Below, piece after piece: positions 1 through 64,000 of a DNA stretch of 64,000 nt. The position numbers and the translations under genes were made by a program. This DNA is from Xanthostigma xanthostigma (Eukaryota; Arthropoda; Insecta; Raphidioptera; Raphidiidae). The notes under the pieces are model-generated. The model saw only the letters and a program-made list of their open reading frames with translations. It was not told the origin of the DNA and did no database searches. Each line of letters opens with the position of its first letter. Positions within the stretch are counted from its first letter, which is position 1. The stretch is from contig OY754468.1 in the NCBI GenBank assembly GCA_963575645.1, positions 23,584,465 to 23,648,464 of the forward strand, read 5' to 3'.

Positions 1-269
1 CTCTATCTAGGTATATCTATCTTTATCGGCTAAATGCCAATAATAATATATATATAGGTCATAAAATTCTCTAAAATATTGCTTGCGCGTGCCATCTCCT
101 ATACAAATAATGATCTGCTTAGTTGCAACTTTTAACAATGCGTGACTCCACGCGTAGTCGTCAAAATTCATACTTCAGAGAATTGGTATCCGATGCCGGT
201 GGCCATAGTCAACAAATTGTCCGACTTGTGATGGATGCGTCATTCTACGCGCCACCAATAACCATAAAC

Positions 270-270
<1 letters not shown>
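1..270. other. Unassigned sequence
   Basis: No gene, repeat partner or RNA signal recognised. It leads into an (AT)n tract. Confidence 0.5.
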
Positions 271-351
<81 letters not shown>

Positions 352-357
352 TATATA
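271..357. repeat. (AT)n microsatellite 1
   Basis: An almost pure AT dinucleotide run with one CAT interruption near its right end. It is followed directly by a dispersed repeat that also follows the (AT)n tract at 30139-30166. A small open frame here translates to alternating Ile-Tyr and is an artefact. Confidence 0.97.
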
Positions 358-486
358 AACATTTCCAAAAATGGTGCCAAACTTCTTAGAAAGTTATGAA
401 ACGTCGAGAAATTTTGGTCCGACCCCTAGGTCCCGCCATCCCACCGACGCCAATAGTGTAAGTGCCTTATGGCAAATACACTAATA
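339..486 (+). repeat. Dispersed repeat R, copy 1
   Basis: About 148 bp, nearly identical to 30151-30294 in the same orientation. Shared landmarks include AAACATTTCCAAAAATGG, GTCCGACCCCTAGGTCCCGC and GGCAAATACACTAATAA. The two copies lie on either side of the satellite-bearing block, 29.8 kb apart. Family not recognised. Confidence 0.9.
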
Positions 487-667
487 ACGCCACCGAGGCC
501 CGAGGGCTCTCGTGCGTGGTCATAAGATGGATTTTAAAATATAACCGGAACTATTTTTGGTGCTTGTTTTGAGTTTGAACCAATCAGGAAACAGTATCCT
601 GTCACGTGGGCGACACGGGAAAAAGCTCACAAACATGGCGTCATAATGTGTGTTCAGTTCAGAGACA

Positions 668-850
668 ATAAGCGTTTGTTAACATTCGAACTGTCACTGC
701 GCTCGCACTAAACCCATCCACAAAGCCAGCTTCAAAACACGCCTCGTGTGAAGCGAACACATAAAAACCGTCACGAAGCCCAAAGCCACAGCACGCTTGA
801 GACCTAGCAACCAAATCTAGCAAGGAAACCAGCCTCGTTTGCACTCGTTA
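668..850 (+). repeat. Diverged dispersed repeat, partner of 40545-40740
   Basis: Shares ordered blocks with 40545-40740: a GTTTGTAA/GTTTGTTAA start, CTCGTGTGAAGCGA(A/G)CACATAA, AAATCTAG(C/A)AAGGA and CCAGCCTC. Spacing is similar and there are many substitutions, so this is an old family of unknown type. Confidence 0.65.
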
Positions 851-1831
851 GACTTACAAAAGTGATCAAATATAAAACAAGTGACATCTTTTTCCAAAAG
901 AGTTTATTGTGTTGGAAAGTCTACAAAGATTTAAAACAAAAGAAAAGCTAATAGCATAATATGTAATTGAGACGATTATCATCACATTCACTTGTTTCTA
1001 ATTATACAATGATACCGATTCATTACTCAATTTTGTATTAGACATGACAACTGAAAACAATATTATACCAGATAAAAAATTCTGCAAAATAATTATATTA
1101 CACTCTGAAATACTACTTTGTGTTTCATTTTAAATAATACAACTTTACTCATTTCTTAAACCAACACTTTTAAAAGCTTTTAAAAAAGAAATCTGCAAGC
1201 TCCGCTTTATAACTAAGCGTGTGTCTATAAGCTTGTAAACTAAGAGCATAATATACTGCAGAAATGGTGTAGAAAAGTGTTCAAATCAATGACACAATAC
1301 AATACATACACTAGGTACTATAATTTATATACTTTTTTTTAATAAACAGTAAAAAAATAAAAAATATTATTCGGTTCTTGGATGACCTCAAAACTTACAT
1401 ATTATAAGTAAAACATCTGTGGTATATCTTGGCTGTCATAAAAAATATTTTTTTTAATTCCGTTGCACTCATATTTCCACCATTTAAAAATTATCCGCCA
1501 ACATTTTGAAATAATTAAATAGTTATACCCGTTCCTACACCATATATACCCGTATTTCCACCATATAAATACACTTTTAGTTCTTGAAATAATCACACCC
1601 TTAGCAAGTTAGCAGGTTTGTTCTCTTAGATTAGATTAGATTAAATGAGGGTGTGAGGCGCGCCTCGTCGACACCGCGACCTTATTAGATCTATTGTGTA
1701 GCCCTGACTTGTTTAGGTTTGTTCTCTTAATCAGCCCCAAATTTCCTACTAAATAACTAGATCAGTTGTGCCTGGTTGGGAGTTACGAGGATGATCATGA
1801 CGTGCAGAAGCAATGACTTATGACCATAGAG
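851..1831. other. AT-rich intergenic stretch
   Basis: No coding signal. It holds a short TTAGA run near 1627-1645 and a palindromic GGCGCGCC near 1657. Nothing else is supportable. Confidence 0.5.
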
Positions 1832-2345
1832 AAAAAACTCGGGTCGCAGTGCGAAACCCTGCCGACAATATAGTGTATTTGCTTTTATAAGCAGTGTGGC
1901 TCTATTGTATGAACTTAACTTTGTTTTTGGACAAAATAAAAAAAATTACCCTCTAATACACCCCTTAAAACAACATTTTTTTACTTAATTTCAATACTAC
2001 ATACCAATTCAACATCTGTACCAAATTATATACACCCTTCAGTATGTAAATCCATATCAGTAAACTTGCGTTTTCATAAAATTTGTAAGTCCGGTCCTGT
2101 CGGGCCGATTTTATTTAAATTTTAGCAGCACATTTCAATAATTACTAAAGGGTTAAATTTCAAATTTGAAGTGATTCTGAAAATTTTTTCCGTATTTTTG
2201 GGCCCAAAAACATTTTTCAACCCCTAAATACCCCCCTTAAAATGGCCCGATCGGGCCCATTTTAAATAGGCTTCTTGCGATGATGGATTCCAACATGTGG
2301 ACCAAATTTCGTTTAAATCGATTAAGTCTGTCGAGAGTTATCGTG
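1832..2345 (-). repeat. Dispersed repeat with GGGTCGCAGTGCGAAA end
   Basis: One end reads AAAAACTCGGGTCGCAGTGC and the other carries CATGTGGACCAAATTTCGTT. The same two blocks occur in the same relative order, inverted, at 53180-53342, where the middle is shorter. A partial copy of the GCGAAA end lies at 52870-52960. This is a multi-copy element of unknown class. Confidence 0.75.
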
Positions 2346-2347
2346 GT

Positions 2348-2348
<1 letters not shown>

Positions 2349-2426
<78 letters not shown>
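2349..2426. repeat. (AT)n microsatellite 2
   Basis: A near-perfect AT dinucleotide run abutting the left end of the satellite-bearing block. The minus-strand frame through it is poly Tyr-Ile and not a gene. Confidence 0.97.
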
Positions 2427-2427
<1 letters not shown>

Positions 2428-2710
2428 TATGTTTTCTATACAAGGTGAGATCATTTGGTGATAAATGCTATACAAATGGAGATCCGTTTTGACAAGCCGA
2501 GATCCGAATCGGATCTCATTGTGTTTCTATGTGTATATCAATTTTTTTCGGTTAATATGGGTGTGGGGAATGCGCAGTTAAATTTTAGTCCGGATCTCCA
2601 TTTTCCCATTTTTATCAATTTTTATACACGAGTAGTTCAACCAAACGCACTAGTGAGGTCACTGCTGTGCCAAACTTGTATATAACATTTCGTGCACAAC
2701 CTGAGATCCT
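2428..2710. repeat. Left end with iterated GAGATCC motifs
   Basis: GAGATC-type motifs occur at 2444-2452, 2477-2486, 2498-2506, 2510-2518 (inverted), 2591-2600 (inverted) and 2701-2710. TATACAAATGGAGATCCG at 2469-2486 is matched inverted by CGGATCTCCACTTGTATA at 29943-29960. Clustered motifs in both orientations near an element end look like subterminal transposase or recombinase binding sites, but that function is inferred. Confidence 0.55.
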
Positions 2711-2719
2711 GTATAATCG

Positions 2720-3177
2720 GCAACACTGCGTCGCATATTATTTTCATACACACAGACGCCTTTATTTATTTTATGTTATATCATCTAAGTTTGTTTCGGA
2801 GCTCAAGCCTCAAACCGAGTGAATAAAATTCATAACTTTGGAATTTTGTAACATTGCATTTTATAATGATCATGTTAATGAGTAAAACCGTCGGAATAGG
2901 TAAGCGTAAGATTAAAGGCTAGCGGTTAAATATAATTGATTTATCTACATATTATATGAGTATTTGAAAAAAAAGTTGAGCATGCTATGATATTCAAATT
3001 GAAGTAAAAAAAAATAGATAATCAATATTTCTACAATAATTTCTTTTAGTTGTTCGTTTATTTATAATAAAGGAGTAATGGCTTGAGGCAGGAAGCAAAC
3101 AGTGTAGATATTTCCAGAAAAAAAAAATAAAAAAAATATTATCATAAGTTTTTATTAAACTGAAACTGTACTTATTA
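2720..3177. other. Unassigned AT-rich sequence inside the element
   Basis: No open frame or repeat of note. On the minus strand it lies downstream of the C-terminal exon-like piece and may be 3' non-coding sequence. Confidence 0.4.
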
Positions 3178-3317
3178 CAATAAATAAAATTATCGACCAA
3201 TTTTTCAGACAAATATATTAACAAAAAATAATAATTAATACATTGACGTTTCGGTATTAATTGAAATTTTTTGTTAATATATTTGTCTGAAAAATTAGTC
3301 GATAGTTTTATTTATTG
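3178..3317. repeat. Foldback hairpin, about 52-bp arms
   Basis: 3178-3229 is the near-perfect reverse complement of 3266-3317 (CAATAAATAAAATTAT versus the ATAGTTTTATTTATTG end), with a 36-bp spacer. It is a small foldback or MITE. It lies just beyond the C-terminal exon-like piece on the minus strand. Confidence 0.9.
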
Positions 3318-3385
3318 AAGAATTCTAATCAGACATTAATCAAAGATTTATACTTATTACATATTTTTTAATTTAATACTTTTAT

Positions 3386-3581
3386 TTATACCCAGTTCTT
3401 GTCCTTAAATAAATCTGGATATTTTTCCCGTAATTTTAGACATTCTGCTTTTTTGGGAGAGTTTTTTTTATATGAGTTTTGAAAAATTGTAACATTTTAG
3501 ATTTTTGCTGTTTATTCCATGATCCAAGGCAATTTTTTTTGTCTGTGTTTACTTTACTCTTCTCCTTTTTGCGTGGTGTTT
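3386..3581 (-). pseudogene. C-terminal exon-like piece of the recombinase-like gene
   Basis: On the minus strand a long pyrimidine tract ending TTTTTTACAG (acceptor, 3582-3591) is followed by coding-like sequence. It has a Lys-rich stretch, then a Trp-anchored helical segment (GSWNKQQKSKMLQFFKTHIK), then KYPDLFKDKNWV. I recall this W...FF..HI...P.K.EC...W pattern as the C-terminal domain of a multi-copy invertebrate protein family whose core resembles tyrosine recombinases. Its function is unknown to me. The frame is not continuous across the piece. The exon begins in the phase left by the exon at 3922-4017, which supports the pairing. Confidence 0.55.
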
Positions 3582-3921
3582 CTGTAAAAAATAAGCGTAA
3601 GAAGAATTCGAATTTTCGTATTAATAATACAAAGATTATTAATTTTATTTTAACGTGATTTAAGCTGTTCTGTCAAGTTTGCAAGTCTACAGAAATCGCA
3701 TAACTTCGAGTTCGCGCAATTTGGAGTAGCGTAATTCGGGATATTACAGGGTATATAGATTTTAATGGGATTATCTTCAAAAATAAGTCATGTCTGTGAC
3801 ACTCTGTACCTATATCAGAATAAACTTTATGTACCTGTAAGCAATAATTATTTTTCAAAATTCTAAATTTCAACAGAGATTTATGTGGTTCATGCACTTT
3901 CGGTGATCATTCATACGCAAC

Positions 3922-4017
3922 CTTCCTCTGATTCAGAATTAATATCGTTCTGGGTTTCATACTCGGGGACTACAACAGTATTTGAATCATCTAGTGTACC
4001 TCGTTGACTTGGGGCAT
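3922..4017 (-). pseudogene. Acidic linker exon of the recombinase-like gene
   Basis: 96 nt open throughout on the minus strand, preceded by a pyrimidine-rich acceptor ending TGTCTGTTATCAG. It reads as a polar acidic linker including DDSNTVVVPEYETQNDINSE. It ends GGAAG before a GT donor. It enters with two bases of a codon and leaves one, matching the next piece at 3581. The intron between them would be 340 nt. The satellite boundary is only about 90 bp upstream, so the array occupies the intron before this exon. Translation alone gives no function; the assignment rests on phase, orientation and position. Confidence 0.5.
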
Positions 4018-4107
4018 CTGATAACAGACAGTCAAAAATGAGAAAAAGTGTTACGTATGTGATTTTTAATATTCTAATGTTTGAAAAATAGTTTTAATAA
4101 TAATACG

Positions 4108-7100
4108 TGATCGACCAGAAAATGATCGACCAGAAAAGTGAACGACCAGAAAATGATCGACCAGAAAAGTGAACGACCAGAAAATGATCGACCAGAAAAG
4201 TGAACGACCAGAAAATGTTCGTCCAGAAAAGGGAACGACCAGAAAATGATCGACCAGAAAAGGGAACGACCAGAAAATGATCGACCAGAAAAGGGAACGA
4301 CCAGAAAATGATCGACCAGAAAAGGGAACGACCAGAAAATGATCGACCAGAAAAGGGAACGACCAGAAAATGATCGACCAGAAAAGGGAACGACCAGAAA
4401 ATGATCGACCAGAAAAGGGAACGACCAGAAAATGATCGACCAGAAAAGGGAACGACCAGAAAATGATCGAACAGAAAAGGAAACGACCAGAAAATGATCG
4501 ACCAGAAAAGGGAACGACCAGAAAATGATCGACCAGAATAGGGAACGACCAGAAAAGGGAACGACCAGAAAAAATGATCGACCAGAAAAGGGAACGACCA
4601 GAAAAAATGATCGACCAGAAAAGGGAACGACCAGAAAAAATGATCGACCAGAAAAGGGAACGACCAGAAAATGATCGACCATAAAAGGGAACGACCAGAA
4701 AATGATCGACCAGAAAAGGGAACGACCAGAAAATGATCGACCAGAAAAGGGAACGACCAGAAAATGATCGACCAGAAAATGATCGACCAGAAAAGTGAAC
4801 GACCAGAAAATGATCGACCAGAAAAGTGAACGACCAGAAAATGATCGACCAGAAAAGTGAACGACCAGAAAATGTTCGTCCAGAAAAGGGAACGACCAGA
4901 AAATGATCGACCAGAAAAGGGAACGACCAGAAAATGATCGACCAGAAAAGGGAACGACCAGAAAATGATCGACCAGAAAAGGGAACGACCAGAAAATGAT
5001 CGACCAGAAAAGGGAACGACCGGAAAATGATCGACCAGAAAAGGGAACGACCAGAAAATGATCGACCAGAAAAGGGAACGACCAGAAAATGATCGACCAG
5101 AAAAGGGAACGACCAGAAAATGATCGAACAGAAATGGGAACGACCAGAAAATGATCGACCAGAAAAGGGAACGACCAGAAAATGATCGACCAGAAAAGGG
5201 AACGACCAGAAAATGATCGACCAGAAAAGGGAACGACCAGAAAATGATCGACCAGAAAAGTGAATGACCAGAAAATGATCGACCAGAAAAGTGAACGAAC
5301 AGAAAATGATCGACCAGAAAAGGGAACGACCAGAAAATGATCGACCAGAAAAAGGAACGACCAGAAAATGATCGACCAGAAAAGGGAACGACCAGAAAAT
5401 GATCGACCAGAAAAGGGAACGACCAGAAAATGATCGACCAGAAAAGGGAACGACCAGAAAATGATCGACCAGAAAAAGGAACGACCAGAAAATGATCGAC
5501 CAGAAAAGGGAACGACCAGAAAATGATCGACCAGAAAAGGGAACGACCAGAAAATGATCGACCAGAAAAGGGAACGACCAGAAAATGATCGACCAGAAAA
5601 TGATCGACCAGAAAAGTGAACGACCAGAAAATGTTCGACCAGAAAAGGGAACGACCAGAAAATGTTCGACCAGAAAAGGGAACGACCAGAAAATGATCGA
5701 CCAGAAAAGGGAACGACCAGAAAATGATCGACCAGAAAAGGGACGACCAGAAAATGATCGACCAGAAAAGGGAACGACCAGAAAATGATCGACCAGAAAA
5801 GGGAACGACCAGAAAATGATCGACCAGAAAAGGGAACGACCAGAAAATGATCGACCAGAAAATGATCGACCAGAAAAGGGAACGACCAGAAAATGATCGA
5901 CCAGAAAAGGGAACGACCAGAAAATGATCACCCAGAAAAGGGAACGACCAGAAAATGATCGACCAGAAAAGGGAACGACCAGAAAATGATCGACCAGAAA
6001 AGGGAACGACCAGAAAATGATCGACCAGAAAATGATCGACCAGAAAAGTGAACGACCAGAAAATGATCGACCAGAAAAGGGAACGACCAGAAAATGATCG
6101 ACCAGAAAAGGGAACGACCAGAAAATGATCGACCAGAAAAGGGAACGACCAGAAAATGATCGACCAGAAAAGGGAACGACCAGAAAATGATCGACCAGAA
6201 AAGGGAACGACCAGAAAATGATCGACCAGAAAAGGGAACGACCAGAAAATGATCGACCAGAAAAGGGAACGACCAGAAAATGATCGACCAGAAAAGGGAA
6301 CGACCAGAAAATGATCGACCAGAAAAGTGAACGACCAGAAAATGATTGACCAGAAAAGTGAACGACCAGAAAATGATCGACCAGAAAAGTGAACGACCAG
6401 AAAATGTTCGTCCAGAAAAGGGAACGACCAGAAAATGATCGACCAGAAAAGGGAACGACCAGAAAATGATCGACCAGAAAAGGGAACGACCAGAAAATGA
6501 TCGACCAGAAAAGGGAACGACCAGAAAATGATCGACCAGAAAAGGGAACGACCAGAAAATGATCGACCAGAAAAGGGAACGACCAGAAAATGATCGACCA
6601 GACAAGTGAACGACCAGAAAATGGTCGACCAGAAAAGGGAACGACCAGAAAATGATCGACCAGAAAAGGGAACGACCAGAAAATGATCGACCAGAAAAGG
6701 GAACGACCAGAAAATGATCGACCAGATGATCGAAGGGAACGACCAGAAAATGATCGACCAGAAAATGATCGACCAGAAAAGGGAACGACCAGAAAATGAT
6801 CGACCAGAAAAGGGAACGACCAGAAAATGATCGACCAGAAAAGGGAACGACCAGAAAATGATCGACCAGAAAAGGGAACGACCAGAAAATGATCGACCAG
6901 AAAAGTGAACGACCAGAAAATGATCGACCAGAAAAGTGAACGACCAGAAAATGATCGACCAGAAAAGGGAACGACCAGAAAATGATCGACCAGAAAAGGG
7001 AACGACCAGAAAATGATCGACCAGAAAAGGGAACGACCAGAAAATGATCGACCAGAAAAGGGAACGACCAGAAAATGATCGACCAGAAAAGGGAACGACC

Positions 7101-10100
7101 AGAAAATGATCGACCAGAAAAGGGAACGACCAGGAAATGATCGACCAGAAAAGTAAACGACCAGAAAATGATCAACCAGAAAAGTGAACGACCAGAAAAT
7201 GTTCGACCAGAAAAGGGAACGACCAGAAAATGATCGACCAGAAAAGGGAACGACCAGAAAATGATCGACCAGAAAAGGGAACGACCAGAAAATGATCGAC
7301 CAGAAAAGGGAACGACCAGAAAATGATCGACCAGAAAAGGGAACGACCAGAAAATGATCGACCAGAAAAGAAAACGACCAGAAAATGATCGACCAGAAAA
7401 GGGAACGACCAGAAAATGATCGACCAGAAAAGGGAACGACCAGAAAATGATCGACCAGAAAAGGGAACGACCAGAAAATGATCGACCAGAAAAGGGAACG
7501 ACCAGAAAATGATCGACCAGAAAATGATCGACCAGAAAATGATCGACCAGAAAATGATCGACCAGAAAAGTGAACGACCAGAAAATGATCGACCAGAAAA
7601 GTGAACGACCAGAAAATGATCGACCAGAAAAGTGAACGACCAGAAAATGTTTGTCCAGAAAAGGGAACGACCAGAAAATGATCGACCAGAAAAGGGAACG
7701 ACCAGAAAATGATCGACCAGAAAAGGGAACGACCAGAAAATGATCGACCAGAAAAGGGAACGACCAGAAAATGATCGACCAGAAAAGGGAACGACCAGAA
7801 AATGATCGACCAGAAAAGGGAACGACCAGAAAATGATCGACCAGAAAAGGGAACGACCAGAAAATGATCGACCAGAAAAGGGAACGACCAGAAAATGATC
7901 GAACAGAAAAGGGAACGACCAGAAAATGATCGACCAGAAAAGGGAAGAAAAGGGAACGACCAGAAAATGATCGACCAGAATAGGGAACGACCAGAAAAGG
8001 AAACGACCAGAAAAAATGATCGACCAGAAAAGGGAACGACCAGAAAAAATGATCGACCAAAAAAGGGAACGACTAGAAAAAATGATCGACCAGAAAAGGG
8101 AACGACCAGAAAATGATCGACCAGAAAAGGGAACGACCAGAAAATGATCGACCAGAAAAGGGAACGACCAGAAAATGATCGACCAGAAAAGGGAACGACC
8201 AGAAAATGATCGACCAGAAAATGATCGACCAGAAAAGTGAACGACCAGAAAATGATCGACCAGAAAAGTGAACGACCAGAAAATGATCGACCAGAAAAGT
8301 GAACGACCAGAAAATGTTCGTCCAGAAAAGGGAACGACCAGAAAATGATCGACCAGACAAGGGAACGACCAGAAAATGATCGACCAGAAAAGGGAACGAC
8401 CAGAAAATGATCGACCAGAAAAGGGAACGACCAGAAAATGATCGACCAGAAAAGGGAACGACCGGAAAATGATCGACCAGAAAAGGGAACGACCAGAAAA
8501 TGATCGACCAGAAAAGGGAACGACCAGAAAATGATCGACCAGAAAAGGGAACGACCAGAAAATGATCGAACAGAAAAGGGAACGACCAGAAAATGATCGA
8601 CCAGAAAAGGGAACGACCAGAAAATGATCGACCAGAAAAGGGAACGATCAGAAAATGATCGACCAGAAAAGGGAACGACCAGAAAATGATCGACCAGAAA
8701 AGTGAACGACCAGAAAATGATCGACCAGAAAAGTGAACGACCAGAAAATGATCGACCAGAAAAGGGAACGACCAGAAAATGATCGACCAGAAAAAGGAAC
8801 GACCAGAAAATGATCGACCAGAAAAGGGAACGACCAGAAAATGATCGACCAGAAAAGGGAACGACCAGAAAATGATCGACCAGAAAAGGGAACGACCAGA
8901 AAATGATCGGCCAAAAAAGGGAACGACCAGAAAATGATCGAACAGTAAAGGGAACGACCAGAAAATGATCGACCAGAAAAGGGAACGACCAGAAAATGAT
9001 CGACCAGAAAATGATCGACCAGAAAAGGGAACGACCAGAAAATGATCGACCAGAAAAGGGAACGACCAGAAAATGATCGACCAGAAAAGGAAACGACCAG
9101 AAAATGATCGACCAGAAAAGGGAACGACCAGAAAAGGGAACGACTAGAAAATGATCGACCAGAAAAGGGAACGACCAGAAAATGATCGACTAGAAAAGGG
9201 AACGACCAGAAAATGATCGACCAGAAAAGGGAACGACCAGAAAATGATCGACCAGAAAATGATCGACCAGAAAATGATTGACCAGAAAAGGGAACGACCA
9301 GAAAATGATCGACCAGAAAAGGGAACGACCAGAAAATGATCACCCAGAAAAGGGAACGACCAGAAAATGATCGACCAGAAAAAGGAACGACCAGAAAATG
9401 ATCGACCAGAAAAGGGAACGACCAGAAAATGATCGACCAGAAAAGGGAACGACCAGAAAATGATCGACCAGAAAAGGGAACGACCAGAAAATGATCGACC
9501 AGAAAAGGGAACGACCAGAAAATGATCGACCAGAAAATGATCGACCAGAAAAGGGAACGACCAGAAAATGATCGACCAGAAAAAGGAACGACCAGAAAAT
9601 GATCGACCAGAAAAGGGAACGACCAGAAAATGATCGACCAGAAAAGGGAACGACCAGAAAATGATCGACCAGAAAAGGGAACGACCAGAAAATGATCGAC
9701 CAGAAAAGGGAACGACCAGAAAATGATCGAACAGAAAAGGGAACGACCAGAAAATGATCGACCAGAAAAGGGAACGACCAGAAAATGATCGACCAGAATA
9801 GGGAACGACCAGAAAAGGGAACGACCAGAAAAAATGATCGACCAGAAAAGGGAACGACTAGAAAATGATCGACCAGAAAAGGGAACGACCAGAAAATGAT
9901 CGACCAGAAAAGGGAACGACCAGAAAATGATCGACCAGAAAAGGGAACGACCAGAAAATGATCGACCAGAAAAGGGAACGACCAGAAAATGATCGACCAG
10001 AAAAGTGAACGACCAGAAAATGATCGACCAGAAAAGTGAACGACCAGAAAATGATCGACCAGAAAAGGGAACGACCAGAAAATGATCGACCAGAAAAGGG

Positions 10101-13100
10101 AACGACCAGAAAATGATCGACCAGAAAAGGAAACGACCAGAAAATGATCGACCAGAAAAGGGAACGACCAGAAAATGATCGACCAGAAAAGGGAACGACC
10201 AGAAAATGATCGACCAGAAAAGGGAACGACCAGAAAATGATCGACCAGAAAAGGGAACGACCAGAAAATGATCGACCAGAAAAGGGAACGACCAGAAAAT
10301 GATCGACCAGAAAATGATCGACCAGAAAAGTGAACGACCAGAAAATGATCGACCAGAAAAGGGAACGACCAGAAAATGATCGACCAGAAAAGGGAACGAC
10401 CAGAAAATGATCGACCAGAAAATAATCGACCAGAAAAGGGAACGACCAGAAAATGATCGACCAGAAAAGGGAACGACCAGAAAAGGGAACGACCAGAAAA
10501 TGATCGACCAGAAAAGGAAACGACCAGAAAATGATCGACCAGAAAAGGGAACGACCAGAAAAGGGAACGACCAGAAAAGGGAACGACCAGAAAATGATCG
10601 ACCAGAAAAGGGAACGACCAGAAAATGATCGACCAGAAAAGGGAACGACCAGAAAATGATCGACCAGAAAAGGGAACGACCAGAAAATGATCGACCAGAA
10701 AAGGGAACGACCAGAAAATGATCGACCAGAAAAGGGAACGACCAGAAAATGATCGACCAGAAAAGGGAACGACCAGAAAATGATCGACCAGAAAAGGGAA
10801 CGACCAGAAAAGGGAACGACCAGAAAATGATCGACCAGAAAAGGGAACGACCAGAAAATGATCGAACAGAAAAGGGAACGACCAGAAAATGATCGACCAG
10901 AAAAGGGAACGACCAGAAAATGATCGACCAGAATAGGGAACGACCAGAAAAGGAAACGACCAGAAAAAATGATCGACCAGAAAAGGGAACGACCAGAAAA
11001 AATGATCGACCAAAAAAGGGAACGACTAGAAAAAATGATCGACCAGAAAAGGGAACGACCAGAAAATGATCGACCAGAAAAGGGAACGACCAGAAAATGA
11101 TCGACCAGAAAAGGGAACGACCAGAAAATGATCGACCAGAAAAGGGAACGACCAGAAAATGATCGACCAGAAAATGATCGACCAGAAAAGTGAACGACCA
11201 GAAAATGATCGACCAGAAAAGTGAACGACCAGAAAATGATCGACCAGAAAAGTGAACGACCAGAAAATGTTCGTCCAGAAAAGGGAACGACCAGAAAATG
11301 ATCGACCAGAAAAGGGAACGACCAGAAAATGATCGACCAGAAAAGGGAACGACCAGAAAATGATCGACCAGAAAAGGGAACGACCAGAAAATGATCGACC
11401 AGAAAAGGGAACGACCGGAAAATGATCGACCAGAAAAGGGAACGACCAGAAAATGATCGACCAGAAAAGGGAACGACCAGAAAATGATCGACCAGAAAAG
11501 GGAACGACCAGAAAATGATCGAACAGAAAAGGGAACGACCAGAAAATGATCGACCAGAAAAGGGAACGACCAGAAAATGATCGACCAGAAAAGGGAACGA
11601 CCAGAAAATGATCGACCAGAAAAGGGAACGACCAGAAAATGATCGACCAGAAAAGTGAACGACCAGAAAATGATCGACCAGAAAAGTGAACGACCAGAAA
11701 ATGATCGACCAGAAAAGGGAACGACCAGAAAATGATCGACCAGAAAAAGGAACGACCAGAAAATGATCGAACAGAAAAGGGAACGACCAGAAAATGATCG
11801 ACCAGAAAAGGGAACGACCAGAAAATGATCGACCAGAAAAGGGAACGACCAGAAAATGATCGGCCAAAAAAGGGAACGACCAGAAAATGATCGACCAGTA
11901 AAGGGAACGACCAGAAAATGATCGACCAGAAAAGGGAACGACCAGAAAATGATCGACCAGAAAATGATCGACCAGAAAAGGGAACGACCAGAAAATGATC
12001 GACCAAAAAAGGAACGACCAGAAAATGATCGACCAGAAAAGGAAACGACCAGAAAATGATCGACCAGAAAAGGGAACGACCAGAAAAGGGAACGACCAGA
12101 AAATGATCGACCAGAAAAGGGAACGACCAGAAAATGATCGACTAGAAAAGGGAACGACCAGAAAATGATCGACCAGAAAAGGGAACGACCAGAAAATGAT
12201 CGACCAGAAAATGATCGACCAGAAAAGGGAACGACCAGAAAATGATCGACCAGAAAAGGGAACGACCAGAAAATGATCACCCAGAAAAGGGAACGACCAG
12301 AAAATGATCGACCAGAAAAAGGAACGACCAGAAAATGATCGACCAGAAAAGAGAACGACCAGAAAATGATCGACCAGAAAAGGGAACGACCAGAAAATGA
12401 TCGACCAGAAAAGGGAACGACCAGAAAATGATCGACCAGAAAAGGGAACGACCAGAAAATGATCGACCAGAAAAGGGAACGACCAGAAAATGATCGACCA
12501 GAAAAAGGAACGACCAGAAAATGATCGACCAGAAAAGGGAACGACCAGAAAATGATCGACCAGAAAAGGGAACGACCAGAAAATGATCGACCAGAAAAGG
12601 GAACGACCAGAAAATGATCGACCAGAAAAGGGAACGACCAGAAAATGATCGACCAAAAAAGGGAACGACCAGAAAATGATCGACCAGAAAAGGGAACGAC
12701 CAGAAAATGATCGACCAGAAAAGGGAACGACCAGAAAATGATCGAACAGAAAAGGGAACGACCAGAAAATGATCGACCAGAAAAGGGAACGACCAGAAAA
12801 TGATCGACCAGAATAGGGAACGACCAGAAAAGGGAACGACCAGAAAAAATGATCGACCAGAAAAGGGAACGACCAGAAAATGATCGACCAGAAAAGGGAA
12901 CGACCAGAAAATGATCGACCAGAAAAGGGAACGACCAGAAAATGATCGACCAGAAAAGGGAACGACCAGAAAATGATCGACCAGAAAAGGGAACGACCAG
13001 AAAATGATCGACCAGAAAAGTGAACGACCAGAAAATGATCGACCAGAAAAGTGAACGACCAGAAAATGATCGACCAGAAAAGGGAACGACCAGAAAATGA

Positions 13101-16100
13101 TCGACCAGAAAAGGGAACGACTAGAAAATGATCGACCAGAAAAGGGAACGACCAGAAAATGATCGACCAGAAAAGGGAACGACCAGAAAATGATCGACCA
13201 GAAAAGGGAACGACCAGAAAATGATCGACCAGAAAAGGGAACGACCAGAAAATGATCGACCAGAAAAGGGAACGACCAGAAAATGATCGACCAGAAAAGG
13301 GAACGACCAGAAAATGATCGACCAGAAAATGATCGACCAGAAAAGTGAACGACCAGAAAATGATCGACCAGAAAAGGGAACGACCAGAAAATGATCGACC
13401 AGAAAAGGGAACGACCAGAAAATGATCGACCAGAAAATAATCGACCAGAAAAGGGAACGACCAGAAAATGATCGACCAGAAAAGGGAACGACCAGAAAAG
13501 GGAACGACCAGAAAATGATCGACCAGAAAAGGAAACGACCAGAAAATGATCGACCAGAAAAGGGAACGACCAGAAAAGGGAACGACCAGAAAATGATCGA
13601 CCAGAAAAGGGAACGACCAGAAAATGATCGACCAGAAAAGGGAACGACCAGAAAATGATCGACCAGAAAAGGGAACGACCAGAAAATGATCGACCAGAAA
13701 ATGATCGACCAGAAAAGTGAACGACCAGAAAATGTTCGACCAGAAAAGGGAACGACCAGAAAATGTTCGACCAGAAAAGGGAACGACCAGAAAATGATCG
13801 ACCAGAAAAGGGAACGACCAGAAAATGATCGACCAGAAAAGGGAACGACCAGAAAATGATCGACCAGAAAAGGGAACGACCAGAAAATGATCGACCAGAA
13901 AAGGGAACGACCAGAAAATTATCGAACATAAAAGGGAACGACCAGAAAATGATCGACCAGAAAAGGGAACGACCAGAAAATGATCGACCAGAAAAGGGAA
14001 CGACCAGAAAATGATCGACCAGAAAAGGGAACGACCAGAAAATGATCGACCAGAAAAGGGAACGACCAGAAAATGATCGACCAGAAAAGGGAACGACCAG
14101 AAAATGATCGACCAGAAAAGGGAACGACCAGAAAATGATCGACCAGAAAAGAGAACGACCAGAAAATGATCGACCAGAAAAGGGAACGACCAGAAAATGA
14201 TCGACCAGAAAATGATCGACCAGAAAAGTGAACGACCAGAAAATGATTGACCAGAAAAGTGAACGACCAGAAAATGATCGACCAGAAAAGTGAACGACCA
14301 GAAAATGTTCGTCCAGAAAAGGGAACGACCAGAAAATGATCGACCAGAAAAGGGAACGACCAGAAAATGATCGACCAGAAAAGGGAACGACCAGAAAATG
14401 ATCGACCAGAAAAGGGAACGACCAGAAAATGATCGACCAGAAAAGTGAACGACCAGAAAATGATCGACCAGAAAAGGGAACGACCAGAAAATGATCGACC
14501 AGAAAAGGGAACGACCAGAAAATGATCGACCAGAAAAGGGAACGACCAGAAAATGATCGACCAGAAAAGGGAACGACCAGAAAATGATCGACCAGAAAAG
14601 GGAACGACCAGAAAATGATCGACCAGAAAAGGGAACGACCAGAAAATGATCGACCAGAAAAGGGAACGACCAGAAAATGATCGACCAGAAAAGTGAACGA
14701 CCAGAAAATGATCGACCAGAAAAGTGAACGACCAGAAAATGATCGACCAGAAAAGGGAACGACCAGAAAATGATCGACCAGAAAAGGGAACGACCAGAAA
14801 ATGATCGACCAGAAAAGGGAACGACCAGAAAATGATCGACCAGAAAAGGGAACGACCAGAAAATGATCGACCAGAAAAGGGAACGACCAGAAAATGATCG
14901 ACCAGAAAAGGGAACGACCAGAAAATGATCAACCAGAAAAGTGAACGACCAGAAAATGATCGACCAGAAAAGTGAACGACCAGAAAATGTTCGACCAGAA
15001 AAGGGAACGACCAGAAAATGATCGACCAGAAAAGGGAACGACCAGAAAATGATCGACCAGAAAAGGGAACGACCAGAAAATGATCGACCAGAAAAGGGAA
15101 CGACCAGAAAATGATCGACCAGAAAAGGGAACGACCAGAAAATGATCGACCAGAAAAGGGAACGACCAGAAAATGATCGACCAGAAAAGCGTACGACCAG
15201 AAAATGATCGACCAGAAAAGGGAACGACCAGAAAATGATCGACCAGAAAAGGGAACGGCCAGAAAATGATCGACCAGAAAAGGGAACGACCAGAAAATGA
15301 TCGACCAGAAAAGGGAACGACCAGAAAATGATCGACCAGAAAAGGGAACGACCAGAAAATGATCGACCAGAAAATGATCGACCAGAAAATGATCGACCAG
15401 AAAAGTGAACGACCAGAAAATGATCGACCAGAAAAGTGAACGACCAGAAAATGATCGACAAGAAAAGTGAACGACCAGAAAATGTTCGTCCAGAAAAGGG
15501 AACGACCAGAAAATGATCGACCAGAAAAGGGAACGACCAGGAAATGATCGACCAGAAAAGGGAACGACCAGAAAATGATCGACCAGAAAATGATCGACCA
15601 GAAAAGGGAACGACCAGAAAATGATCGACCAGAAAAGGGAACGACCAGAAAATGATCGACCAGAAAAGGGAACGACCAGAAAATGATCGACCAGAAAAGG
15701 GAACGACCAGAAAATGATCGACCAGAAAAGGGAACGGCCAGAAAATGATCGAACAGAAAAGGGAACGACCAGAAAATGATCGACCAGAAAAGGGAACGAC
15801 CAGAAAATGATCGACCAGAATAGGGAACGACCAGAAAAGGGAACGACCAGAAAAAATGATCGACCAGAAAAGGGAACGACCAGAAAAAATGATCGACCAA
15901 AAAAGGGAACGACCAGAAAAAATGATCGACCAGAAAAGGGAACGACCAGAAAATGATCGACCAGAAAAGGGAACGACCAGAAAATGATCGACCAGAAAAG
16001 GGAACGACCAGAAAATGATCGACCAGAAAAGGGAACGACCAGAAAATGATCGACCAGAAAATGATCGACCAGAAAAGTGAACGACCAGAAAATGATCGAC

Positions 16101-19100
16101 CAGAAAAGTGAACGTCCAGAAAATGATCGACCAGAAAAGTGAACGACCAGAAAATGTTCGTCCAGAAAAGGGAACGACCAGAAAATGATCGACCAGAAAA
16201 GGGAACGACCAGAAAATGATCACCCAGAAAAGGGAACGACCAGAAAATGATCGACCAGAAAAAGGAACGACCAGAAAATGATCGACCAGAAAAGGGAACG
16301 ACCAGAAAATGATCGACCAGAAAAGGGAACGACCAGAAAATGATCGACCAGAAAAGGGAACGACCAGAAAATGATCGACCAGAAAAGGGAACGACCAGAA
16401 AATGATCGACCAGAAAATGATCGACCAGAAAAGGGAACGACCAGAAAATGATCGACCAGAAAAGGGAACGACCAGAAAATGATCGACCAGAATAGGGAAC
16501 GACCAGAAAAGAGAACGACCAGAAAAAATGATCGACCAGAAAAGGGAACGACCAGAAAAAATGATCGACCAAAAAAGGGAACGACCAGAAAAAATGATCG
16601 ACCAGAAAAGGGAACGACCAGAAAATGATCGACCAGAAAAGGGAACGACCAGAAAATGATCGACCAGAAAAGGGAACGACCAGAAAATGATCGACCAGAA
16701 AAGGGAACGACCAGAAAATGATCGACCAGAAAATGATCGACCAGAAAAGTGAACGACCAGAAAATGATCGACCAGAAAAGTGAACGACCAGAAAATGATC
16801 GACCAGAAAAGTGAACGACCAGAAAATGTTCGTCCAGAAAAGGGAACGACCAGAAAATGATCGACCAGAAAAGGTAACGACCAGAAAATGATCGACCAGA
16901 AAAGGGAACGACCAGAAAATGATCGACCAGAAAAGGGAACGACCAGAAAATGATCGACCAGAAAAGGGAACGACCGGAAAATGATCGACCAGAAAAGGGA
17001 ACGACCAGAAAATGATCGACCAGAAAAGGGAACGACCAGAAAATGATCGACCAGAAAAGGGAACGACCAGAAAATGATCGAACAGAAAAGGGAACGACCA
17101 GAAAATGATCGACCAGAAAAGGGAACGACCAGAAAATGATCGACCAGAAAAGGGAACGACCAGAAAATGATCGACCAGAAAAGGGAACGACCAGAAAATG
17201 ATCGACCAGAAAAGTGAACGACCAGAAAATGATCGACCAGAAAAGTGAACGACCAGAAAATGATCGACCAGAAAAGGGAACGACCAGAAAATGATCGACC
17301 AGAAAAAGAAACGACCAGAAAATGATCGACCAGAAAAGGGAACGACCAGAAAATGATCGACCAGAAAAGGGAACGACCAGAAAATGATCGACCAGAAAAG
17401 GGTACGACCAGAAAATGATCGGCCAGAAAAGGGACGACCAGAAAATGATCGACCAGTAAAGGGAACGACCAGAAAATGATCGACCAGAAAAGGGAACGAC
17501 CAGAAAATGATCGACCAGAAAAGGGAACGACCAGAAAATGATCGACCAGAAAATGATCGACCAGAAAAGGGAACGACCAGAAAATGATCGACCAGAAAAG
17601 GGAACGACCAGAAAATGATCGACCAGAAAAGGGAACGACCAGAAAATGATCGACCAGAAAAGGGAACGACCAGAAAATGATCGACCAGAAAAGGGAACGA
17701 CCAGAAAATGATCGACCAGAAAAGGGAACGACCAGAAAATGATCGACCAAAAAAGGGAACGACCAGAAAATGATCGACCAGAAAATGATCGACCAGAAAA
17801 GTGAACGACCAGAAAATGATCGACCAAAAAAGTGAACGACCAGAAAAGGGAACGACCAGAAAATGATCGACCAGAAAAGGGAACGACCAGAAAATGATCG
17901 ACCAGAAAAGGGAACGACCAGAAAATGATCGACCAGAAAAGTGAACGACCAGAAAATGATCGACCAGAAAAGTGAACGACCAGAAAATGATCGACCAGAA
18001 AAGGGAACGACCAGAAAATGATCGACCAGAAAAGGGAACGACCAGAAAATGATCGACCAGAAAAGGGAACGACCAGAAAATGATCGACCAGAAAAGGGAA
18101 CGACCAGAAAATGATCGACCAGAAAAGGGAACGACCAGAAAATGATCGACCAGAAAAGGGAACGACCAGAAAATGATCGACCAGAAAAGGGAACGACCAG
18201 AAAATGATCGACCAGAAAATGATCGACCAGAAAAGTGAACGACCAGAAAATGATCGACCAGAAAAGTGAACGACCAGAAAATGTTCGACCAGAAAAGGGA
18301 ACGACCAGAAAATGATCGACCAGAAAAGGGAACGACCAGAAAATGATCGACCAGAAAAGGGAACGACCAGAAAATGATCGACCAGAAAAGGGAACGACCA
18401 GAAAATGATCGACCAGAAAAGGGAACGACCAGAAAATGATCGACCAGAAAAGGGAACGACCAGAAAATGATCGACCAGAAAAGGGAACGACCAGAAAATG
18501 ATCGACCAGAAAAGGGAACGACCAGAAAATGATCGACCAGAAAAGTGAACGACCAGAAAATGTTCGTCCAGAAAAGGGAACGACCAGAAAATGATCGACC
18601 AGAAAAGGGAACGACCAGAAAATGATCGACCAGAAAAGGGAACGACCAGAAAATGATCGACCAGAAAAGGGAACGACCAGAAAATGATCGACCAGAAAAG
18701 GGAACGACCAGAAAATGATCGACCAGAAAAGGGAACGACCAGAAAATGATCGAACAGAAAAGGGAACGACCAGAAAATGATCGACCAGAAAAGGGAACGA
18801 CCAGAAAATGATCGACCAGAATAGGGAACGACCAGAAAAGGGAACGACCAGAAAAAATGATCGACCAGAAAAGGGAACGACCAGAAAAAATGATCGACCA
18901 GAAAAGGGAACGACCAGAAAAAATGATCGACCAGAAAAGGTAACGACCAGAAAATGATCGACCAGAAAAGGGAACGACCAGAAAATGATCGACCAGAAAA
19001 GGGAACGACCAGAAAATGATCGACCAGAAAAGGGAACGACCAGAAAATGATCGACCAGAAAAGGGAACGACCAGAAAATGATCGACCAGAAAATGATCGA

Positions 19101-22100
19101 CCAGAAAATGATCGACCAGAAAATGATCGACCAGAAAAGTGAACGACCAGAAAATGATCGACCAGAAAAGTGAACGACCAGAAAAGGGAACGACCAGAAA
19201 ATGATCGACCAGAAAAGGGAACGACCAGAAAATGATCGACCAGAAAAGGGAACGACCAGAAAATGATCGACCAGAAAAGGGAACGACCAGAAAATGATCG
19301 ACCAGAAAAGGGAACGACCAGAAAATGATCGACCAGAAAAGGGAACGACCAGAAAATGATCGACCAGAAAAGGGAACGACCAGAAAATGATCGACCAGAA
19401 AAGGGAACGACCAGAAAATGATCGACCAGAAAAGGGAACGACCAGAAAATGATCGACCAGAAAATGATCGACCAGAAAAGTGAACGACCAGAAAATGATC
19501 GACCAGAAAAGTGAACGACCAGAAAATGTTCGACCAGAAAAGGGAACGACCAGAAAATGATCGACCAGAAAAGGGAACGACCAGAAAATGATCGACCAGA
19601 AAAGGGAACGACCAGAAAATGATCGACCAGAAAAGGGAACGACCAGAAAATGATCGACCAGAAAAGGGAACGACCAGAAAATGATCGACCAGAAAAGGGA
19701 ACGACCAGAAAATGATCGACCAGAAAAGGGAACGACCAGAAAATGATCGACCAGAAAAGGGAACGACCAGAAAATGATCGACCAGAAAAGTGAACGACCA
19801 GAAAATGTTCGTCCAGAAAAGGGAACGACCAGAAAATGATCGACCAGAAAAGGGAACGACCAGAAAATGATCGACCAGAAAAGGGAACGACCAGAAAATG
19901 ATCGACCAGAAAAGGGAACGACCAGAAAATGATCGACCAGAAAAGGGAACGACCAGAAAATGATCGACCAGAAAAGGGAACGACCAGAAAATGATCGACC
20001 AGAAAAGGGAACGACCAGAAAATGATCGACCAGAAAAGGGAACGACCAGAAAATGATCGAACAGAAAAGGGAACGACCAGAAAATGATCGACCAGAAAAG
20101 GGAACGACCAGAAAATGATCGACCAGAATAGGGAACGACCAGAAAAGGGAACGACCAGAAAAAATGATCGACCAGAAAAGGGAACGACCAGAAAAAATGA
20201 TCGACCAGAAAAGGGAACGACCAGAAAATGATCGACCAGAAAAGGGAACGACCAGAAAATGATCGACCAGAAAAGGGAACGACCAGAAAATGATCGACCA
20301 GAAAATGATCGACCAGAAAAGTGAACGACCAGAAAATGATCGACCAGAAAAGTGAACGACCAGAAAATGTTCGTCCAGAAAAGGGAACGACCAGAAAATG
20401 ATCGACCAGAAAAGGGAACGACCAGAAAATGATCGACCAGAAAAGGGAACGACCAGAAAATGATCGACCAGAAAAGGGAACGACCAGAAAATGATCGACC
20501 AGAAAAGGGAACGACCGGAAAATGATCGACCAGAAAAGGGAACGACCAGAAAATGATCGACCAGAAAAGGGAACGACCAGAAAATGATTGACCAGAAAAG
20601 GGAACGACCAGAAAATGATCGAACAGAAAAGGGAACGACCAGAAAATGATCGACCAGAAAAAGGAACGACCAGAAAATGATCGACCAGAAAAGGGAACGA
20701 CCAGAAAATGATCGACCAGAAAAGGGAACGACCAGAAAATGATCGACCAGAAAAGTGAACGACCAGAAAATGATCGACCAGAAAAGTGAACGACCAGAAA
20801 ATGATCGACCAGAAAAGGGAACGACCAGAAAATGATCGACCAGAAAAAGGAACGACCAGAAAATGATCGACCAGAAAAGGGAACGACCAGAAAATGATCG
20901 ACCAGAAAAGGGAACGACCAGAAAATGATCGACCAAAAAAGGGAACGACCAGAAAATGATCGGCCAGAAAAGGGAACGACCAGAAAATGATCGACCAGTA
21001 AAGGGAACGACCAGAAAATGATCGACCAGAAAAGGGAACGACCAGAAAATGATCGACCAGAAAAGGGAACGACCAGAAAATGATCGACCAGAAAATGATC
21101 GACCAGAAAAGGGAACGACCAGAAAATGATCGACCAGAAAAGGAAACGACCAGAAAATGATCGACCAGAAAAGGGAACGACCAGAAAAGGGAACGACCAG
21201 AAAATGATCGACCAGAAAAGGGAACGACCAGAAAATGATCGACCAGAAAAGGGAACGACCAGAAAATGATCGACCAGAAAAGGGAACGACCAGAAAATGA
21301 TCGACCAGAAATGGGAACGACCAGAAAATGATCGACCAGAAAAGGGAACGACCAGAAAATGATCGACCAGAAAAGGGAACGACCAGAAAATGATCGACCA
21401 GAAAAGGGAACGACCAGAAAATGATCACCCAGAAAAGGGAACGACCAGAAAATAATCGACCAGAAAAAGGAACGACCAGAAAATGATCGACCAGAAAAGG
21501 GAACGACCAGAAAATGATCGACCAGAAAAGGGAACGACCAGAAAATGATCGACCAGAAAAGGGAACGACCAGAAAATGTTCGACAGAAAAGGGAACGACC
21601 AGAAAATGATCGACCAGAAAAGGGAACGACCAGAAAATGATCGACCAGAAAAGGGAACGACCAGAAAATGGTCGACCAGAAAAGGGAACGACCAGAAAAT
21701 GATCGACCAGAAAAGGGAACGACCAGAAAATGATCGACCAAAAAAGGGAACGACCAGAAAATGATCGACCAGAAAAGGGAACGACCAGAAAATGATCGAC
21801 CAGAAAAGGGAACGACCAGAAAATGATCGATCAGAAAAGGGAACGACCAGAAAATGATCGACCAGAAAAGGGAACGACCAGAAAATGATCGAACAGAAAA
21901 GGGAACGACCAGAAAATGATCGACCAGAAAAGGGAACGACCAGAAAATGATCGACCAGAATAGGGAACGACCAGAAAAGGGAACGACCAGAAAAAATGAT
22001 CGACCAGAAAAGGGAACGACCAGAAAAAATGATCGACCAGAAAAGGGAACGACCAGAAAATGATCGACCAGAAAAGGGAACGACCAGAAAATGATCGACC

Positions 22101-25100
22101 AGAAAAGGGAACGACCAGAAAATGATCGACCAGAAAAGGGAACGACCAGAAAAGGATCGACCAGAAAAGGGAACGACCAGAAAATGATCGACCAGAAAAG
22201 GGAACGACCAGAAAATGATCGACCAGAAAAGGGAACGACCAGAAAATGATCGACCAGAAAAGGGAACGACCAGAAAATGATCGACCAGAAAATGATCGAC
22301 CAGAAAAGGGAACGACCAGAAAATGATCGACCAGAAAAGAGAACGACCAGAAAATGATCGACCAGAAAATGATCGACCAGAAACGGGAACGACCAGAAAA
22401 TGATCGACCAGAAAAGGGAACGACCAGAAAATGATCGACCAGAAAAGGGAACGACCAGAAAATGATCGACCAGAAAAGTGAACGACCAGAAAATGATCGA
22501 CCAGAAAAGTGAACGACCAGAAAATGATCGACCAGAAAAGGGAACGACCAGAAAATGATCGACCAGAAAAGGGAACGACCAGAAAATGATCGACCAGAAA
22601 AGGGAACGACCAGAAAATGATCGACCAGAAAAGGGAACGACCAGAAAATGATCGACCAGAAAAGGGAACGACCAGAAAATGATCGACCAGAAAAGAGAAC
22701 GACCAGAAAATGATCGACCAGAAAAGGGAACGACCAGAAAATGATCGACCAGAAAATGATCGACCAGAAAAGTGAACGACCAGAAAATGATCGACCAGAA
22801 AAGTGAACGACCAGAAAATGTTCGACCAGAAAAGGGAACGACCAGAAAATGATCGACCAGAAAAGGGAACGACCAGAAAATGATCGACCAGAAAAGGGAA
22901 CGACCAGAAAATGATCGACCAGAAAAGGGAACGACCAGAAAATGATCGACCAGAAAAGGGAACGACCAGAAAATGATCGACCAGAAAAGGGAACGACCAG
23001 AAAATGATCGACCAGAAAAGGGAACGACCAGAAAATGATCGACCAGAAAAGGGAACGACCAGAAAATGATCGACCAGAAAAGTGAACGACCAGAAAATGT
23101 TCGTCCAGAAAAGGGAACGACCAGAAAATGATCGACCAGAAAAGGGAACGACCAGAAAATGATCGACCAGAAAAGGGAACGACCAGAAAATGATCGACCA
23201 GAAAAGGGAACGACCAGAAAATGATCGAACAGAAAAGGGAACGACCAGAAAATGATCGACCAGAAAAGGGAACGACCAGAAAATGATCGACCAGAATAGG
23301 GAACGACCAGAAAAGGGAACGACCAGAAAAAATGATCGACCAGAAAAGGGAACGACCAGAAAAAATGATCGACCAGAAAAGGGAACGACCAGAAAAAATG
23401 ATCGACCAGAAAAGGGAACGACCAGAAAATGATCGACCAGAAAAGGGAACGACCAGAAAATGATCGACCAGAAAAGGGAACGACCAGAAAATGATCGACC
23501 AGAAAAGGGAACGACCAGAAAATGATCGACCAGAAAATGATCGACCAGAAAAGTGAACGACCAGAAAATGATCGACCAGAAAAGTGAACGACCAGAAAAT
23601 GATCGACCAGAAAATGTTCGTCCAGAAAAGGGAACGACCAGAAAATGATCGACCAGAAAAGGGAACGACCAGAAAATGATCGACCAGAAAAGGGAACGAC
23701 CAGAAAATGATCGACCAGAAAAGGGAACGACCAGAAAATGATCGACCAGAAAAGGGAACGACCGGAAAATGATCGACCAGAAAAGGGAACGACCAGAAAA
23801 TGATCGACCAGAAAAGGGAACGACCAGAAAATGATTGACCAGAAAAGGGAACGACCAGAAAATGATCGAACAGAAAAGGGAACGACCAGAAAATGATCGA
23901 CCAGAAAAGGGAACGACCAGAAAATGATCGACCAGAAAAGGGAACGACCAGAAAATGATCGACCAGAAAAGGGAACGACCAGAAAATGATCGACCAGAAA
24001 AGGGAACGACCAGAAAATGATCGACCAGAAAAGGGAACGACCAGAAAATGATCGACCAGAAAAGGGAACGACCAGAAAATGATCGACCAGAAAAGGGAAC
24101 GACCAGAAAATTATCGACCAGAAAAGGGAACGACCAGAAAATGATCGACCAGAAAATGATCGACCAGAAAAGGGAACGACCAGAAAATGATCGACCAGAA
24201 AAGAGAACGACCAGAAAATGATCGACCAGAAAATGATCGACCAGAAACGGGAACGACCAGAAAATGATCGACCAGAAAAGGGAACGACCAGAAAATGATC
24301 GACCAGAAAAGGGAACGACCAGAAAATGATCGACCAGAAAAGTGAACGACCAGAAAATGATCGACCAGAAAAGTGAACGACCAGAAAATGATCGACCAGA
24401 AAAGGGAACGACCAGAAAATGATCGACCAGAAAAGGGAACGACCAGAAAATGATCGACCAGAAAAGGGAACGACCAGAAAATGATCGACCAGAAAAGGGA
24501 ACGACCAGAAAATGATCGACCAGAAAAGGGAACGACCAGAAAATGATCGACCAGAAAAGAGAACGACCAGAAAATGATCGACCAGAAAAGGGAACGACCA
24601 GAAAATGATCGACCAGAAAATGATCGACCAGAAAAGTGAACGACCAGAAAATGATCCACCAGAAAAGTGAACGACCAGAAAATGTTCGACCAGAAAAGGG
24701 AACGACCAGAAAATGATCGACCAGAAAAGGGAACGACCAGAAAATGATCGAAGAAAAGGGAACGACCAGAAAATGATCGACCAGAAAAGGGAACGACCAG
24801 AAAATGATCGACCAGAAAAGGGAACGACCAGAAAATGATCGACCAGAAAAGGGAACGACCAGAAAATGATCGACCAGAAAAGGGAACGACCAGAAAATGA
24901 TCGACCAGAAAAGGGAACGACCAGAAAATGATCGACCAGAAAAGTGAACGACCAGAAAATGTTCGTCCAGAAAAGGGAACGACCAGAAAATGATCGACCA
25001 GAAAAGGGAACGACCAGAAAATGATCGACCAGAAAAGGGAACGACCAGAAAATGATCGACCAGAAAAGGGAACGACCAGAAAATGATCGACCAGAAAAGG

Positions 25101-28100
25101 GAACGACCAGAAAATGATCGACCAGAAAAGGGAACGACCAGAAAATGATCGACCAGAAAAGGGAACGACCAGAAAATGATCGACCAGAAAAGGGAACGAC
25201 CAGAAAATGATCGAACAGAAAAGGGAACGACCAGAAAATGATCGACCAGAAAAGGGAACGACCAGAAAATGATCGACCAGAATAGGGAACGACCAGAAAA
25301 GGGAACGACCAGAAAAAATGATCGACCAGAAAAGGGAACGACCAGAAAAAATGATCGACCAGAAAAGGGAACGACCAGAAAAAATGATCGACCAGAAAAG
25401 GGAACGACCAGAAAATGATCGACCAGAAAAGGGAACGACCAGAAAATGATCGACCAGAAAAGGGAACGACCAGAAAATGATCGACCAGAAAAGGGAACGA
25501 CCAGAAAATGATCGACCAGAAAATGATCGACCAGAAAAGTGAACGACCAGAAAATGATCGACCAGAAAAGTGAACGACCAGAAAATGATCGACCAGAAAA
25601 GTGAACGACCAGAAAATGTTCGTCCAGAAAAGGGAACGACCAGAAAATGATCGACCAGAAAAGGGAACGACCAGAAAATGATCGACCAGAAAAGGGAACG
25701 ACCAGAAAATGATCGACCAGAAAAGGGAACGACCAGAAAATGATCGACCAGAAAAGGGAACGACCGGAAAATGATCGACCAGAAAAGGGAACGACCAGAA
25801 AATGATCGACCAGAAAAGGGAACGACCAGAAAATGATTGACCAGAAAAGGGAACGACCAGAAAATGATCGAACAGAAAAGGGAACGACCAGAAAATGATC
25901 GACCAGAAAAGGGAACGACCAGAAAATGATCGACCAGAAAAGGGAACGACCAGAAAATGATCGACCAGAAAAGGGAACGACCAGAAAATGATCGACCAGA
26001 AAAGTGAACGACCAGAAAATGATCGACCAGAAAAGTGAACGACCAGAAAATGATCGACCAGAAAAGGGAACGACCAGAAAATGATCGACCAGAAAAAGGA
26101 ACGACCAGAAAATGATCGACCAGAAAAGGGAACGACCAGAAAATGATCGACCAGAAAAGGGAACGACCAGAAAATGATCGACCAAAAAAGGGAACGACCA
26201 GAAAATGATCGGCCAGAAAAGGGAACGACCAGAAAATGATCGACCAGTAAAGGGAACGACCAGAAAATGATCGACCAGAAAAGGGAACGACCAGAAAATG
26301 ATCGACCAGAAAAGGGAACGACCAGAAAATGATCGACCAGAAAATGATCGACCAGAAAAGGGAACGACCAGAAAATGATCGACCAGAAAAGGGAACGACC
26401 AGAAAATGATCGACCAGAAAAGGAAACGACCAGAAAATGATCGACCAGAAAAGGGAACGACCAGAAAAGGGAACGACCAGAAAATGATCGACCAGAAAAG
26501 GGAACGACCAGAAAATGATCGACCAGAAAAGGGAACGACCAGAAAATGATCGACCAGAAAAGGGAACGACCAGAAAATGATCGACCAGAAAAGGGAACGA
26601 CCAGAAAATGATCGACCAGAAAAGGGAACGACCAGAAAATGATCGACCAGAAAAGGGAACGACCAGAAAATGATCACCCAGAAAAGGGAACGACCAGAAA
26701 ATAATCGACCAGAAAAAGGAACGACCAGAAAATGATCGACCAGAAAAGGGAACGACCAGAAAATGATCGACCAGAAAAGGGAACGACCAGAAAATGATCG
26801 ACCAGAAAAGGGAACGACCAGAAAATGATCGACCAGAAAAGGGAACGACCAGAAAATGATGGACCAGAAAATGATCGACCAGAAAAGGGAACGACCAGAA
26901 AATGATCGACCAGAAAAGGGAACGACCAGAAAATGATCGACCAGAAAAGGGAACGACCAGAAAATGATCGACCAGAAAAGGGAACGACCAGAAAATGATC
27001 GACCAGAAAAGGGAACGACCAGAAAATGATCGACCAGAAAAGGGAACGACCAGAAAATGATCGACCAGAAAAGGGAACGACCAGAAAATGATCGATCAGA
27101 AAAGGGAACGACCAGAAAATGATCTACCAGAAAAGGGAACGACCAGAAAATGATCGAACAGAAAAGGGAACGACCAGAAAATGATCGACCAGAAAAGGGA
27201 ACGACCAGAAAATGATCGACCAGAATAGGGAACGACCAGAAAAGGGAACGACCAGAAAAAATGATCGACCAGAAAAGGGAACGACCAGAAAAAATGATCG
27301 ACCAGAAAAGGGAACGACCAGAAAATGATCGACCAGAAAAGGGAACGACCAGAAAATGATCGACCAGAAAAGGGAACGACCAGAAAATGATCGACCAGAA
27401 AAGGGAACGACCAGAAAATGATCGACCAGAAAAGGGAACGACCAGAAAATGATCGACCAGAAAAGGGAACAACCAGAAAATGATCGACCAGAAAAGGGAA
27501 CGACCAGAAAATGATCGACCAGAAAAGGGAACGACCAGAAAATGATCGACCAGAAAATGATCGACCAGAAAAGGGAACGACCAGAAAATGATCGACCAGA
27601 AAAGAGAACGACCAGAAAATGATCGACCAGAAAATGATCGACCAGAAACGGGAACGACCAGAAAATGATCGACCAGAAAAGGGAACGACCAGAAAATGAT
27701 AGACCAGAAAAGGGAACGACAAGAAAATGATCGACCAGAAAAGGGAACGACCAGAAAATTATCGACCAGAAAAGGGAACGACCAGAAAATGATCGACCAG
27801 AAAAGGGAACGACCAGAAAATGATCGACCAGAAAAGGGAACTACCAGAAAATGATCGACCAGAAAAGGGAACGACCAGAAAATGATCGACCAGAAAAGGG
27901 AACGACCAGAAAATGTTCGACCAGAAAAGGGAACGACCAGAAAATGATCGACCAGAAAAGGGAACGACCAGAAAATGATCGACCAGAAAAGGGAACGACC
28001 AGAAAATGATCGACCAGAAAAGGGAACGACCAGAAAATGATCGACCAGAAAAGGGAACGACCAGAAAAAATGATCGACCAGAAAAGGGAACGACCAGAAA

Positions 28101-28804
28101 AAATGATCGACCAGAAAAGGGAACGACCAGAAAAAATGATCGACCAGAAAAGGGAACGACCAGAAAATGATCGACCAGAAAAGGGAACGACCAGAAAATG
28201 ATCGACCAGAAAAGGGAACGACCAGAAAAGGGAACGACCAGAAAATGATCGACCAGAAAAGGGAGCGACCAGAAAATGATCGACCAGAAAAGGGAACGAC
28301 CAGAAAATGATCGACCAGAAAAGGGAACGACCAGAAAATGATCGACCAGAAAAGGGAACGACCAGAAAATGATCGACCAGAAAAGGGAACGACCAGAAAA
28401 TGATCGACCAGAAAATGATCGACCAGAAAAGGGAACGACCAGAAAAGGGAACGACCAGAAAATGATCGACCAGAAAAGGGAACGACCAGAAAATGATCGA
28501 CCAGAAAAGGGAACGACCAGAAAATGATCGACCAGAAAATGATCGACCAGAAAAGGGAACGACCAGAAAATGATCGACCAGAAAAGGGAACGACCAGAAA
28601 ATGTTCGACCAGAAAAGGGAACGACCAGAAAATGATCGACCAGAAAAGGGAACGACCAGAAAATGATCGACCAGAAAAGGGAACGACCAGAAAATGATCG
28701 ACCAGAAAAGGGAACGACCAGAAAATGATCGACCAGAAAAGGGAACGACCAGAAAATGATCGACCAGAAAAGGGAACGACCAGAAAATGATCGACCAGAA
28801 AAGC
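4108..28804. repeat. 24.7-kb satellite, 31-bp unit (15+16-bp dimer), about 797 units
   Basis: The plus-strand unit is AACGACCAGAAAATG followed by ATCGACCAGAAAAGGG. The halves share CGACCAGAAAA, so the 31-mer is a dimer of an older 15-16-bp repeat. Composition per unit is 15 A, 8 G, 6 C and 2 T, a strong strand skew. Most units are identical or differ by one or two bases. Half-unit gains and losses are frequent. Shared variants define higher-order blocks. The consensus has no CT, TTA, CTA or TCA on the plus strand, so the minus strand has no AG dinucleotide and no stop in any frame. No gene or foreign insertion is visible inside. It is too uniform for CRISPR and is not telomeric. Confidence 0.98.
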
Positions 28805-29320
28805 GTATGGCAATATTGTTATTGTTATTGAGTTTTGGGGGGTGGCTAAATAGGGGTAAATTTAATCGAAATCGGATGGCATTGATACACACTATTATTT
28901 GTACTTAGGACAGTATAAATTTCAAATGCCATCTGATTTGAACAATTTTTAGTGTGTTTTTTTTACTTATTGTTAAAAAAAATCGAAAAAAAGGGTTTTT
29001 CGGCGACATTGAGGGGTTGTTTCTCCGAAACTGCCCATCAGGTTCGGATGGCAATTTTTTCCCAAAGTTTGGTGGTGTCAATAAGTATGCTCACTAATTT
29101 ATAAATAAACCCCCTTTAAAATTGACAGTCAATTACGAAGCAGCCTGTATTGAAAAATAATTTGTTTTAGTTGGTACACATAATAATTAATTATTATTTA
29201 TTACCTATATAAGCTATGTTTAAAAAAAATCCTAAAATATGTATTTAGGTATTATTTAATTATATAAGAAGTTTTTACCCGAAATAAAGCGAAAGAAAAA
29301 TAATTTTCTTCCTACAATTT
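28805..29320. other. Right flank of the satellite
   Basis: The array stops at AAAAGCGTATGGCAATATTG. The flank holds related short blocks ATGGCA(T/A) and TGCCATC near 28876, 28929 and 29048, including two GGATGGCA copies at 28874 and 29046, a pattern I associate with non-coding insect repeats. No splice site or coding frame could be supported here, so how the recombinase-like fragment once joined the left exons is unknown. Confidence 0.5.
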
Positions 29321-29497
29321 TTATAGTTTATTTATAAAATATACATAAGAAGACGCACGAACAGTTTTGTTCGTGCGTCTTTTCGTATGACCCATAAAAG
29401 TAGCCAATTGTTCCATTTCATTATCATTAAGGTTTAAAATTTGTAAAACAGTTGCAATTTGTTTTCTGAGACGGGAAGATGTTAAAGTACCCCGATT
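29321..29497 (-). pseudogene. Tyrosine-recombinase-like C-terminal core fragment
   Basis: A 59-codon open minus-strand frame that includes TSSRLRKQIATVLQILNLND and then NEMEQLATFMGHTK. The arrangement R-x-x-K..AT, an L-rich spacer, then L..FMGH resembles the R...H/K and LGH...Y boxes of tyrosine recombinases. I recall near-identical TSTRLRK..AT...LATFMGHT segments in a multi-copy family of uncharacterised invertebrate proteins. Similarity ends at the GHTK motif, where a perfect 13-bp-arm hairpin (29350-29381) begins, so the catalytic Tyr region is not seen. The upstream zinc-finger-like part that family often has is also not visible. It is a remnant and activity is not expected. Confidence 0.6.
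29350..29381. repeat. Perfect short hairpin at the end of the recombinase similarity
   Basis: AAGACGCACGAAC, a 6-base loop AGTTTT, then GTTCGTGCGTCTT. It sits exactly where protein similarity stops, so it probably marks a rearrangement rather than a functional structure. A terminator role cannot be supported in a eukaryotic context. Confidence 0.85.
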
Positions 29498-29717
29498 TTT
29501 TTCGTTTTAACGAAACAAAAGGCAATTTATGTATTACAATTTTAATTTATCAATGATGAAATATTAAAAATAACAGTTTTATAGTCTTTCAAATTTTATT
29601 ACAAAATGCTTTTAATAACAGCAAAATATTTTGCTGTACTATAAAATGGTTTTTGCATTCACAAAAAAGAGTTTTGCTTGAATGTAGCTTAAAAATTAAA
29701 AAGTTAATTTAACTTAC

Positions 29718-29796
29718 CTTTGTCTTGTATACTAGCAGTTGTCGTGTATTTTTTATTTATAGCCAGATTTACTAACTTTTTCCCACGTGATAACAT
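29718..29796 (-). pseudogene. First coding exon of the recombinase-like gene
   Basis: Minus-strand ATG at 29796-29794 in a CCAAA context opens 26 codons beginning MLSRGKKLVNLAINKK. The exon ends ACAAAG followed by GTAAGTT (29711-29717), a consensus 5' splice site. An N-terminus with RGKKL...LA is what I recall for the family named at 29321-29497, but that match is weak because it is short. No acceptor is evident between here and the recombinase fragment 220 bp away, so the middle of the gene appears lost. The ATG lies about 340 bp inside the right end of the proposed element, a sensible place for a promoter-proximal exon. Confidence 0.5.
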
Positions 29797-29879
29797 TTTG
29801 GAGCAAATTATTTTTCGTCACTATCACAATTTGAACACTTATTAACTACTAAAAGTGCACGCGTACTGCGTAGCAACGT

Positions 29880-30138
29880 CACAAGAATTTGGCAATGCTG
29901 CAGGATCTCATTTTATGCTACATACATCGTGATATACATTTCCGGATCTCCACTTGTATACATTTCAAATTTTGTCACGAAAAATTTAAACGCAGAAATT
30001 GTTTCCCCTCTGCGGGGTTATAGATTAAGGACAATAAAAGGAAGCTTTTTGTGAAAAATATACTCCAGAAAACCTTTTTTTTGTGGTGGACCTCGGGTTG
30101 TCTATAATTTAGTCGGATCTCCACTTGATACAAAAACA
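29880..30138. repeat. Right end with GGATCTCC motifs
   Basis: CGGATCTCCACTTG occurs at 29943-29956 and 30114-30127, and AGGATCTCA at 29902-29910. These are inverted relative to the main motifs of the left end. The segment abuts the (AT)n tract at 30139. Confidence 0.55.
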
Positions 30139-30166
30139 TATATATATATATACATATATATATAAA
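30139..30166. repeat. (AT)n microsatellite 3
   Basis: A short AT run with one CAT interruption between the proposed right element end and dispersed repeat R. Confidence 0.9.
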
Positions 30167-30294
30167 CATTTCCAAAAATGGTGCCAAACTTCTTAAAAAA
30201 TTATGAAACGTCGAGAAATTTTGGTCCGACCCCTAGGTCCCGCCATCCGACCGACGCCAATAGAGTAAGTGCCTTATGGCAAATACACTAATAA
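30151..30294 (+). repeat. Dispersed repeat R, copy 2
   Basis: Matches 339-486 with only a few substitutions in the same orientation, ending at CACTAATAA. Confidence 0.9.
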
Positions 30295-30295
30295 G

Positions 30296-30857
30296 AATAG
30301 GGTACGCTAATGCGTATATGCTTGCCATAAGTGAAAATGTCCACAGTTAAAAGAGAAAACGCTGCAGAAGTTCCGCAACATTCTCTCTCTCTCATGAGCG
30401 CTCGTTCAAAATGAGTACTTAAGATAAATTAAAACAAACCGGTGAAAACTTCGGTGGCAATCTATATCTTCATACCGTGCTTGACACACTACACATTTTT
30501 TTACCATTTTGCATTCAAAGTGTCATTGAAGAATTCAGCGAAATAAACATTAATACATAACACACACAACTTTTTAACCTCATGAAAAATACCTAATCAG
30601 ACCACCAAGGAGACATAAGTATTCCAATAAGATCTATATAATACACTACTTTAACCACTTAAAGAAAATACTAAGCACGAATATCAAGAAGACAGCATTC
30701 TAATTCAATAATATCTTTTATAAGCGAAAACCATAAATTTGTTCACTGAAATCAGCATTGTTTTGCATCATTAGTTATCATAGAGATACGAAACTTTTGC
30801 AGCGTTCTCTCTCTTAACTGCGGACACTCTCACTGCTCTCTCGCATACTCTATTCTC
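30296..30857. mobile_element. Inverted-repeat element, AGAATAG(G/A)GTA(C/T)GC ends
   Basis: The left end includes GTCCACAGTTAAAAGAGAAA and AACGCTGCAGAAGTT (30339-30380). It is matched inverted by ACTTTTGCAGCGTTC and CTCTTAACTGCGGACAC (30793-30828). The terminal AGAATAGGGTACGC pairs with GCATACTCTATTCT. It is non-autonomous with no coding sequence. A hAT MITE sits directly at its right edge. Confidence 0.6.
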
Positions 30858-30862
30858 TATAC

Positions 30863-31211
30863 CAGGGGTCGGCAACCTGCGGCTCGCGAGCCGCATGCAG
30901 CTCTTTTGATGTAAAGTTGCGGTTCTCCAGTTCCGTACGCAAAAAATAATTATTTTATCATATAAACCCTTAAAAATCGTCCAATCGATCCATGACTGAG
31001 TAGCATGTCTATCTTTCAGTCATTTCCACTCGCGTTTCACCCGCATCGCCCCCGTCGCGACGTGTCGTCCTCGAATATATAATATATTATACCTATATGA
31101 GGAAATACTATAATACTGAAACGAAAATGTTTAGTGGATTTTTAAAAACTGGGAAATTTTGTAAATTGTAACTTTTGGCTCTCTTCCGTCTCAAAAGGTT
31201 GCCGACCCCTG
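30863..31211. mobile_element. hAT MITE 1 with perfect 8-bp target duplication
   Basis: 349 bp. The termini CAGGGGTCGGCAACCT and AGGTTGCCGACCCCTG are perfect 16-bp inverted repeats. CTCTATAC flanks both sides (30855-30862 and 31212-31219), the 8-bp duplication expected of hAT. It has no transposase. An internal palindrome GGCTCGCGAGCC lies near 30881. Confidence 0.97.
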
Positions 31212-31219
31212 CTCTATAC

Positions 31220-31764
31220 TTATGACAGTGTATGAAGGAAAGTTTTTGAACTAATGAGTGCGCAGTGACTTAAGGGGAGGATACTGTAATTTAAATTTGA
31301 ACCCAAAACCGTGTACATCACCTTACGACCTTGTTGTTTACTTGATAAATGAATAAGAAATAAAAGAGAATGCCATTATGTAAAAATAAACTACTGGAGG
31401 TAAACTTATTCTTGAATTCATACGATCGAGTACAAGGCGTTGGAATTCTAGGGATGTTATATCGTCTATTTCTTTTCATTTTATTATTGTGTACACAAAA
31501 TTTACATATAAATGTTACATGGCATATTCTGTTATTTTAATACTTGATGAAACAACACACCCAACTCCACAGATAGATAGATAGATAGATTATATAGACA
31601 CCCACCTGAAACTTGGTTATACTTATATATTCCTTACACATGTTACTGTCAATTTAAAGTAATTTAAAATTGATTATTCATCCATATTCATAATCGTCGA
31701 GCTTTAAGGTCAAAGTTCTTGCAAATTATTTTTCATAAATTTAATAAAATAATAATAATAGAGT
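31220..31764. other. Unassigned sequence with a short (GATA)n
   Basis: A GATA tetranucleotide run lies at 31572-31590. No coding evidence. Confidence 0.6.
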
Positions 31765-31792
31765 AAGATCCCAGAGCCGCCAGACACAACCT

Positions 31793-32082
31793 ATTTTTAA
31801 ATAAATGAAACCTTACGTTTTGAGTAGTGTTTTATGTACTTAGAACGCTTGGCGTACCTCCATCACTAAGTCTGTGACAAATGTGCAGGTACCTACCAGA
31901 TGATAAAGGTGAGTAAAAATAAGAGTCACTTAATTTAAATTTAAATGGCTGATATTTATATATGTTTTGTAAAATATCACTGTAAATTAGTATCCAGTAT
32001 CGCCAGTCACTTTCCGCTGACCACTACTTCTAAGTACATAAAACACTACTCAAAACGTAAGGTTTCATTTATTTAAAAAATT
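31793..32082. mobile_element. MITE with about 50-bp near-perfect TIRs
   Basis: The left arm, TTTTTAAATAAATGAAACC through TTATGTACTTAGAA (31793-31844), is the reverse complement of 32029-32080. About 185 bp of non-coding sequence lies between. No flanking duplication is clear because the edges merge with A/T runs of neighbouring elements. Confidence 0.85.
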
Positions 32083-32594
32083 GGTTGTCTGTAAAGTCGG
32101 TTTACGGACGATAGTTTTACGTGATAACGTATTCCGTAATACATAACCTAAATTCTACATATAATAATTATAATAATTCGAATCTATGATATTGCATCTT
32201 TTGCTTCAAATTTAGGTATTTCGTATTTATTTTAAGTCTCAAAGATTAACTGTCATAATATTTTGAAAACAATTGTTCATAAAATTCCAGAACCTACTTA
32301 CAATATTTAAGTATTTTTATACGTCAAAAAATTGATTTTTGTAATGATAAAATTTGTATGAAAACGATTTTTTCGAGAGATGAGACCTAGCTAAAACGAT
32401 TTTTTGCCCCCCAAAATCCCTTTTCAGTAAATTTCATCCAAATCGTTAGGGCCGTTTTCGAGAAAAGCACGCACAGGGTTAGGCGGAACTTTAGGAACGT
32501 TAGGAACGTTACACTTTTTCGTGCATGCAGCCGGTGTTTTATCAATTTATAAGATTGGTGATTGATCAATTTATAAGACGTTATCACGTCAAAA
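32083..32594 (+). mobile_element. TTATCACGTC-family element, copy 1
   Basis: Begins GGTTGTCTGTAAAGTCGG, followed by TTTACGGACGATAG and TTTTACGTGATAACGT. Ends TTTATAAGACGTTATCACGT CAAAA. The subterminal TTTT(G)ACGTGATAACGT is an inverted pair, and the start can fold (GTCTGTAAA with TTTACGGAC). Two other copies lie at 33297-33737 and, inverted, 42626-43305. Non-coding; superfamily not recognised. Confidence 0.85.
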
Positions 32595-32774
32595 ATAGGT
32601 TGTGTCTGGCGGCTCTGGGATCTTGGGCTATAATAATAATGCGTTTAACGTCCACTTCTCGACTTTATGTCAAACAGATGCCATTCGCACCATTACTATG
32701 TTTTATCTACAACACTTCCCGTTATTCTGCAATTTTTGAACTTCAACTTAATTAATAGCAGTGGGCGAAAGAAG

Positions 32775-33051
32775 GAATTTTTAGGAAATTAGGATAAGGT
32801 AGGCAAATTTTGAGCATAGGAGTTTGACAGATAATCGGCCATGCCCTTGAATAAGGAACCATCTCGATATTTATCTGGAATTGTTGATGAAACTATGGAA
32901 AACCTCAACAAGATGGCCGGTACAGAAATTATCGTTTCTCGGTGAGTGGCAGTGGGAAAAACTCTCAGCCACATCTGCCTCCTCCGGGATTCGAACCCGG
33001 TGCCTCCCGAATGCGGGTCTAGTGCTCTCACCACTACGCTACACTGCTCGG
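32775..33051 (-). mobile_element. tRNA-derived SINE
   Basis: Read on the minus strand from 33051, the head carries a Pol III A box (TAGCGTAGTGG) and B box (GGTTCGAATCC) at tRNA spacing. About 200 bp of unrelated body follows. The acceptor stem does not pair, so it is not a tRNA gene. The 3' end is near a GGATAAGG stretch and lacks a clear poly(A). No target duplication resolved. Confidence 0.85.
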
Positions 33052-33296
33052 ATAGAATAATTGTTATGAAGAAATAAGCATAATCTGTGTTTACCTACGA
33101 CTCATGATCGAGTATGTTATGATCGTTTTTTTTTATTTTTCCAATATTTTAAATTTAGATTATATAAAAAATTCAGAAAAAATGTATTGGAAAGTTTTCC
33201 TCAAAACAGATATATTTATCACGTGAACAGATACGTGCAACTACTGTATTTCCAGGGATGCACAAAATATCTGATTAGTTGTTTGAAAATAAAAAA

Positions 33297-33737
33297 TTGC
33301 TTGTCTGTAAAGTCGGTTTACGGACGATAGTTTCACGTGATAACCTTCGCATATCATATTTAATAATACATAACCTAAATTTTAGTAGCTGTCAAACTAT
33401 ATTTTTACCGACTAATAATTTGATCAACCAAAGAAAAATACATATTTTTAAGCAATTATAAAAGACATTTAAAAGAATGTATATATATTATATATTTGTT
33501 AACAAACCGTATAATTTATCTAGGCCATCTGTCAGATGTAGCTTTCGCTGGAACAGCCGAAAAAAATGTTGAACGCACACTACTCTCTGACGTCACGCGA
33601 GAAGAGGGAGAAATGCGGCTTAGGCCGATCGTGCATCTCTATCGCTTATATCGCGCTCTCGCTTGCGGAACGTTACTCTTTTTCGTGTGTGCTGGCGGTG
33701 TTTCATCAATTTATAAGACGTTATCACGTCAAAAAAT
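33297..33737 (+). mobile_element. TTATCACGTC-family element, copy 2
   Basis: Same two ends as copy 1 with scattered differences (CTTGTCTGTAAAGTCGG start; ATAAGACGTTATCACGTC end), about 440 bp. The 101-codon frame at 33496-33801 extends past the element edge and looks fortuitous. Confidence 0.85.
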
Positions 33738-33739
33738 AA

Positions 33740-34020
33740 TATCTATAATCTACAGTCGTATAAAGGTTGTACGCATGACAAAAAGAAGATTGAAAGTTTG
33801 AATTTAGTCGGTTTTATACAAAACCGACAGAACGTTCAAGCACCGGCCACTTACAAGATAAGTTTGAAAGTGTTAATGTTTTAGTACCTACTTTCCTGCA
33901 TTGCCTTCTGCTATCTTGAGTTACAAGCGACCTATCAGATGCTACATCGGTTCATGGGATAGATTATAGAAAAATATTTTTAATACATTTTAGTGTACCT
34001 ATCTCAAATATATATTTTAT
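33740..34020. other. Unassigned sequence
   Basis: No recognisable features. Confidence 0.4.
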
Positions 34021-34260
34021 TGACGTAAAACTTCTTTAGGCGCGACTTGAGAGTAACTCAAATTTTTTTTCGGAAGAAAGTACGTGTTTACGTAATTTCA
34101 GCTACTTAAATCCATCGATTGACAGATGGCGGCATCAAAACGGATGAACGAAAGGTGAAACATAGCTAAAAACGCAAAATTATTTTGACAAACAGCGGAA
34201 TCAAACTTCCTCTATAGAAACCATCTTGACCGAAAGGTGAAACACAGCTGCGGAATATAA
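34021..34260 (+). repeat. Dispersed repeat with CTTGAGAGTAACTCA and GACAGATGGCG
   Basis: Shares an ordered series of blocks (TTTAGGCGCGACTTGAGAGT, TTTCGGA..GAAAGTACGTG, GACAGATGGCGGCATCA, GAAAGGTGAAACA(T/C)AGCT) with 37690-37800 and 38205-38365. Class unknown. Confidence 0.7.
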
Positions 34261-35178
34261 TAAATAAAAAATTATTAATAAATCAAAAATAATAAATAAA
34301 TAACTAGAAAAATAAATATAATAACATAAATAAATATTAATATTAATTTATAATATTCAACCGCGCGTAAATGTTACATGCAATCATTTTTTTTTAACAG
34401 CACCCTCATCTAGCTCACAAAGCGGACTATGTAACCTCTGCGCGTGGACACACTATGTAAACACAAAAGAAAGGAAGGAGAAATGAACTAAACATGTTAC
34501 AGAGCTTAGCGTTTAGACACGAGACATGCGATAGAAAGAAGCTCTCGGCCGGGATTCACCAACGGATTTACTACTACTTTTCTACACTACCGTAAAGAAG
34601 AAAATTGCCGTTATATAATTTATAATGATTTTAAAAAAAGCGTGTCGAATTAGTGACAGTAAAATGCTAAAACTTTAGGTTCTATATATACTGTTCTTGA
34701 AAAGGGGTTTGCTTTTCCCATTCTACATAAATACGGATAGAATATTGTTATGTCCTTTTGGCGTTTATTGCCAAACATCTCGAATTTACATAAATTTGAA
34801 ATCTATGTAATTTTCACATCGATTGCCTGGAAAAAAGACTCTAGTGCGTTAGAAGTAAAACTTCTTAAGTTCAAGCATTTGTTGCCAATTTTATTATTTC
34901 AGGATCAGGAAATGATTATGTGGAATTTGTTACCATAGCTAGACAAAATGTCACGTATACACACAGTACAAACTGCGCATGCGTGCCGAGTGCGCATGAC
35001 GTTTTGACAGAGAGAGTAGAAACGATTCTTCCACTCTTTCCTCTCAAGTGCCAGTTGAAGTTTCGTATAATCCAGGAAAATTCATCTTCCTAGTGCGTCT
35101 AAAAAAGTTTCACTTAAAAAATGTTATTTCTTTAGAAACTACCAACTTTTACGAAACCATCATCGATTGTTGTACCTA
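34261..35178. other. AT-rich unassigned sequence
   Basis: 34261-34350 is almost pure A/T. The rest has no supported gene. A block resembling CTTAAAAAATGTTATT (35116-35131) recurs near 37310. Confidence 0.5.
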
Positions 35179-35945
35179 TATGTTACGGTCTATACCCGAA
35201 TTCAGTCAATGACCGAAATAAATGCACAAAACTAGTTTTGACCAACGAATATTGCCGAAAAACGAAATCTTACATATAAACGGGTATAGACTATTATAAA
35301 ATGAGCAAAACTAGTATTGCGCATTTTCAATTGGACAAATCTAGTTCTGTCCATTTTTGAACGGACAATACTAGTATGGCATCGGAATCTTCTCTGGGTT
35401 TTTTAATTAACTTTTCCACATCAATGATATTATTATGTCAAAGCGATTTATTCTTCTGTATTGTTTAGCAGACAGAGGTTTTAATTCAGCTTTCAATAAA
35501 TTTGATTTCTTAACCTCACTAGTCACTTAGTGTAGTAAGGTAATTATGTTTCGTCACAAAATTATGTTTCAGAAACCTCCAATAGGCGAACTAGTTGAGA
35601 CTCGAATTCACCTTGCATTTTTACTTAATTATTACACTGAATATCCCACAATTATATTAATTATAACATTCAGGAGAACAATTCAATAGATAGGTACATA
35701 ACCCTAGTTTTGTTCGGGTTCGGACGTTGATTGAATGAAACAAGCAGAACTAGTACTGTCCGTTCAAAAATGGACAGAACTAGTTTTGACCAATTGAAAA
35801 TGCGCAAAACTAGTTTTGCTCATTTTATAACACTCAATACCCGTTTAAATGTAAGATTTCGGGTTTGGGCAATATTCGTTGGTCAAAACTAGTTTTGCGC
35901 AATTATTTCGGTCATTGACCGAATTCGGGTATAGACCGTAACATA
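35179..35945. mobile_element. Long-TIR foldback element with iterated AAACTAGTTT palindromes
   Basis: Arms of about 200 bp (35179-35380 and 35745-35945) are near-perfect reverse complements beginning ATATGTTACGGTCTATACCC. Each arm carries several copies of the palindrome CAAAACTAGTTTTG or variants, spaced by 35-95 bp. The middle is unrelated and non-coding. Ends match the 36862-36992 element. Confidence 0.92.
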
Positions 35946-36861
35946 TATAACTAAACATATTTTTATTTATATTTTGGCCTACTTTAATCATTTCATTTTT
36001 TAATTTACTGACAGCTTGAACAGATTAAATAAAACATCAAACTCAGTGTTTTCGGAAATGATCAGTTTTTATATAAAAAAATAGACGGCTTAAACCTGGT
36101 GTTAACAGTTTCCAAAATCTAGTAGGCCAGTAAAATGAAAATGATTTGGCCCTAAACACAAAATCGCAAAATTGTGCAAATTTGAGGGAACATTTATATA
36201 AGTATGATACACAATCTGTCAAAATTTCACTTTCGTGCGATGACTGGAACGTGTAAAAAACGTTAAAAAAGAGATAAAAGACTTTGTTTCATTAGTTTTT
36301 TGTTTGTATCTTGTGAAAATTCAATATTGTAACCATAAAGAAGTTCTTCTAATTTTTGAATTAATGGAAACTGAGTTCGTCATATCATTGGCCTATACCA
36401 TCATATTCATGAATCGACTTTTGTTTCTTTTTGCACAATACTGTATTTACTATAGAGAATTTCTGTGTAGGTGCAAAAAATTACCGCAGTGCTTAAATCT
36501 ACGACCGACGTACTGAAAACTTGTAGCTATAAGATAGGTAAGTACTGTCAGGAATTGGTTAAAATATCTGAAATAACTATCTATCTGAAATTCCTTAAGG
36601 CAATATTACTATCAGTTCTTTGAAAAGAAGCGAGTGTGCTTTAAACCACACGACTGAAGTAAAACTTCTTCCTGCCATAATTATTTTAAATATATTTATT
36701 AAGAATAATGCGTAAATACCTCAAATTTGCTCATGTTAAATTCATAAACGAACAATAATATGCAGTCGGTTCGTCTCAAAGTTTATCGAACACAATATAA
36801 CCTGACTCTGTAGCACATATCTACAAAATATAATTTTTGATTAATTAATAGGCAAAATATG
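35946..36861. other. Unassigned sequence
   Basis: Only short random-looking frames (for example 36304-36516). No repeat partner seen. Confidence 0.5.
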
Positions 36862-36992
36862 TATATGTTACGGTTAATACAAGAAAGTAGTTAATTCGCG
36901 AATTAATCGGCTAATTACCCGAATTTACCAATCCTTGACGTTGGTTAATTCGGGTATTAGCCGGTTAATTCGCGAATTAACCGTAACATATA
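36862..36992. mobile_element. Short foldback element sharing the TGTTACGG terminus
   Basis: ATATGTTACGGTTAAT at the left and its reverse complement at the right enclose TTAATTCGCGAATTAA palindromes and ACCCGAATT blocks. About 130 bp, able to fold almost completely. A small relative of the 35179-35945 element. Confidence 0.9.
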
Positions 36993-37664
36993 TATATTTA
37001 TTAGCATAATTTATAATACATTTAAAAGGATTTAATTACTAACCTACATTATTTCCCGTTACAAAATGCAGCAAAATTCGATGAAATGTACTTTTGATAC
37101 AAAAAAACAGTTGTTTTCATTTTAAACGTCAAATAATTGTATTAATGATCCGTCTTTGTCGCACTCACTAACTTACATCTCCCTCTTAACTCCGATGATG
37201 CACTTCCGTAAGCGATTTCGTCAAGCATCGCAATGATGCACTTCCGTTAACGATTTCGTCAGGCATTTACCAGCTTACTCCCCAAGTCAAGCGTGCCTAA
37301 AGAAGTTTAACTTAAAAAAAATGTTATTAGCACCGATTTCGTTTAGAGACAGTTGATTTTAAGGTTCCATTTCTAACTAGTCGATACTAAATAAGTCAGC
37401 GCTTTACACATTTCAACTGACATAAGTTGCCACTCCTGGCCTCTAGCATGCATCCTATCTACACATAATCTGACGACTACCATAAAAACCTAGTACCTAA
37501 GTATTCTGATTAAAAACCAATTTACAAGTATTAAAAAAACCCGTTGATAATCCAATATTTTAATTAATACTGTCCCACCTTTCTTGTTCTCCGTGTGCAG
37601 TAATAAATTCAAATGTTTTCTCTAATTGGATCTATTGGATTAAATTCAGCACCGGGTGCGCGAG
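36993..37664. other. Unassigned sequence
   Basis: A near-duplicate of about 25 bp, GATGCACTTCCGTAAGCGAT then TTCGTCA, is present at 37196 and 37232. Otherwise nothing. Confidence 0.5.
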
Positions 37665-37840
37665 CTTAATTTTTTGAAGTAACATTTCTTTAGACGCGTC
37701 TTGAGAGTAACTCAGATCTTATTTCGGACGGAAGTAACGTGTTCACACAGTTTTGGCTATTTAAAGGCTTCGACTAACAGATGGCGACATCTTAGTAATA
37801 ACTCTATCTCTCTCTAATGTAATATTCTCAAAATTACTTT

Positions 37841-37871
<31 letters not shown>

Positions 37872-38040
37872 ATACAACAATACTTGCTACACTATGATGT
37901 CGCCATCTGTCAGTCGATGCCTTTAAATATCCGAAACTGCGTGAACACGTTACTTCCGTCCGAAAAAAGATGTAATGTGCAAGTATTGTTGTATTAACTC
38001 TCTCAGTCTCTAATGTAATATTGTCAAAATTACTTTTCCT
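37665..38040. repeat. Compound inverted/direct repeat around a (GA)n run
   Basis: 37725-37795 (CGGACGGAAGTAACGTG to GATGGCGACATC) is inverted at 37894-37971. A second small inverted pair is TACAACAATACTTGC (37873-37887) and GCAAGTATTGTTGTA (37979-37993). TCTCTAATGTAATATT(C/G)TCA is repeated directly near 37813 and 38010. (GA)n occupies about 37843-37868. Outer blocks match the repeat at 34021-34260. Confidence 0.8.
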
Positions 38041-38189
38041 TAGCTACGCAGGAAAATTGAAGGTGGTTATTAATGTTCTGAAAAAATTATCATTAGATTA
38101 CATTTTGGAGAAAACAATTTTCTTGAAAACCGTTTATAAATATTCATTTAAAAAAGCGCTTCATTTTTAAAAATAATTACTTATCAAGT

Positions 38190-38370
38190 ACTTTCAGTAG
38201 AAACCATCTTGAACGAATGGTGAAACATAGATACGGACGCAAACCAATTTTGTGATCAGTTTCCGTTATTCAAAGCCGTCGACTGACAGATGACGGCATC
38301 AAAACGCATCTGTAGAAACCATCTTGAAAGAAAGGGTGAAACATAGCTACGGGCGCAAACCAATAAGCAT
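38190..38370 (+). repeat. Relative of the GACAGATGGCG repeat
   Basis: Contains AACCATCTTGAACGAA, GTGAAACATAG and GACTGACAGATGACGGCATC in the order seen at 34021-34260, and repeats the ACCATCTTGA block within itself. Confidence 0.65.
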
Positions 38371-38594
38371 AGCCAACGTAATTTAATTTACGAGTGATTT
38401 AATCTGTAAGTGAATATTCCTCAAAAAATTGAGAATGGTAAAAACAAAATTAAAAGAAGTTAAACTTCAACCATGCGTAAAGGTTACACACACTCATGTT
38501 TTCTCTCTGATGGCCAGGTGTGAATAATATCAGTTTCGTATAGAAACTATTTTTGTTTGGCTACATTTGCAGAGCCATAATATATCGCCAGTGT

Positions 38595-38826
38595 TGAAGA
38601 CACAGCCAAACCTGTCAGTCACTTAGCGTTCAGAAAATGAATATAAATTTGCATGAAACTAGCTTAAAGCAACGTTTTCTTACGACTCTATAATGTATAG
38701 TATAGGAACTGTTTTTATGACCATGTGTGTAGCAGTATTGACTGCCGGTGCAGAAGGCACAACCATTACCAAAACTGTCAATCACTTAACGTTCAGAAAA
38801 TGAATATAAATTCACGTGAAGCTACA
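38595..38826 (+). repeat. Two direct copies of a 70-bp block
   Basis: GTCAGTCACTTAGCGTTCAG then AAAATGAATATAAATT at about 38619-38654 recurs about 157 bp downstream as GTCAATCACTTAACGTTCAG then AAAATGAATATAAATT. A local duplication of unknown origin. Confidence 0.75.
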
Positions 38827-39028
38827 TTCGGAGCCAGGTTGTTTTTTTGCATGTTGAAAACTGTATTATTTAATCCACATATCACTGTGTTGAAATAACA
38901 ATTCGAAATAATGCGATGTTTTGTCACTTTGACTGAAAAAATGTTAAACGTTAAACTACTTCATTTTCACAATATAATAATAGTAATAATAATAAATTCC
39001 TTTAACTCCTAAGTGGAGCATAGGGCCT

Positions 39029-39418
39029 CTACGAAATTTTTAAATCTAGTCCTATCTTTTGCCATATGTTTGACTTGAAGCCAGGTAGTTCCTTGTTCCA
39101 TAACTTCTTCACCGTTCTTCTCCAGGATATTTTTGGTCTGCCTCTTTTTCGGTATCCCTGTGGGTTCCAATCCAAGGCTCTCTTTGCTATGTCGTCATCT
39201 TTCTTTCGTAGCGTGTGTCTTATCCAATTCCATTTCCTACGTTTTATAGTTACACAGATTTGTTCAAGACATGCACGTTTCCAAAGTTCGTTGTTCGAGA
39301 CTTGTTCATACCATTTCACCTTGAGGATTGTTCTGAGACATTTGTTTATGAAGATTTGCAGTTTAGTTGTTATGGCTTTCGTCACTTTCCAGGTTTCAGA
39401 TCCATATAGAAGGACCGA
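39029..39418 (-). pseudogene. LINE 1 reverse transcriptase C-terminal region
   Basis: An open frame of about 130 codons after the hairpin at 39419-39465. It begins VLLYGSETWKVTKA and ends with the NKELPGFKSNIWQKIGLD segment and a stop. ALDWNPQGYRKRGRP followed by SWRR is a well-known signature of this LINE type. The plus-strand frames opposite it (39066-39452 and 39215-39409) are shadows. Confidence 0.88.
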
Positions 39419-39465
39419 TTTTACATTCGAGTTAAAAATTACGTGTTTTTAACTCGAATGTAAAA
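39419..39465. repeat. Perfect 20-bp-arm hairpin inside the LINE 1 reading frame
   Basis: TTTTACATTCGAGTTAAAAA, loop TTACGTG, then the exact reverse complement. One arm is native LINE sequence encoding FNSNVK, and the inverted copy introduces a stop. A local template-switch duplication is the likely origin. Confidence 0.93.
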
Positions 39466-39667
39466 TTTTTTCAAAAATCATACTTGAATGCCAAACACGA
39501 TTTAAACTTCCGAACGCTTGGGATGCTTTTTTGATTCTACTGTCTATATCCACTTCTGCTCCTCCATCATTGCTAATTATACTGCCCAGATAACAAAATT
39601 CTTCCACTTCTTTAACAGGTATATCTTTTATTACCAACTGTTGACGACTCACCTTACCGACTTTCAT
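39466..39667 (-). pseudogene. LINE 1 reverse transcriptase thumb-region fragment
   Basis: Minus-strand frame starting MKVGKVSRQQLV, through VEEFCYLGSIIS and DIDSRIKKASQAFGSLNRVW. It is the part of the LINE protein just upstream of the SETWK region and ends at the hairpin. Confidence 0.85.
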
Positions 39668-39689
39668 AGCGACTGTCTTATCTATATAA

Positions 39690-40293
39690 AAAACTGAATA
39701 GCGTAATTTTCACAATTAAAGTAGTACGGGACAAACATTCAACAGAACCATTAATTACGGTCTATTACGCACTGGCATACTCTGTATTAAAATATGGCCT
39801 AATGTTTTGGGGAAAATCTACAGCACACAAACGAATGTTCATACTGCAAAAAAAAAATTTTAGAAGCATATTTCAAATATCGAAATATGAATCTTGCAGA
39901 GAGTATTTCATTAACCACAATATTTTAACTCTATATAGCTTATACGCGTATGAGACAATATTTTTTGTAAAAAACAATTTAAATAGCTATAAACGAAATT
40001 TAGATATTCATCACCATAACACAAGAAAAAGAAACAATATATATATCGACAATTTTAACACGACATATTACAGTAGAGGTGCAATCTGTTCCGGAATGTA
40101 CCTATATGTATAATGACCTGCCTACCGACATAAAAAATACAAGCAGCATTACTTCTTTAAAAAAAAAACTAAAGCAATATTTAATTAAAACTTGTTTGTA
40201 TGATCATGTAAAATATGTATAATTTTTTATTTTGACGCTTTGTATCCGAATTGGCTCTACAAATAAATTATATCTATCTATCTATTGATAGTA
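39690..40293 (+). mobile_element. LINE 2: 3' fragment inserted into LINE 1, opposite strand
   Basis: The plus strand encodes a LINE C-terminus: LKYGLMFWGKSTAHKRMF, then ILQKKNFRSIFQ, FVKNNLNSYKRN and a DIHHHNTRKRNN segment. A second frame then gives YNDLPTDIKN and LKKKLKQYLIK before the stop. The shift lies near 40110. The 3' end runs into (TCTA)n at 40266-40287. LINE 1 sequence resumes on both sides, and TATCTAT at both borders may be the target duplication. Resembles jockey/CR1-type elements. Confidence 0.85.
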
Positions 40294-40544
40294 AGACATG
40301 CGACTTCTGCCTATTCAACGAGGAGATCTATTTTTGCTTGCATATCCGCGCTATTATTTGCCAAAAGGCAGACATCATCTGCATAGTCTATTTTCACAAT
40401 ATACTTTTAATTTTATAAGAGTTGAAGCATGAAACTTAGAGTATAATAAAAGAGACAGACGCATATGTGTCTGCACCGTGGTGTTTAAGTCTTTCTCCCG
40501 ATCTTTGCTAGCAATACAGAGTGTATTAAATATATGATGAGAAT

Positions 40545-40740
40545 AGACACGTTTTGATCTGTGTTTGTAATTGAACAACTGCTCGCTCACCAGATCCATC
40601 CCCAAAACAAGTTTGAAAAGACGTCTCGTGTGAAGCGAGCACATAATAGCTAGAAAACTATAATAGTCAAATCTAGAAAGGACTCTAGCGAAAAATCCAG
40701 CCTCATGTGCAGCGGCCTTTAAGATTCAACTTTACATCAG
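40545..40740 (+). repeat. Diverged dispersed repeat, partner of 668-850
   Basis: See 668-850. This copy has TCTCGTGTGAAGCGAGCACA at its centre. Confidence 0.65.
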
Positions 40741-41019
40741 AAGTAAGCAACCCTCTAAACATCTGCTCTACTGTATAAAGTTCACTGGGCCGGATGTTTA
40801 AACATTATGTGCAGTGTAAGCGCTAGAAACTACCTATTTCCTGTTTCTCAACTTCCTCTCAACTTTTCAAAAGAATTTTTTTCAGGCTGGTCGACTTTAC
40901 TAAACTCACAATATGAAGTTTTCGTAACAACTATACGGTAGGTACATTATATTAGATATTATAGCTCAGGTAGAGTTGGAGGGTATATTGTATTTTTATT
41001 ACTTGGTACTTTTTATTTA
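40741..41019. other. Unassigned sequence
   Basis: No gene or repeat signal. Confidence 0.4.
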
Positions 41020-41024
41020 TTGCA

Positions 41025-41220
41025 GCAAAAGTCGAATAAAAAATCATCCGCAAGTTCGAAACATGTTTTCAGCGATGAAAAGAAAAGCACAACTAAACTT
41101 TCTCTACCTTCACAGAGTAACTTCTTTACTGCAATAACCTACCAGCTGCAGAAATTTAATGTGCATGACAAGCATTTGAGTTATTTTTGCTTACTGGCTC
41201 AGTACCCGGCCACGCGTTGA
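41025..41220 (+). CDS. Weak candidate internal or terminal exon
   Basis: A strong-looking 3' splice site (CTTTTTATTTATTGCAG) precedes 64 open codons starting QKSNKKSSASSKHVFSDEKK and ending in a stop at 41218-41220. The translation is polar and matches nothing I know. With no donor, partner exon or conserved motif, it may be chance in AT-rich DNA. Confidence 0.2.
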
Positions 41221-42273
41221 AATACCTGAGTTTAATTTCTTACAAAACCAAGATCCCAGTTCCGATCCGTTTCGATGTTATTACGGTATAGAAGTGTAGC
41301 ACTTGTTTTTATGGATTTACACTATATTTACACAGGAACTATTATATTGTTTTTTCAAACTATTAGCTGTCAAAAATAATAAAATAAAACTGTTTATAAA
41401 AATTAAACTACGGAACACTTTTTAGTGAATTTAAATAGGGTTCTGGTCTGATAGTAAACAAACTGAATAAAATATAACCCAAGGCAATCCGACCAAAATT
41501 GCGATCTGTAGAGTCGTGACGTACATACGTACGTACGTACAGACCAACCGACAACTGCTGTTTAAGATTTTCAATTACAATTTTAATAGTATTTATGAAC
41601 TCCAATTGATTTAAAAATGGTTCTGTTATATAGATCAGAATCTCCTCTTTTCAAAAAGTTTCAATTTGAATGGATTTCGTGTGAAATTAACTTAGATATA
41701 ACTTCTTATATGAACGAAAGTCAGCTCTGATGCACAAAGCGATAATAAAGCACATACCGCTAGTTTAGCGATATGTGCAATAAGTGTTCCGTTTTGCACG
41801 GTAGGAACACTAAAAATGTATATTTTAAAGACGCTATAATAGTTCTTGCCATGTTGATATGAAGACGTAGTTGCCATTGTTATTTTCATAAAAATCAAAC
41901 AACTACAAAGCATTCTAACTTCTAAAGATGGTACGATTTGCATATAAAAATCAGGTATGGAAATGTCGCTAGACGAAAAATAGTAATTTTATGTCTGAAC
42001 AGATGGTATTAACTGATTTATATTCGAATCACGTTCAAGTAACATTTCAATATTCTGTATTTGGCAACGTTTCTTCATATAACAGTTGTATAGTGTAAAT
42101 TATACGAAACGTCCACATTGCTGCAAAATAAAATCAAAATTGAATTTAATTAACAATAATGCCAACATAAAATATGCTAAACAGTGCAACTGCACTTAGA
42201 ACCACATCCTGCAATGACATGTGCACTGAGTGAATAAGTGACATTTTACATTCTGCAGTTTGCAGCACTGTGT
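41221..42273. other. Unassigned sequence with a short (ACGT)n
   Basis: CATACGTACGTACGTAC at about 41524-41540. The remainder has only short frames with no protein character. Confidence 0.5.
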
Positions 42274-42315
42274 CGTTCTATTTAACACAATGTGAGGTTA
42301 TGTTGTATTGTAACC
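42274..42315 (+). repeat. 40-bp duplicate of 45333-45375
   Basis: TTCTATTTAACACAATGTGA then GGTTATGT recurs 3.06 kb away as TTCTATTTAACACAAATGTG then AGGTTATGT, same orientation. It probably belongs to a larger diverged repeat. Confidence 0.7.
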
Positions 42316-42625
42316 ACTGAACTATAATTTTCACTATCATGTGACTAGGAATATCTGTTAAGGCAGCGAAAAAAATTCTGTTTAACCGATTTCAGAGTGT
42401 GAGGGATCCAATTAATTTACTCTATCTCTTTATATTTTCCTCCCTGTTTGTTAATTAACAATTTACAACTGTCCGCCGGATCCCCTGCTCTTAAAAATCG
42501 TTTTAAAAAAAATTAGAATTTTGTCAAAATGTCAGTAGCCTTTCCCCAGACTGCTCCGTCAACAATTTTTCCATTTTATTGGGTTTTAACTAGTTTCTTA
42601 ATAAAAAAACTACCAATATATTGGT

Positions 42626-43305
42626 AGTTTTGACGTGATAACGTCTTATAAATTGATGAATCACCAATATTATAAATTGATAAAACACCGGCTGCATGTT
42701 CGAAAAAGTGTAACGTAACGTTCCTAACGTTCCTAACGCGTAACGTTCCGCCTGACCCTGTGCGTGCTTTTTGCTAATTTCTCGCTCAATTTAAATCAGA
42801 TCGGTTTGAAACCAGTCTTAAACGAAAGAGGAGAACATTTTACATAGATTTCGTATAACAGAATTTGCCTAAACAGTTTTTTTATACAAATTTATATAGA
42901 AAAATATTTTATACAAATTTATATAGAAAAATAGCTGTATAAATGCAATGTTGTGTAATGCATGACGCGACGCGGTCGGTTGTCTTTGTTTGCCGTACAT
43001 GGAAATTAGAAGCAAACGTATGTCTTGTCTTAACATGAAAACAGCTGCATTTCTAATGTTTAATTCAATTTTTTGACATTAGTATATTGTGAAATGCAAA
43101 GCCTGCTAAGTTAAGTATTGGAATAACTAATTATTATTAGAACATAATACTTTGTAAGTTGCAAACGTCACTTTTGACATTTCTTATCATTCCGACACCA
43201 AGGATAAGCGGATTGAAACCAAATTTTGGGAGGTTTAGGTTATGTATTACGGAATACGTTATCACGTAAAACTATCGTCCGTAAACCGACTTTACAGACA
43301 ACCAT
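42626..43305 (-). mobile_element. TTATCACGTC-family element, copy 3
   Basis: Inverted relative to copies 1 and 2. TTTTGACGTGATAACGTCTT is at the left and AAAACTATCGTCCGTAAACC to GACAACC at the right. It is longer than the others (about 680 bp). It includes a 28-bp tandem duplication (TTTATACAAATTTATATAGA twice, 42877-42935). Confidence 0.85.
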
Positions 43306-43619
43306 TTTTTTTTTCATTAAAAAACTAATTTAAAACCAATAAAATAGAAAAAAACTTGATGGAACAAAATTCAGATGTTTTTATTTATTGTTACGAACGT
43401 AACAAGTCACCAGTTTTTTTTTTAAAGGGTATATTTTGATAAAAATAGCGTAGCTAGGAGGTAATTTTATTTTTTGTCATGGGATCCTTGATCACCTAGC
43501 TACGTCACTACATCGGTCAGTGTTGTGGATCCTGACATCAACAAAAAATTTTTTTTTTGTATTGTTAATATGTGCGTAGGCGCATTCATAACCGTAAAAG
43601 TGGACCTGCCATCTTAGTG
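43306..43619. other. Unassigned sequence
   Basis: T-rich; no gene seen. Confidence 0.4.
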
Positions 43620-43622
43620 TTA

Positions 43623-44334
43623 GGCTAAGGCGTCACTGAACTGGTTCGCTTGGTGCTAGTCTAGGTGCTACGCTGGGTGGTAAGATAACAAGGGGCCACA
43701 CTGACGCTGCTTGCTTTGCTACAAATTCATTTGCTACTTCCTTGTATAGCAGTGAATACGTCGTGATGGCTCTTTCAAAATTAACAAGAAACTACTTCTT
43801 GTAGAGAATTCAAATTTAAAATTTAAAGTACAGCATTCTCAAATGTGTTGGGTACATGACATCAACATTTCGAGAGCTTCTCAAGGGGAATTTAATATAC
43901 TATTTAAACGATTGCGTAAATTCAACGAAAAGTTCTTCTCTTATATACGTATGAAGCAAGAAACATTTGACTTGTTATTAAGTAAAATAAAAAAGCAGAT
44001 ACAAAAAATGGATACACATTATAGATGCTGCATATCACCTGAAGAACGACTTGTCATAACATTGATGGATTCCACAGTGGCTCCCTTTTAAAGACTGCCG
44101 CAATTAAAAGTGTCTCCATTTTGGAATAAAACACTTGGTGGCACGTTAAAATTAACCAACACGTCGGTTCGCTACGATACACGCTAGGCGACTATCGTGG
44201 CGCTTAGCTTAGCGCCTAGCGCGTGGTGGGGCCACTCCAGTGCCTTTGCATTTGCTTGTTCACTAGGATACTAATACAAGCGCTAATCTTACCACTTACC
44301 GCCTAGCGAACCTACTACCTGTGTGGCCTTAGCC
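43623..44334 (+). mobile_element. PIF/Harbinger element with TTA duplication and transposase remnant
   Basis: Termini GGCTAAGGCGTCAC and GTGTGGCCTTAGCC form imperfect inverted repeats. Both sides are flanked by TTA (43620-43622 and 44335-44337), the 3-bp duplication typical of PIF/Harbinger. Subterminal TTCGCT(T/A)GG and GGTGGTAAGAT/AGTGGTAAGAT blocks are also inverted. It contains a transposase N-terminal fragment, so it derives from an autonomous copy by internal deletion. Confidence 0.85.
43843..44091 (+). pseudogene. PIF/Harbinger transposase N-terminal fragment
   Basis: An 82-codon frame. The stretch VHDINISRASQGEFNILFKR, then FFSYIRMKQETFDLLLSKIK and CCISPEERLVITLM follows the standard N-terminus of HARBI1-like transposases (WV.....R...GEF..L...L, FFxYxRM....FDxLL, ISPEERLxxTL). 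The frame ends before the DDE catalytic domain, which is absent. Surrounding TIRs define the host element. Confidence 0.88.
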
Positions 44335-44337
44335 TTA

Positions 44338-44590
44338 GAGTTCTATATTAGCTCAATGGTTAGGGTGGGACCAACGACCTGTATAGATATAGATTGCTAT
44401 TCTGGCCTGCGCAAACCAAGTTCCTGTAGAAAGAGACAGGGACAAATGGCTTCATAGTCTCGTCTTCGTCACAGTCGTTAGGCCCTGCAAAATGTGCCAT
44501 GTAAATTTTGATAAACGTAGAAATGTCAAATATTTAGTGAAGACTTATTTGTTTAAAGTGCTTTCTAGGTAAAAACATACTATTTAAGAG
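44338..44590. other. Spacer between two Harbinger remnants
   Basis: Has a tRNA-like TAGCTCAATGG at 44349-44359 but no B box or cloverleaf. No gene. Confidence 0.5.
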
Positions 44591-44872
44591 ATGGATGCAC
44601 TAGACGACAACGCGTTATTTTTGCTCGGTCTCTGGTTAATAAGAAAAAGGCGGCAAAAAAAGGCGAAATGTATCAACAAACGAAGATTTTGGGTACACTC
44701 TTTATTAGCCGAAAGGCATGAAAAAGGGCTTTACCCATTCTTATATTTGGATTTACGAAATCATCCAGATAAATTCTTTCAATATTTCCGCATGTCCGTC
44801 AAGTCCTTCGATGAACTGTTGTCAATTTTAGAAATTCATATAAAAGGCCAGGAAGCAAACATGAGAAACTGA
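44591..44872 (+). pseudogene. Second PIF/Harbinger transposase N-terminal fragment
   Basis: A 93-codon frame from ATG. RRFWVHSLLAERHEKGLYPF, then LYLDLRNHPDKFFQYFRMSV and FDELLSI are classic features of HARBI1-like transposases. It differs strongly from the fragment at 43843-44091, so it belongs to another family. It stops before any DDE residues. Following sequence (44875-45120) has repeated GTGTC and CCGTGGGTA blocks but no recognised terminal repeats. Confidence 0.87.
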
Positions 44873-46002
44873 GATACTGGCGTGTCCCGTGGGTAGAGCG
44901 CGCTTTATCTCAATGTTTTGCTAAACAAAAACAGGTGTCTGTGTTTTCAAAATGTGGCGGAGCAGAAACACTTCGAGACACAGTCGCCGTGTCGGAAACC
45001 GAGTGTCCGATAGATGTGTTCCGTGGGTAAACATGCATATATTTGTATGATCGGCTAGAATGAGACACCGCTGTCCAGACACCAGCGTCTCGTGGAAAAG
45101 GACCTTAAGAGGCACGTACCATTTAACTTTAATCAAAATTAATATTTCAGACCATTTTTTTGTTTGATGATTTTTTGGTTATGTCAGTTTTCTCGCGTTT
45201 TGGTTTTCAAAGTTAGAGAGAGGGAGAGAGACGTCAGCCAATTCATTCCTTCTATTACAAGCAAATTTGGATGCGTGGGAATGGATACGTAAGAGATTAG
45301 GGACAGCGCGTTCCAATGTTGCTTATAGTTCAGTGTTCTATTTAACACAAATGTGAGGTTATGTCGTTCTGTAACTAGCTACTGCAATACTACCAGCTCA
45401 ATATATTTTACCCCAGACACCGTTACACCGTGTGTACCGTTGATTTAGATTTTTTTTAATTTTGCATGTGTACAACTGTTACATGCAATTTTATTATTCT
45501 TATACTCAGTAGTCAGAGCCCTTTTTTACAAGCAGTGGCGGTTAATCTATTAATTTTATTGCTAGAATTTACAGTTACACTATTTTCCCCTTTATTACTA
45601 CAATAAATATTATATTGCATTTCTGTATACCGCAAATTGTATAAAATTTTGGTTTCAATTTCATTTTGTTATTTTATATCTATTTCGATTATTTAGCAAT
45701 AGTTCTTTGCGTTTCTATATCATACGTATTGATTATAATAGGTTCTATTCGCACTTTAAAAATAGTTGATCAAGAATTTACACTCATAAATACACGCATC
45801 TTAATTGTGTCGATTGGAACGAGGTGGTATCAGAGAAAAAAAAGTGTGAACCTCACCCACATAAGCTCACGTATTTTAAGTTATTCATATAAATAATATA
45901 TTTATTATTTTTATATTTAAAAAAAGTAATATTTTCATGCATGTTGTGTAAACAACAATAAATACATATGTGCAAATATGTATATGTATACAATATATAT
46001 AC
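44873..46002. other. Mostly unassigned sequence
   Basis: Contains a duplicate of the 42274 block at 45333-45375 and a short GA-rich patch near 45215. No supported gene. Confidence 0.5.
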
Positions 46003-46700
46003 AGTGTGTTCATTTCAAAAGTATCCACCCTTAATAACTCCTGACCTGATGTGATTATTGTTTTAAGTGAAAACACGTCGATTTAGATATCGAGGGGGAA
46101 GTTCAAAAATGGAACCTAGAGAATTTTAGGTTTCATCCCCTAGCCCCCAGCCACCCCCACTTTGAAATTTCAAATGGCACCCCCTACCTTGTGATGCATC
46201 ATTTGAAAGGGCATAAAATTCTCTATTCAACCATGATACAAAAAAATGAAATCGATTGATTGGTTCTCAAGATAGACTACACAGAAGATGGAAGGTATAA
46301 AATCAATTATTATTAGCAAAACATTGCGGATTGGATACACTGTTGAATTCAACAAACATTTTGAAACACTTATTATTAATTATTTATTTTAAATTACAGT
46401 CATAAGAAATTATTTTATGACATGTTCGAAATGGCCACCATTATTTGCTAGACAAAAATATATTCTGTTTTGGAACTCTTCACGAACTTTGACGAATGTT
46501 TCGTGGGTAATTTGTCTACATTCTTGCGTAATTCTGTATCTGAGCTCTTCGATACTGGCGGGAGGAGTTTGTAAACTTTAGTCTTCAAGTAACCCCAGAG
46601 AAAATAGTCGAGAGGTGTTAAGTCTGGGGATCTTGCAGGCCATTCTCTAGCACCTCTCCTGCAAAAACCCTTTCCCAGCAAATCGTTGGTCCAGGCAATT
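46003..46700 (-). mobile_element. mariner-type transposon, 3' half
   Basis: The end at 46006 begins CAGTGTGTTCATTTCAAAAG, a plausible terminal repeat. The minus-strand transposase C-terminus lies inside. The other end is lost at the foldback starting about 46694. Confidence 0.75.
46425..46700 (-). pseudogene. mariner-like transposase C-terminal fragment
   Basis: RGAREWPARSPDLTPLDYFL then WGYLKTKVY (about 46580-46660) is the conserved block around the last catalytic Asp of mariner-like DDE transposases. A one-base frame change near 46560 moves the remainder into another frame, which reads IEELRYR, then HETFVKVREEFQNRIYFCLA and GGHFEHV before the stop near 46415-46420. That is the usual C-terminus. 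Upstream catalytic residues are missing. Confidence 0.88.
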
Positions 46701-47082
46701 TCGAATTTCCAACCGAATTTTTTTTATTGGGCCGGATTCTTCGGGTTAAAAAATATATCTTTTGTTCCAAACGTTTTTTTGTTTAAGCTGCAGATCACCG
46801 AGTACGCGTGGTAAAATTTTATTCACCCCCTCAAATAAAATTTGTTCATTTTATAACTGGTCAAGGAATGGCAGTCTTTTACTTGACCTTGATAACAATC
46901 TTAAAGATTAGTTTGTCGTTTTTAAAGTGGAATTCGCATTTCTATTCTAGATTAATGAAACATAACTACGGACTGTATGATTGAGTACTCGGTGATATGT
47001 AGCTTGAACAAAACAAAAATTTGATACAAAAGATGTCTTTTTTGACCCGAAGAACTCAACCCAAAAAAAAATTGCGGTTGCC
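46694..47082. repeat. Foldback element truncating the mariner
   Basis: 46694-46806 (containing TCTTCGGGTTAAAAAA and GCAGATCACCGAGTAC) is the imperfect reverse complement of 46984-47082 (GAGTACTCGGTGATATG to TTTGACCCGAAGAAC). Arms are about 75-80% identical with a 177-bp centre. Confidence 0.85.
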
Positions 47083-47956
47083 ATTTAAAATTTCGGAGTT
47101 ACCCCTTGCCCCCCTACGGGGGCATTTCCTTAGGAGGAACTTTTGTAACCGAAAAATACATTACAATGAGTTGAGCAACTTTCATTTGCAACATTTTTCA
47201 AAAAACAGCCGTATACTGACTATAACAAGACTTACCAAAAAAATGCTGTTGCCTATAATAGATTGTAATAGTAATTTCATCTAAATAAATAAAAAGATAT
47301 GTATATAATTTATAAGTTTTTTTTATCAACTTTTAATCTAAAAACAAACAAAATATATATATTCTTGTCAGTTGTTACAGATTTAATATCAACGTTCAAA
47401 TCTAGCGAACGAGATTTAAGTCTGTCAAAAAACACGCCAAGATACAAGTTATGACAGAACGTCGTGTAACTTTATAAAGTAAAAAATTCTGCTACTTTTG
47501 CTCTACCATACACCTATTTAGGGTGACACAAATCTGATCCCGTCACACATATCCTGCAGGTCCTCAAAGCAGACAGATATATATATATATATATACGAAC
47601 ACAAAGGGCGTGTGACCACTCCAAAGACAGTTCCTGAACGTGTATGTATATACCTATAAAGTTAGTCATATGTTGACAAAGTACGTAGCGTGTTTCCGCA
47701 TCTCAGTTAAGTTCGTCCTTACCCAATTTTTTTTCATAACTCTATTAAATTGTACACTCAAAACGGCACTTTGATGCCAGGGTATCGTACCGATAAGTTC
47801 ACTACACTTGATTTTGATTAACTCTAATAAATGATAGTTAAGTACCTAATTTTTATGTCAGGTTTATCTTTCAATAAAATTAGGAATTAGTCCAGATTAC
47901 TCTGGCAACTTGATGCACTCAAATATTAAATAATAATATAATAATAATAATAAATC
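47083..47956. other. Unassigned sequence with a short (TA)n
   Basis: (TA)n at 47577-47594 and an ATA/ATT run near 47933-47952. No gene. Confidence 0.5.
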
Positions 47957-48484
47957 TATTAGTACAAGATCCCGATTTGGCTCGATCTTCACCCATCGAT
48001 TTTTCTAATGAAATTTGAATTTTGATAATATAATGTATTAATAATGAAAATTGACTTGGTTGCCATTCAATTTCTTGGCACAGCTATTTTTAATAAAAAA
48101 TTTAAGTTGTTAATTTTATTTCTGAAATGTAGTTATCGATTTTTCAGATAAATTTATTACCAGTCGAAAGTAAAATATGTATATAAAATTCCAAAGTCTG
48201 GTCGACATTTTGTTTCCTGGCATAAAATCAAGTAGATAGGCACCTTCGAATTAGTAATTTGCATTGAGAGGGTTTATATGAAAATGTAGATGATTTTATT
48301 GTGAACACGTGGAACATATTATATGTAGATCACCATGGCAAACAATAACAAATATCTGTGCCAAGAAATTGAATGGCAACCAAATCAGTTGTTCTTTATT
48401 AAGACATTATATTATCAAATGACAAATTTCATTAGAAAAATCGATAGATGAAGATATAGCCAAATCAGGATCTTAGACTATAAT
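47957..48484. mobile_element. Long-TIR MITE, about 135-bp arms
   Basis: The left arm, from ACAAGATCCCGATTTGGCT through GTTGCCATTCAATTTCTTGG (47957-48092), is the imperfect reverse complement of 48349-48484. The centre is non-coding. Confidence 0.88.
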
Positions 48485-49629
48485 ATGTTTTGGGTAAATA
48501 AAAATATTATTTACAAATCTTAAAATAAAAATCTCTCGAAATAACGACTTTTCCTCGCCCTCTATTGAAAAATAACTGTAATATTTTCTTTAGAAATTGG
48601 TGGTTAATATTAAGAGGGTATTGTGGTATATAAATTTGAAAATATCGATTTATTTGCATATTTTCAAAGTTTAAATCTTTAAGAATATATCCTCAAGAGG
48701 ATTTTTCAAAACTCTCATTAATTTCGTAGTTACAGTGACTTTTGTGATGGTAGACGTTGCTTACCTGAGGACTGAAACTTTAAATGCCTTTTTCTCTAAA
48801 CTACTTTTTTCGACCTGGTTGACATGATATCTCAAGTTCTACTCGACCGATTTACTTGAAATTCGGTCTTCTTTGTATATCCCTCTATAGTTGGGACGAG
48901 GGATTTAGAAACTGTTTAAAAAATTCGGAATGTCAAAAAACAGAAGCCAAAAAATTTTTTTTTCAAAGCGTCGCCATTTTGCGAACTTTTTTTTTAATTT
49001 TATTTCCAAGGTCCCGATCATAGCAACGTCTTTATTAATCAAGATTTTTTTGTTTCAAAACACTACAAGGGCTGGAAACATGTCAACCAGGACGCACATT
49101 TTTTTAGCCCCCATTTCACCAGCCTGTAACTTGAATTTTTATTTTTTGATTTTTTTTGGTGAATTTTTTGTTGTATTCTTGAAACAATAAGCATCTTGTA
49201 AAACATAAATACCAAAAATTATTCAATTTTTGTTTTATCCTACTCGTAAAAACGCCTAAAACTTAGGCCTCTAGATCAGAATACCCGTAATTGCTCCAAA
49301 AACATTTTTTGAAGCACTGAAAGTCACAGACAAAACCTTTATATGCAATCTTCTCCGTGGAGATTTCATATTTCCATCTTAATGAGGAACGTGGCCTGTC
49401 TTGAATCTTTGTCTCCCATAAAAATCCAAAGAAGTTCATAGAAGTGGAAATTATTAATTTGTGTATGGATATAAAACGAAAATGTAACCTAGAGAAGGGA
49501 CATTCAAAAGTTCAGAGCTTATTTCCCTTGCAATCCCGTAGTGGCGCACTTATCAGAAATCTACTATACCTACTATAGTCTTTGAGTGGCACTGAGCTCA
49601 CATATGAGACTTGTGTGTCTGATAAGATG
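48485..49629. other. Unassigned sequence
   Basis: T-rich, low-information sequence with no recognised coding or repeat structure. Confidence 0.5.
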
Positions 49630-49830
49630 AATGGTCATACAGCGGAAGCGACAGTGCAGCGCATTTATACGCAGGACTGCGAGGAGGGCCACGGCGGCGG
49701 CGGCCGGCTTGGCCCCGGACGCGACGCAGTGTAGTGATTCTCTCGCTCCACCTGACTCTCATGAGAGACATACCGGTGGCACTGATGGAGCTGACGAAGT
49801 GGGCTTCGTGTAAATGACGTTACATCTCTC
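49630..49830. other. GC-rich patch, possible exon or CpG island
   Basis: Conspicuously GC- and CpG-rich (GGCCACGGCGGCGGCGGCCG) in AT-rich surroundings. Open frames exist on both strands. On the minus strand a frame ends with HYTASRPGPSRPPPPWPSSQ and a stop at about 49665, preceded by a possible acceptor (CTCATGAGAGTCAG). On the plus strand a Gly-rich frame and an Ala-rich frame are also open. The minus reading looks most like a protein C-terminus but strand cannot be settled. Confidence 0.35.
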
Positions 49831-49916
49831 AAGTGTCTTTCGTCTGCAGTATCGGTCGATGTCAAGCTGAGTTTCCGAACTATAACAACCGGTTTTCACA
49901 CGGGGAATAGGTATAC

Positions 49917-50216
49917 CTATATATTCCACCGAAAAAATAAATGTGAAAAAAGTTCGGTACAAAAAACAAATCGGGCTGCCGTCTTTGCCGAAAAAAACGA
50001 TTTTAGGTCTAAGAATATACCAGATTTTCACTTGACAAGTTTACATACACGAGTCATTTATTTTCAATATAAAACATAAAAGCAGGCCAAGTGAATACTT
50101 GGTACCTATTTAGGCAAAGCCGGCAAACCCACTTATTCTTTATATCCAACTTGGAACTTTTTCACATTTATGTTTTCGTTGGGATTGCAGCAGGTACTTT
50201 TTGTCAAGTTATATTC
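49917..50216. repeat. Inverted pair of about 30 bp
   Basis: CCGAAAAAATAAATGTGAAA then AAAGTTC (about 49930-49956) is inverted as GAACTTTTTCACATTTATGT then TTTCG (about 50153-50178). Between them lies AT-rich non-coding sequence. Probably a small MITE. Confidence 0.6.
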
Positions 50217-50251
50217 TTACGTATTCTACGTAAAATAAATACTATCTAGAG

Positions 50252-50536
50252 CAGGCCTGGGCAAATGGCGGCCCGCGGGCCGAATCCGGCACAATTTTGT
50301 CCGGCCCGCGAAGCATTTTATAAATTTTAGAAAAATACTAGTGACATAGCAAGGGCGCCAGAACAGACGAAAATTTTTTTTAATTTTTTTGCTCTCCAAA
50401 TGCGGAAATAGAATGTGAGGACCTTTTTTTTTGCTCTGCAAATTGGCATGCGGTCAAATTTTCATCAGCTATACGGCCCGCGGTCGAATTTTCATCAGCT
50501 ATGTGGCCCGGCGATCAAAAAATTTGCCCGCCCCTG
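50252..50536. mobile_element. hAT MITE 2 with perfect 8-bp target duplication
   Basis: 285 bp. Ends CAGGCCTGGGCAAA and TTTGCCCGCCCCTG. ATCTAGAG flanks both sides (50244-50251 and 50537-50544). Inner GCGGCCCGCGGGCC and two TCATCAGCTAT(A/G) GGCCCG blocks are typical of this non-autonomous group. No coding sequence. Confidence 0.95.
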
Positions 50537-50576
50537 ATCTAGAGTCTAGACTTTAGACCAAATCTATACACATAAT

Positions 50577-50880
50577 CAGTGGCGTAACTAGAGGGTGGCA
50601 GAATGGGCAAAATTCCACGGGCCCCCGGCCTGAGAGGCCGTTAAGATAGGAGTAAACTTTATAATATTTATTACAAAATTTGGTAAAAAATATTAGCTTT
50701 GCATTTAATAAAACTAAGTTAGGTATTAACTCAAGAACATACACGAATTATAGGTTCAAATATCTACTTTACTTCATGATTTATCAAGATGAAACAACAA
50801 CGTAAAGATTTTTTTATATTAAGGGAGGGCCCCGTCGGATGAATTCGCCACGGGCCTCAGGTGGTATAGTTACGCCACTG
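50577..50880. mobile_element. hAT MITE 3 with perfect 8-bp target duplication
   Basis: 304 bp. CAGTGGCGTAACTA and TAGTTACGCCACTG are perfect 14-bp ends. CACATAAT flanks both sides (50569-50576 and 50881-50888). It lies 40 bp from MITE 2 and is of a different family. Confidence 0.96.
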
Positions 50881-50888
50881 CACATAAT

Positions 50889-51942
50889 GTTATAGTTACA
50901 TACCAAACTTCATTATATTATAGTTATAGTTATACCACACTTCATTATATCACAGAACTAAACGCGAGTAATCTTAAGACGACTGGTTGATGCATTCAGG
51001 CCAATGCTCTAAGAGTCTAAGGTGACTAGATGCTTGTAAATTATGATGATTAATGATCAATCAGTCAGTCAATTAGTGAATGCCCAAAATAGTGATTTTT
51101 GGACACTCGTATTTTGGAAACGATTCCACGCAGACTTATGACCCCCTCGGAGATACAAGGGGGTCGAAAGGGGCTCGACTTGGTTCGTGTAAATAAGTTA
51201 AATGTCATATAGCTACAAAATAACGCTGCAATGAAGAACGGCTGCGGGTAAAGACAGAACTTACGATCTGATATATAATATATAACGTCAATTCGTAACA
51301 CATTACGCGCCCCATTAGTTTCGTGAAACGTTAAATCCTTGTCAAGTTTCGAAAATTTGACATATTATGAACCATCATAAATGCAATAAACACGTGTGAT
51401 CAAACAGCATGACGGGCAGATTTTAAGATTGCACTTCACAAGGACTATGGCAAATAAGGTCGACTTTTCAGAGAGTGCCGTTTTAAGTGGAACGCTGAAA
51501 TTTTTATAAATTTGAAGAAACAAAACTCTCATAAGAATGGAATACAATACAAAACGGGGAGGTGACATAACATCTCATACCACCTTGAAGAAGGAGATTC
51601 GCAAAGAAACTCGTTCTTTTAAAAGCATAACTGGTGATCTAGGTCAAAATTTCCAAAAATAATTGCGGCGTTCGGTAAAATACGAAACAAGTGATTTATT
51701 TTAGTAGCATTATTATTATATAATATTTTTTCAATTATTAATTTTTTACTCTCTTAAAAAATAAATTTTTAAATCTCAAAAATGTGCGTTTCAGAAGCAC
51801 TTAGTATAATTAATATCAGTCACATTAAATAATACATAATGCCAATCTCATTTAGTAAATGTTCATATTAGGTATGTTTCTAAAAATTAACTCCCTTAAA
51901 CCAAGGCTTATTATACTTTTTTATTCAATTTAAACTTTATAC
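50889..51942. other. Unassigned sequence
   Basis: Near-duplicate CACTTCATTATAT motifs near 50938. No gene or element recognised. Confidence 0.5.
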
Positions 51943-52366
51943 ACACATAAACCGACACAATTTTTTGGGGGGTTCTCGTGGTCATTGTGATCATTTTAAC
52001 CCCAATGACTAATTTCTAAATACCCGTTAATTTTTTTTTAAATGATTTTTAAATTATTTTTTCTACTAGTTTTTATTAATACAGGCACTTTAAAAGTCCA
52101 TAGGGTCTTTTTCCTGACACTATTTGCATAAAATTGTGATTCATTTAGAACAAGGAGTCATTGGAGAACTCAATAAATGTATTTTTGTGTCTCTAGTACC
52201 AAAAACAAACAGGTTACGATTTTTTGGGGCAATTTTTAGGCCAATTTTCGAAAATAACTAAAAAAATCGTATCTCGATAACCATGACACTTAGGGCAAAA
52301 GTCATTGGGGTTAAAATGATCACAATGATCACGAGAACCCCCCAAAAAATTGTGTCGGTTCATGTG
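51943..52366. mobile_element. Foldback MITE with about 65-bp TIRs
   Basis: Starts near ACCGACACAATTTTTTGGGG then GGTTCTCGTG and ATTTTAACCCCAATGACT. The reverse complement with one or two differences lies at 52301-52366. The centre is AT-rich and non-coding. Confidence 0.92.
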
Positions 52367-52869
52367 CTAAACACCCAGTATATTTATATAAAACCCAAAT
52401 AAGCTTTACAGGAATAAACAGGTATATAATTTTGTTTCTAAGCCATTATTTTTCTCAAAATATCAAATATGGCGAACAATAGATGAATATTAAATTTAAT
52501 GATAAAAATACCTATACAACTGTAATGGCAACATAAAATATTTGACGATCAGAAAAAAGTACCTAGCTCTAAAAAACAAAAATAGCACACCGAGCCCGGG
52601 AAAGAACGGTGGGGTAGTGAGACGGTTGTTGAAACACTTCGACGCCATCATTGCGATAATTCAACATCTTTTTTCTCTTCCTTTTTCTTTCATCAGAGTC
52701 GTTCGACCGCGATGAACTGGAACACTTTGACAACACAGAAAATACTGTTCCAGTGGCGCACGTTTCATTTCATACAATATTATGGCAACAAAGATTTCGA
52801 CGTGTAATTTGTTTGAACATTTCGAATGATTGAATACTGAATTTGAAGCTTTCAACTTTTATTTCGACC
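52367..52869. other. Unassigned sequence
   Basis: A locally GC-richer patch (52580-52800) has open frames on both strands, including a minus-strand basic stretch RSNDSDERKRKRKK, but no convincing exon signals. Confidence 0.4.
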
Positions 52870-52960
52870 AGTCAAAACAAATTTAAGTTCACATAATGTC
52901 TGTGATAGCTAACACACTATTGTAAGAAAGGTTTCGCACTGCGACCTGATTTTTTTTAAA
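52870..52960 (+). repeat. Partial copy of the GCGACCTGA repeat
   Basis: TTAAGTTCACATAAT and TTTCGCACTGCGACC in order, matching 53264-53342 directly and 1832-1860 inverted. Confidence 0.7.
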
Positions 52961-53045
52961 TTATACTACCTAAGTTGTTCAGTGAAGAAAAAAATCCGAA
53001 CGTTGCATAGGTATAGTTTTCATTAATGGAATCAATGCTCTAGAG

Positions 53046-53090
53046 CAGCGCTTCTCAAACGGTACTCCGAGGGGAGTTTTCATTCTACTT
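53046..53090 (+). mobile_element. hAT end fragment
   Basis: CAGCGCTTCTCAAACGGTAC resembles the 5' terminus of a common hAT family (CAGCGGTTCTCAAAC). No matching right end was found nearby. Confidence 0.5.
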
Positions 53091-53179
53091 ATTTTTTATA
53101 CTTTTTTGGACGACATACTTGTGTGAAACATCATTTTCAGCCTTAATTTATATATAAAATAAATACAGGAATGGGTTAA

Positions 53180-53342
53180 GAAACGGTGTCGATTTAAACG
53201 AAATTTGGTCCACATGTTATCCATCATAGCATGTACTAAGAGGTTACATTTAAAACTAAACAGTTAAGTTCACATAATAAAGCCTATATTAGCAAAAACA
53301 CTTTATTGTCGGCAGGATTTCGCACTGCGACCCGAGTTTTTT
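53180..53342 (+). repeat. Compact copy of the repeat at 1832-2345
   Basis: Carries AACGAAATTTGGTCCACATG and GCACTGCGACCCGAGTTTTT, the two landmarks of the 1832-2345 copy, inverted. Confidence 0.75.
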
Positions 53343-53348
53343 AATCGT

Positions 53349-53957
53349 ATAGGTACTAATATATAAAGCTGAAGAGTTTGTCTGTTTGTTTTTTAGTTTG
53401 AACGCGCTAATCTCAGGAACTACTGGTTCAGATAGAAAGAATTTTTTTTTGTTGGATAGCCCATTTATCGAGAAAGGCTATAGGCTATATAATATTACGC
53501 TACGACCATTAGGAGCGGAGTATTAATGAAAAATGTTGCAAAATGTATCTCAAAAATAAGCTTCTATTCATGTGAAATGCACTAACTAGATATACTCATA
53601 TTAGCGTTCTGAGTACACAACTCCAGGTGGCTCAATCGGTAGAGCATGCGACTGTCAATATGAGGGTCGTTGGATGAATATATTTTTATTTTTTTTTTTA
53701 TTTTCTACATTGCTTTCTTCTAAGACTTACATTTAAATTTATTTTAATTTTATTTAATTAATTTTAAAAAAAATAGTTAAAAAAGTATAAATAGGTACAG
53801 TTTTTTAATGATAAAAACTTTTGAACGGTAACTCCGATCATCATGAAATTTGAACACAACATTCATCTCGGTAAACTAAGATGAATGTGTGTACTCATGT
53901 TCTTCCCTTCCCCATTCGTTCTTCTACACCCGGGTGAAACCGGACGGGACCGCTAGT
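53349..53957 (+). mobile_element. CTAG-terminated non-autonomous element A (Helitron-like)
   Basis: Begins ATATATAAAGCTGAAGAGT and GAACGCGCTAATCTCAGGAA. Ends with CACCCGGGTGAAACCGGACG then GGACCGCTAGT. A CCGG...CCGG stem precedes the CTAG end. These ends are widespread in arthropods; Helitron-like placement rests on the CTAG terminus and hairpin only. It carries a tRNA-like remnant at 53623-53676. Confidence 0.65.
53623..53676 (+). repeat. tRNA-like 5' remnant
   Basis: AGGTGGCTCAATCGGTAGAG then CATGCGACTGTCAATATGAG and GGTCGTTGGAT reproduces the D-arm and anticodon region of a tRNA. The T-arm and acceptor are absent and the anticodon stem is largely unpaired. It is a SINE or tRNA fossil, not a gene. 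Confidence 0.6.
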
Positions 53958-54317
53958 ATATTAGATATGAACGGCACTGTCGGACCGAAGCTTGAGAGCA
54001 ATTATATGGTGTGCCGATGGTCGCGATGAATGGTTTGCAATTATTAGAGTTTTGTCAACTTAAGTTCCTTTCTCGTTTTCTTCGATATGTACTACCGACC
54101 AAATGGTTACCTACCGCCATCGCCATTTGCACTCCGAACAGTCAACGGCAGAATTATAATATTTCACTGAGCAATTCCACTAGTTTATTTGAAATGTTCA
54201 AGTGCTTTCAGTCGCTTTAAAACGGTTCTCTCTAGGAACTTGATTGTCCTTGCCAATAACTTGTCATCGAACGAAAAATATTACAATGAAACCTAGAAAA
54301 ATGCCTTGTAATCTAAA
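53958..54317. other. Unassigned sequence
   Basis: A 69-codon frame at 54011-54220 has no recognisable features. Confidence 0.4.
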
Positions 54318-54822
54318 TGCTATATGAAAGGAAACCGTGACTGACTGACTGAATGAGTGCAGGCTGACTGACTGATCTATCATCGCACAGCTCAAACTAC
54401 TGGACGGATTGGGCTGACCTTTGGCACACAGATAGTATTATGACGTAGGCATCCGCTAAGAACAGATTTTTGAAAATTCAACCCCTAAAAGGATGAACGG
54501 GAGTTCAAAATTTGCATGGAGAAATCATATTAGATGTATCAATTCGAAAATGCGCAGGATTACTACTGTCTACAAATAAATAAACCCGTGTTTCATGCTT
54601 TTTCAAAAACAACCCCTTCTAAGGTAAAAAAAGGTACACAGTCGAAAAATCAACATGGGTATCAATTTCAAGGTTTGTGAGGTCGTTGATCACGTGAATG
54701 TCATCAATTTTGAAATTTATTTGGGGGGGTCTACGTCGAGAAAGAAGTAACTATGCTAGATAACAGGAATGCATCCGTGTTTCGTCTCAATCGCGTTCGT
54801 AGCCGCGGGTAACGGCTAGTAT
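54318..54822 (+). mobile_element. CTAG-terminated non-autonomous element B
   Basis: Starts around GAAAGGAAACCGTGACTGAC and CAAACTACTGGACGGATTGG. Ends GTAGCCGCGGGTAACGGCTA GT. The CGCGGGTAACGGCTAGT end is characteristic of a very common insect repeat group. No coding sequence. Confidence 0.65.
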
Positions 54823-55004
54823 AAGATAAATGGTAGAGTCTGTATTTCAACAAAAAATAAAATTAGAGTGCACGATTTAGTTGGCACTTTATTGAACGCA
54901 GATGTGAAAAGTCATTTTTTTTTTATTTTCTACATTTATTGATGGCCACCAACTACCAACGTTTTTTGGGCCGTGTACTAATAAGTTAAACCTAAGGACT
55001 AGAT

Positions 55005-55095
55005 CAGTGTTTCCTAATATAGGCAATACCGCCCCCTTGGGAGCGCTAGAGCAATCCAAGGGAGCGATAGTAACCTTGGAAGCCACTGGAAATGT
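55005..55095 (+). mobile_element. hAT end fragment, CAGTGTTTCCTAAT
   Basis: CAGTGTTTCCTAATATAGGC followed by CCGCCCCCTTGGGAGCGCTA and AATCCAAGGGAGCGATAGTA. A recognisable hAT-type non-autonomous left end without a visible right end. Confidence 0.55.
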
Positions 55096-55596
55096 TGAAT
55101 AAAAATAAGAGGACGGTTAAAGCGTAAAAACGAAGGATGAAAATTCTTCGTAGATACATGTTTCATTATTTTGCAAAATAATAGACTAATGGCCAAAGAA
55201 AATGACATATTCTTTCAATACATAAAGTCTGTTACTTTTGTCATCGAATGTACCAGAAAGCCGTTCGTCCGTTGTGGTTGTCCTTCCTCAGGTCGACTCA
55301 GGGACTATCCAGTAACCAGCGTCATTGTTTTATCTTTCCGTATTACACCTTCGTCCTTGATCGATCGACCTTTATTAGCACGTTTCTGTTTTGCCGACAT
55401 TTCTTTATTGCAGGTATTAAAATACATCAAGCACGTGCCCACAAATTGTACACTGAATGACCAACATAACAGATGTTATATGTATATCAAATCTCTTTTT
55501 ACACAATTCATTGTCTCCATTTTATAAGTGTGTAACAAATATTCGATTTATCGGCAAAATAATAAAATATAACAATTACTACTTATGTATTAACAT
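55096..55596. other. Unassigned sequence
   Basis: Two overlapping frames (55171-55527 and 55248-55460) lack known motifs. GC content rises modestly at 55250-55400. Confidence 0.4.
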
Positions 55597-56075
55597 AGAA
55601 CATCTATGTGAAGAAAATTAGACCATATCCAAAATATGTATTTTAAAAAATAGAAGCATCAGACGATCGTTTCGAATTTTTTTTTAAACCATCATCAGTA
55701 ATCTACGGAAATTTTATAATGAAAAAATCGAACTGGTTCAAATAAAGACAGATTTAGCTTACTTACTAGTTAAGTTATTTTAAAACTTAACTTGACAATA
55801 GCGTACTCGACTGTACTTTAAAGCAGGAAAGCGACAGGTGACAAAGGTAACGAGCGATCACGGCCAATCACCAACGAGCGCACTTTCCGTTCAGGTAGCT
55901 GGGAGGTGGTGGGAATATCAACGGCTCTAAAATGTGCCTTTGCGACGCTGTTTGTGACTAGCTTCCGAACCTTTTAGATCCGTTTTTTAAAAAAATCCGA
56001 AACGATCATCTGATCCTTCTATTTTTTAAAATACATATTTGGGATATGGTCTAATTTTCTTCACATAGATGTTCT
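55597..56075. mobile_element. Long-TIR MITE, about 90-bp arms
   Basis: AGAACATCTATGTGAAGAAA through GATCGTTTCGAATTTTT (55597-55684) is inverted at 55980-56075 with a few differences. The 290-bp centre is GC-richer and non-coding. No clear target duplication. Confidence 0.92.
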
Positions 56076-56757
56076 AAAGCTTTACAGCCGACTGTACATA
56101 TTTTTAAAGTGAAACTTTTTAGCTCGCAATAACGTAGAATTTTCTGTTACGGAAATGTGGGCATAATAACTTGATTTATAGTCTAGTTCACATGTCTCTT
56201 TTTGATGAATTCCATTCCTCCTCCACCGAAAATTATGATCATGGTGTCATTCGATTCGGAATGACATCTAGAAACTTTTTGAATAAATTGAAGCGGGGAC
56301 GAAAAAATTAAAAGAGATGCTAACATTTTAGTAAAAAATGAAAGTTTTGGTTTATCTCAAAAACTATTGCAGATATCTGAAATAACAAAAAAAGATTCTG
56401 AAATTTCGTACAAAAAGTCCCATCTCCCGAAATTCTACCACCAATATTTTTCATTTTAATTCAGAGGTGAAAATACGGCTAAAACATATTTTCTCTATTT
56501 TTTATACGACAAGCTAAAAACACGAAAATATTGAAAATTATATAAAAAACAGTAAAAAAATGTTTTAGGCGTATTTTCACCTCTAAATTAGAAAGCAAAG
56601 TTATAGCATATAGCTCTTTTGCGCATGCGCCAATTTTCCCCAAAAACAATAGGTCTCTTCATATTTGCATACCAAACATCCTCCCAAAATTTGGTTTCAA
56701 ACCGTTCATCGGTTTGACCTGTATCGTTTTCACAAACAGACGCACAGATTTTTTCCA
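56076..56757. other. Unassigned sequence
   Basis: CTCTTCATATTTGCATACCA and GTTTCAAACCGTTCATCGGT at 56654-56714 look like the non-coding 3' parts of insect elements. No gene. Confidence 0.4.
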
Positions 56758-57024
56758 AAAATATGTTTTTTTGATTTCGGGAGGCCTTAAAACGAGAAAA
56801 TATTTTGAAAAGTGAATTTTGACCTAAATTAGTACCATTCTATTGGAATGGTAAAAATATGAATTAGCATACTACATTAATTAATAATATAGTATATTAA
56901 TTAATATTTTTAGCATTCTAACACCACAAGTCGAGAATGATACAAATTTAGTTCAAAATTCACTTTTCAAAGTTTTACAATATTTTTTCGTTTTGAGGCC
57001 TTCCGAATCGAAAAAACATATTTT
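56758..57024. mobile_element. Foldback element with an inner palindrome
   Basis: 56760-56830 (GGGAGGCCTTAAAACGAGAA to AAAGTGAATTTTGACC) is inverted at 56943-57019. The centre has its own short palindromes (CATTCTATTGGAATG). Confidence 0.85.
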
Positions 57025-58994
57025 ATGGTATATTAAATATACCATAATATCATGTATCTACTGTAGACATAATAGAGTGATCTTGATCACTGCATGGGGT
57101 TGGATAGACGGTTGAGGCTCTCGCTGGTATTAAATCAACTGTTGAACTATAGATACGTGTTTAGGGAACGTGACCCGAAGCGCTGAATCAGCAATTTGCA
57201 AGCTGAATGTTTGAACGATCAGCAGGTAATTGCGTTCAAGTAGTGTTTCATTTACTTTAGAGGTAATGATGAATAACACGTTACACGCGCGATCGGTACT
57301 TAGCAATGAAATAAGCGGGTTTTGTTGCAAAGTTTCACATACTGGTAACTACTAGACTATAGACTATAAACAAAAGGAACACTGCCTTACAAGTAACTGT
57401 ATGTGTGTTTAACTTGCGGGTATAGTGTGTATTCCAAGTTGAAGTTAGCGTTAAGTAGATTAAACGTAGTCGAAAGAGAGAGAGAGAGAGAGAGAGAACA
57501 GCGCTACGTCTTTAAAATAATAACCTTTGCTGAACTCGAGACAAACTTCCTACAGTTTTAAACTTTAATCGTACGTTAGGCCAGGGTTACCAATAACTGC
57601 TAAACAGTGGCCTTGAGACTATGGAGGGTAGAAGTTAACGAGAACAATCCCTGTGTATGAAAAGTGTTCGTCAAAAAGAGTGAAATTAAGAGGACGCTAC
57701 CGTAGGAAGAGTATCATTTTCTCTTTGATGATTCTATAGGTTATATTTATCAAATAATGTTTGATAGGTACTTTAACTACTCTAGTCGCCAAAAATATTA
57801 AATATTAAAAAATATTAAATATTTCCTTTCAGCACACTTCGTCTACAACTGCTAAGTTTACATTAAACTGATTAAACACTTTTTCTACACTAGCGCCATT
57901 CTGGTCACTTTTTGAACTGTTATTTGACGCTTTCAGCTGGACACTTTGTCAGTTTTACTCCCATATAAGATAGTTCTCCTTACCTCTACCATCCATACTT
58001 CAGACGAACATTTCCCTTCGCCATTAATGTTCAATACGCAGTCGTAAGAAAAAAGCTACGTATTTACACTACACTTTACAGAAGCGAAACTTCCAAGTTC
58101 CAGTCGCCTCGACTGCAGACCAAGCAAGCAGCTATATAGTGGCTGAAGATGTTCATCAGGTGACCGTCTAGCTATGCACATCGAAATTCAACCACATGCT
58201 TTACTAGGCGGTTGACCGTGCTGATGTCACGGTTAACATAGCGACAGACGTTACAAGTGCATGTTTTACATTCGCCTGACATAGCTTCTTCATTGTAGTG
58301 TGTATGTCACTGTACGGTACACTTCATGCGCGCTTCGTGGTCTCTGTTGTGAGATGTAATTTTGTGATAAAATTACAGCTGATTGAGCGGTATATACATT
58401 AAACTTATTGCTACTTTATTAGAATTTTGATTAATTACAAAATTTATTTATTATATTTATTAGGTGGATAAAAAACATTTTTTATAGGAAACGATCTAAC
58501 AGAATAATAAAGGTTCACTACACCGCCATTAATTTGATAAGGTAGGCTTGTACTCACAGGTTTATACCTATAACACAGACAAACGAAACGAATATTCGAA
58601 TGACGGAAGCGAAGTAACTATAGTATTATATTTGCATGAATTTTAATCTATTAGTGTTAAGTAAAGATTGTACTACCAGCTATATAATATCGAGCAATGC
58701 ATATCGGTTACACCTGGCGTCAACGGCAAACAGTTTGAGAACCGCAATTCTCTGAACACCTAGAGCGCGGTTGCGTATTGTCAGAACCCAGGCCACATGT
58801 GGTTATGTTTACCTCGTGTGTGAATGTTAACCCGCTATAACTTTGTTATACCTACTATAATACTACAGAGAGATACATCAAACTGTTTCTACTGAGTGTC
58901 ACATCCAAAACGGATATGAAAAACGACATTAATTTTGATTGCAGGAATGATAAATTATTATTTACTAGAGTCGTTAGATTGGAAATGTTTATAT
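57025..58994. other. Largely unassigned sequence with a (GA)n run
   Basis: (GA)n at 57474-57496 and a palindrome TATGGTATAT/ATATACCATA at about 57025-57047. GTTTGAGAACCGC at 58732 resembles an inverted hAT end but has no partner. No coding exon convincing. Confidence 0.5.
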
Positions 58995-59382
58995 TGATTA
59001 TATAAAAATCTCGTGTCCGATGTTCGTCTGCGCTAATCTTCGAAACCACTAAACCGATTTTAATGATATTTTGTAAATGTGTCTTGCTTGATCCAAGAAA
59101 AGACTATCTTTATATATAAATTATATCGTGTCTTAGTAACATGTAGCGACATCTGATAGAATTTTCTCAAAACTATTTGTTCAGAAGCAAACAAAGACAA
59201 TTGTTTCAGTACCAAGTAGCAGCGACTTCTGATAGAATTTCCTCAAAGCTATTAGTTCAGAAGCAAATCTAGTAGAATATGCTCAAAGCTATTAGTTCAG
59301 ACGCCGGGCCGCAAACGAAATACATTTTGCAGAATTGTATCTATATTGCACCCGGGTGAAACCGGTCCGGGTCGCTAGCATC
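58995..59382 (+). mobile_element. CTAG-terminated element C with internal tandem repeat
   Basis: The 3' end CACCCGGGTGAAACCGGTCC then GGGTCGCTAG matches element A. Inside, a block of about 50-75 bp containing CTGATAGAATTT(T/C)CTCAAA and TATTAGTTCAGAAGCAAA is present about three times (59140-59310) in decaying form. Confidence 0.65.
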
Positions 59383-59426
59383 TATATATAAACACGGGAA
59401 GGAATAAGAGTGTGGTACCGATTTGA

Positions 59427-59520
59427 GTGTGTTAATTCGCACACATTGTGATGAAACATACATCGTTCTCTTTATTTATGCACAATATATGTTTCATCGC
59501 GATGTGTACGAATTAACACG
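59427..59520. repeat. Hairpin with about 33-bp arms
   Basis: GTGTTAATTCGCACACATTG then TGATGAAACATA (59429-59460) is inverted at 59489-59519, 28-bp loop, a few mismatches. Confidence 0.85.
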
Positions 59521-60003
59521 GGTAAATTCAAATTTCAAAATTTAATTAATTACGGTCGAATTTCGACTACTAGGCAACCACTAGTTATTATAAAGAGGTA
59601 ATTCTGATCTTCTTAAAGTACTTGGCTGCGCTTGCACGCGACTTCTCCGAGCGCTTAAATAAAATACAAAATGCAATATGTATATTATTAGCTTTGAACT
59701 TATCCGAATAGTGTCGAGTAGTTTCGATGAGACCCGATTGATACGCATGTTTATGTTAAAAAGCTTTCTTTATAAGTATATAATAATAACGAAAAGAAAA
59801 ATATGCGATATATTTGTTGACCTAATATTAATTTAATGAATTGATCATTTTAACAGTAATATAATTTCAATATTTTTTTTTCTGTTTGTTCTTTTGTATA
59901 ATTTTGATTCTTTGGTGTCCGATTTAAAAATTATTTCACTCTCCAGCCTTCTACTCTAGCACTGGTTTGCCAAGTTGGATAAGAAAAATTCTAATCTCTA
60001 TAG
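59521..60003. other. Unassigned sequence
   Basis: No supported feature. Confidence 0.4.
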
Positions 60004-60004
60004 T

Positions 60005-60174
60005 GAAACTTCTAGTTGCAAATCATACGACTGCATTTGGACAAGTGGAAAAAATGTATTACGAGTTACGTTCAGATATTTCGTCTGTACAAGTTAATCT
60101 GAACGTGAAACTACCTCGTAACACATTTTTTCCACTTGCCCAAATGCAATCGTATGATTTGCAATTAGAAGTTT
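60005..60174. repeat. Near-perfect hairpin, about 75-bp arms
   Basis: GAAACTTCTAGTTGCAAATC through ACGAGTTACGTTCAGAT (60005-60077) is inverted at 60096-60174. The loop is about 18 bp. The 72-codon frame across it is an artefact of the palindrome. Likely a foldback MITE. Confidence 0.92.
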
Positions 60175-60960
60175 CAATTCTGTAATGCGTTCTCGTAACA
60201 CATTTTTAATTTTTTCGCACAATACTGCAAATAATAAATAAGAAAACACAAACAGACAACAAAATTTTCACAGGTTTAGTGCAAATATTGTTTTTTTTAT
60301 TTTCGCAGGTTTACTGCAAATATTGTTTTTTAGCTCAAGTATTATTCTAATAAATTAGTCTAAAATTGTATATATATTAGGTATACTTAAAAATAATTAA
60401 AAAAATAAAGAAAACAAATTCTTCTGCGCACCTGAGCTACCAATGCTTACTAATAATAATCATTGTTTATATAGGGTAACTATAATAGTAGGTATAATTT
60501 CATGACAAATTCTGTTACAAATTTCGTTACATAGGGAAACGAGTTTACCCTCGTTTTTAAAGAAGTATTCACTTCAAAAATAATAAATAAATACCAAGCT
60601 TTATCAAATTCGACAGGGCTGATAGCTTACTGCACTTCAAAGAAAGACATTTTGTTACAATTTTTTATTATATATCATATTATGAATTTTTGTAAATATT
60701 GTATTTTATTTGTATTTTATTGACTTGTCCTTTTCCCATTCTTGGGAGCAGTTTTTAAGGAATAAATATATTATTATTATTATATTATTATTATGATTGA
60801 TTGCACAAGAGGTTGAAAAAATCCTGAAAATATAATAAAAAATTACTAAAAAAATGCCTTAGGATCACAGATTATAGACATCGTGTACCTTGGAACAAAG
60901 CGGCTTTCAGGTTGTGCTAAACTCACTTACATAACTATATTTATATAACACTTCATGTAT
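60175..60960. other. AT-rich sequence, possible 3' flank of the exon at 60961
   Basis: Contains GGAATAAATATATTATTATT at about 60758-60777. If the exon at 60961-61084 is a terminal exon, this is its 3' UTR region, but a polyadenylation signal was not firmly placed on the minus strand. Confidence 0.35.
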
Positions 60961-61084
60961 TTATAACGAGCAGCCGTCACCGTTGTCGTCGCTGACGTCA
61001 GAGGAGCCCCTGCTGACCGCGCGCTGGTCAACTGTTATGAGAAACTTGTCGACTCTATACAACGGACCTTCCGTGCCGACGACG
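60961..61084 (-). CDS. Terminal coding exon of an unrecognised host gene
   Basis: On the minus strand an acceptor (TTAATTTATAATTCAG, 61085-61100) opens 40 codons plus a TAA stop at 60961-60963. The translation includes EGPLYRVDKFLITVDQRAV and then SDVSDDNGDGCSL, a structured-looking segment followed by an acidic tail. GC is high at third codon positions (GTC GTC GGC ACG), unlike the AT-rich surroundings and the decayed transposons. The exon starts with one base of a shared codon. It is too short to name, and I recognise no domain. Opposite-strand frames are less protein-like. Upstream exons would lie beyond 61.1 kb on the minus strand, past an inverted-repeat element in the adjacent intron. 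Confidence 0.55.
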
Positions 61085-61164
61085 CTGAATTATAAATTAA
61101 ACTGTTCTTACAACTTATTCCGGGCCGAGGAATAGAACAATAAGGAACGACAGCATACCGTCTT

Positions 61165-61590
61165 TTAGGCCGTGTTCAGATGAGGCGTTTTACGCGAGAG
61201 TTCACTCGCGCGTTTCAATTTCTATTGCGTCCAGATACCGCGTTTTACGCGCTTTTCTGCGCTGAGCTCGGTGTGGCGCCAGTTACAAACATGCGGACTC
61301 GGAAACAGCGGTTGTGTTGTGGCTTGCATACCCTCGATCGAAACATCGCAACGGACTCGCGCGTAGTACTGGACGCAGCAATTGGCACCCGAGTATCTCG
61401 ACTCGGGTGGCGTTCGCGCGTAAAACGCGCGAGTCGAGAGTCCCGCTCATTGCACGCGTTTTACGCGCGAGTTAGGAAACGCGCGTAGGCATCTGGACGG
61501 GATATATGTAGCTCTAGTATCTCGAGTACGCGCGAGTGTCAACGCGCGAGTGGACTCGCGCGTAAAACGCCTCATCTGAACACGGCCTAA
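61165..61590. mobile_element. GC-rich TIR element, GGCCGTGTTCAGATGAGG ends
   Basis: TTAGGCCGTGTTCAGATGAG then GCGTTTTACGCG at the left and its reverse complement at the right form about 50-bp near-perfect inverted repeats. The interior is packed with CGCGCGAG and TTTTACGCG repeats and a GCACCCGAG...CTCGGGTGG hairpin. GGCCGTG ends flanked by TTA/TAA suggest PIF/Harbinger, but a true duplication is not clear. The 102-codon frame inside is an artefact. Confidence 0.88.
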
Positions 61591-61793
61591 CAGTCACGAT
61601 GGTTACTTAGTACTTTCTGTTTTCTCCTATAATATACAGGGGTCTAAACTGCGGGAAAGACCTAAAGGCATCACCATCTCCGGCGTAAACATTTGTGTTC
61701 AATTAATCATGCAAATCTAATTTCTAAACTAAAAGAAAGCAAAATGTTTCGATGCGCTTATTGAATTTAGCGTTTTTTTCATATTGTTACTAG
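61591..61793. other. Unassigned sequence
   Basis: No recognised feature. Confidence 0.4.
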
Positions 61794-62091
61794 TGGCGGT
61801 CTGGCTTCGCCCGGTTTTGCAGAATATCGAGAAATGCTGGGAGACTGGACATTTGGAATTATGTGTCTTTTTATGTGAGAAATCCAAAAAAATATATTTA
61901 AAAAGATTGGTCGGAAAATTTAAAAAAAAAATCTGGATCTCGACAACAGCGCCATCTACCGGATTCATTTATAACTAAGAGACATCCAGGTGATGCCATA
62001 AGTACAAAAAAAATGTCATCAAAATCAGTCAAGCCGTGTAAGAGGACAAGAATTACGAACACGTGGACACCGGAATTTTATATATAAAGAT
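61794..62091 (-). mobile_element. CTAG-terminated element D
   Basis: Read on the minus strand it starts ATATAAAATTCCGGTGTCCA and ACACGGCTTGACTGATTTTG. It ends AAAACCGGGCGAAGCCAGAC then CGCCACTAGT. This is the common insect layout of this group. The overlapping short frames on both strands are shadows. Confidence 0.65.
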
Positions 62092-63110
62092 ATTTTAAAA
62101 AATGGAATAATATCTGAACTGCGTCTATTGCGAAGGTCACCAAACTCGCTAATATTATTGTGCTTGAGTTATGTTTTAAATTTTAGTTGTCTGGTGCCTG
62201 AATTTTTTTATCATTTCACGTACTGACTACGATTATATTATTAAATACTAGTAACTAAATTTCGCCCTGTTATCTAAATTCTAAGTGCAGTCTTCCACTC
62301 AAAGTTGAAACCACGTTTAATTCAACGCATACAAACAGAACGTCCTCCAATGAAACGTGGTCCCTAAAAGTGTCTCCCCCATTGCACGGTTTTATATTAT
62401 TGCGTTATAGTTTTCGTTAAACGGATAGTAAAAGAAAACAATATAATTTTAGGAATAAGTGATTTTAATTTTGACTAAATTAAATGAAAAAAAATTACAT
62501 AACAAAATTATAATCTGTTAACTTTGTCATTTTTTACCAATCAAACAAATGAACACATTTCTAAAAATCCCATTGTTAGGGTCTAAATAATGACGTATTG
62601 TTTCGCTATTGAGAATGATTGTTATGCTATATAGATATAGAGTATTTCAATATATTATTAACAATGTAAACCAAACAAACCCTAGCCAATTTCTACGTTT
62701 TAAGGAGTTTTTTGTTAAATAGAAGTTCGCTATGTAGAGTTTATCCTGTATAAAACCGATTTTGTGATTTTTTAAATATCCATAGCTAAAGACATGTACA
62801 GCAGACAATAGTTAATTAATGTATTAAAAAGAAAGCTTGTATTGACTTACCCGCATTATTATCGAAAATCCAATCACGCAATAACTTTGGTATAGTGATT
62901 TAATTGTATTTTTATCTTGAAATATTATTACATACATGTATCTATTTACACACACGTTCAGAAAACACAATTCACAAAGTCACAAACGCTGCACAATTTT
63001 ATTAAAGTGCGTCCCGAAATAACGGTTATCATACTATCCGCACACTTCTCAAGATCATCAAACAGCTTCAATACACTATTATTAATCATAAAATGTACCA
63101 TACGGCACAG
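62092..63110. other. Unassigned sequence
   Basis: AT-rich, no coding or repeat structure recognised. Confidence 0.5.
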
Positions 63111-63122
63111 TAAATCTAATAT

Positions 63123-63370
63123 TTTTTTTTTTTTTTTTTTTAAAGGTATATCCAATTGTATATATCCACATATTATATAGAGCATATGCACATATACAAG
63201 AGAATATCACTTGGGGGTGGCACTACCTCTTAGTATCTGGCCAGTAAATTTAAATATCAAAGCTGGGTCTAAACGACAAACACAAAATATCCATGAGCAG
63301 AGGTGGGATTCGAACCCACGACAGTGCGATCCAAAGACCAGCACGCTGACCATTACACCACGCTGTCCCC
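63123..63370 (-). mobile_element. tRNA-derived SINE with 12-bp target duplication
   Basis: The minus strand begins GGGGACAGCGTGGTGTAATG at 63370, with A box TGGTGTAATGG and B box GGTTCGAATCC. An unrelated body of about 170 bp and a poly(A) tail (the T-run at 63123-63142) follow. TAAATCTAATAT flanks both sides (63111-63122 and 63371-63382). The acceptor stem does not close, so this is a SINE. The intact duplication suggests a fairly young copy. Confidence 0.96.
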
Positions 63371-63382
63371 TAAATCTAATAT

Positions 63383-64000
63383 AACTGATTATAAAATTAT
63401 GCATTTTATCGAATTTGTATGGCAGTTACATAATAAATCAGTGAGAAAGATTTGTATCTAGTTGTTGTAACGAGTGCATATAATGTTTAAATCGCCAGTG
63501 GCGGGTACAATTTTTCTGATTAGTTTTTTAAATTTTTTTTTCGAAACTTATCCTTATCCCTTATGTTTATCCTACGTCACATTGTAGCTATTTTCCTTTT
63601 AAATATGGAATTTTTTTTGTTTCTGACAATGCCTAACAGAAATCATGTAAGTACACTATCACTGCAAGGATTTTAAAAAGATAGTCCTACTTTTCGGCTC
63701 ATATCTACGCCATTTTTTAATTTTTTTAATCGTCAATATTGCAAATTGTTCACAAAACTACTATATATGTATATATGTGTAAAATACGGATCATTTTATA
63801 TAACTTCTTAACGGCTACGCCAAAAAAAAGTTTGTTTTTATACCTAGTTTTCCAAGAGCCAAGATAGCCTAACCCCTCAATCTGGTTTTAAAATTATTAT
63901 TATACGGCAACCCTAGTTGAAGGGACATTGTTTATGACACGTACAAATTATCGTCATTCCACTGTATGCATATTTTAAATACCGTCATATTATTATACAT
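63383..64000. other. Unassigned sequence
   Basis: T-rich; no supported feature to the window end. Confidence 0.5.

What the first reader, a model, noticed from the sequence alone, without database searches (positions are those of the whole stretch)
2428..30138. A 25-kb satellite sits inside a decayed recombinase-like mobile element
Pieces of one minus-strand gene lie on both sides of the array in the expected order: first exon and recombinase-like core on the right, linker and C-terminal exons on the left. The whole is bounded by weak inverted ends. Family recognition of the core and C-terminal pieces is from memory. If right, the satellite expanded within an intron or internal region of a transposon, which would let a transposon seed and carry a satellite.
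Basis: partly seen in the sequence, partly recalled or inferred. Interest (0 to 1): 0.9.

Follow-up and report, generated by a model that had tools for sequence, protein, structure and literature searches.

The report
Dead transposon split by satellite array
What look like the two halves of one dead jumping gene lie on either side of a 25,000-base run of short repeats, but nothing here shows that the jumping gene created or carried the repeats, and satellite arrays inside transposons are already known.

Summary
The anatomy largely holds. A 24.7-kb array of a 31-bp unit (4112-28803) separates two stretches whose outer ends share motifs: 9 of the 11 non-array copies of GAGATC/GATCTC lie in the two end zones; with all 6-mers tried, none of 112 control zone pairs is as enriched (log10 p -14.7, best control -9.0). 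Exon-like minus-strand pieces lie in N-to-C order, with splice sites that can be read in matching phase, though partly chosen by eye. The right junction lies in the (AT)n part of a repeat also present at 321-487. Best reading: one decayed DNA element, split by the array in a former intron. The recombinase-like family name rests on memory; no search confirmed it. That the transposon seeded or carries the satellite is not supported: no unit-like seed in the flanks exceeds controls, and the array abuts a foreign-looking 345-bp stretch (28804-29148). The host genome is not held, so the decisive test, other copies of the element, could not be run. Satellites inside DNA transposons are known (Tetris). 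Interest is moderate to low.

The parts
2353..2430 (.). (AT)n tract bordering the left end
2431..2760 (+). left end zone of the element with six GAGATC/GATCTC motifs
3178..3317 (.). inverted repeat, two 64-nt arms 92% complementary with 12 nt between, downstream of the C-terminal piece
   Evidence: I1
3386..3581 (-). C-terminal exon-like piece, with a frameshift and stops; acceptor TTTTTTACAG by eye
3922..4017 (-). linker exon-like piece; phase 1 in and, with the donor chosen, phase 1 out
4112..28803 (+). 31-bp satellite array = mostly alternating 15-mer CGACCAGAAAATGAT and 16-mer CGACCAGAAAAGGGAA
28804..29148 (.). stretch of different look next to the array; possible fragment of a second element (inference)
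   Evidence: no second copy in the window
29321..29497 (-). fragment of the supposed recombinase-like core (family from memory); a 14-bp inverted repeat lies at 29350-29381
29718..29796 (-). exon 1, MLSRGKKLVNLAINKKYTTTASIQDK, followed by GTAAGT
29870..30137 (-). right end zone with three GATCTC motifs, two of them as CGGATCTCCACTTG
30138..30294 (.). flanking repeat, (AT)n part first; also present at 321-487

Best explanation
A DNA transposon with subterminal inverted motifs and a spliced minus-strand gene inserted in an AT-rich tract and then died. A minisatellite later came to lie in the intron between the core and the linker exon and grew there to 24.7 kb by repeated copying of multi-unit segments (unequal exchange or a similar process). 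The array is a passenger in dead DNA, not a working part of the element. Shown: shared ends on both sides, one array between them, array homogeneous up to both edges. Inferred: that the pieces are one gene, the order of events and the mechanism of growth.
For: Shared end motifs beyond all 112 control zone pairs; exon-like pieces in order with matching phases; the gene is broken; the right junction falls in the (AT)n part of a repeat that has another copy at 321-487. Of 1,587 subunits 209 depart from four canonical forms, with means of 0.07-0.19 mismatches in the 16 bins of 100 subunits and no rise at the edges, apart from the last, incomplete subunit; among exact shared runs of at least 25 subunits, 12 hold at least 5 informative subunits, and these lie 1.2-20.7 kb apart, as segment duplication would leave. 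The nearly stop-free minus strand is explained by the unit: 23 stops seen, 24.0 +/- 3.6 in 200 random placements of the same substitutions, so there is no sign of coding selection, though the 227 substitutions fall in only 96 distinct contexts and are not independent.
Against: No genome to look for other copies, so an array-carrying active copy is not excluded. Abrupt edges with intact units would also fit insertion of a ready-made array. The order (dead first, array later) rests only on decay of the flanks against homogeneity of the array, and homogenisation can hide age. The splice sites were partly chosen for their phase. nhmmer found no likeness between the halves, and so did not recover the end motifs either.
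Confidence: 0.53

Rival explanations
1. A second element, of which 28804-29148 is a fragment, inserted in the intron and brought the array or its seed, for example as its tail.
For: 28804-29148 abuts the array, and the GC of the sequence falls just beyond it, at about 29150. A 10-bp direct repeat TTGAAAAATA flanks array plus this stretch (4081 and 29150), and CGT stands at both array edges (read by eye).
Against: The 10-bp repeat is not beyond chance: 71 of 300 shuffle pairs and 16 of 65 other window stretches reach 10 or more. No second copy of the stretch was found in the window, so that it is a mobile element is inference.
Confidence: 0.22
2. One reading: the transposon itself seeded the satellite from an internal sequence and can carry it.
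For: The array lies between the ends of the element; precedent in Tetris.
Against: The best match of the unit in the left half, the 345-bp stretch and the right half is reached by 6 of 19, 22 of 95 and 10 of 33 control stretches. The only copy in hand is dead. A seed in deleted parts cannot be excluded.
Confidence: 0.13
3. Two separate truncated copies of one family, or an assembly join, flank an unrelated array.
For: Only one locus is available, long arrays are hard to assemble, and the phase match across the array is in part chosen.
Against: The halves are complementary: N-terminal pieces on the right, C-terminal on the left, same strand, outer ends inverted.
Confidence: 0.1

Closest known systems
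Tetris foldback transposon and TIR-220 arrays, Drosophila virilis (PMC4079207; abstract and part 1 of 2 of the Discussion read)
   Same: A DNA element with a long satellite array that grew inside it
   Different: There the repeats are part of the element's own inverted ends, with arrays of up to 66 copies; here the unit has no visible source in what remains of the element, and about 795 copies lie between its gene pieces
miDNA4 MITE of Xenopus (Scalvenzi and Pollet, as described in the review PMC12628747; passages seen)
   Same: Tandem repeats inside a DNA element, proposed there to have been captured from elsewhere
   Different: There a MITE with variable arrays; here one remnant of what looks like a gene-bearing element
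CryptonI and CryptonA of animals (PMC3212892; passages seen)
   Same: Possibly a tyrosine-recombinase-like core (from memory)
   Different: The paper reports no terminal repeats and no C-terminal domain in animal Cryptons; this element has shared end motifs and a further piece after the core

Membership tests
Crypton (animal groups) | Tyrosine recombinase with R-H-R-Y residues | tested here: inconclusive
   Only a fragment of the core remains; no Pfam family and no credible PDB relative (best E 0.47); resemblance is recalled
Crypton (animal groups) | No terminal repeats | tested here: not met
   Shared inverted end motifs; feature from passages of PMC3212892
Crypton (animal groups) | No C-terminal domain | tested here: inconclusive
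   A further exon-like piece follows the core in the gene's order, but its family is recalled only
TE-internal satellite (Tetris kind) | Long tandem array between the ends of one transposon | tested here: met
   one locus only
TE-internal satellite (Tetris kind) | Satellite unit derived from the element's own sequence | tested here: inconclusive
   No seed beyond controls in the remaining halves; parts of the element are missing
TE-internal satellite (Tetris kind) | Array present in several copies of the element | not testable with these tools
   No genome held; no second copy in the window

The most novel reading that the evidence does not exclude
A gene-bearing, recombinase-type transposon tolerates a large satellite in an intron, where splicing removes it from the message, and so could disperse a satellite as intron cargo in many copies.
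Probability: 0.07. Interest if true: 0.75.

Novelty: new member of a known kind. Interest (0 to 1): 0.35.

Why it matters
If other copies carried the array, it would show that a transposon can spread a satellite as intron cargo. As it stands it is a single example of a satellite in dead transposon DNA, useful because both outer ends of the element and both array edges can be read.

Tried and rejected
Looked for the window's own genome: none held. Looked for relatives: the unit as a 26-base form in viral contigs and as a 41-base form in prokaryote genomes, 0 matches each; the core in viral contigs (29 pattern matches, none confirmed); the C-terminal piece in viral contigs (12, none confirmed); a profile of three recalled rows and the window's core in prokaryote genomes (127, none confirmed) and viral contigs (59, none confirmed). 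The C-terminal piece was not searched in prokaryote genomes or the PDB. The one exact match of a 17-base end motif (L001) is a 5,073-base viral contig with a single GAGATC/GATCTC, taken as chance. Array as coding sequence: rejected, since stops are as frequent as random placement of the substitutions predicts. A 10-bp target duplication around array plus 28804-29148: rejected as evidence, since chance gives it often. Seed in the flanks: none beyond controls. Recalled family rows against Pfam: no match reaching a curated cut-off (best HARE-HTH, E 0.0031, 18.3 bits against 25.9). Rfam: no match at the gathering score in the window. Papers: 25 letters of the unit on either strand give 0 papers; two searches with aphid and satellite terms give 0 papers and one gives 15, of which I saw the listing. 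In the pea aphid satellitome paper none of the 43 families of Table 2 is 31 bp long (section read; supplements not read). That the host is an insect, perhaps aphid-like, is a guess.

For that reason the best explanation went from 0.55 to 0.53 and the rival of two copies or an assembly join from 0.08 to 0.10.

Full report
What is there. The window holds one 24.7-kb array of a 31-bp unit at 4112-28803. The unit is two related subunits, a 15-mer and a 16-mer; 709 and 555 of the 1,586 subunits cut between successive starts are exact copies of the two commonest forms, and 67 forms occur in all. Counting the last one, 209 of 1,587 depart from four canonical forms, evenly along the array (means 0.07-0.19 in bins of 100), with no decay at the edges apart from the last, incomplete subunit. 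Of the exact shared runs of at least 25 subunits, 12 hold at least 5 informative subunits; they are 25-50 subunits long and recur 1.2-20.7 kb apart, which fits growth by copying of long segments. A 26-base form of the unit has no match in viral contigs and a 41-base form none in prokaryote genomes.

One element on both sides. The outer zones 2431-2760 and 29870-30137 share short motifs in inverted arrangement. Of 11 copies of GAGATC/GATCTC outside the array, 9 lie there. Since the motif was picked by eye, all 6-mers were tried for 112 control zone pairs (120 drawn, 8 with zones under 600 bases apart dropped): best log10 p -9.0 against -14.7. The zone-pair count is not a real control, since only 2 copies were left to count. 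A longer form, AAGTGGAGATCCG with up to two mismatches, has 6 matches, 5 in the end zones; 0 of 100 shuffles reach 6. Other measures are weaker: 7 shared inverted 9-mers equal the 99th percentile of 950 control pairs; a local alignment of the ends is reached by 2 of 500 shuffles and does not pair the extreme ends; the 55-column match of the extreme ends (E 4.5e-6) includes the AT tract; nhmmer found no likeness between the halves.

The gene. On the minus strand, exon 1 (29796-29718) is followed by GTAAGT and ends in phase 1. The linker piece (4017-3922) is open in one frame of three, the one that continues phase 1, and can leave in phase 1; the C-terminal piece starts at 3581 in phase 1. The sites were assigned by eye: of 6 GT sites in the linker's open stretch only AAG|GTTGCG gives phase 1, so the second join is chosen, and the first match has a chance of about one in three. 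Between exon 1 and the linker lies a 177-bp core fragment (29321-29497) without splice sites that I could assign. The C-terminal piece is frameshifted and stopped. From memory, the core and C-terminal pieces resemble uncharacterised insect and cnidarian proteins with a tyrosine-recombinase-like core; no tool confirmed this: no Pfam or NCBIfam family for either piece, PDB best E 0.47 for the core, no confirmed relative in the scans. Recalled rows of that family gave no Pfam match above a cut-off either.

Where it sits. 321-487 and 30128-30294 match at 95% over 167 columns; the continuous likeness starts at 30138, where the element ends, its first part being AT repeat. The left end also borders an (AT)n tract (2353-2430). 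The simplest reading is insertion into AT-rich repeat DNA, with no target duplication that can be told from the tract. Whether both tracts were once one is not shown.

Did the element make the satellite? No evidence says so. The best match of the unit in the left half, the 345-bp stretch and the right half is no better than in control stretches (6 of 19, 22 of 95 and 10 of 33 as good). The stretch 28804-29148, next to the array, differs in look from the AT-rich sequence beyond it and may be a piece of another element, but it has no second copy in the window. A 10-bp direct repeat around array plus stretch is not beyond chance (71 of 300 shuffle pairs, 16 of 65 window stretches).

What is known. 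Arrays that grow inside DNA transposons are described: Tetris in Drosophila virilis (abstract and part of the Discussion read); a 2025 review describes expansion of tandem repeats within MITEs and arrays in Helitrons (passages seen), as does a 2022 review (passages seen). Animal Cryptons are reported without terminal repeats or C-terminal domain (passages seen), so this element is not filed there.

Verdict. The claim of interest, a transposon that seeds and carries a satellite, needs other copies of the element and is not supported by the one copy at hand.

Noticed in passing
31786-32088, 35177-35947, 46697-47092, 47927-48513, 49923-50185, 51903-52407, 55596-56076, 56448-56599, 56758-57024, 60004-60176: Ten of the self-inverted stretches listed are 150-770 bp long and lie right of the element (foldback-like).
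   Followed up: no
about 30863-31213: Begins CAGGGGTCGGCAACCTGCGGCTCGCGAGCC and ends GGTTGCCGACCCCT (read); recalled as a hAT-like small element.
   Followed up: no
39032-39709 (minus): Open frames that look like the end of a non-LTR retrotransposon reverse transcriptase (from memory); one has a weak Pfam match, DUF6451, below its cut-off.
   Followed up: partly
43756-44869 (plus) and 46451-46723 (minus): Fragments that look like Harbinger-type and mariner-type transposase (from memory); no Pfam match at E 0.1.
   Followed up: partly
4112-28803 (minus): Minus-strand open frames up to 3,856 codons, explained by a unit without stop codons in any frame on that strand.
   Followed up: yes
29350-29381: Perfect 14-bp inverted repeat with 4 bases between, in the core fragment just after the GHT residues, where the reading frame seems to be lost.
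   Followed up: no
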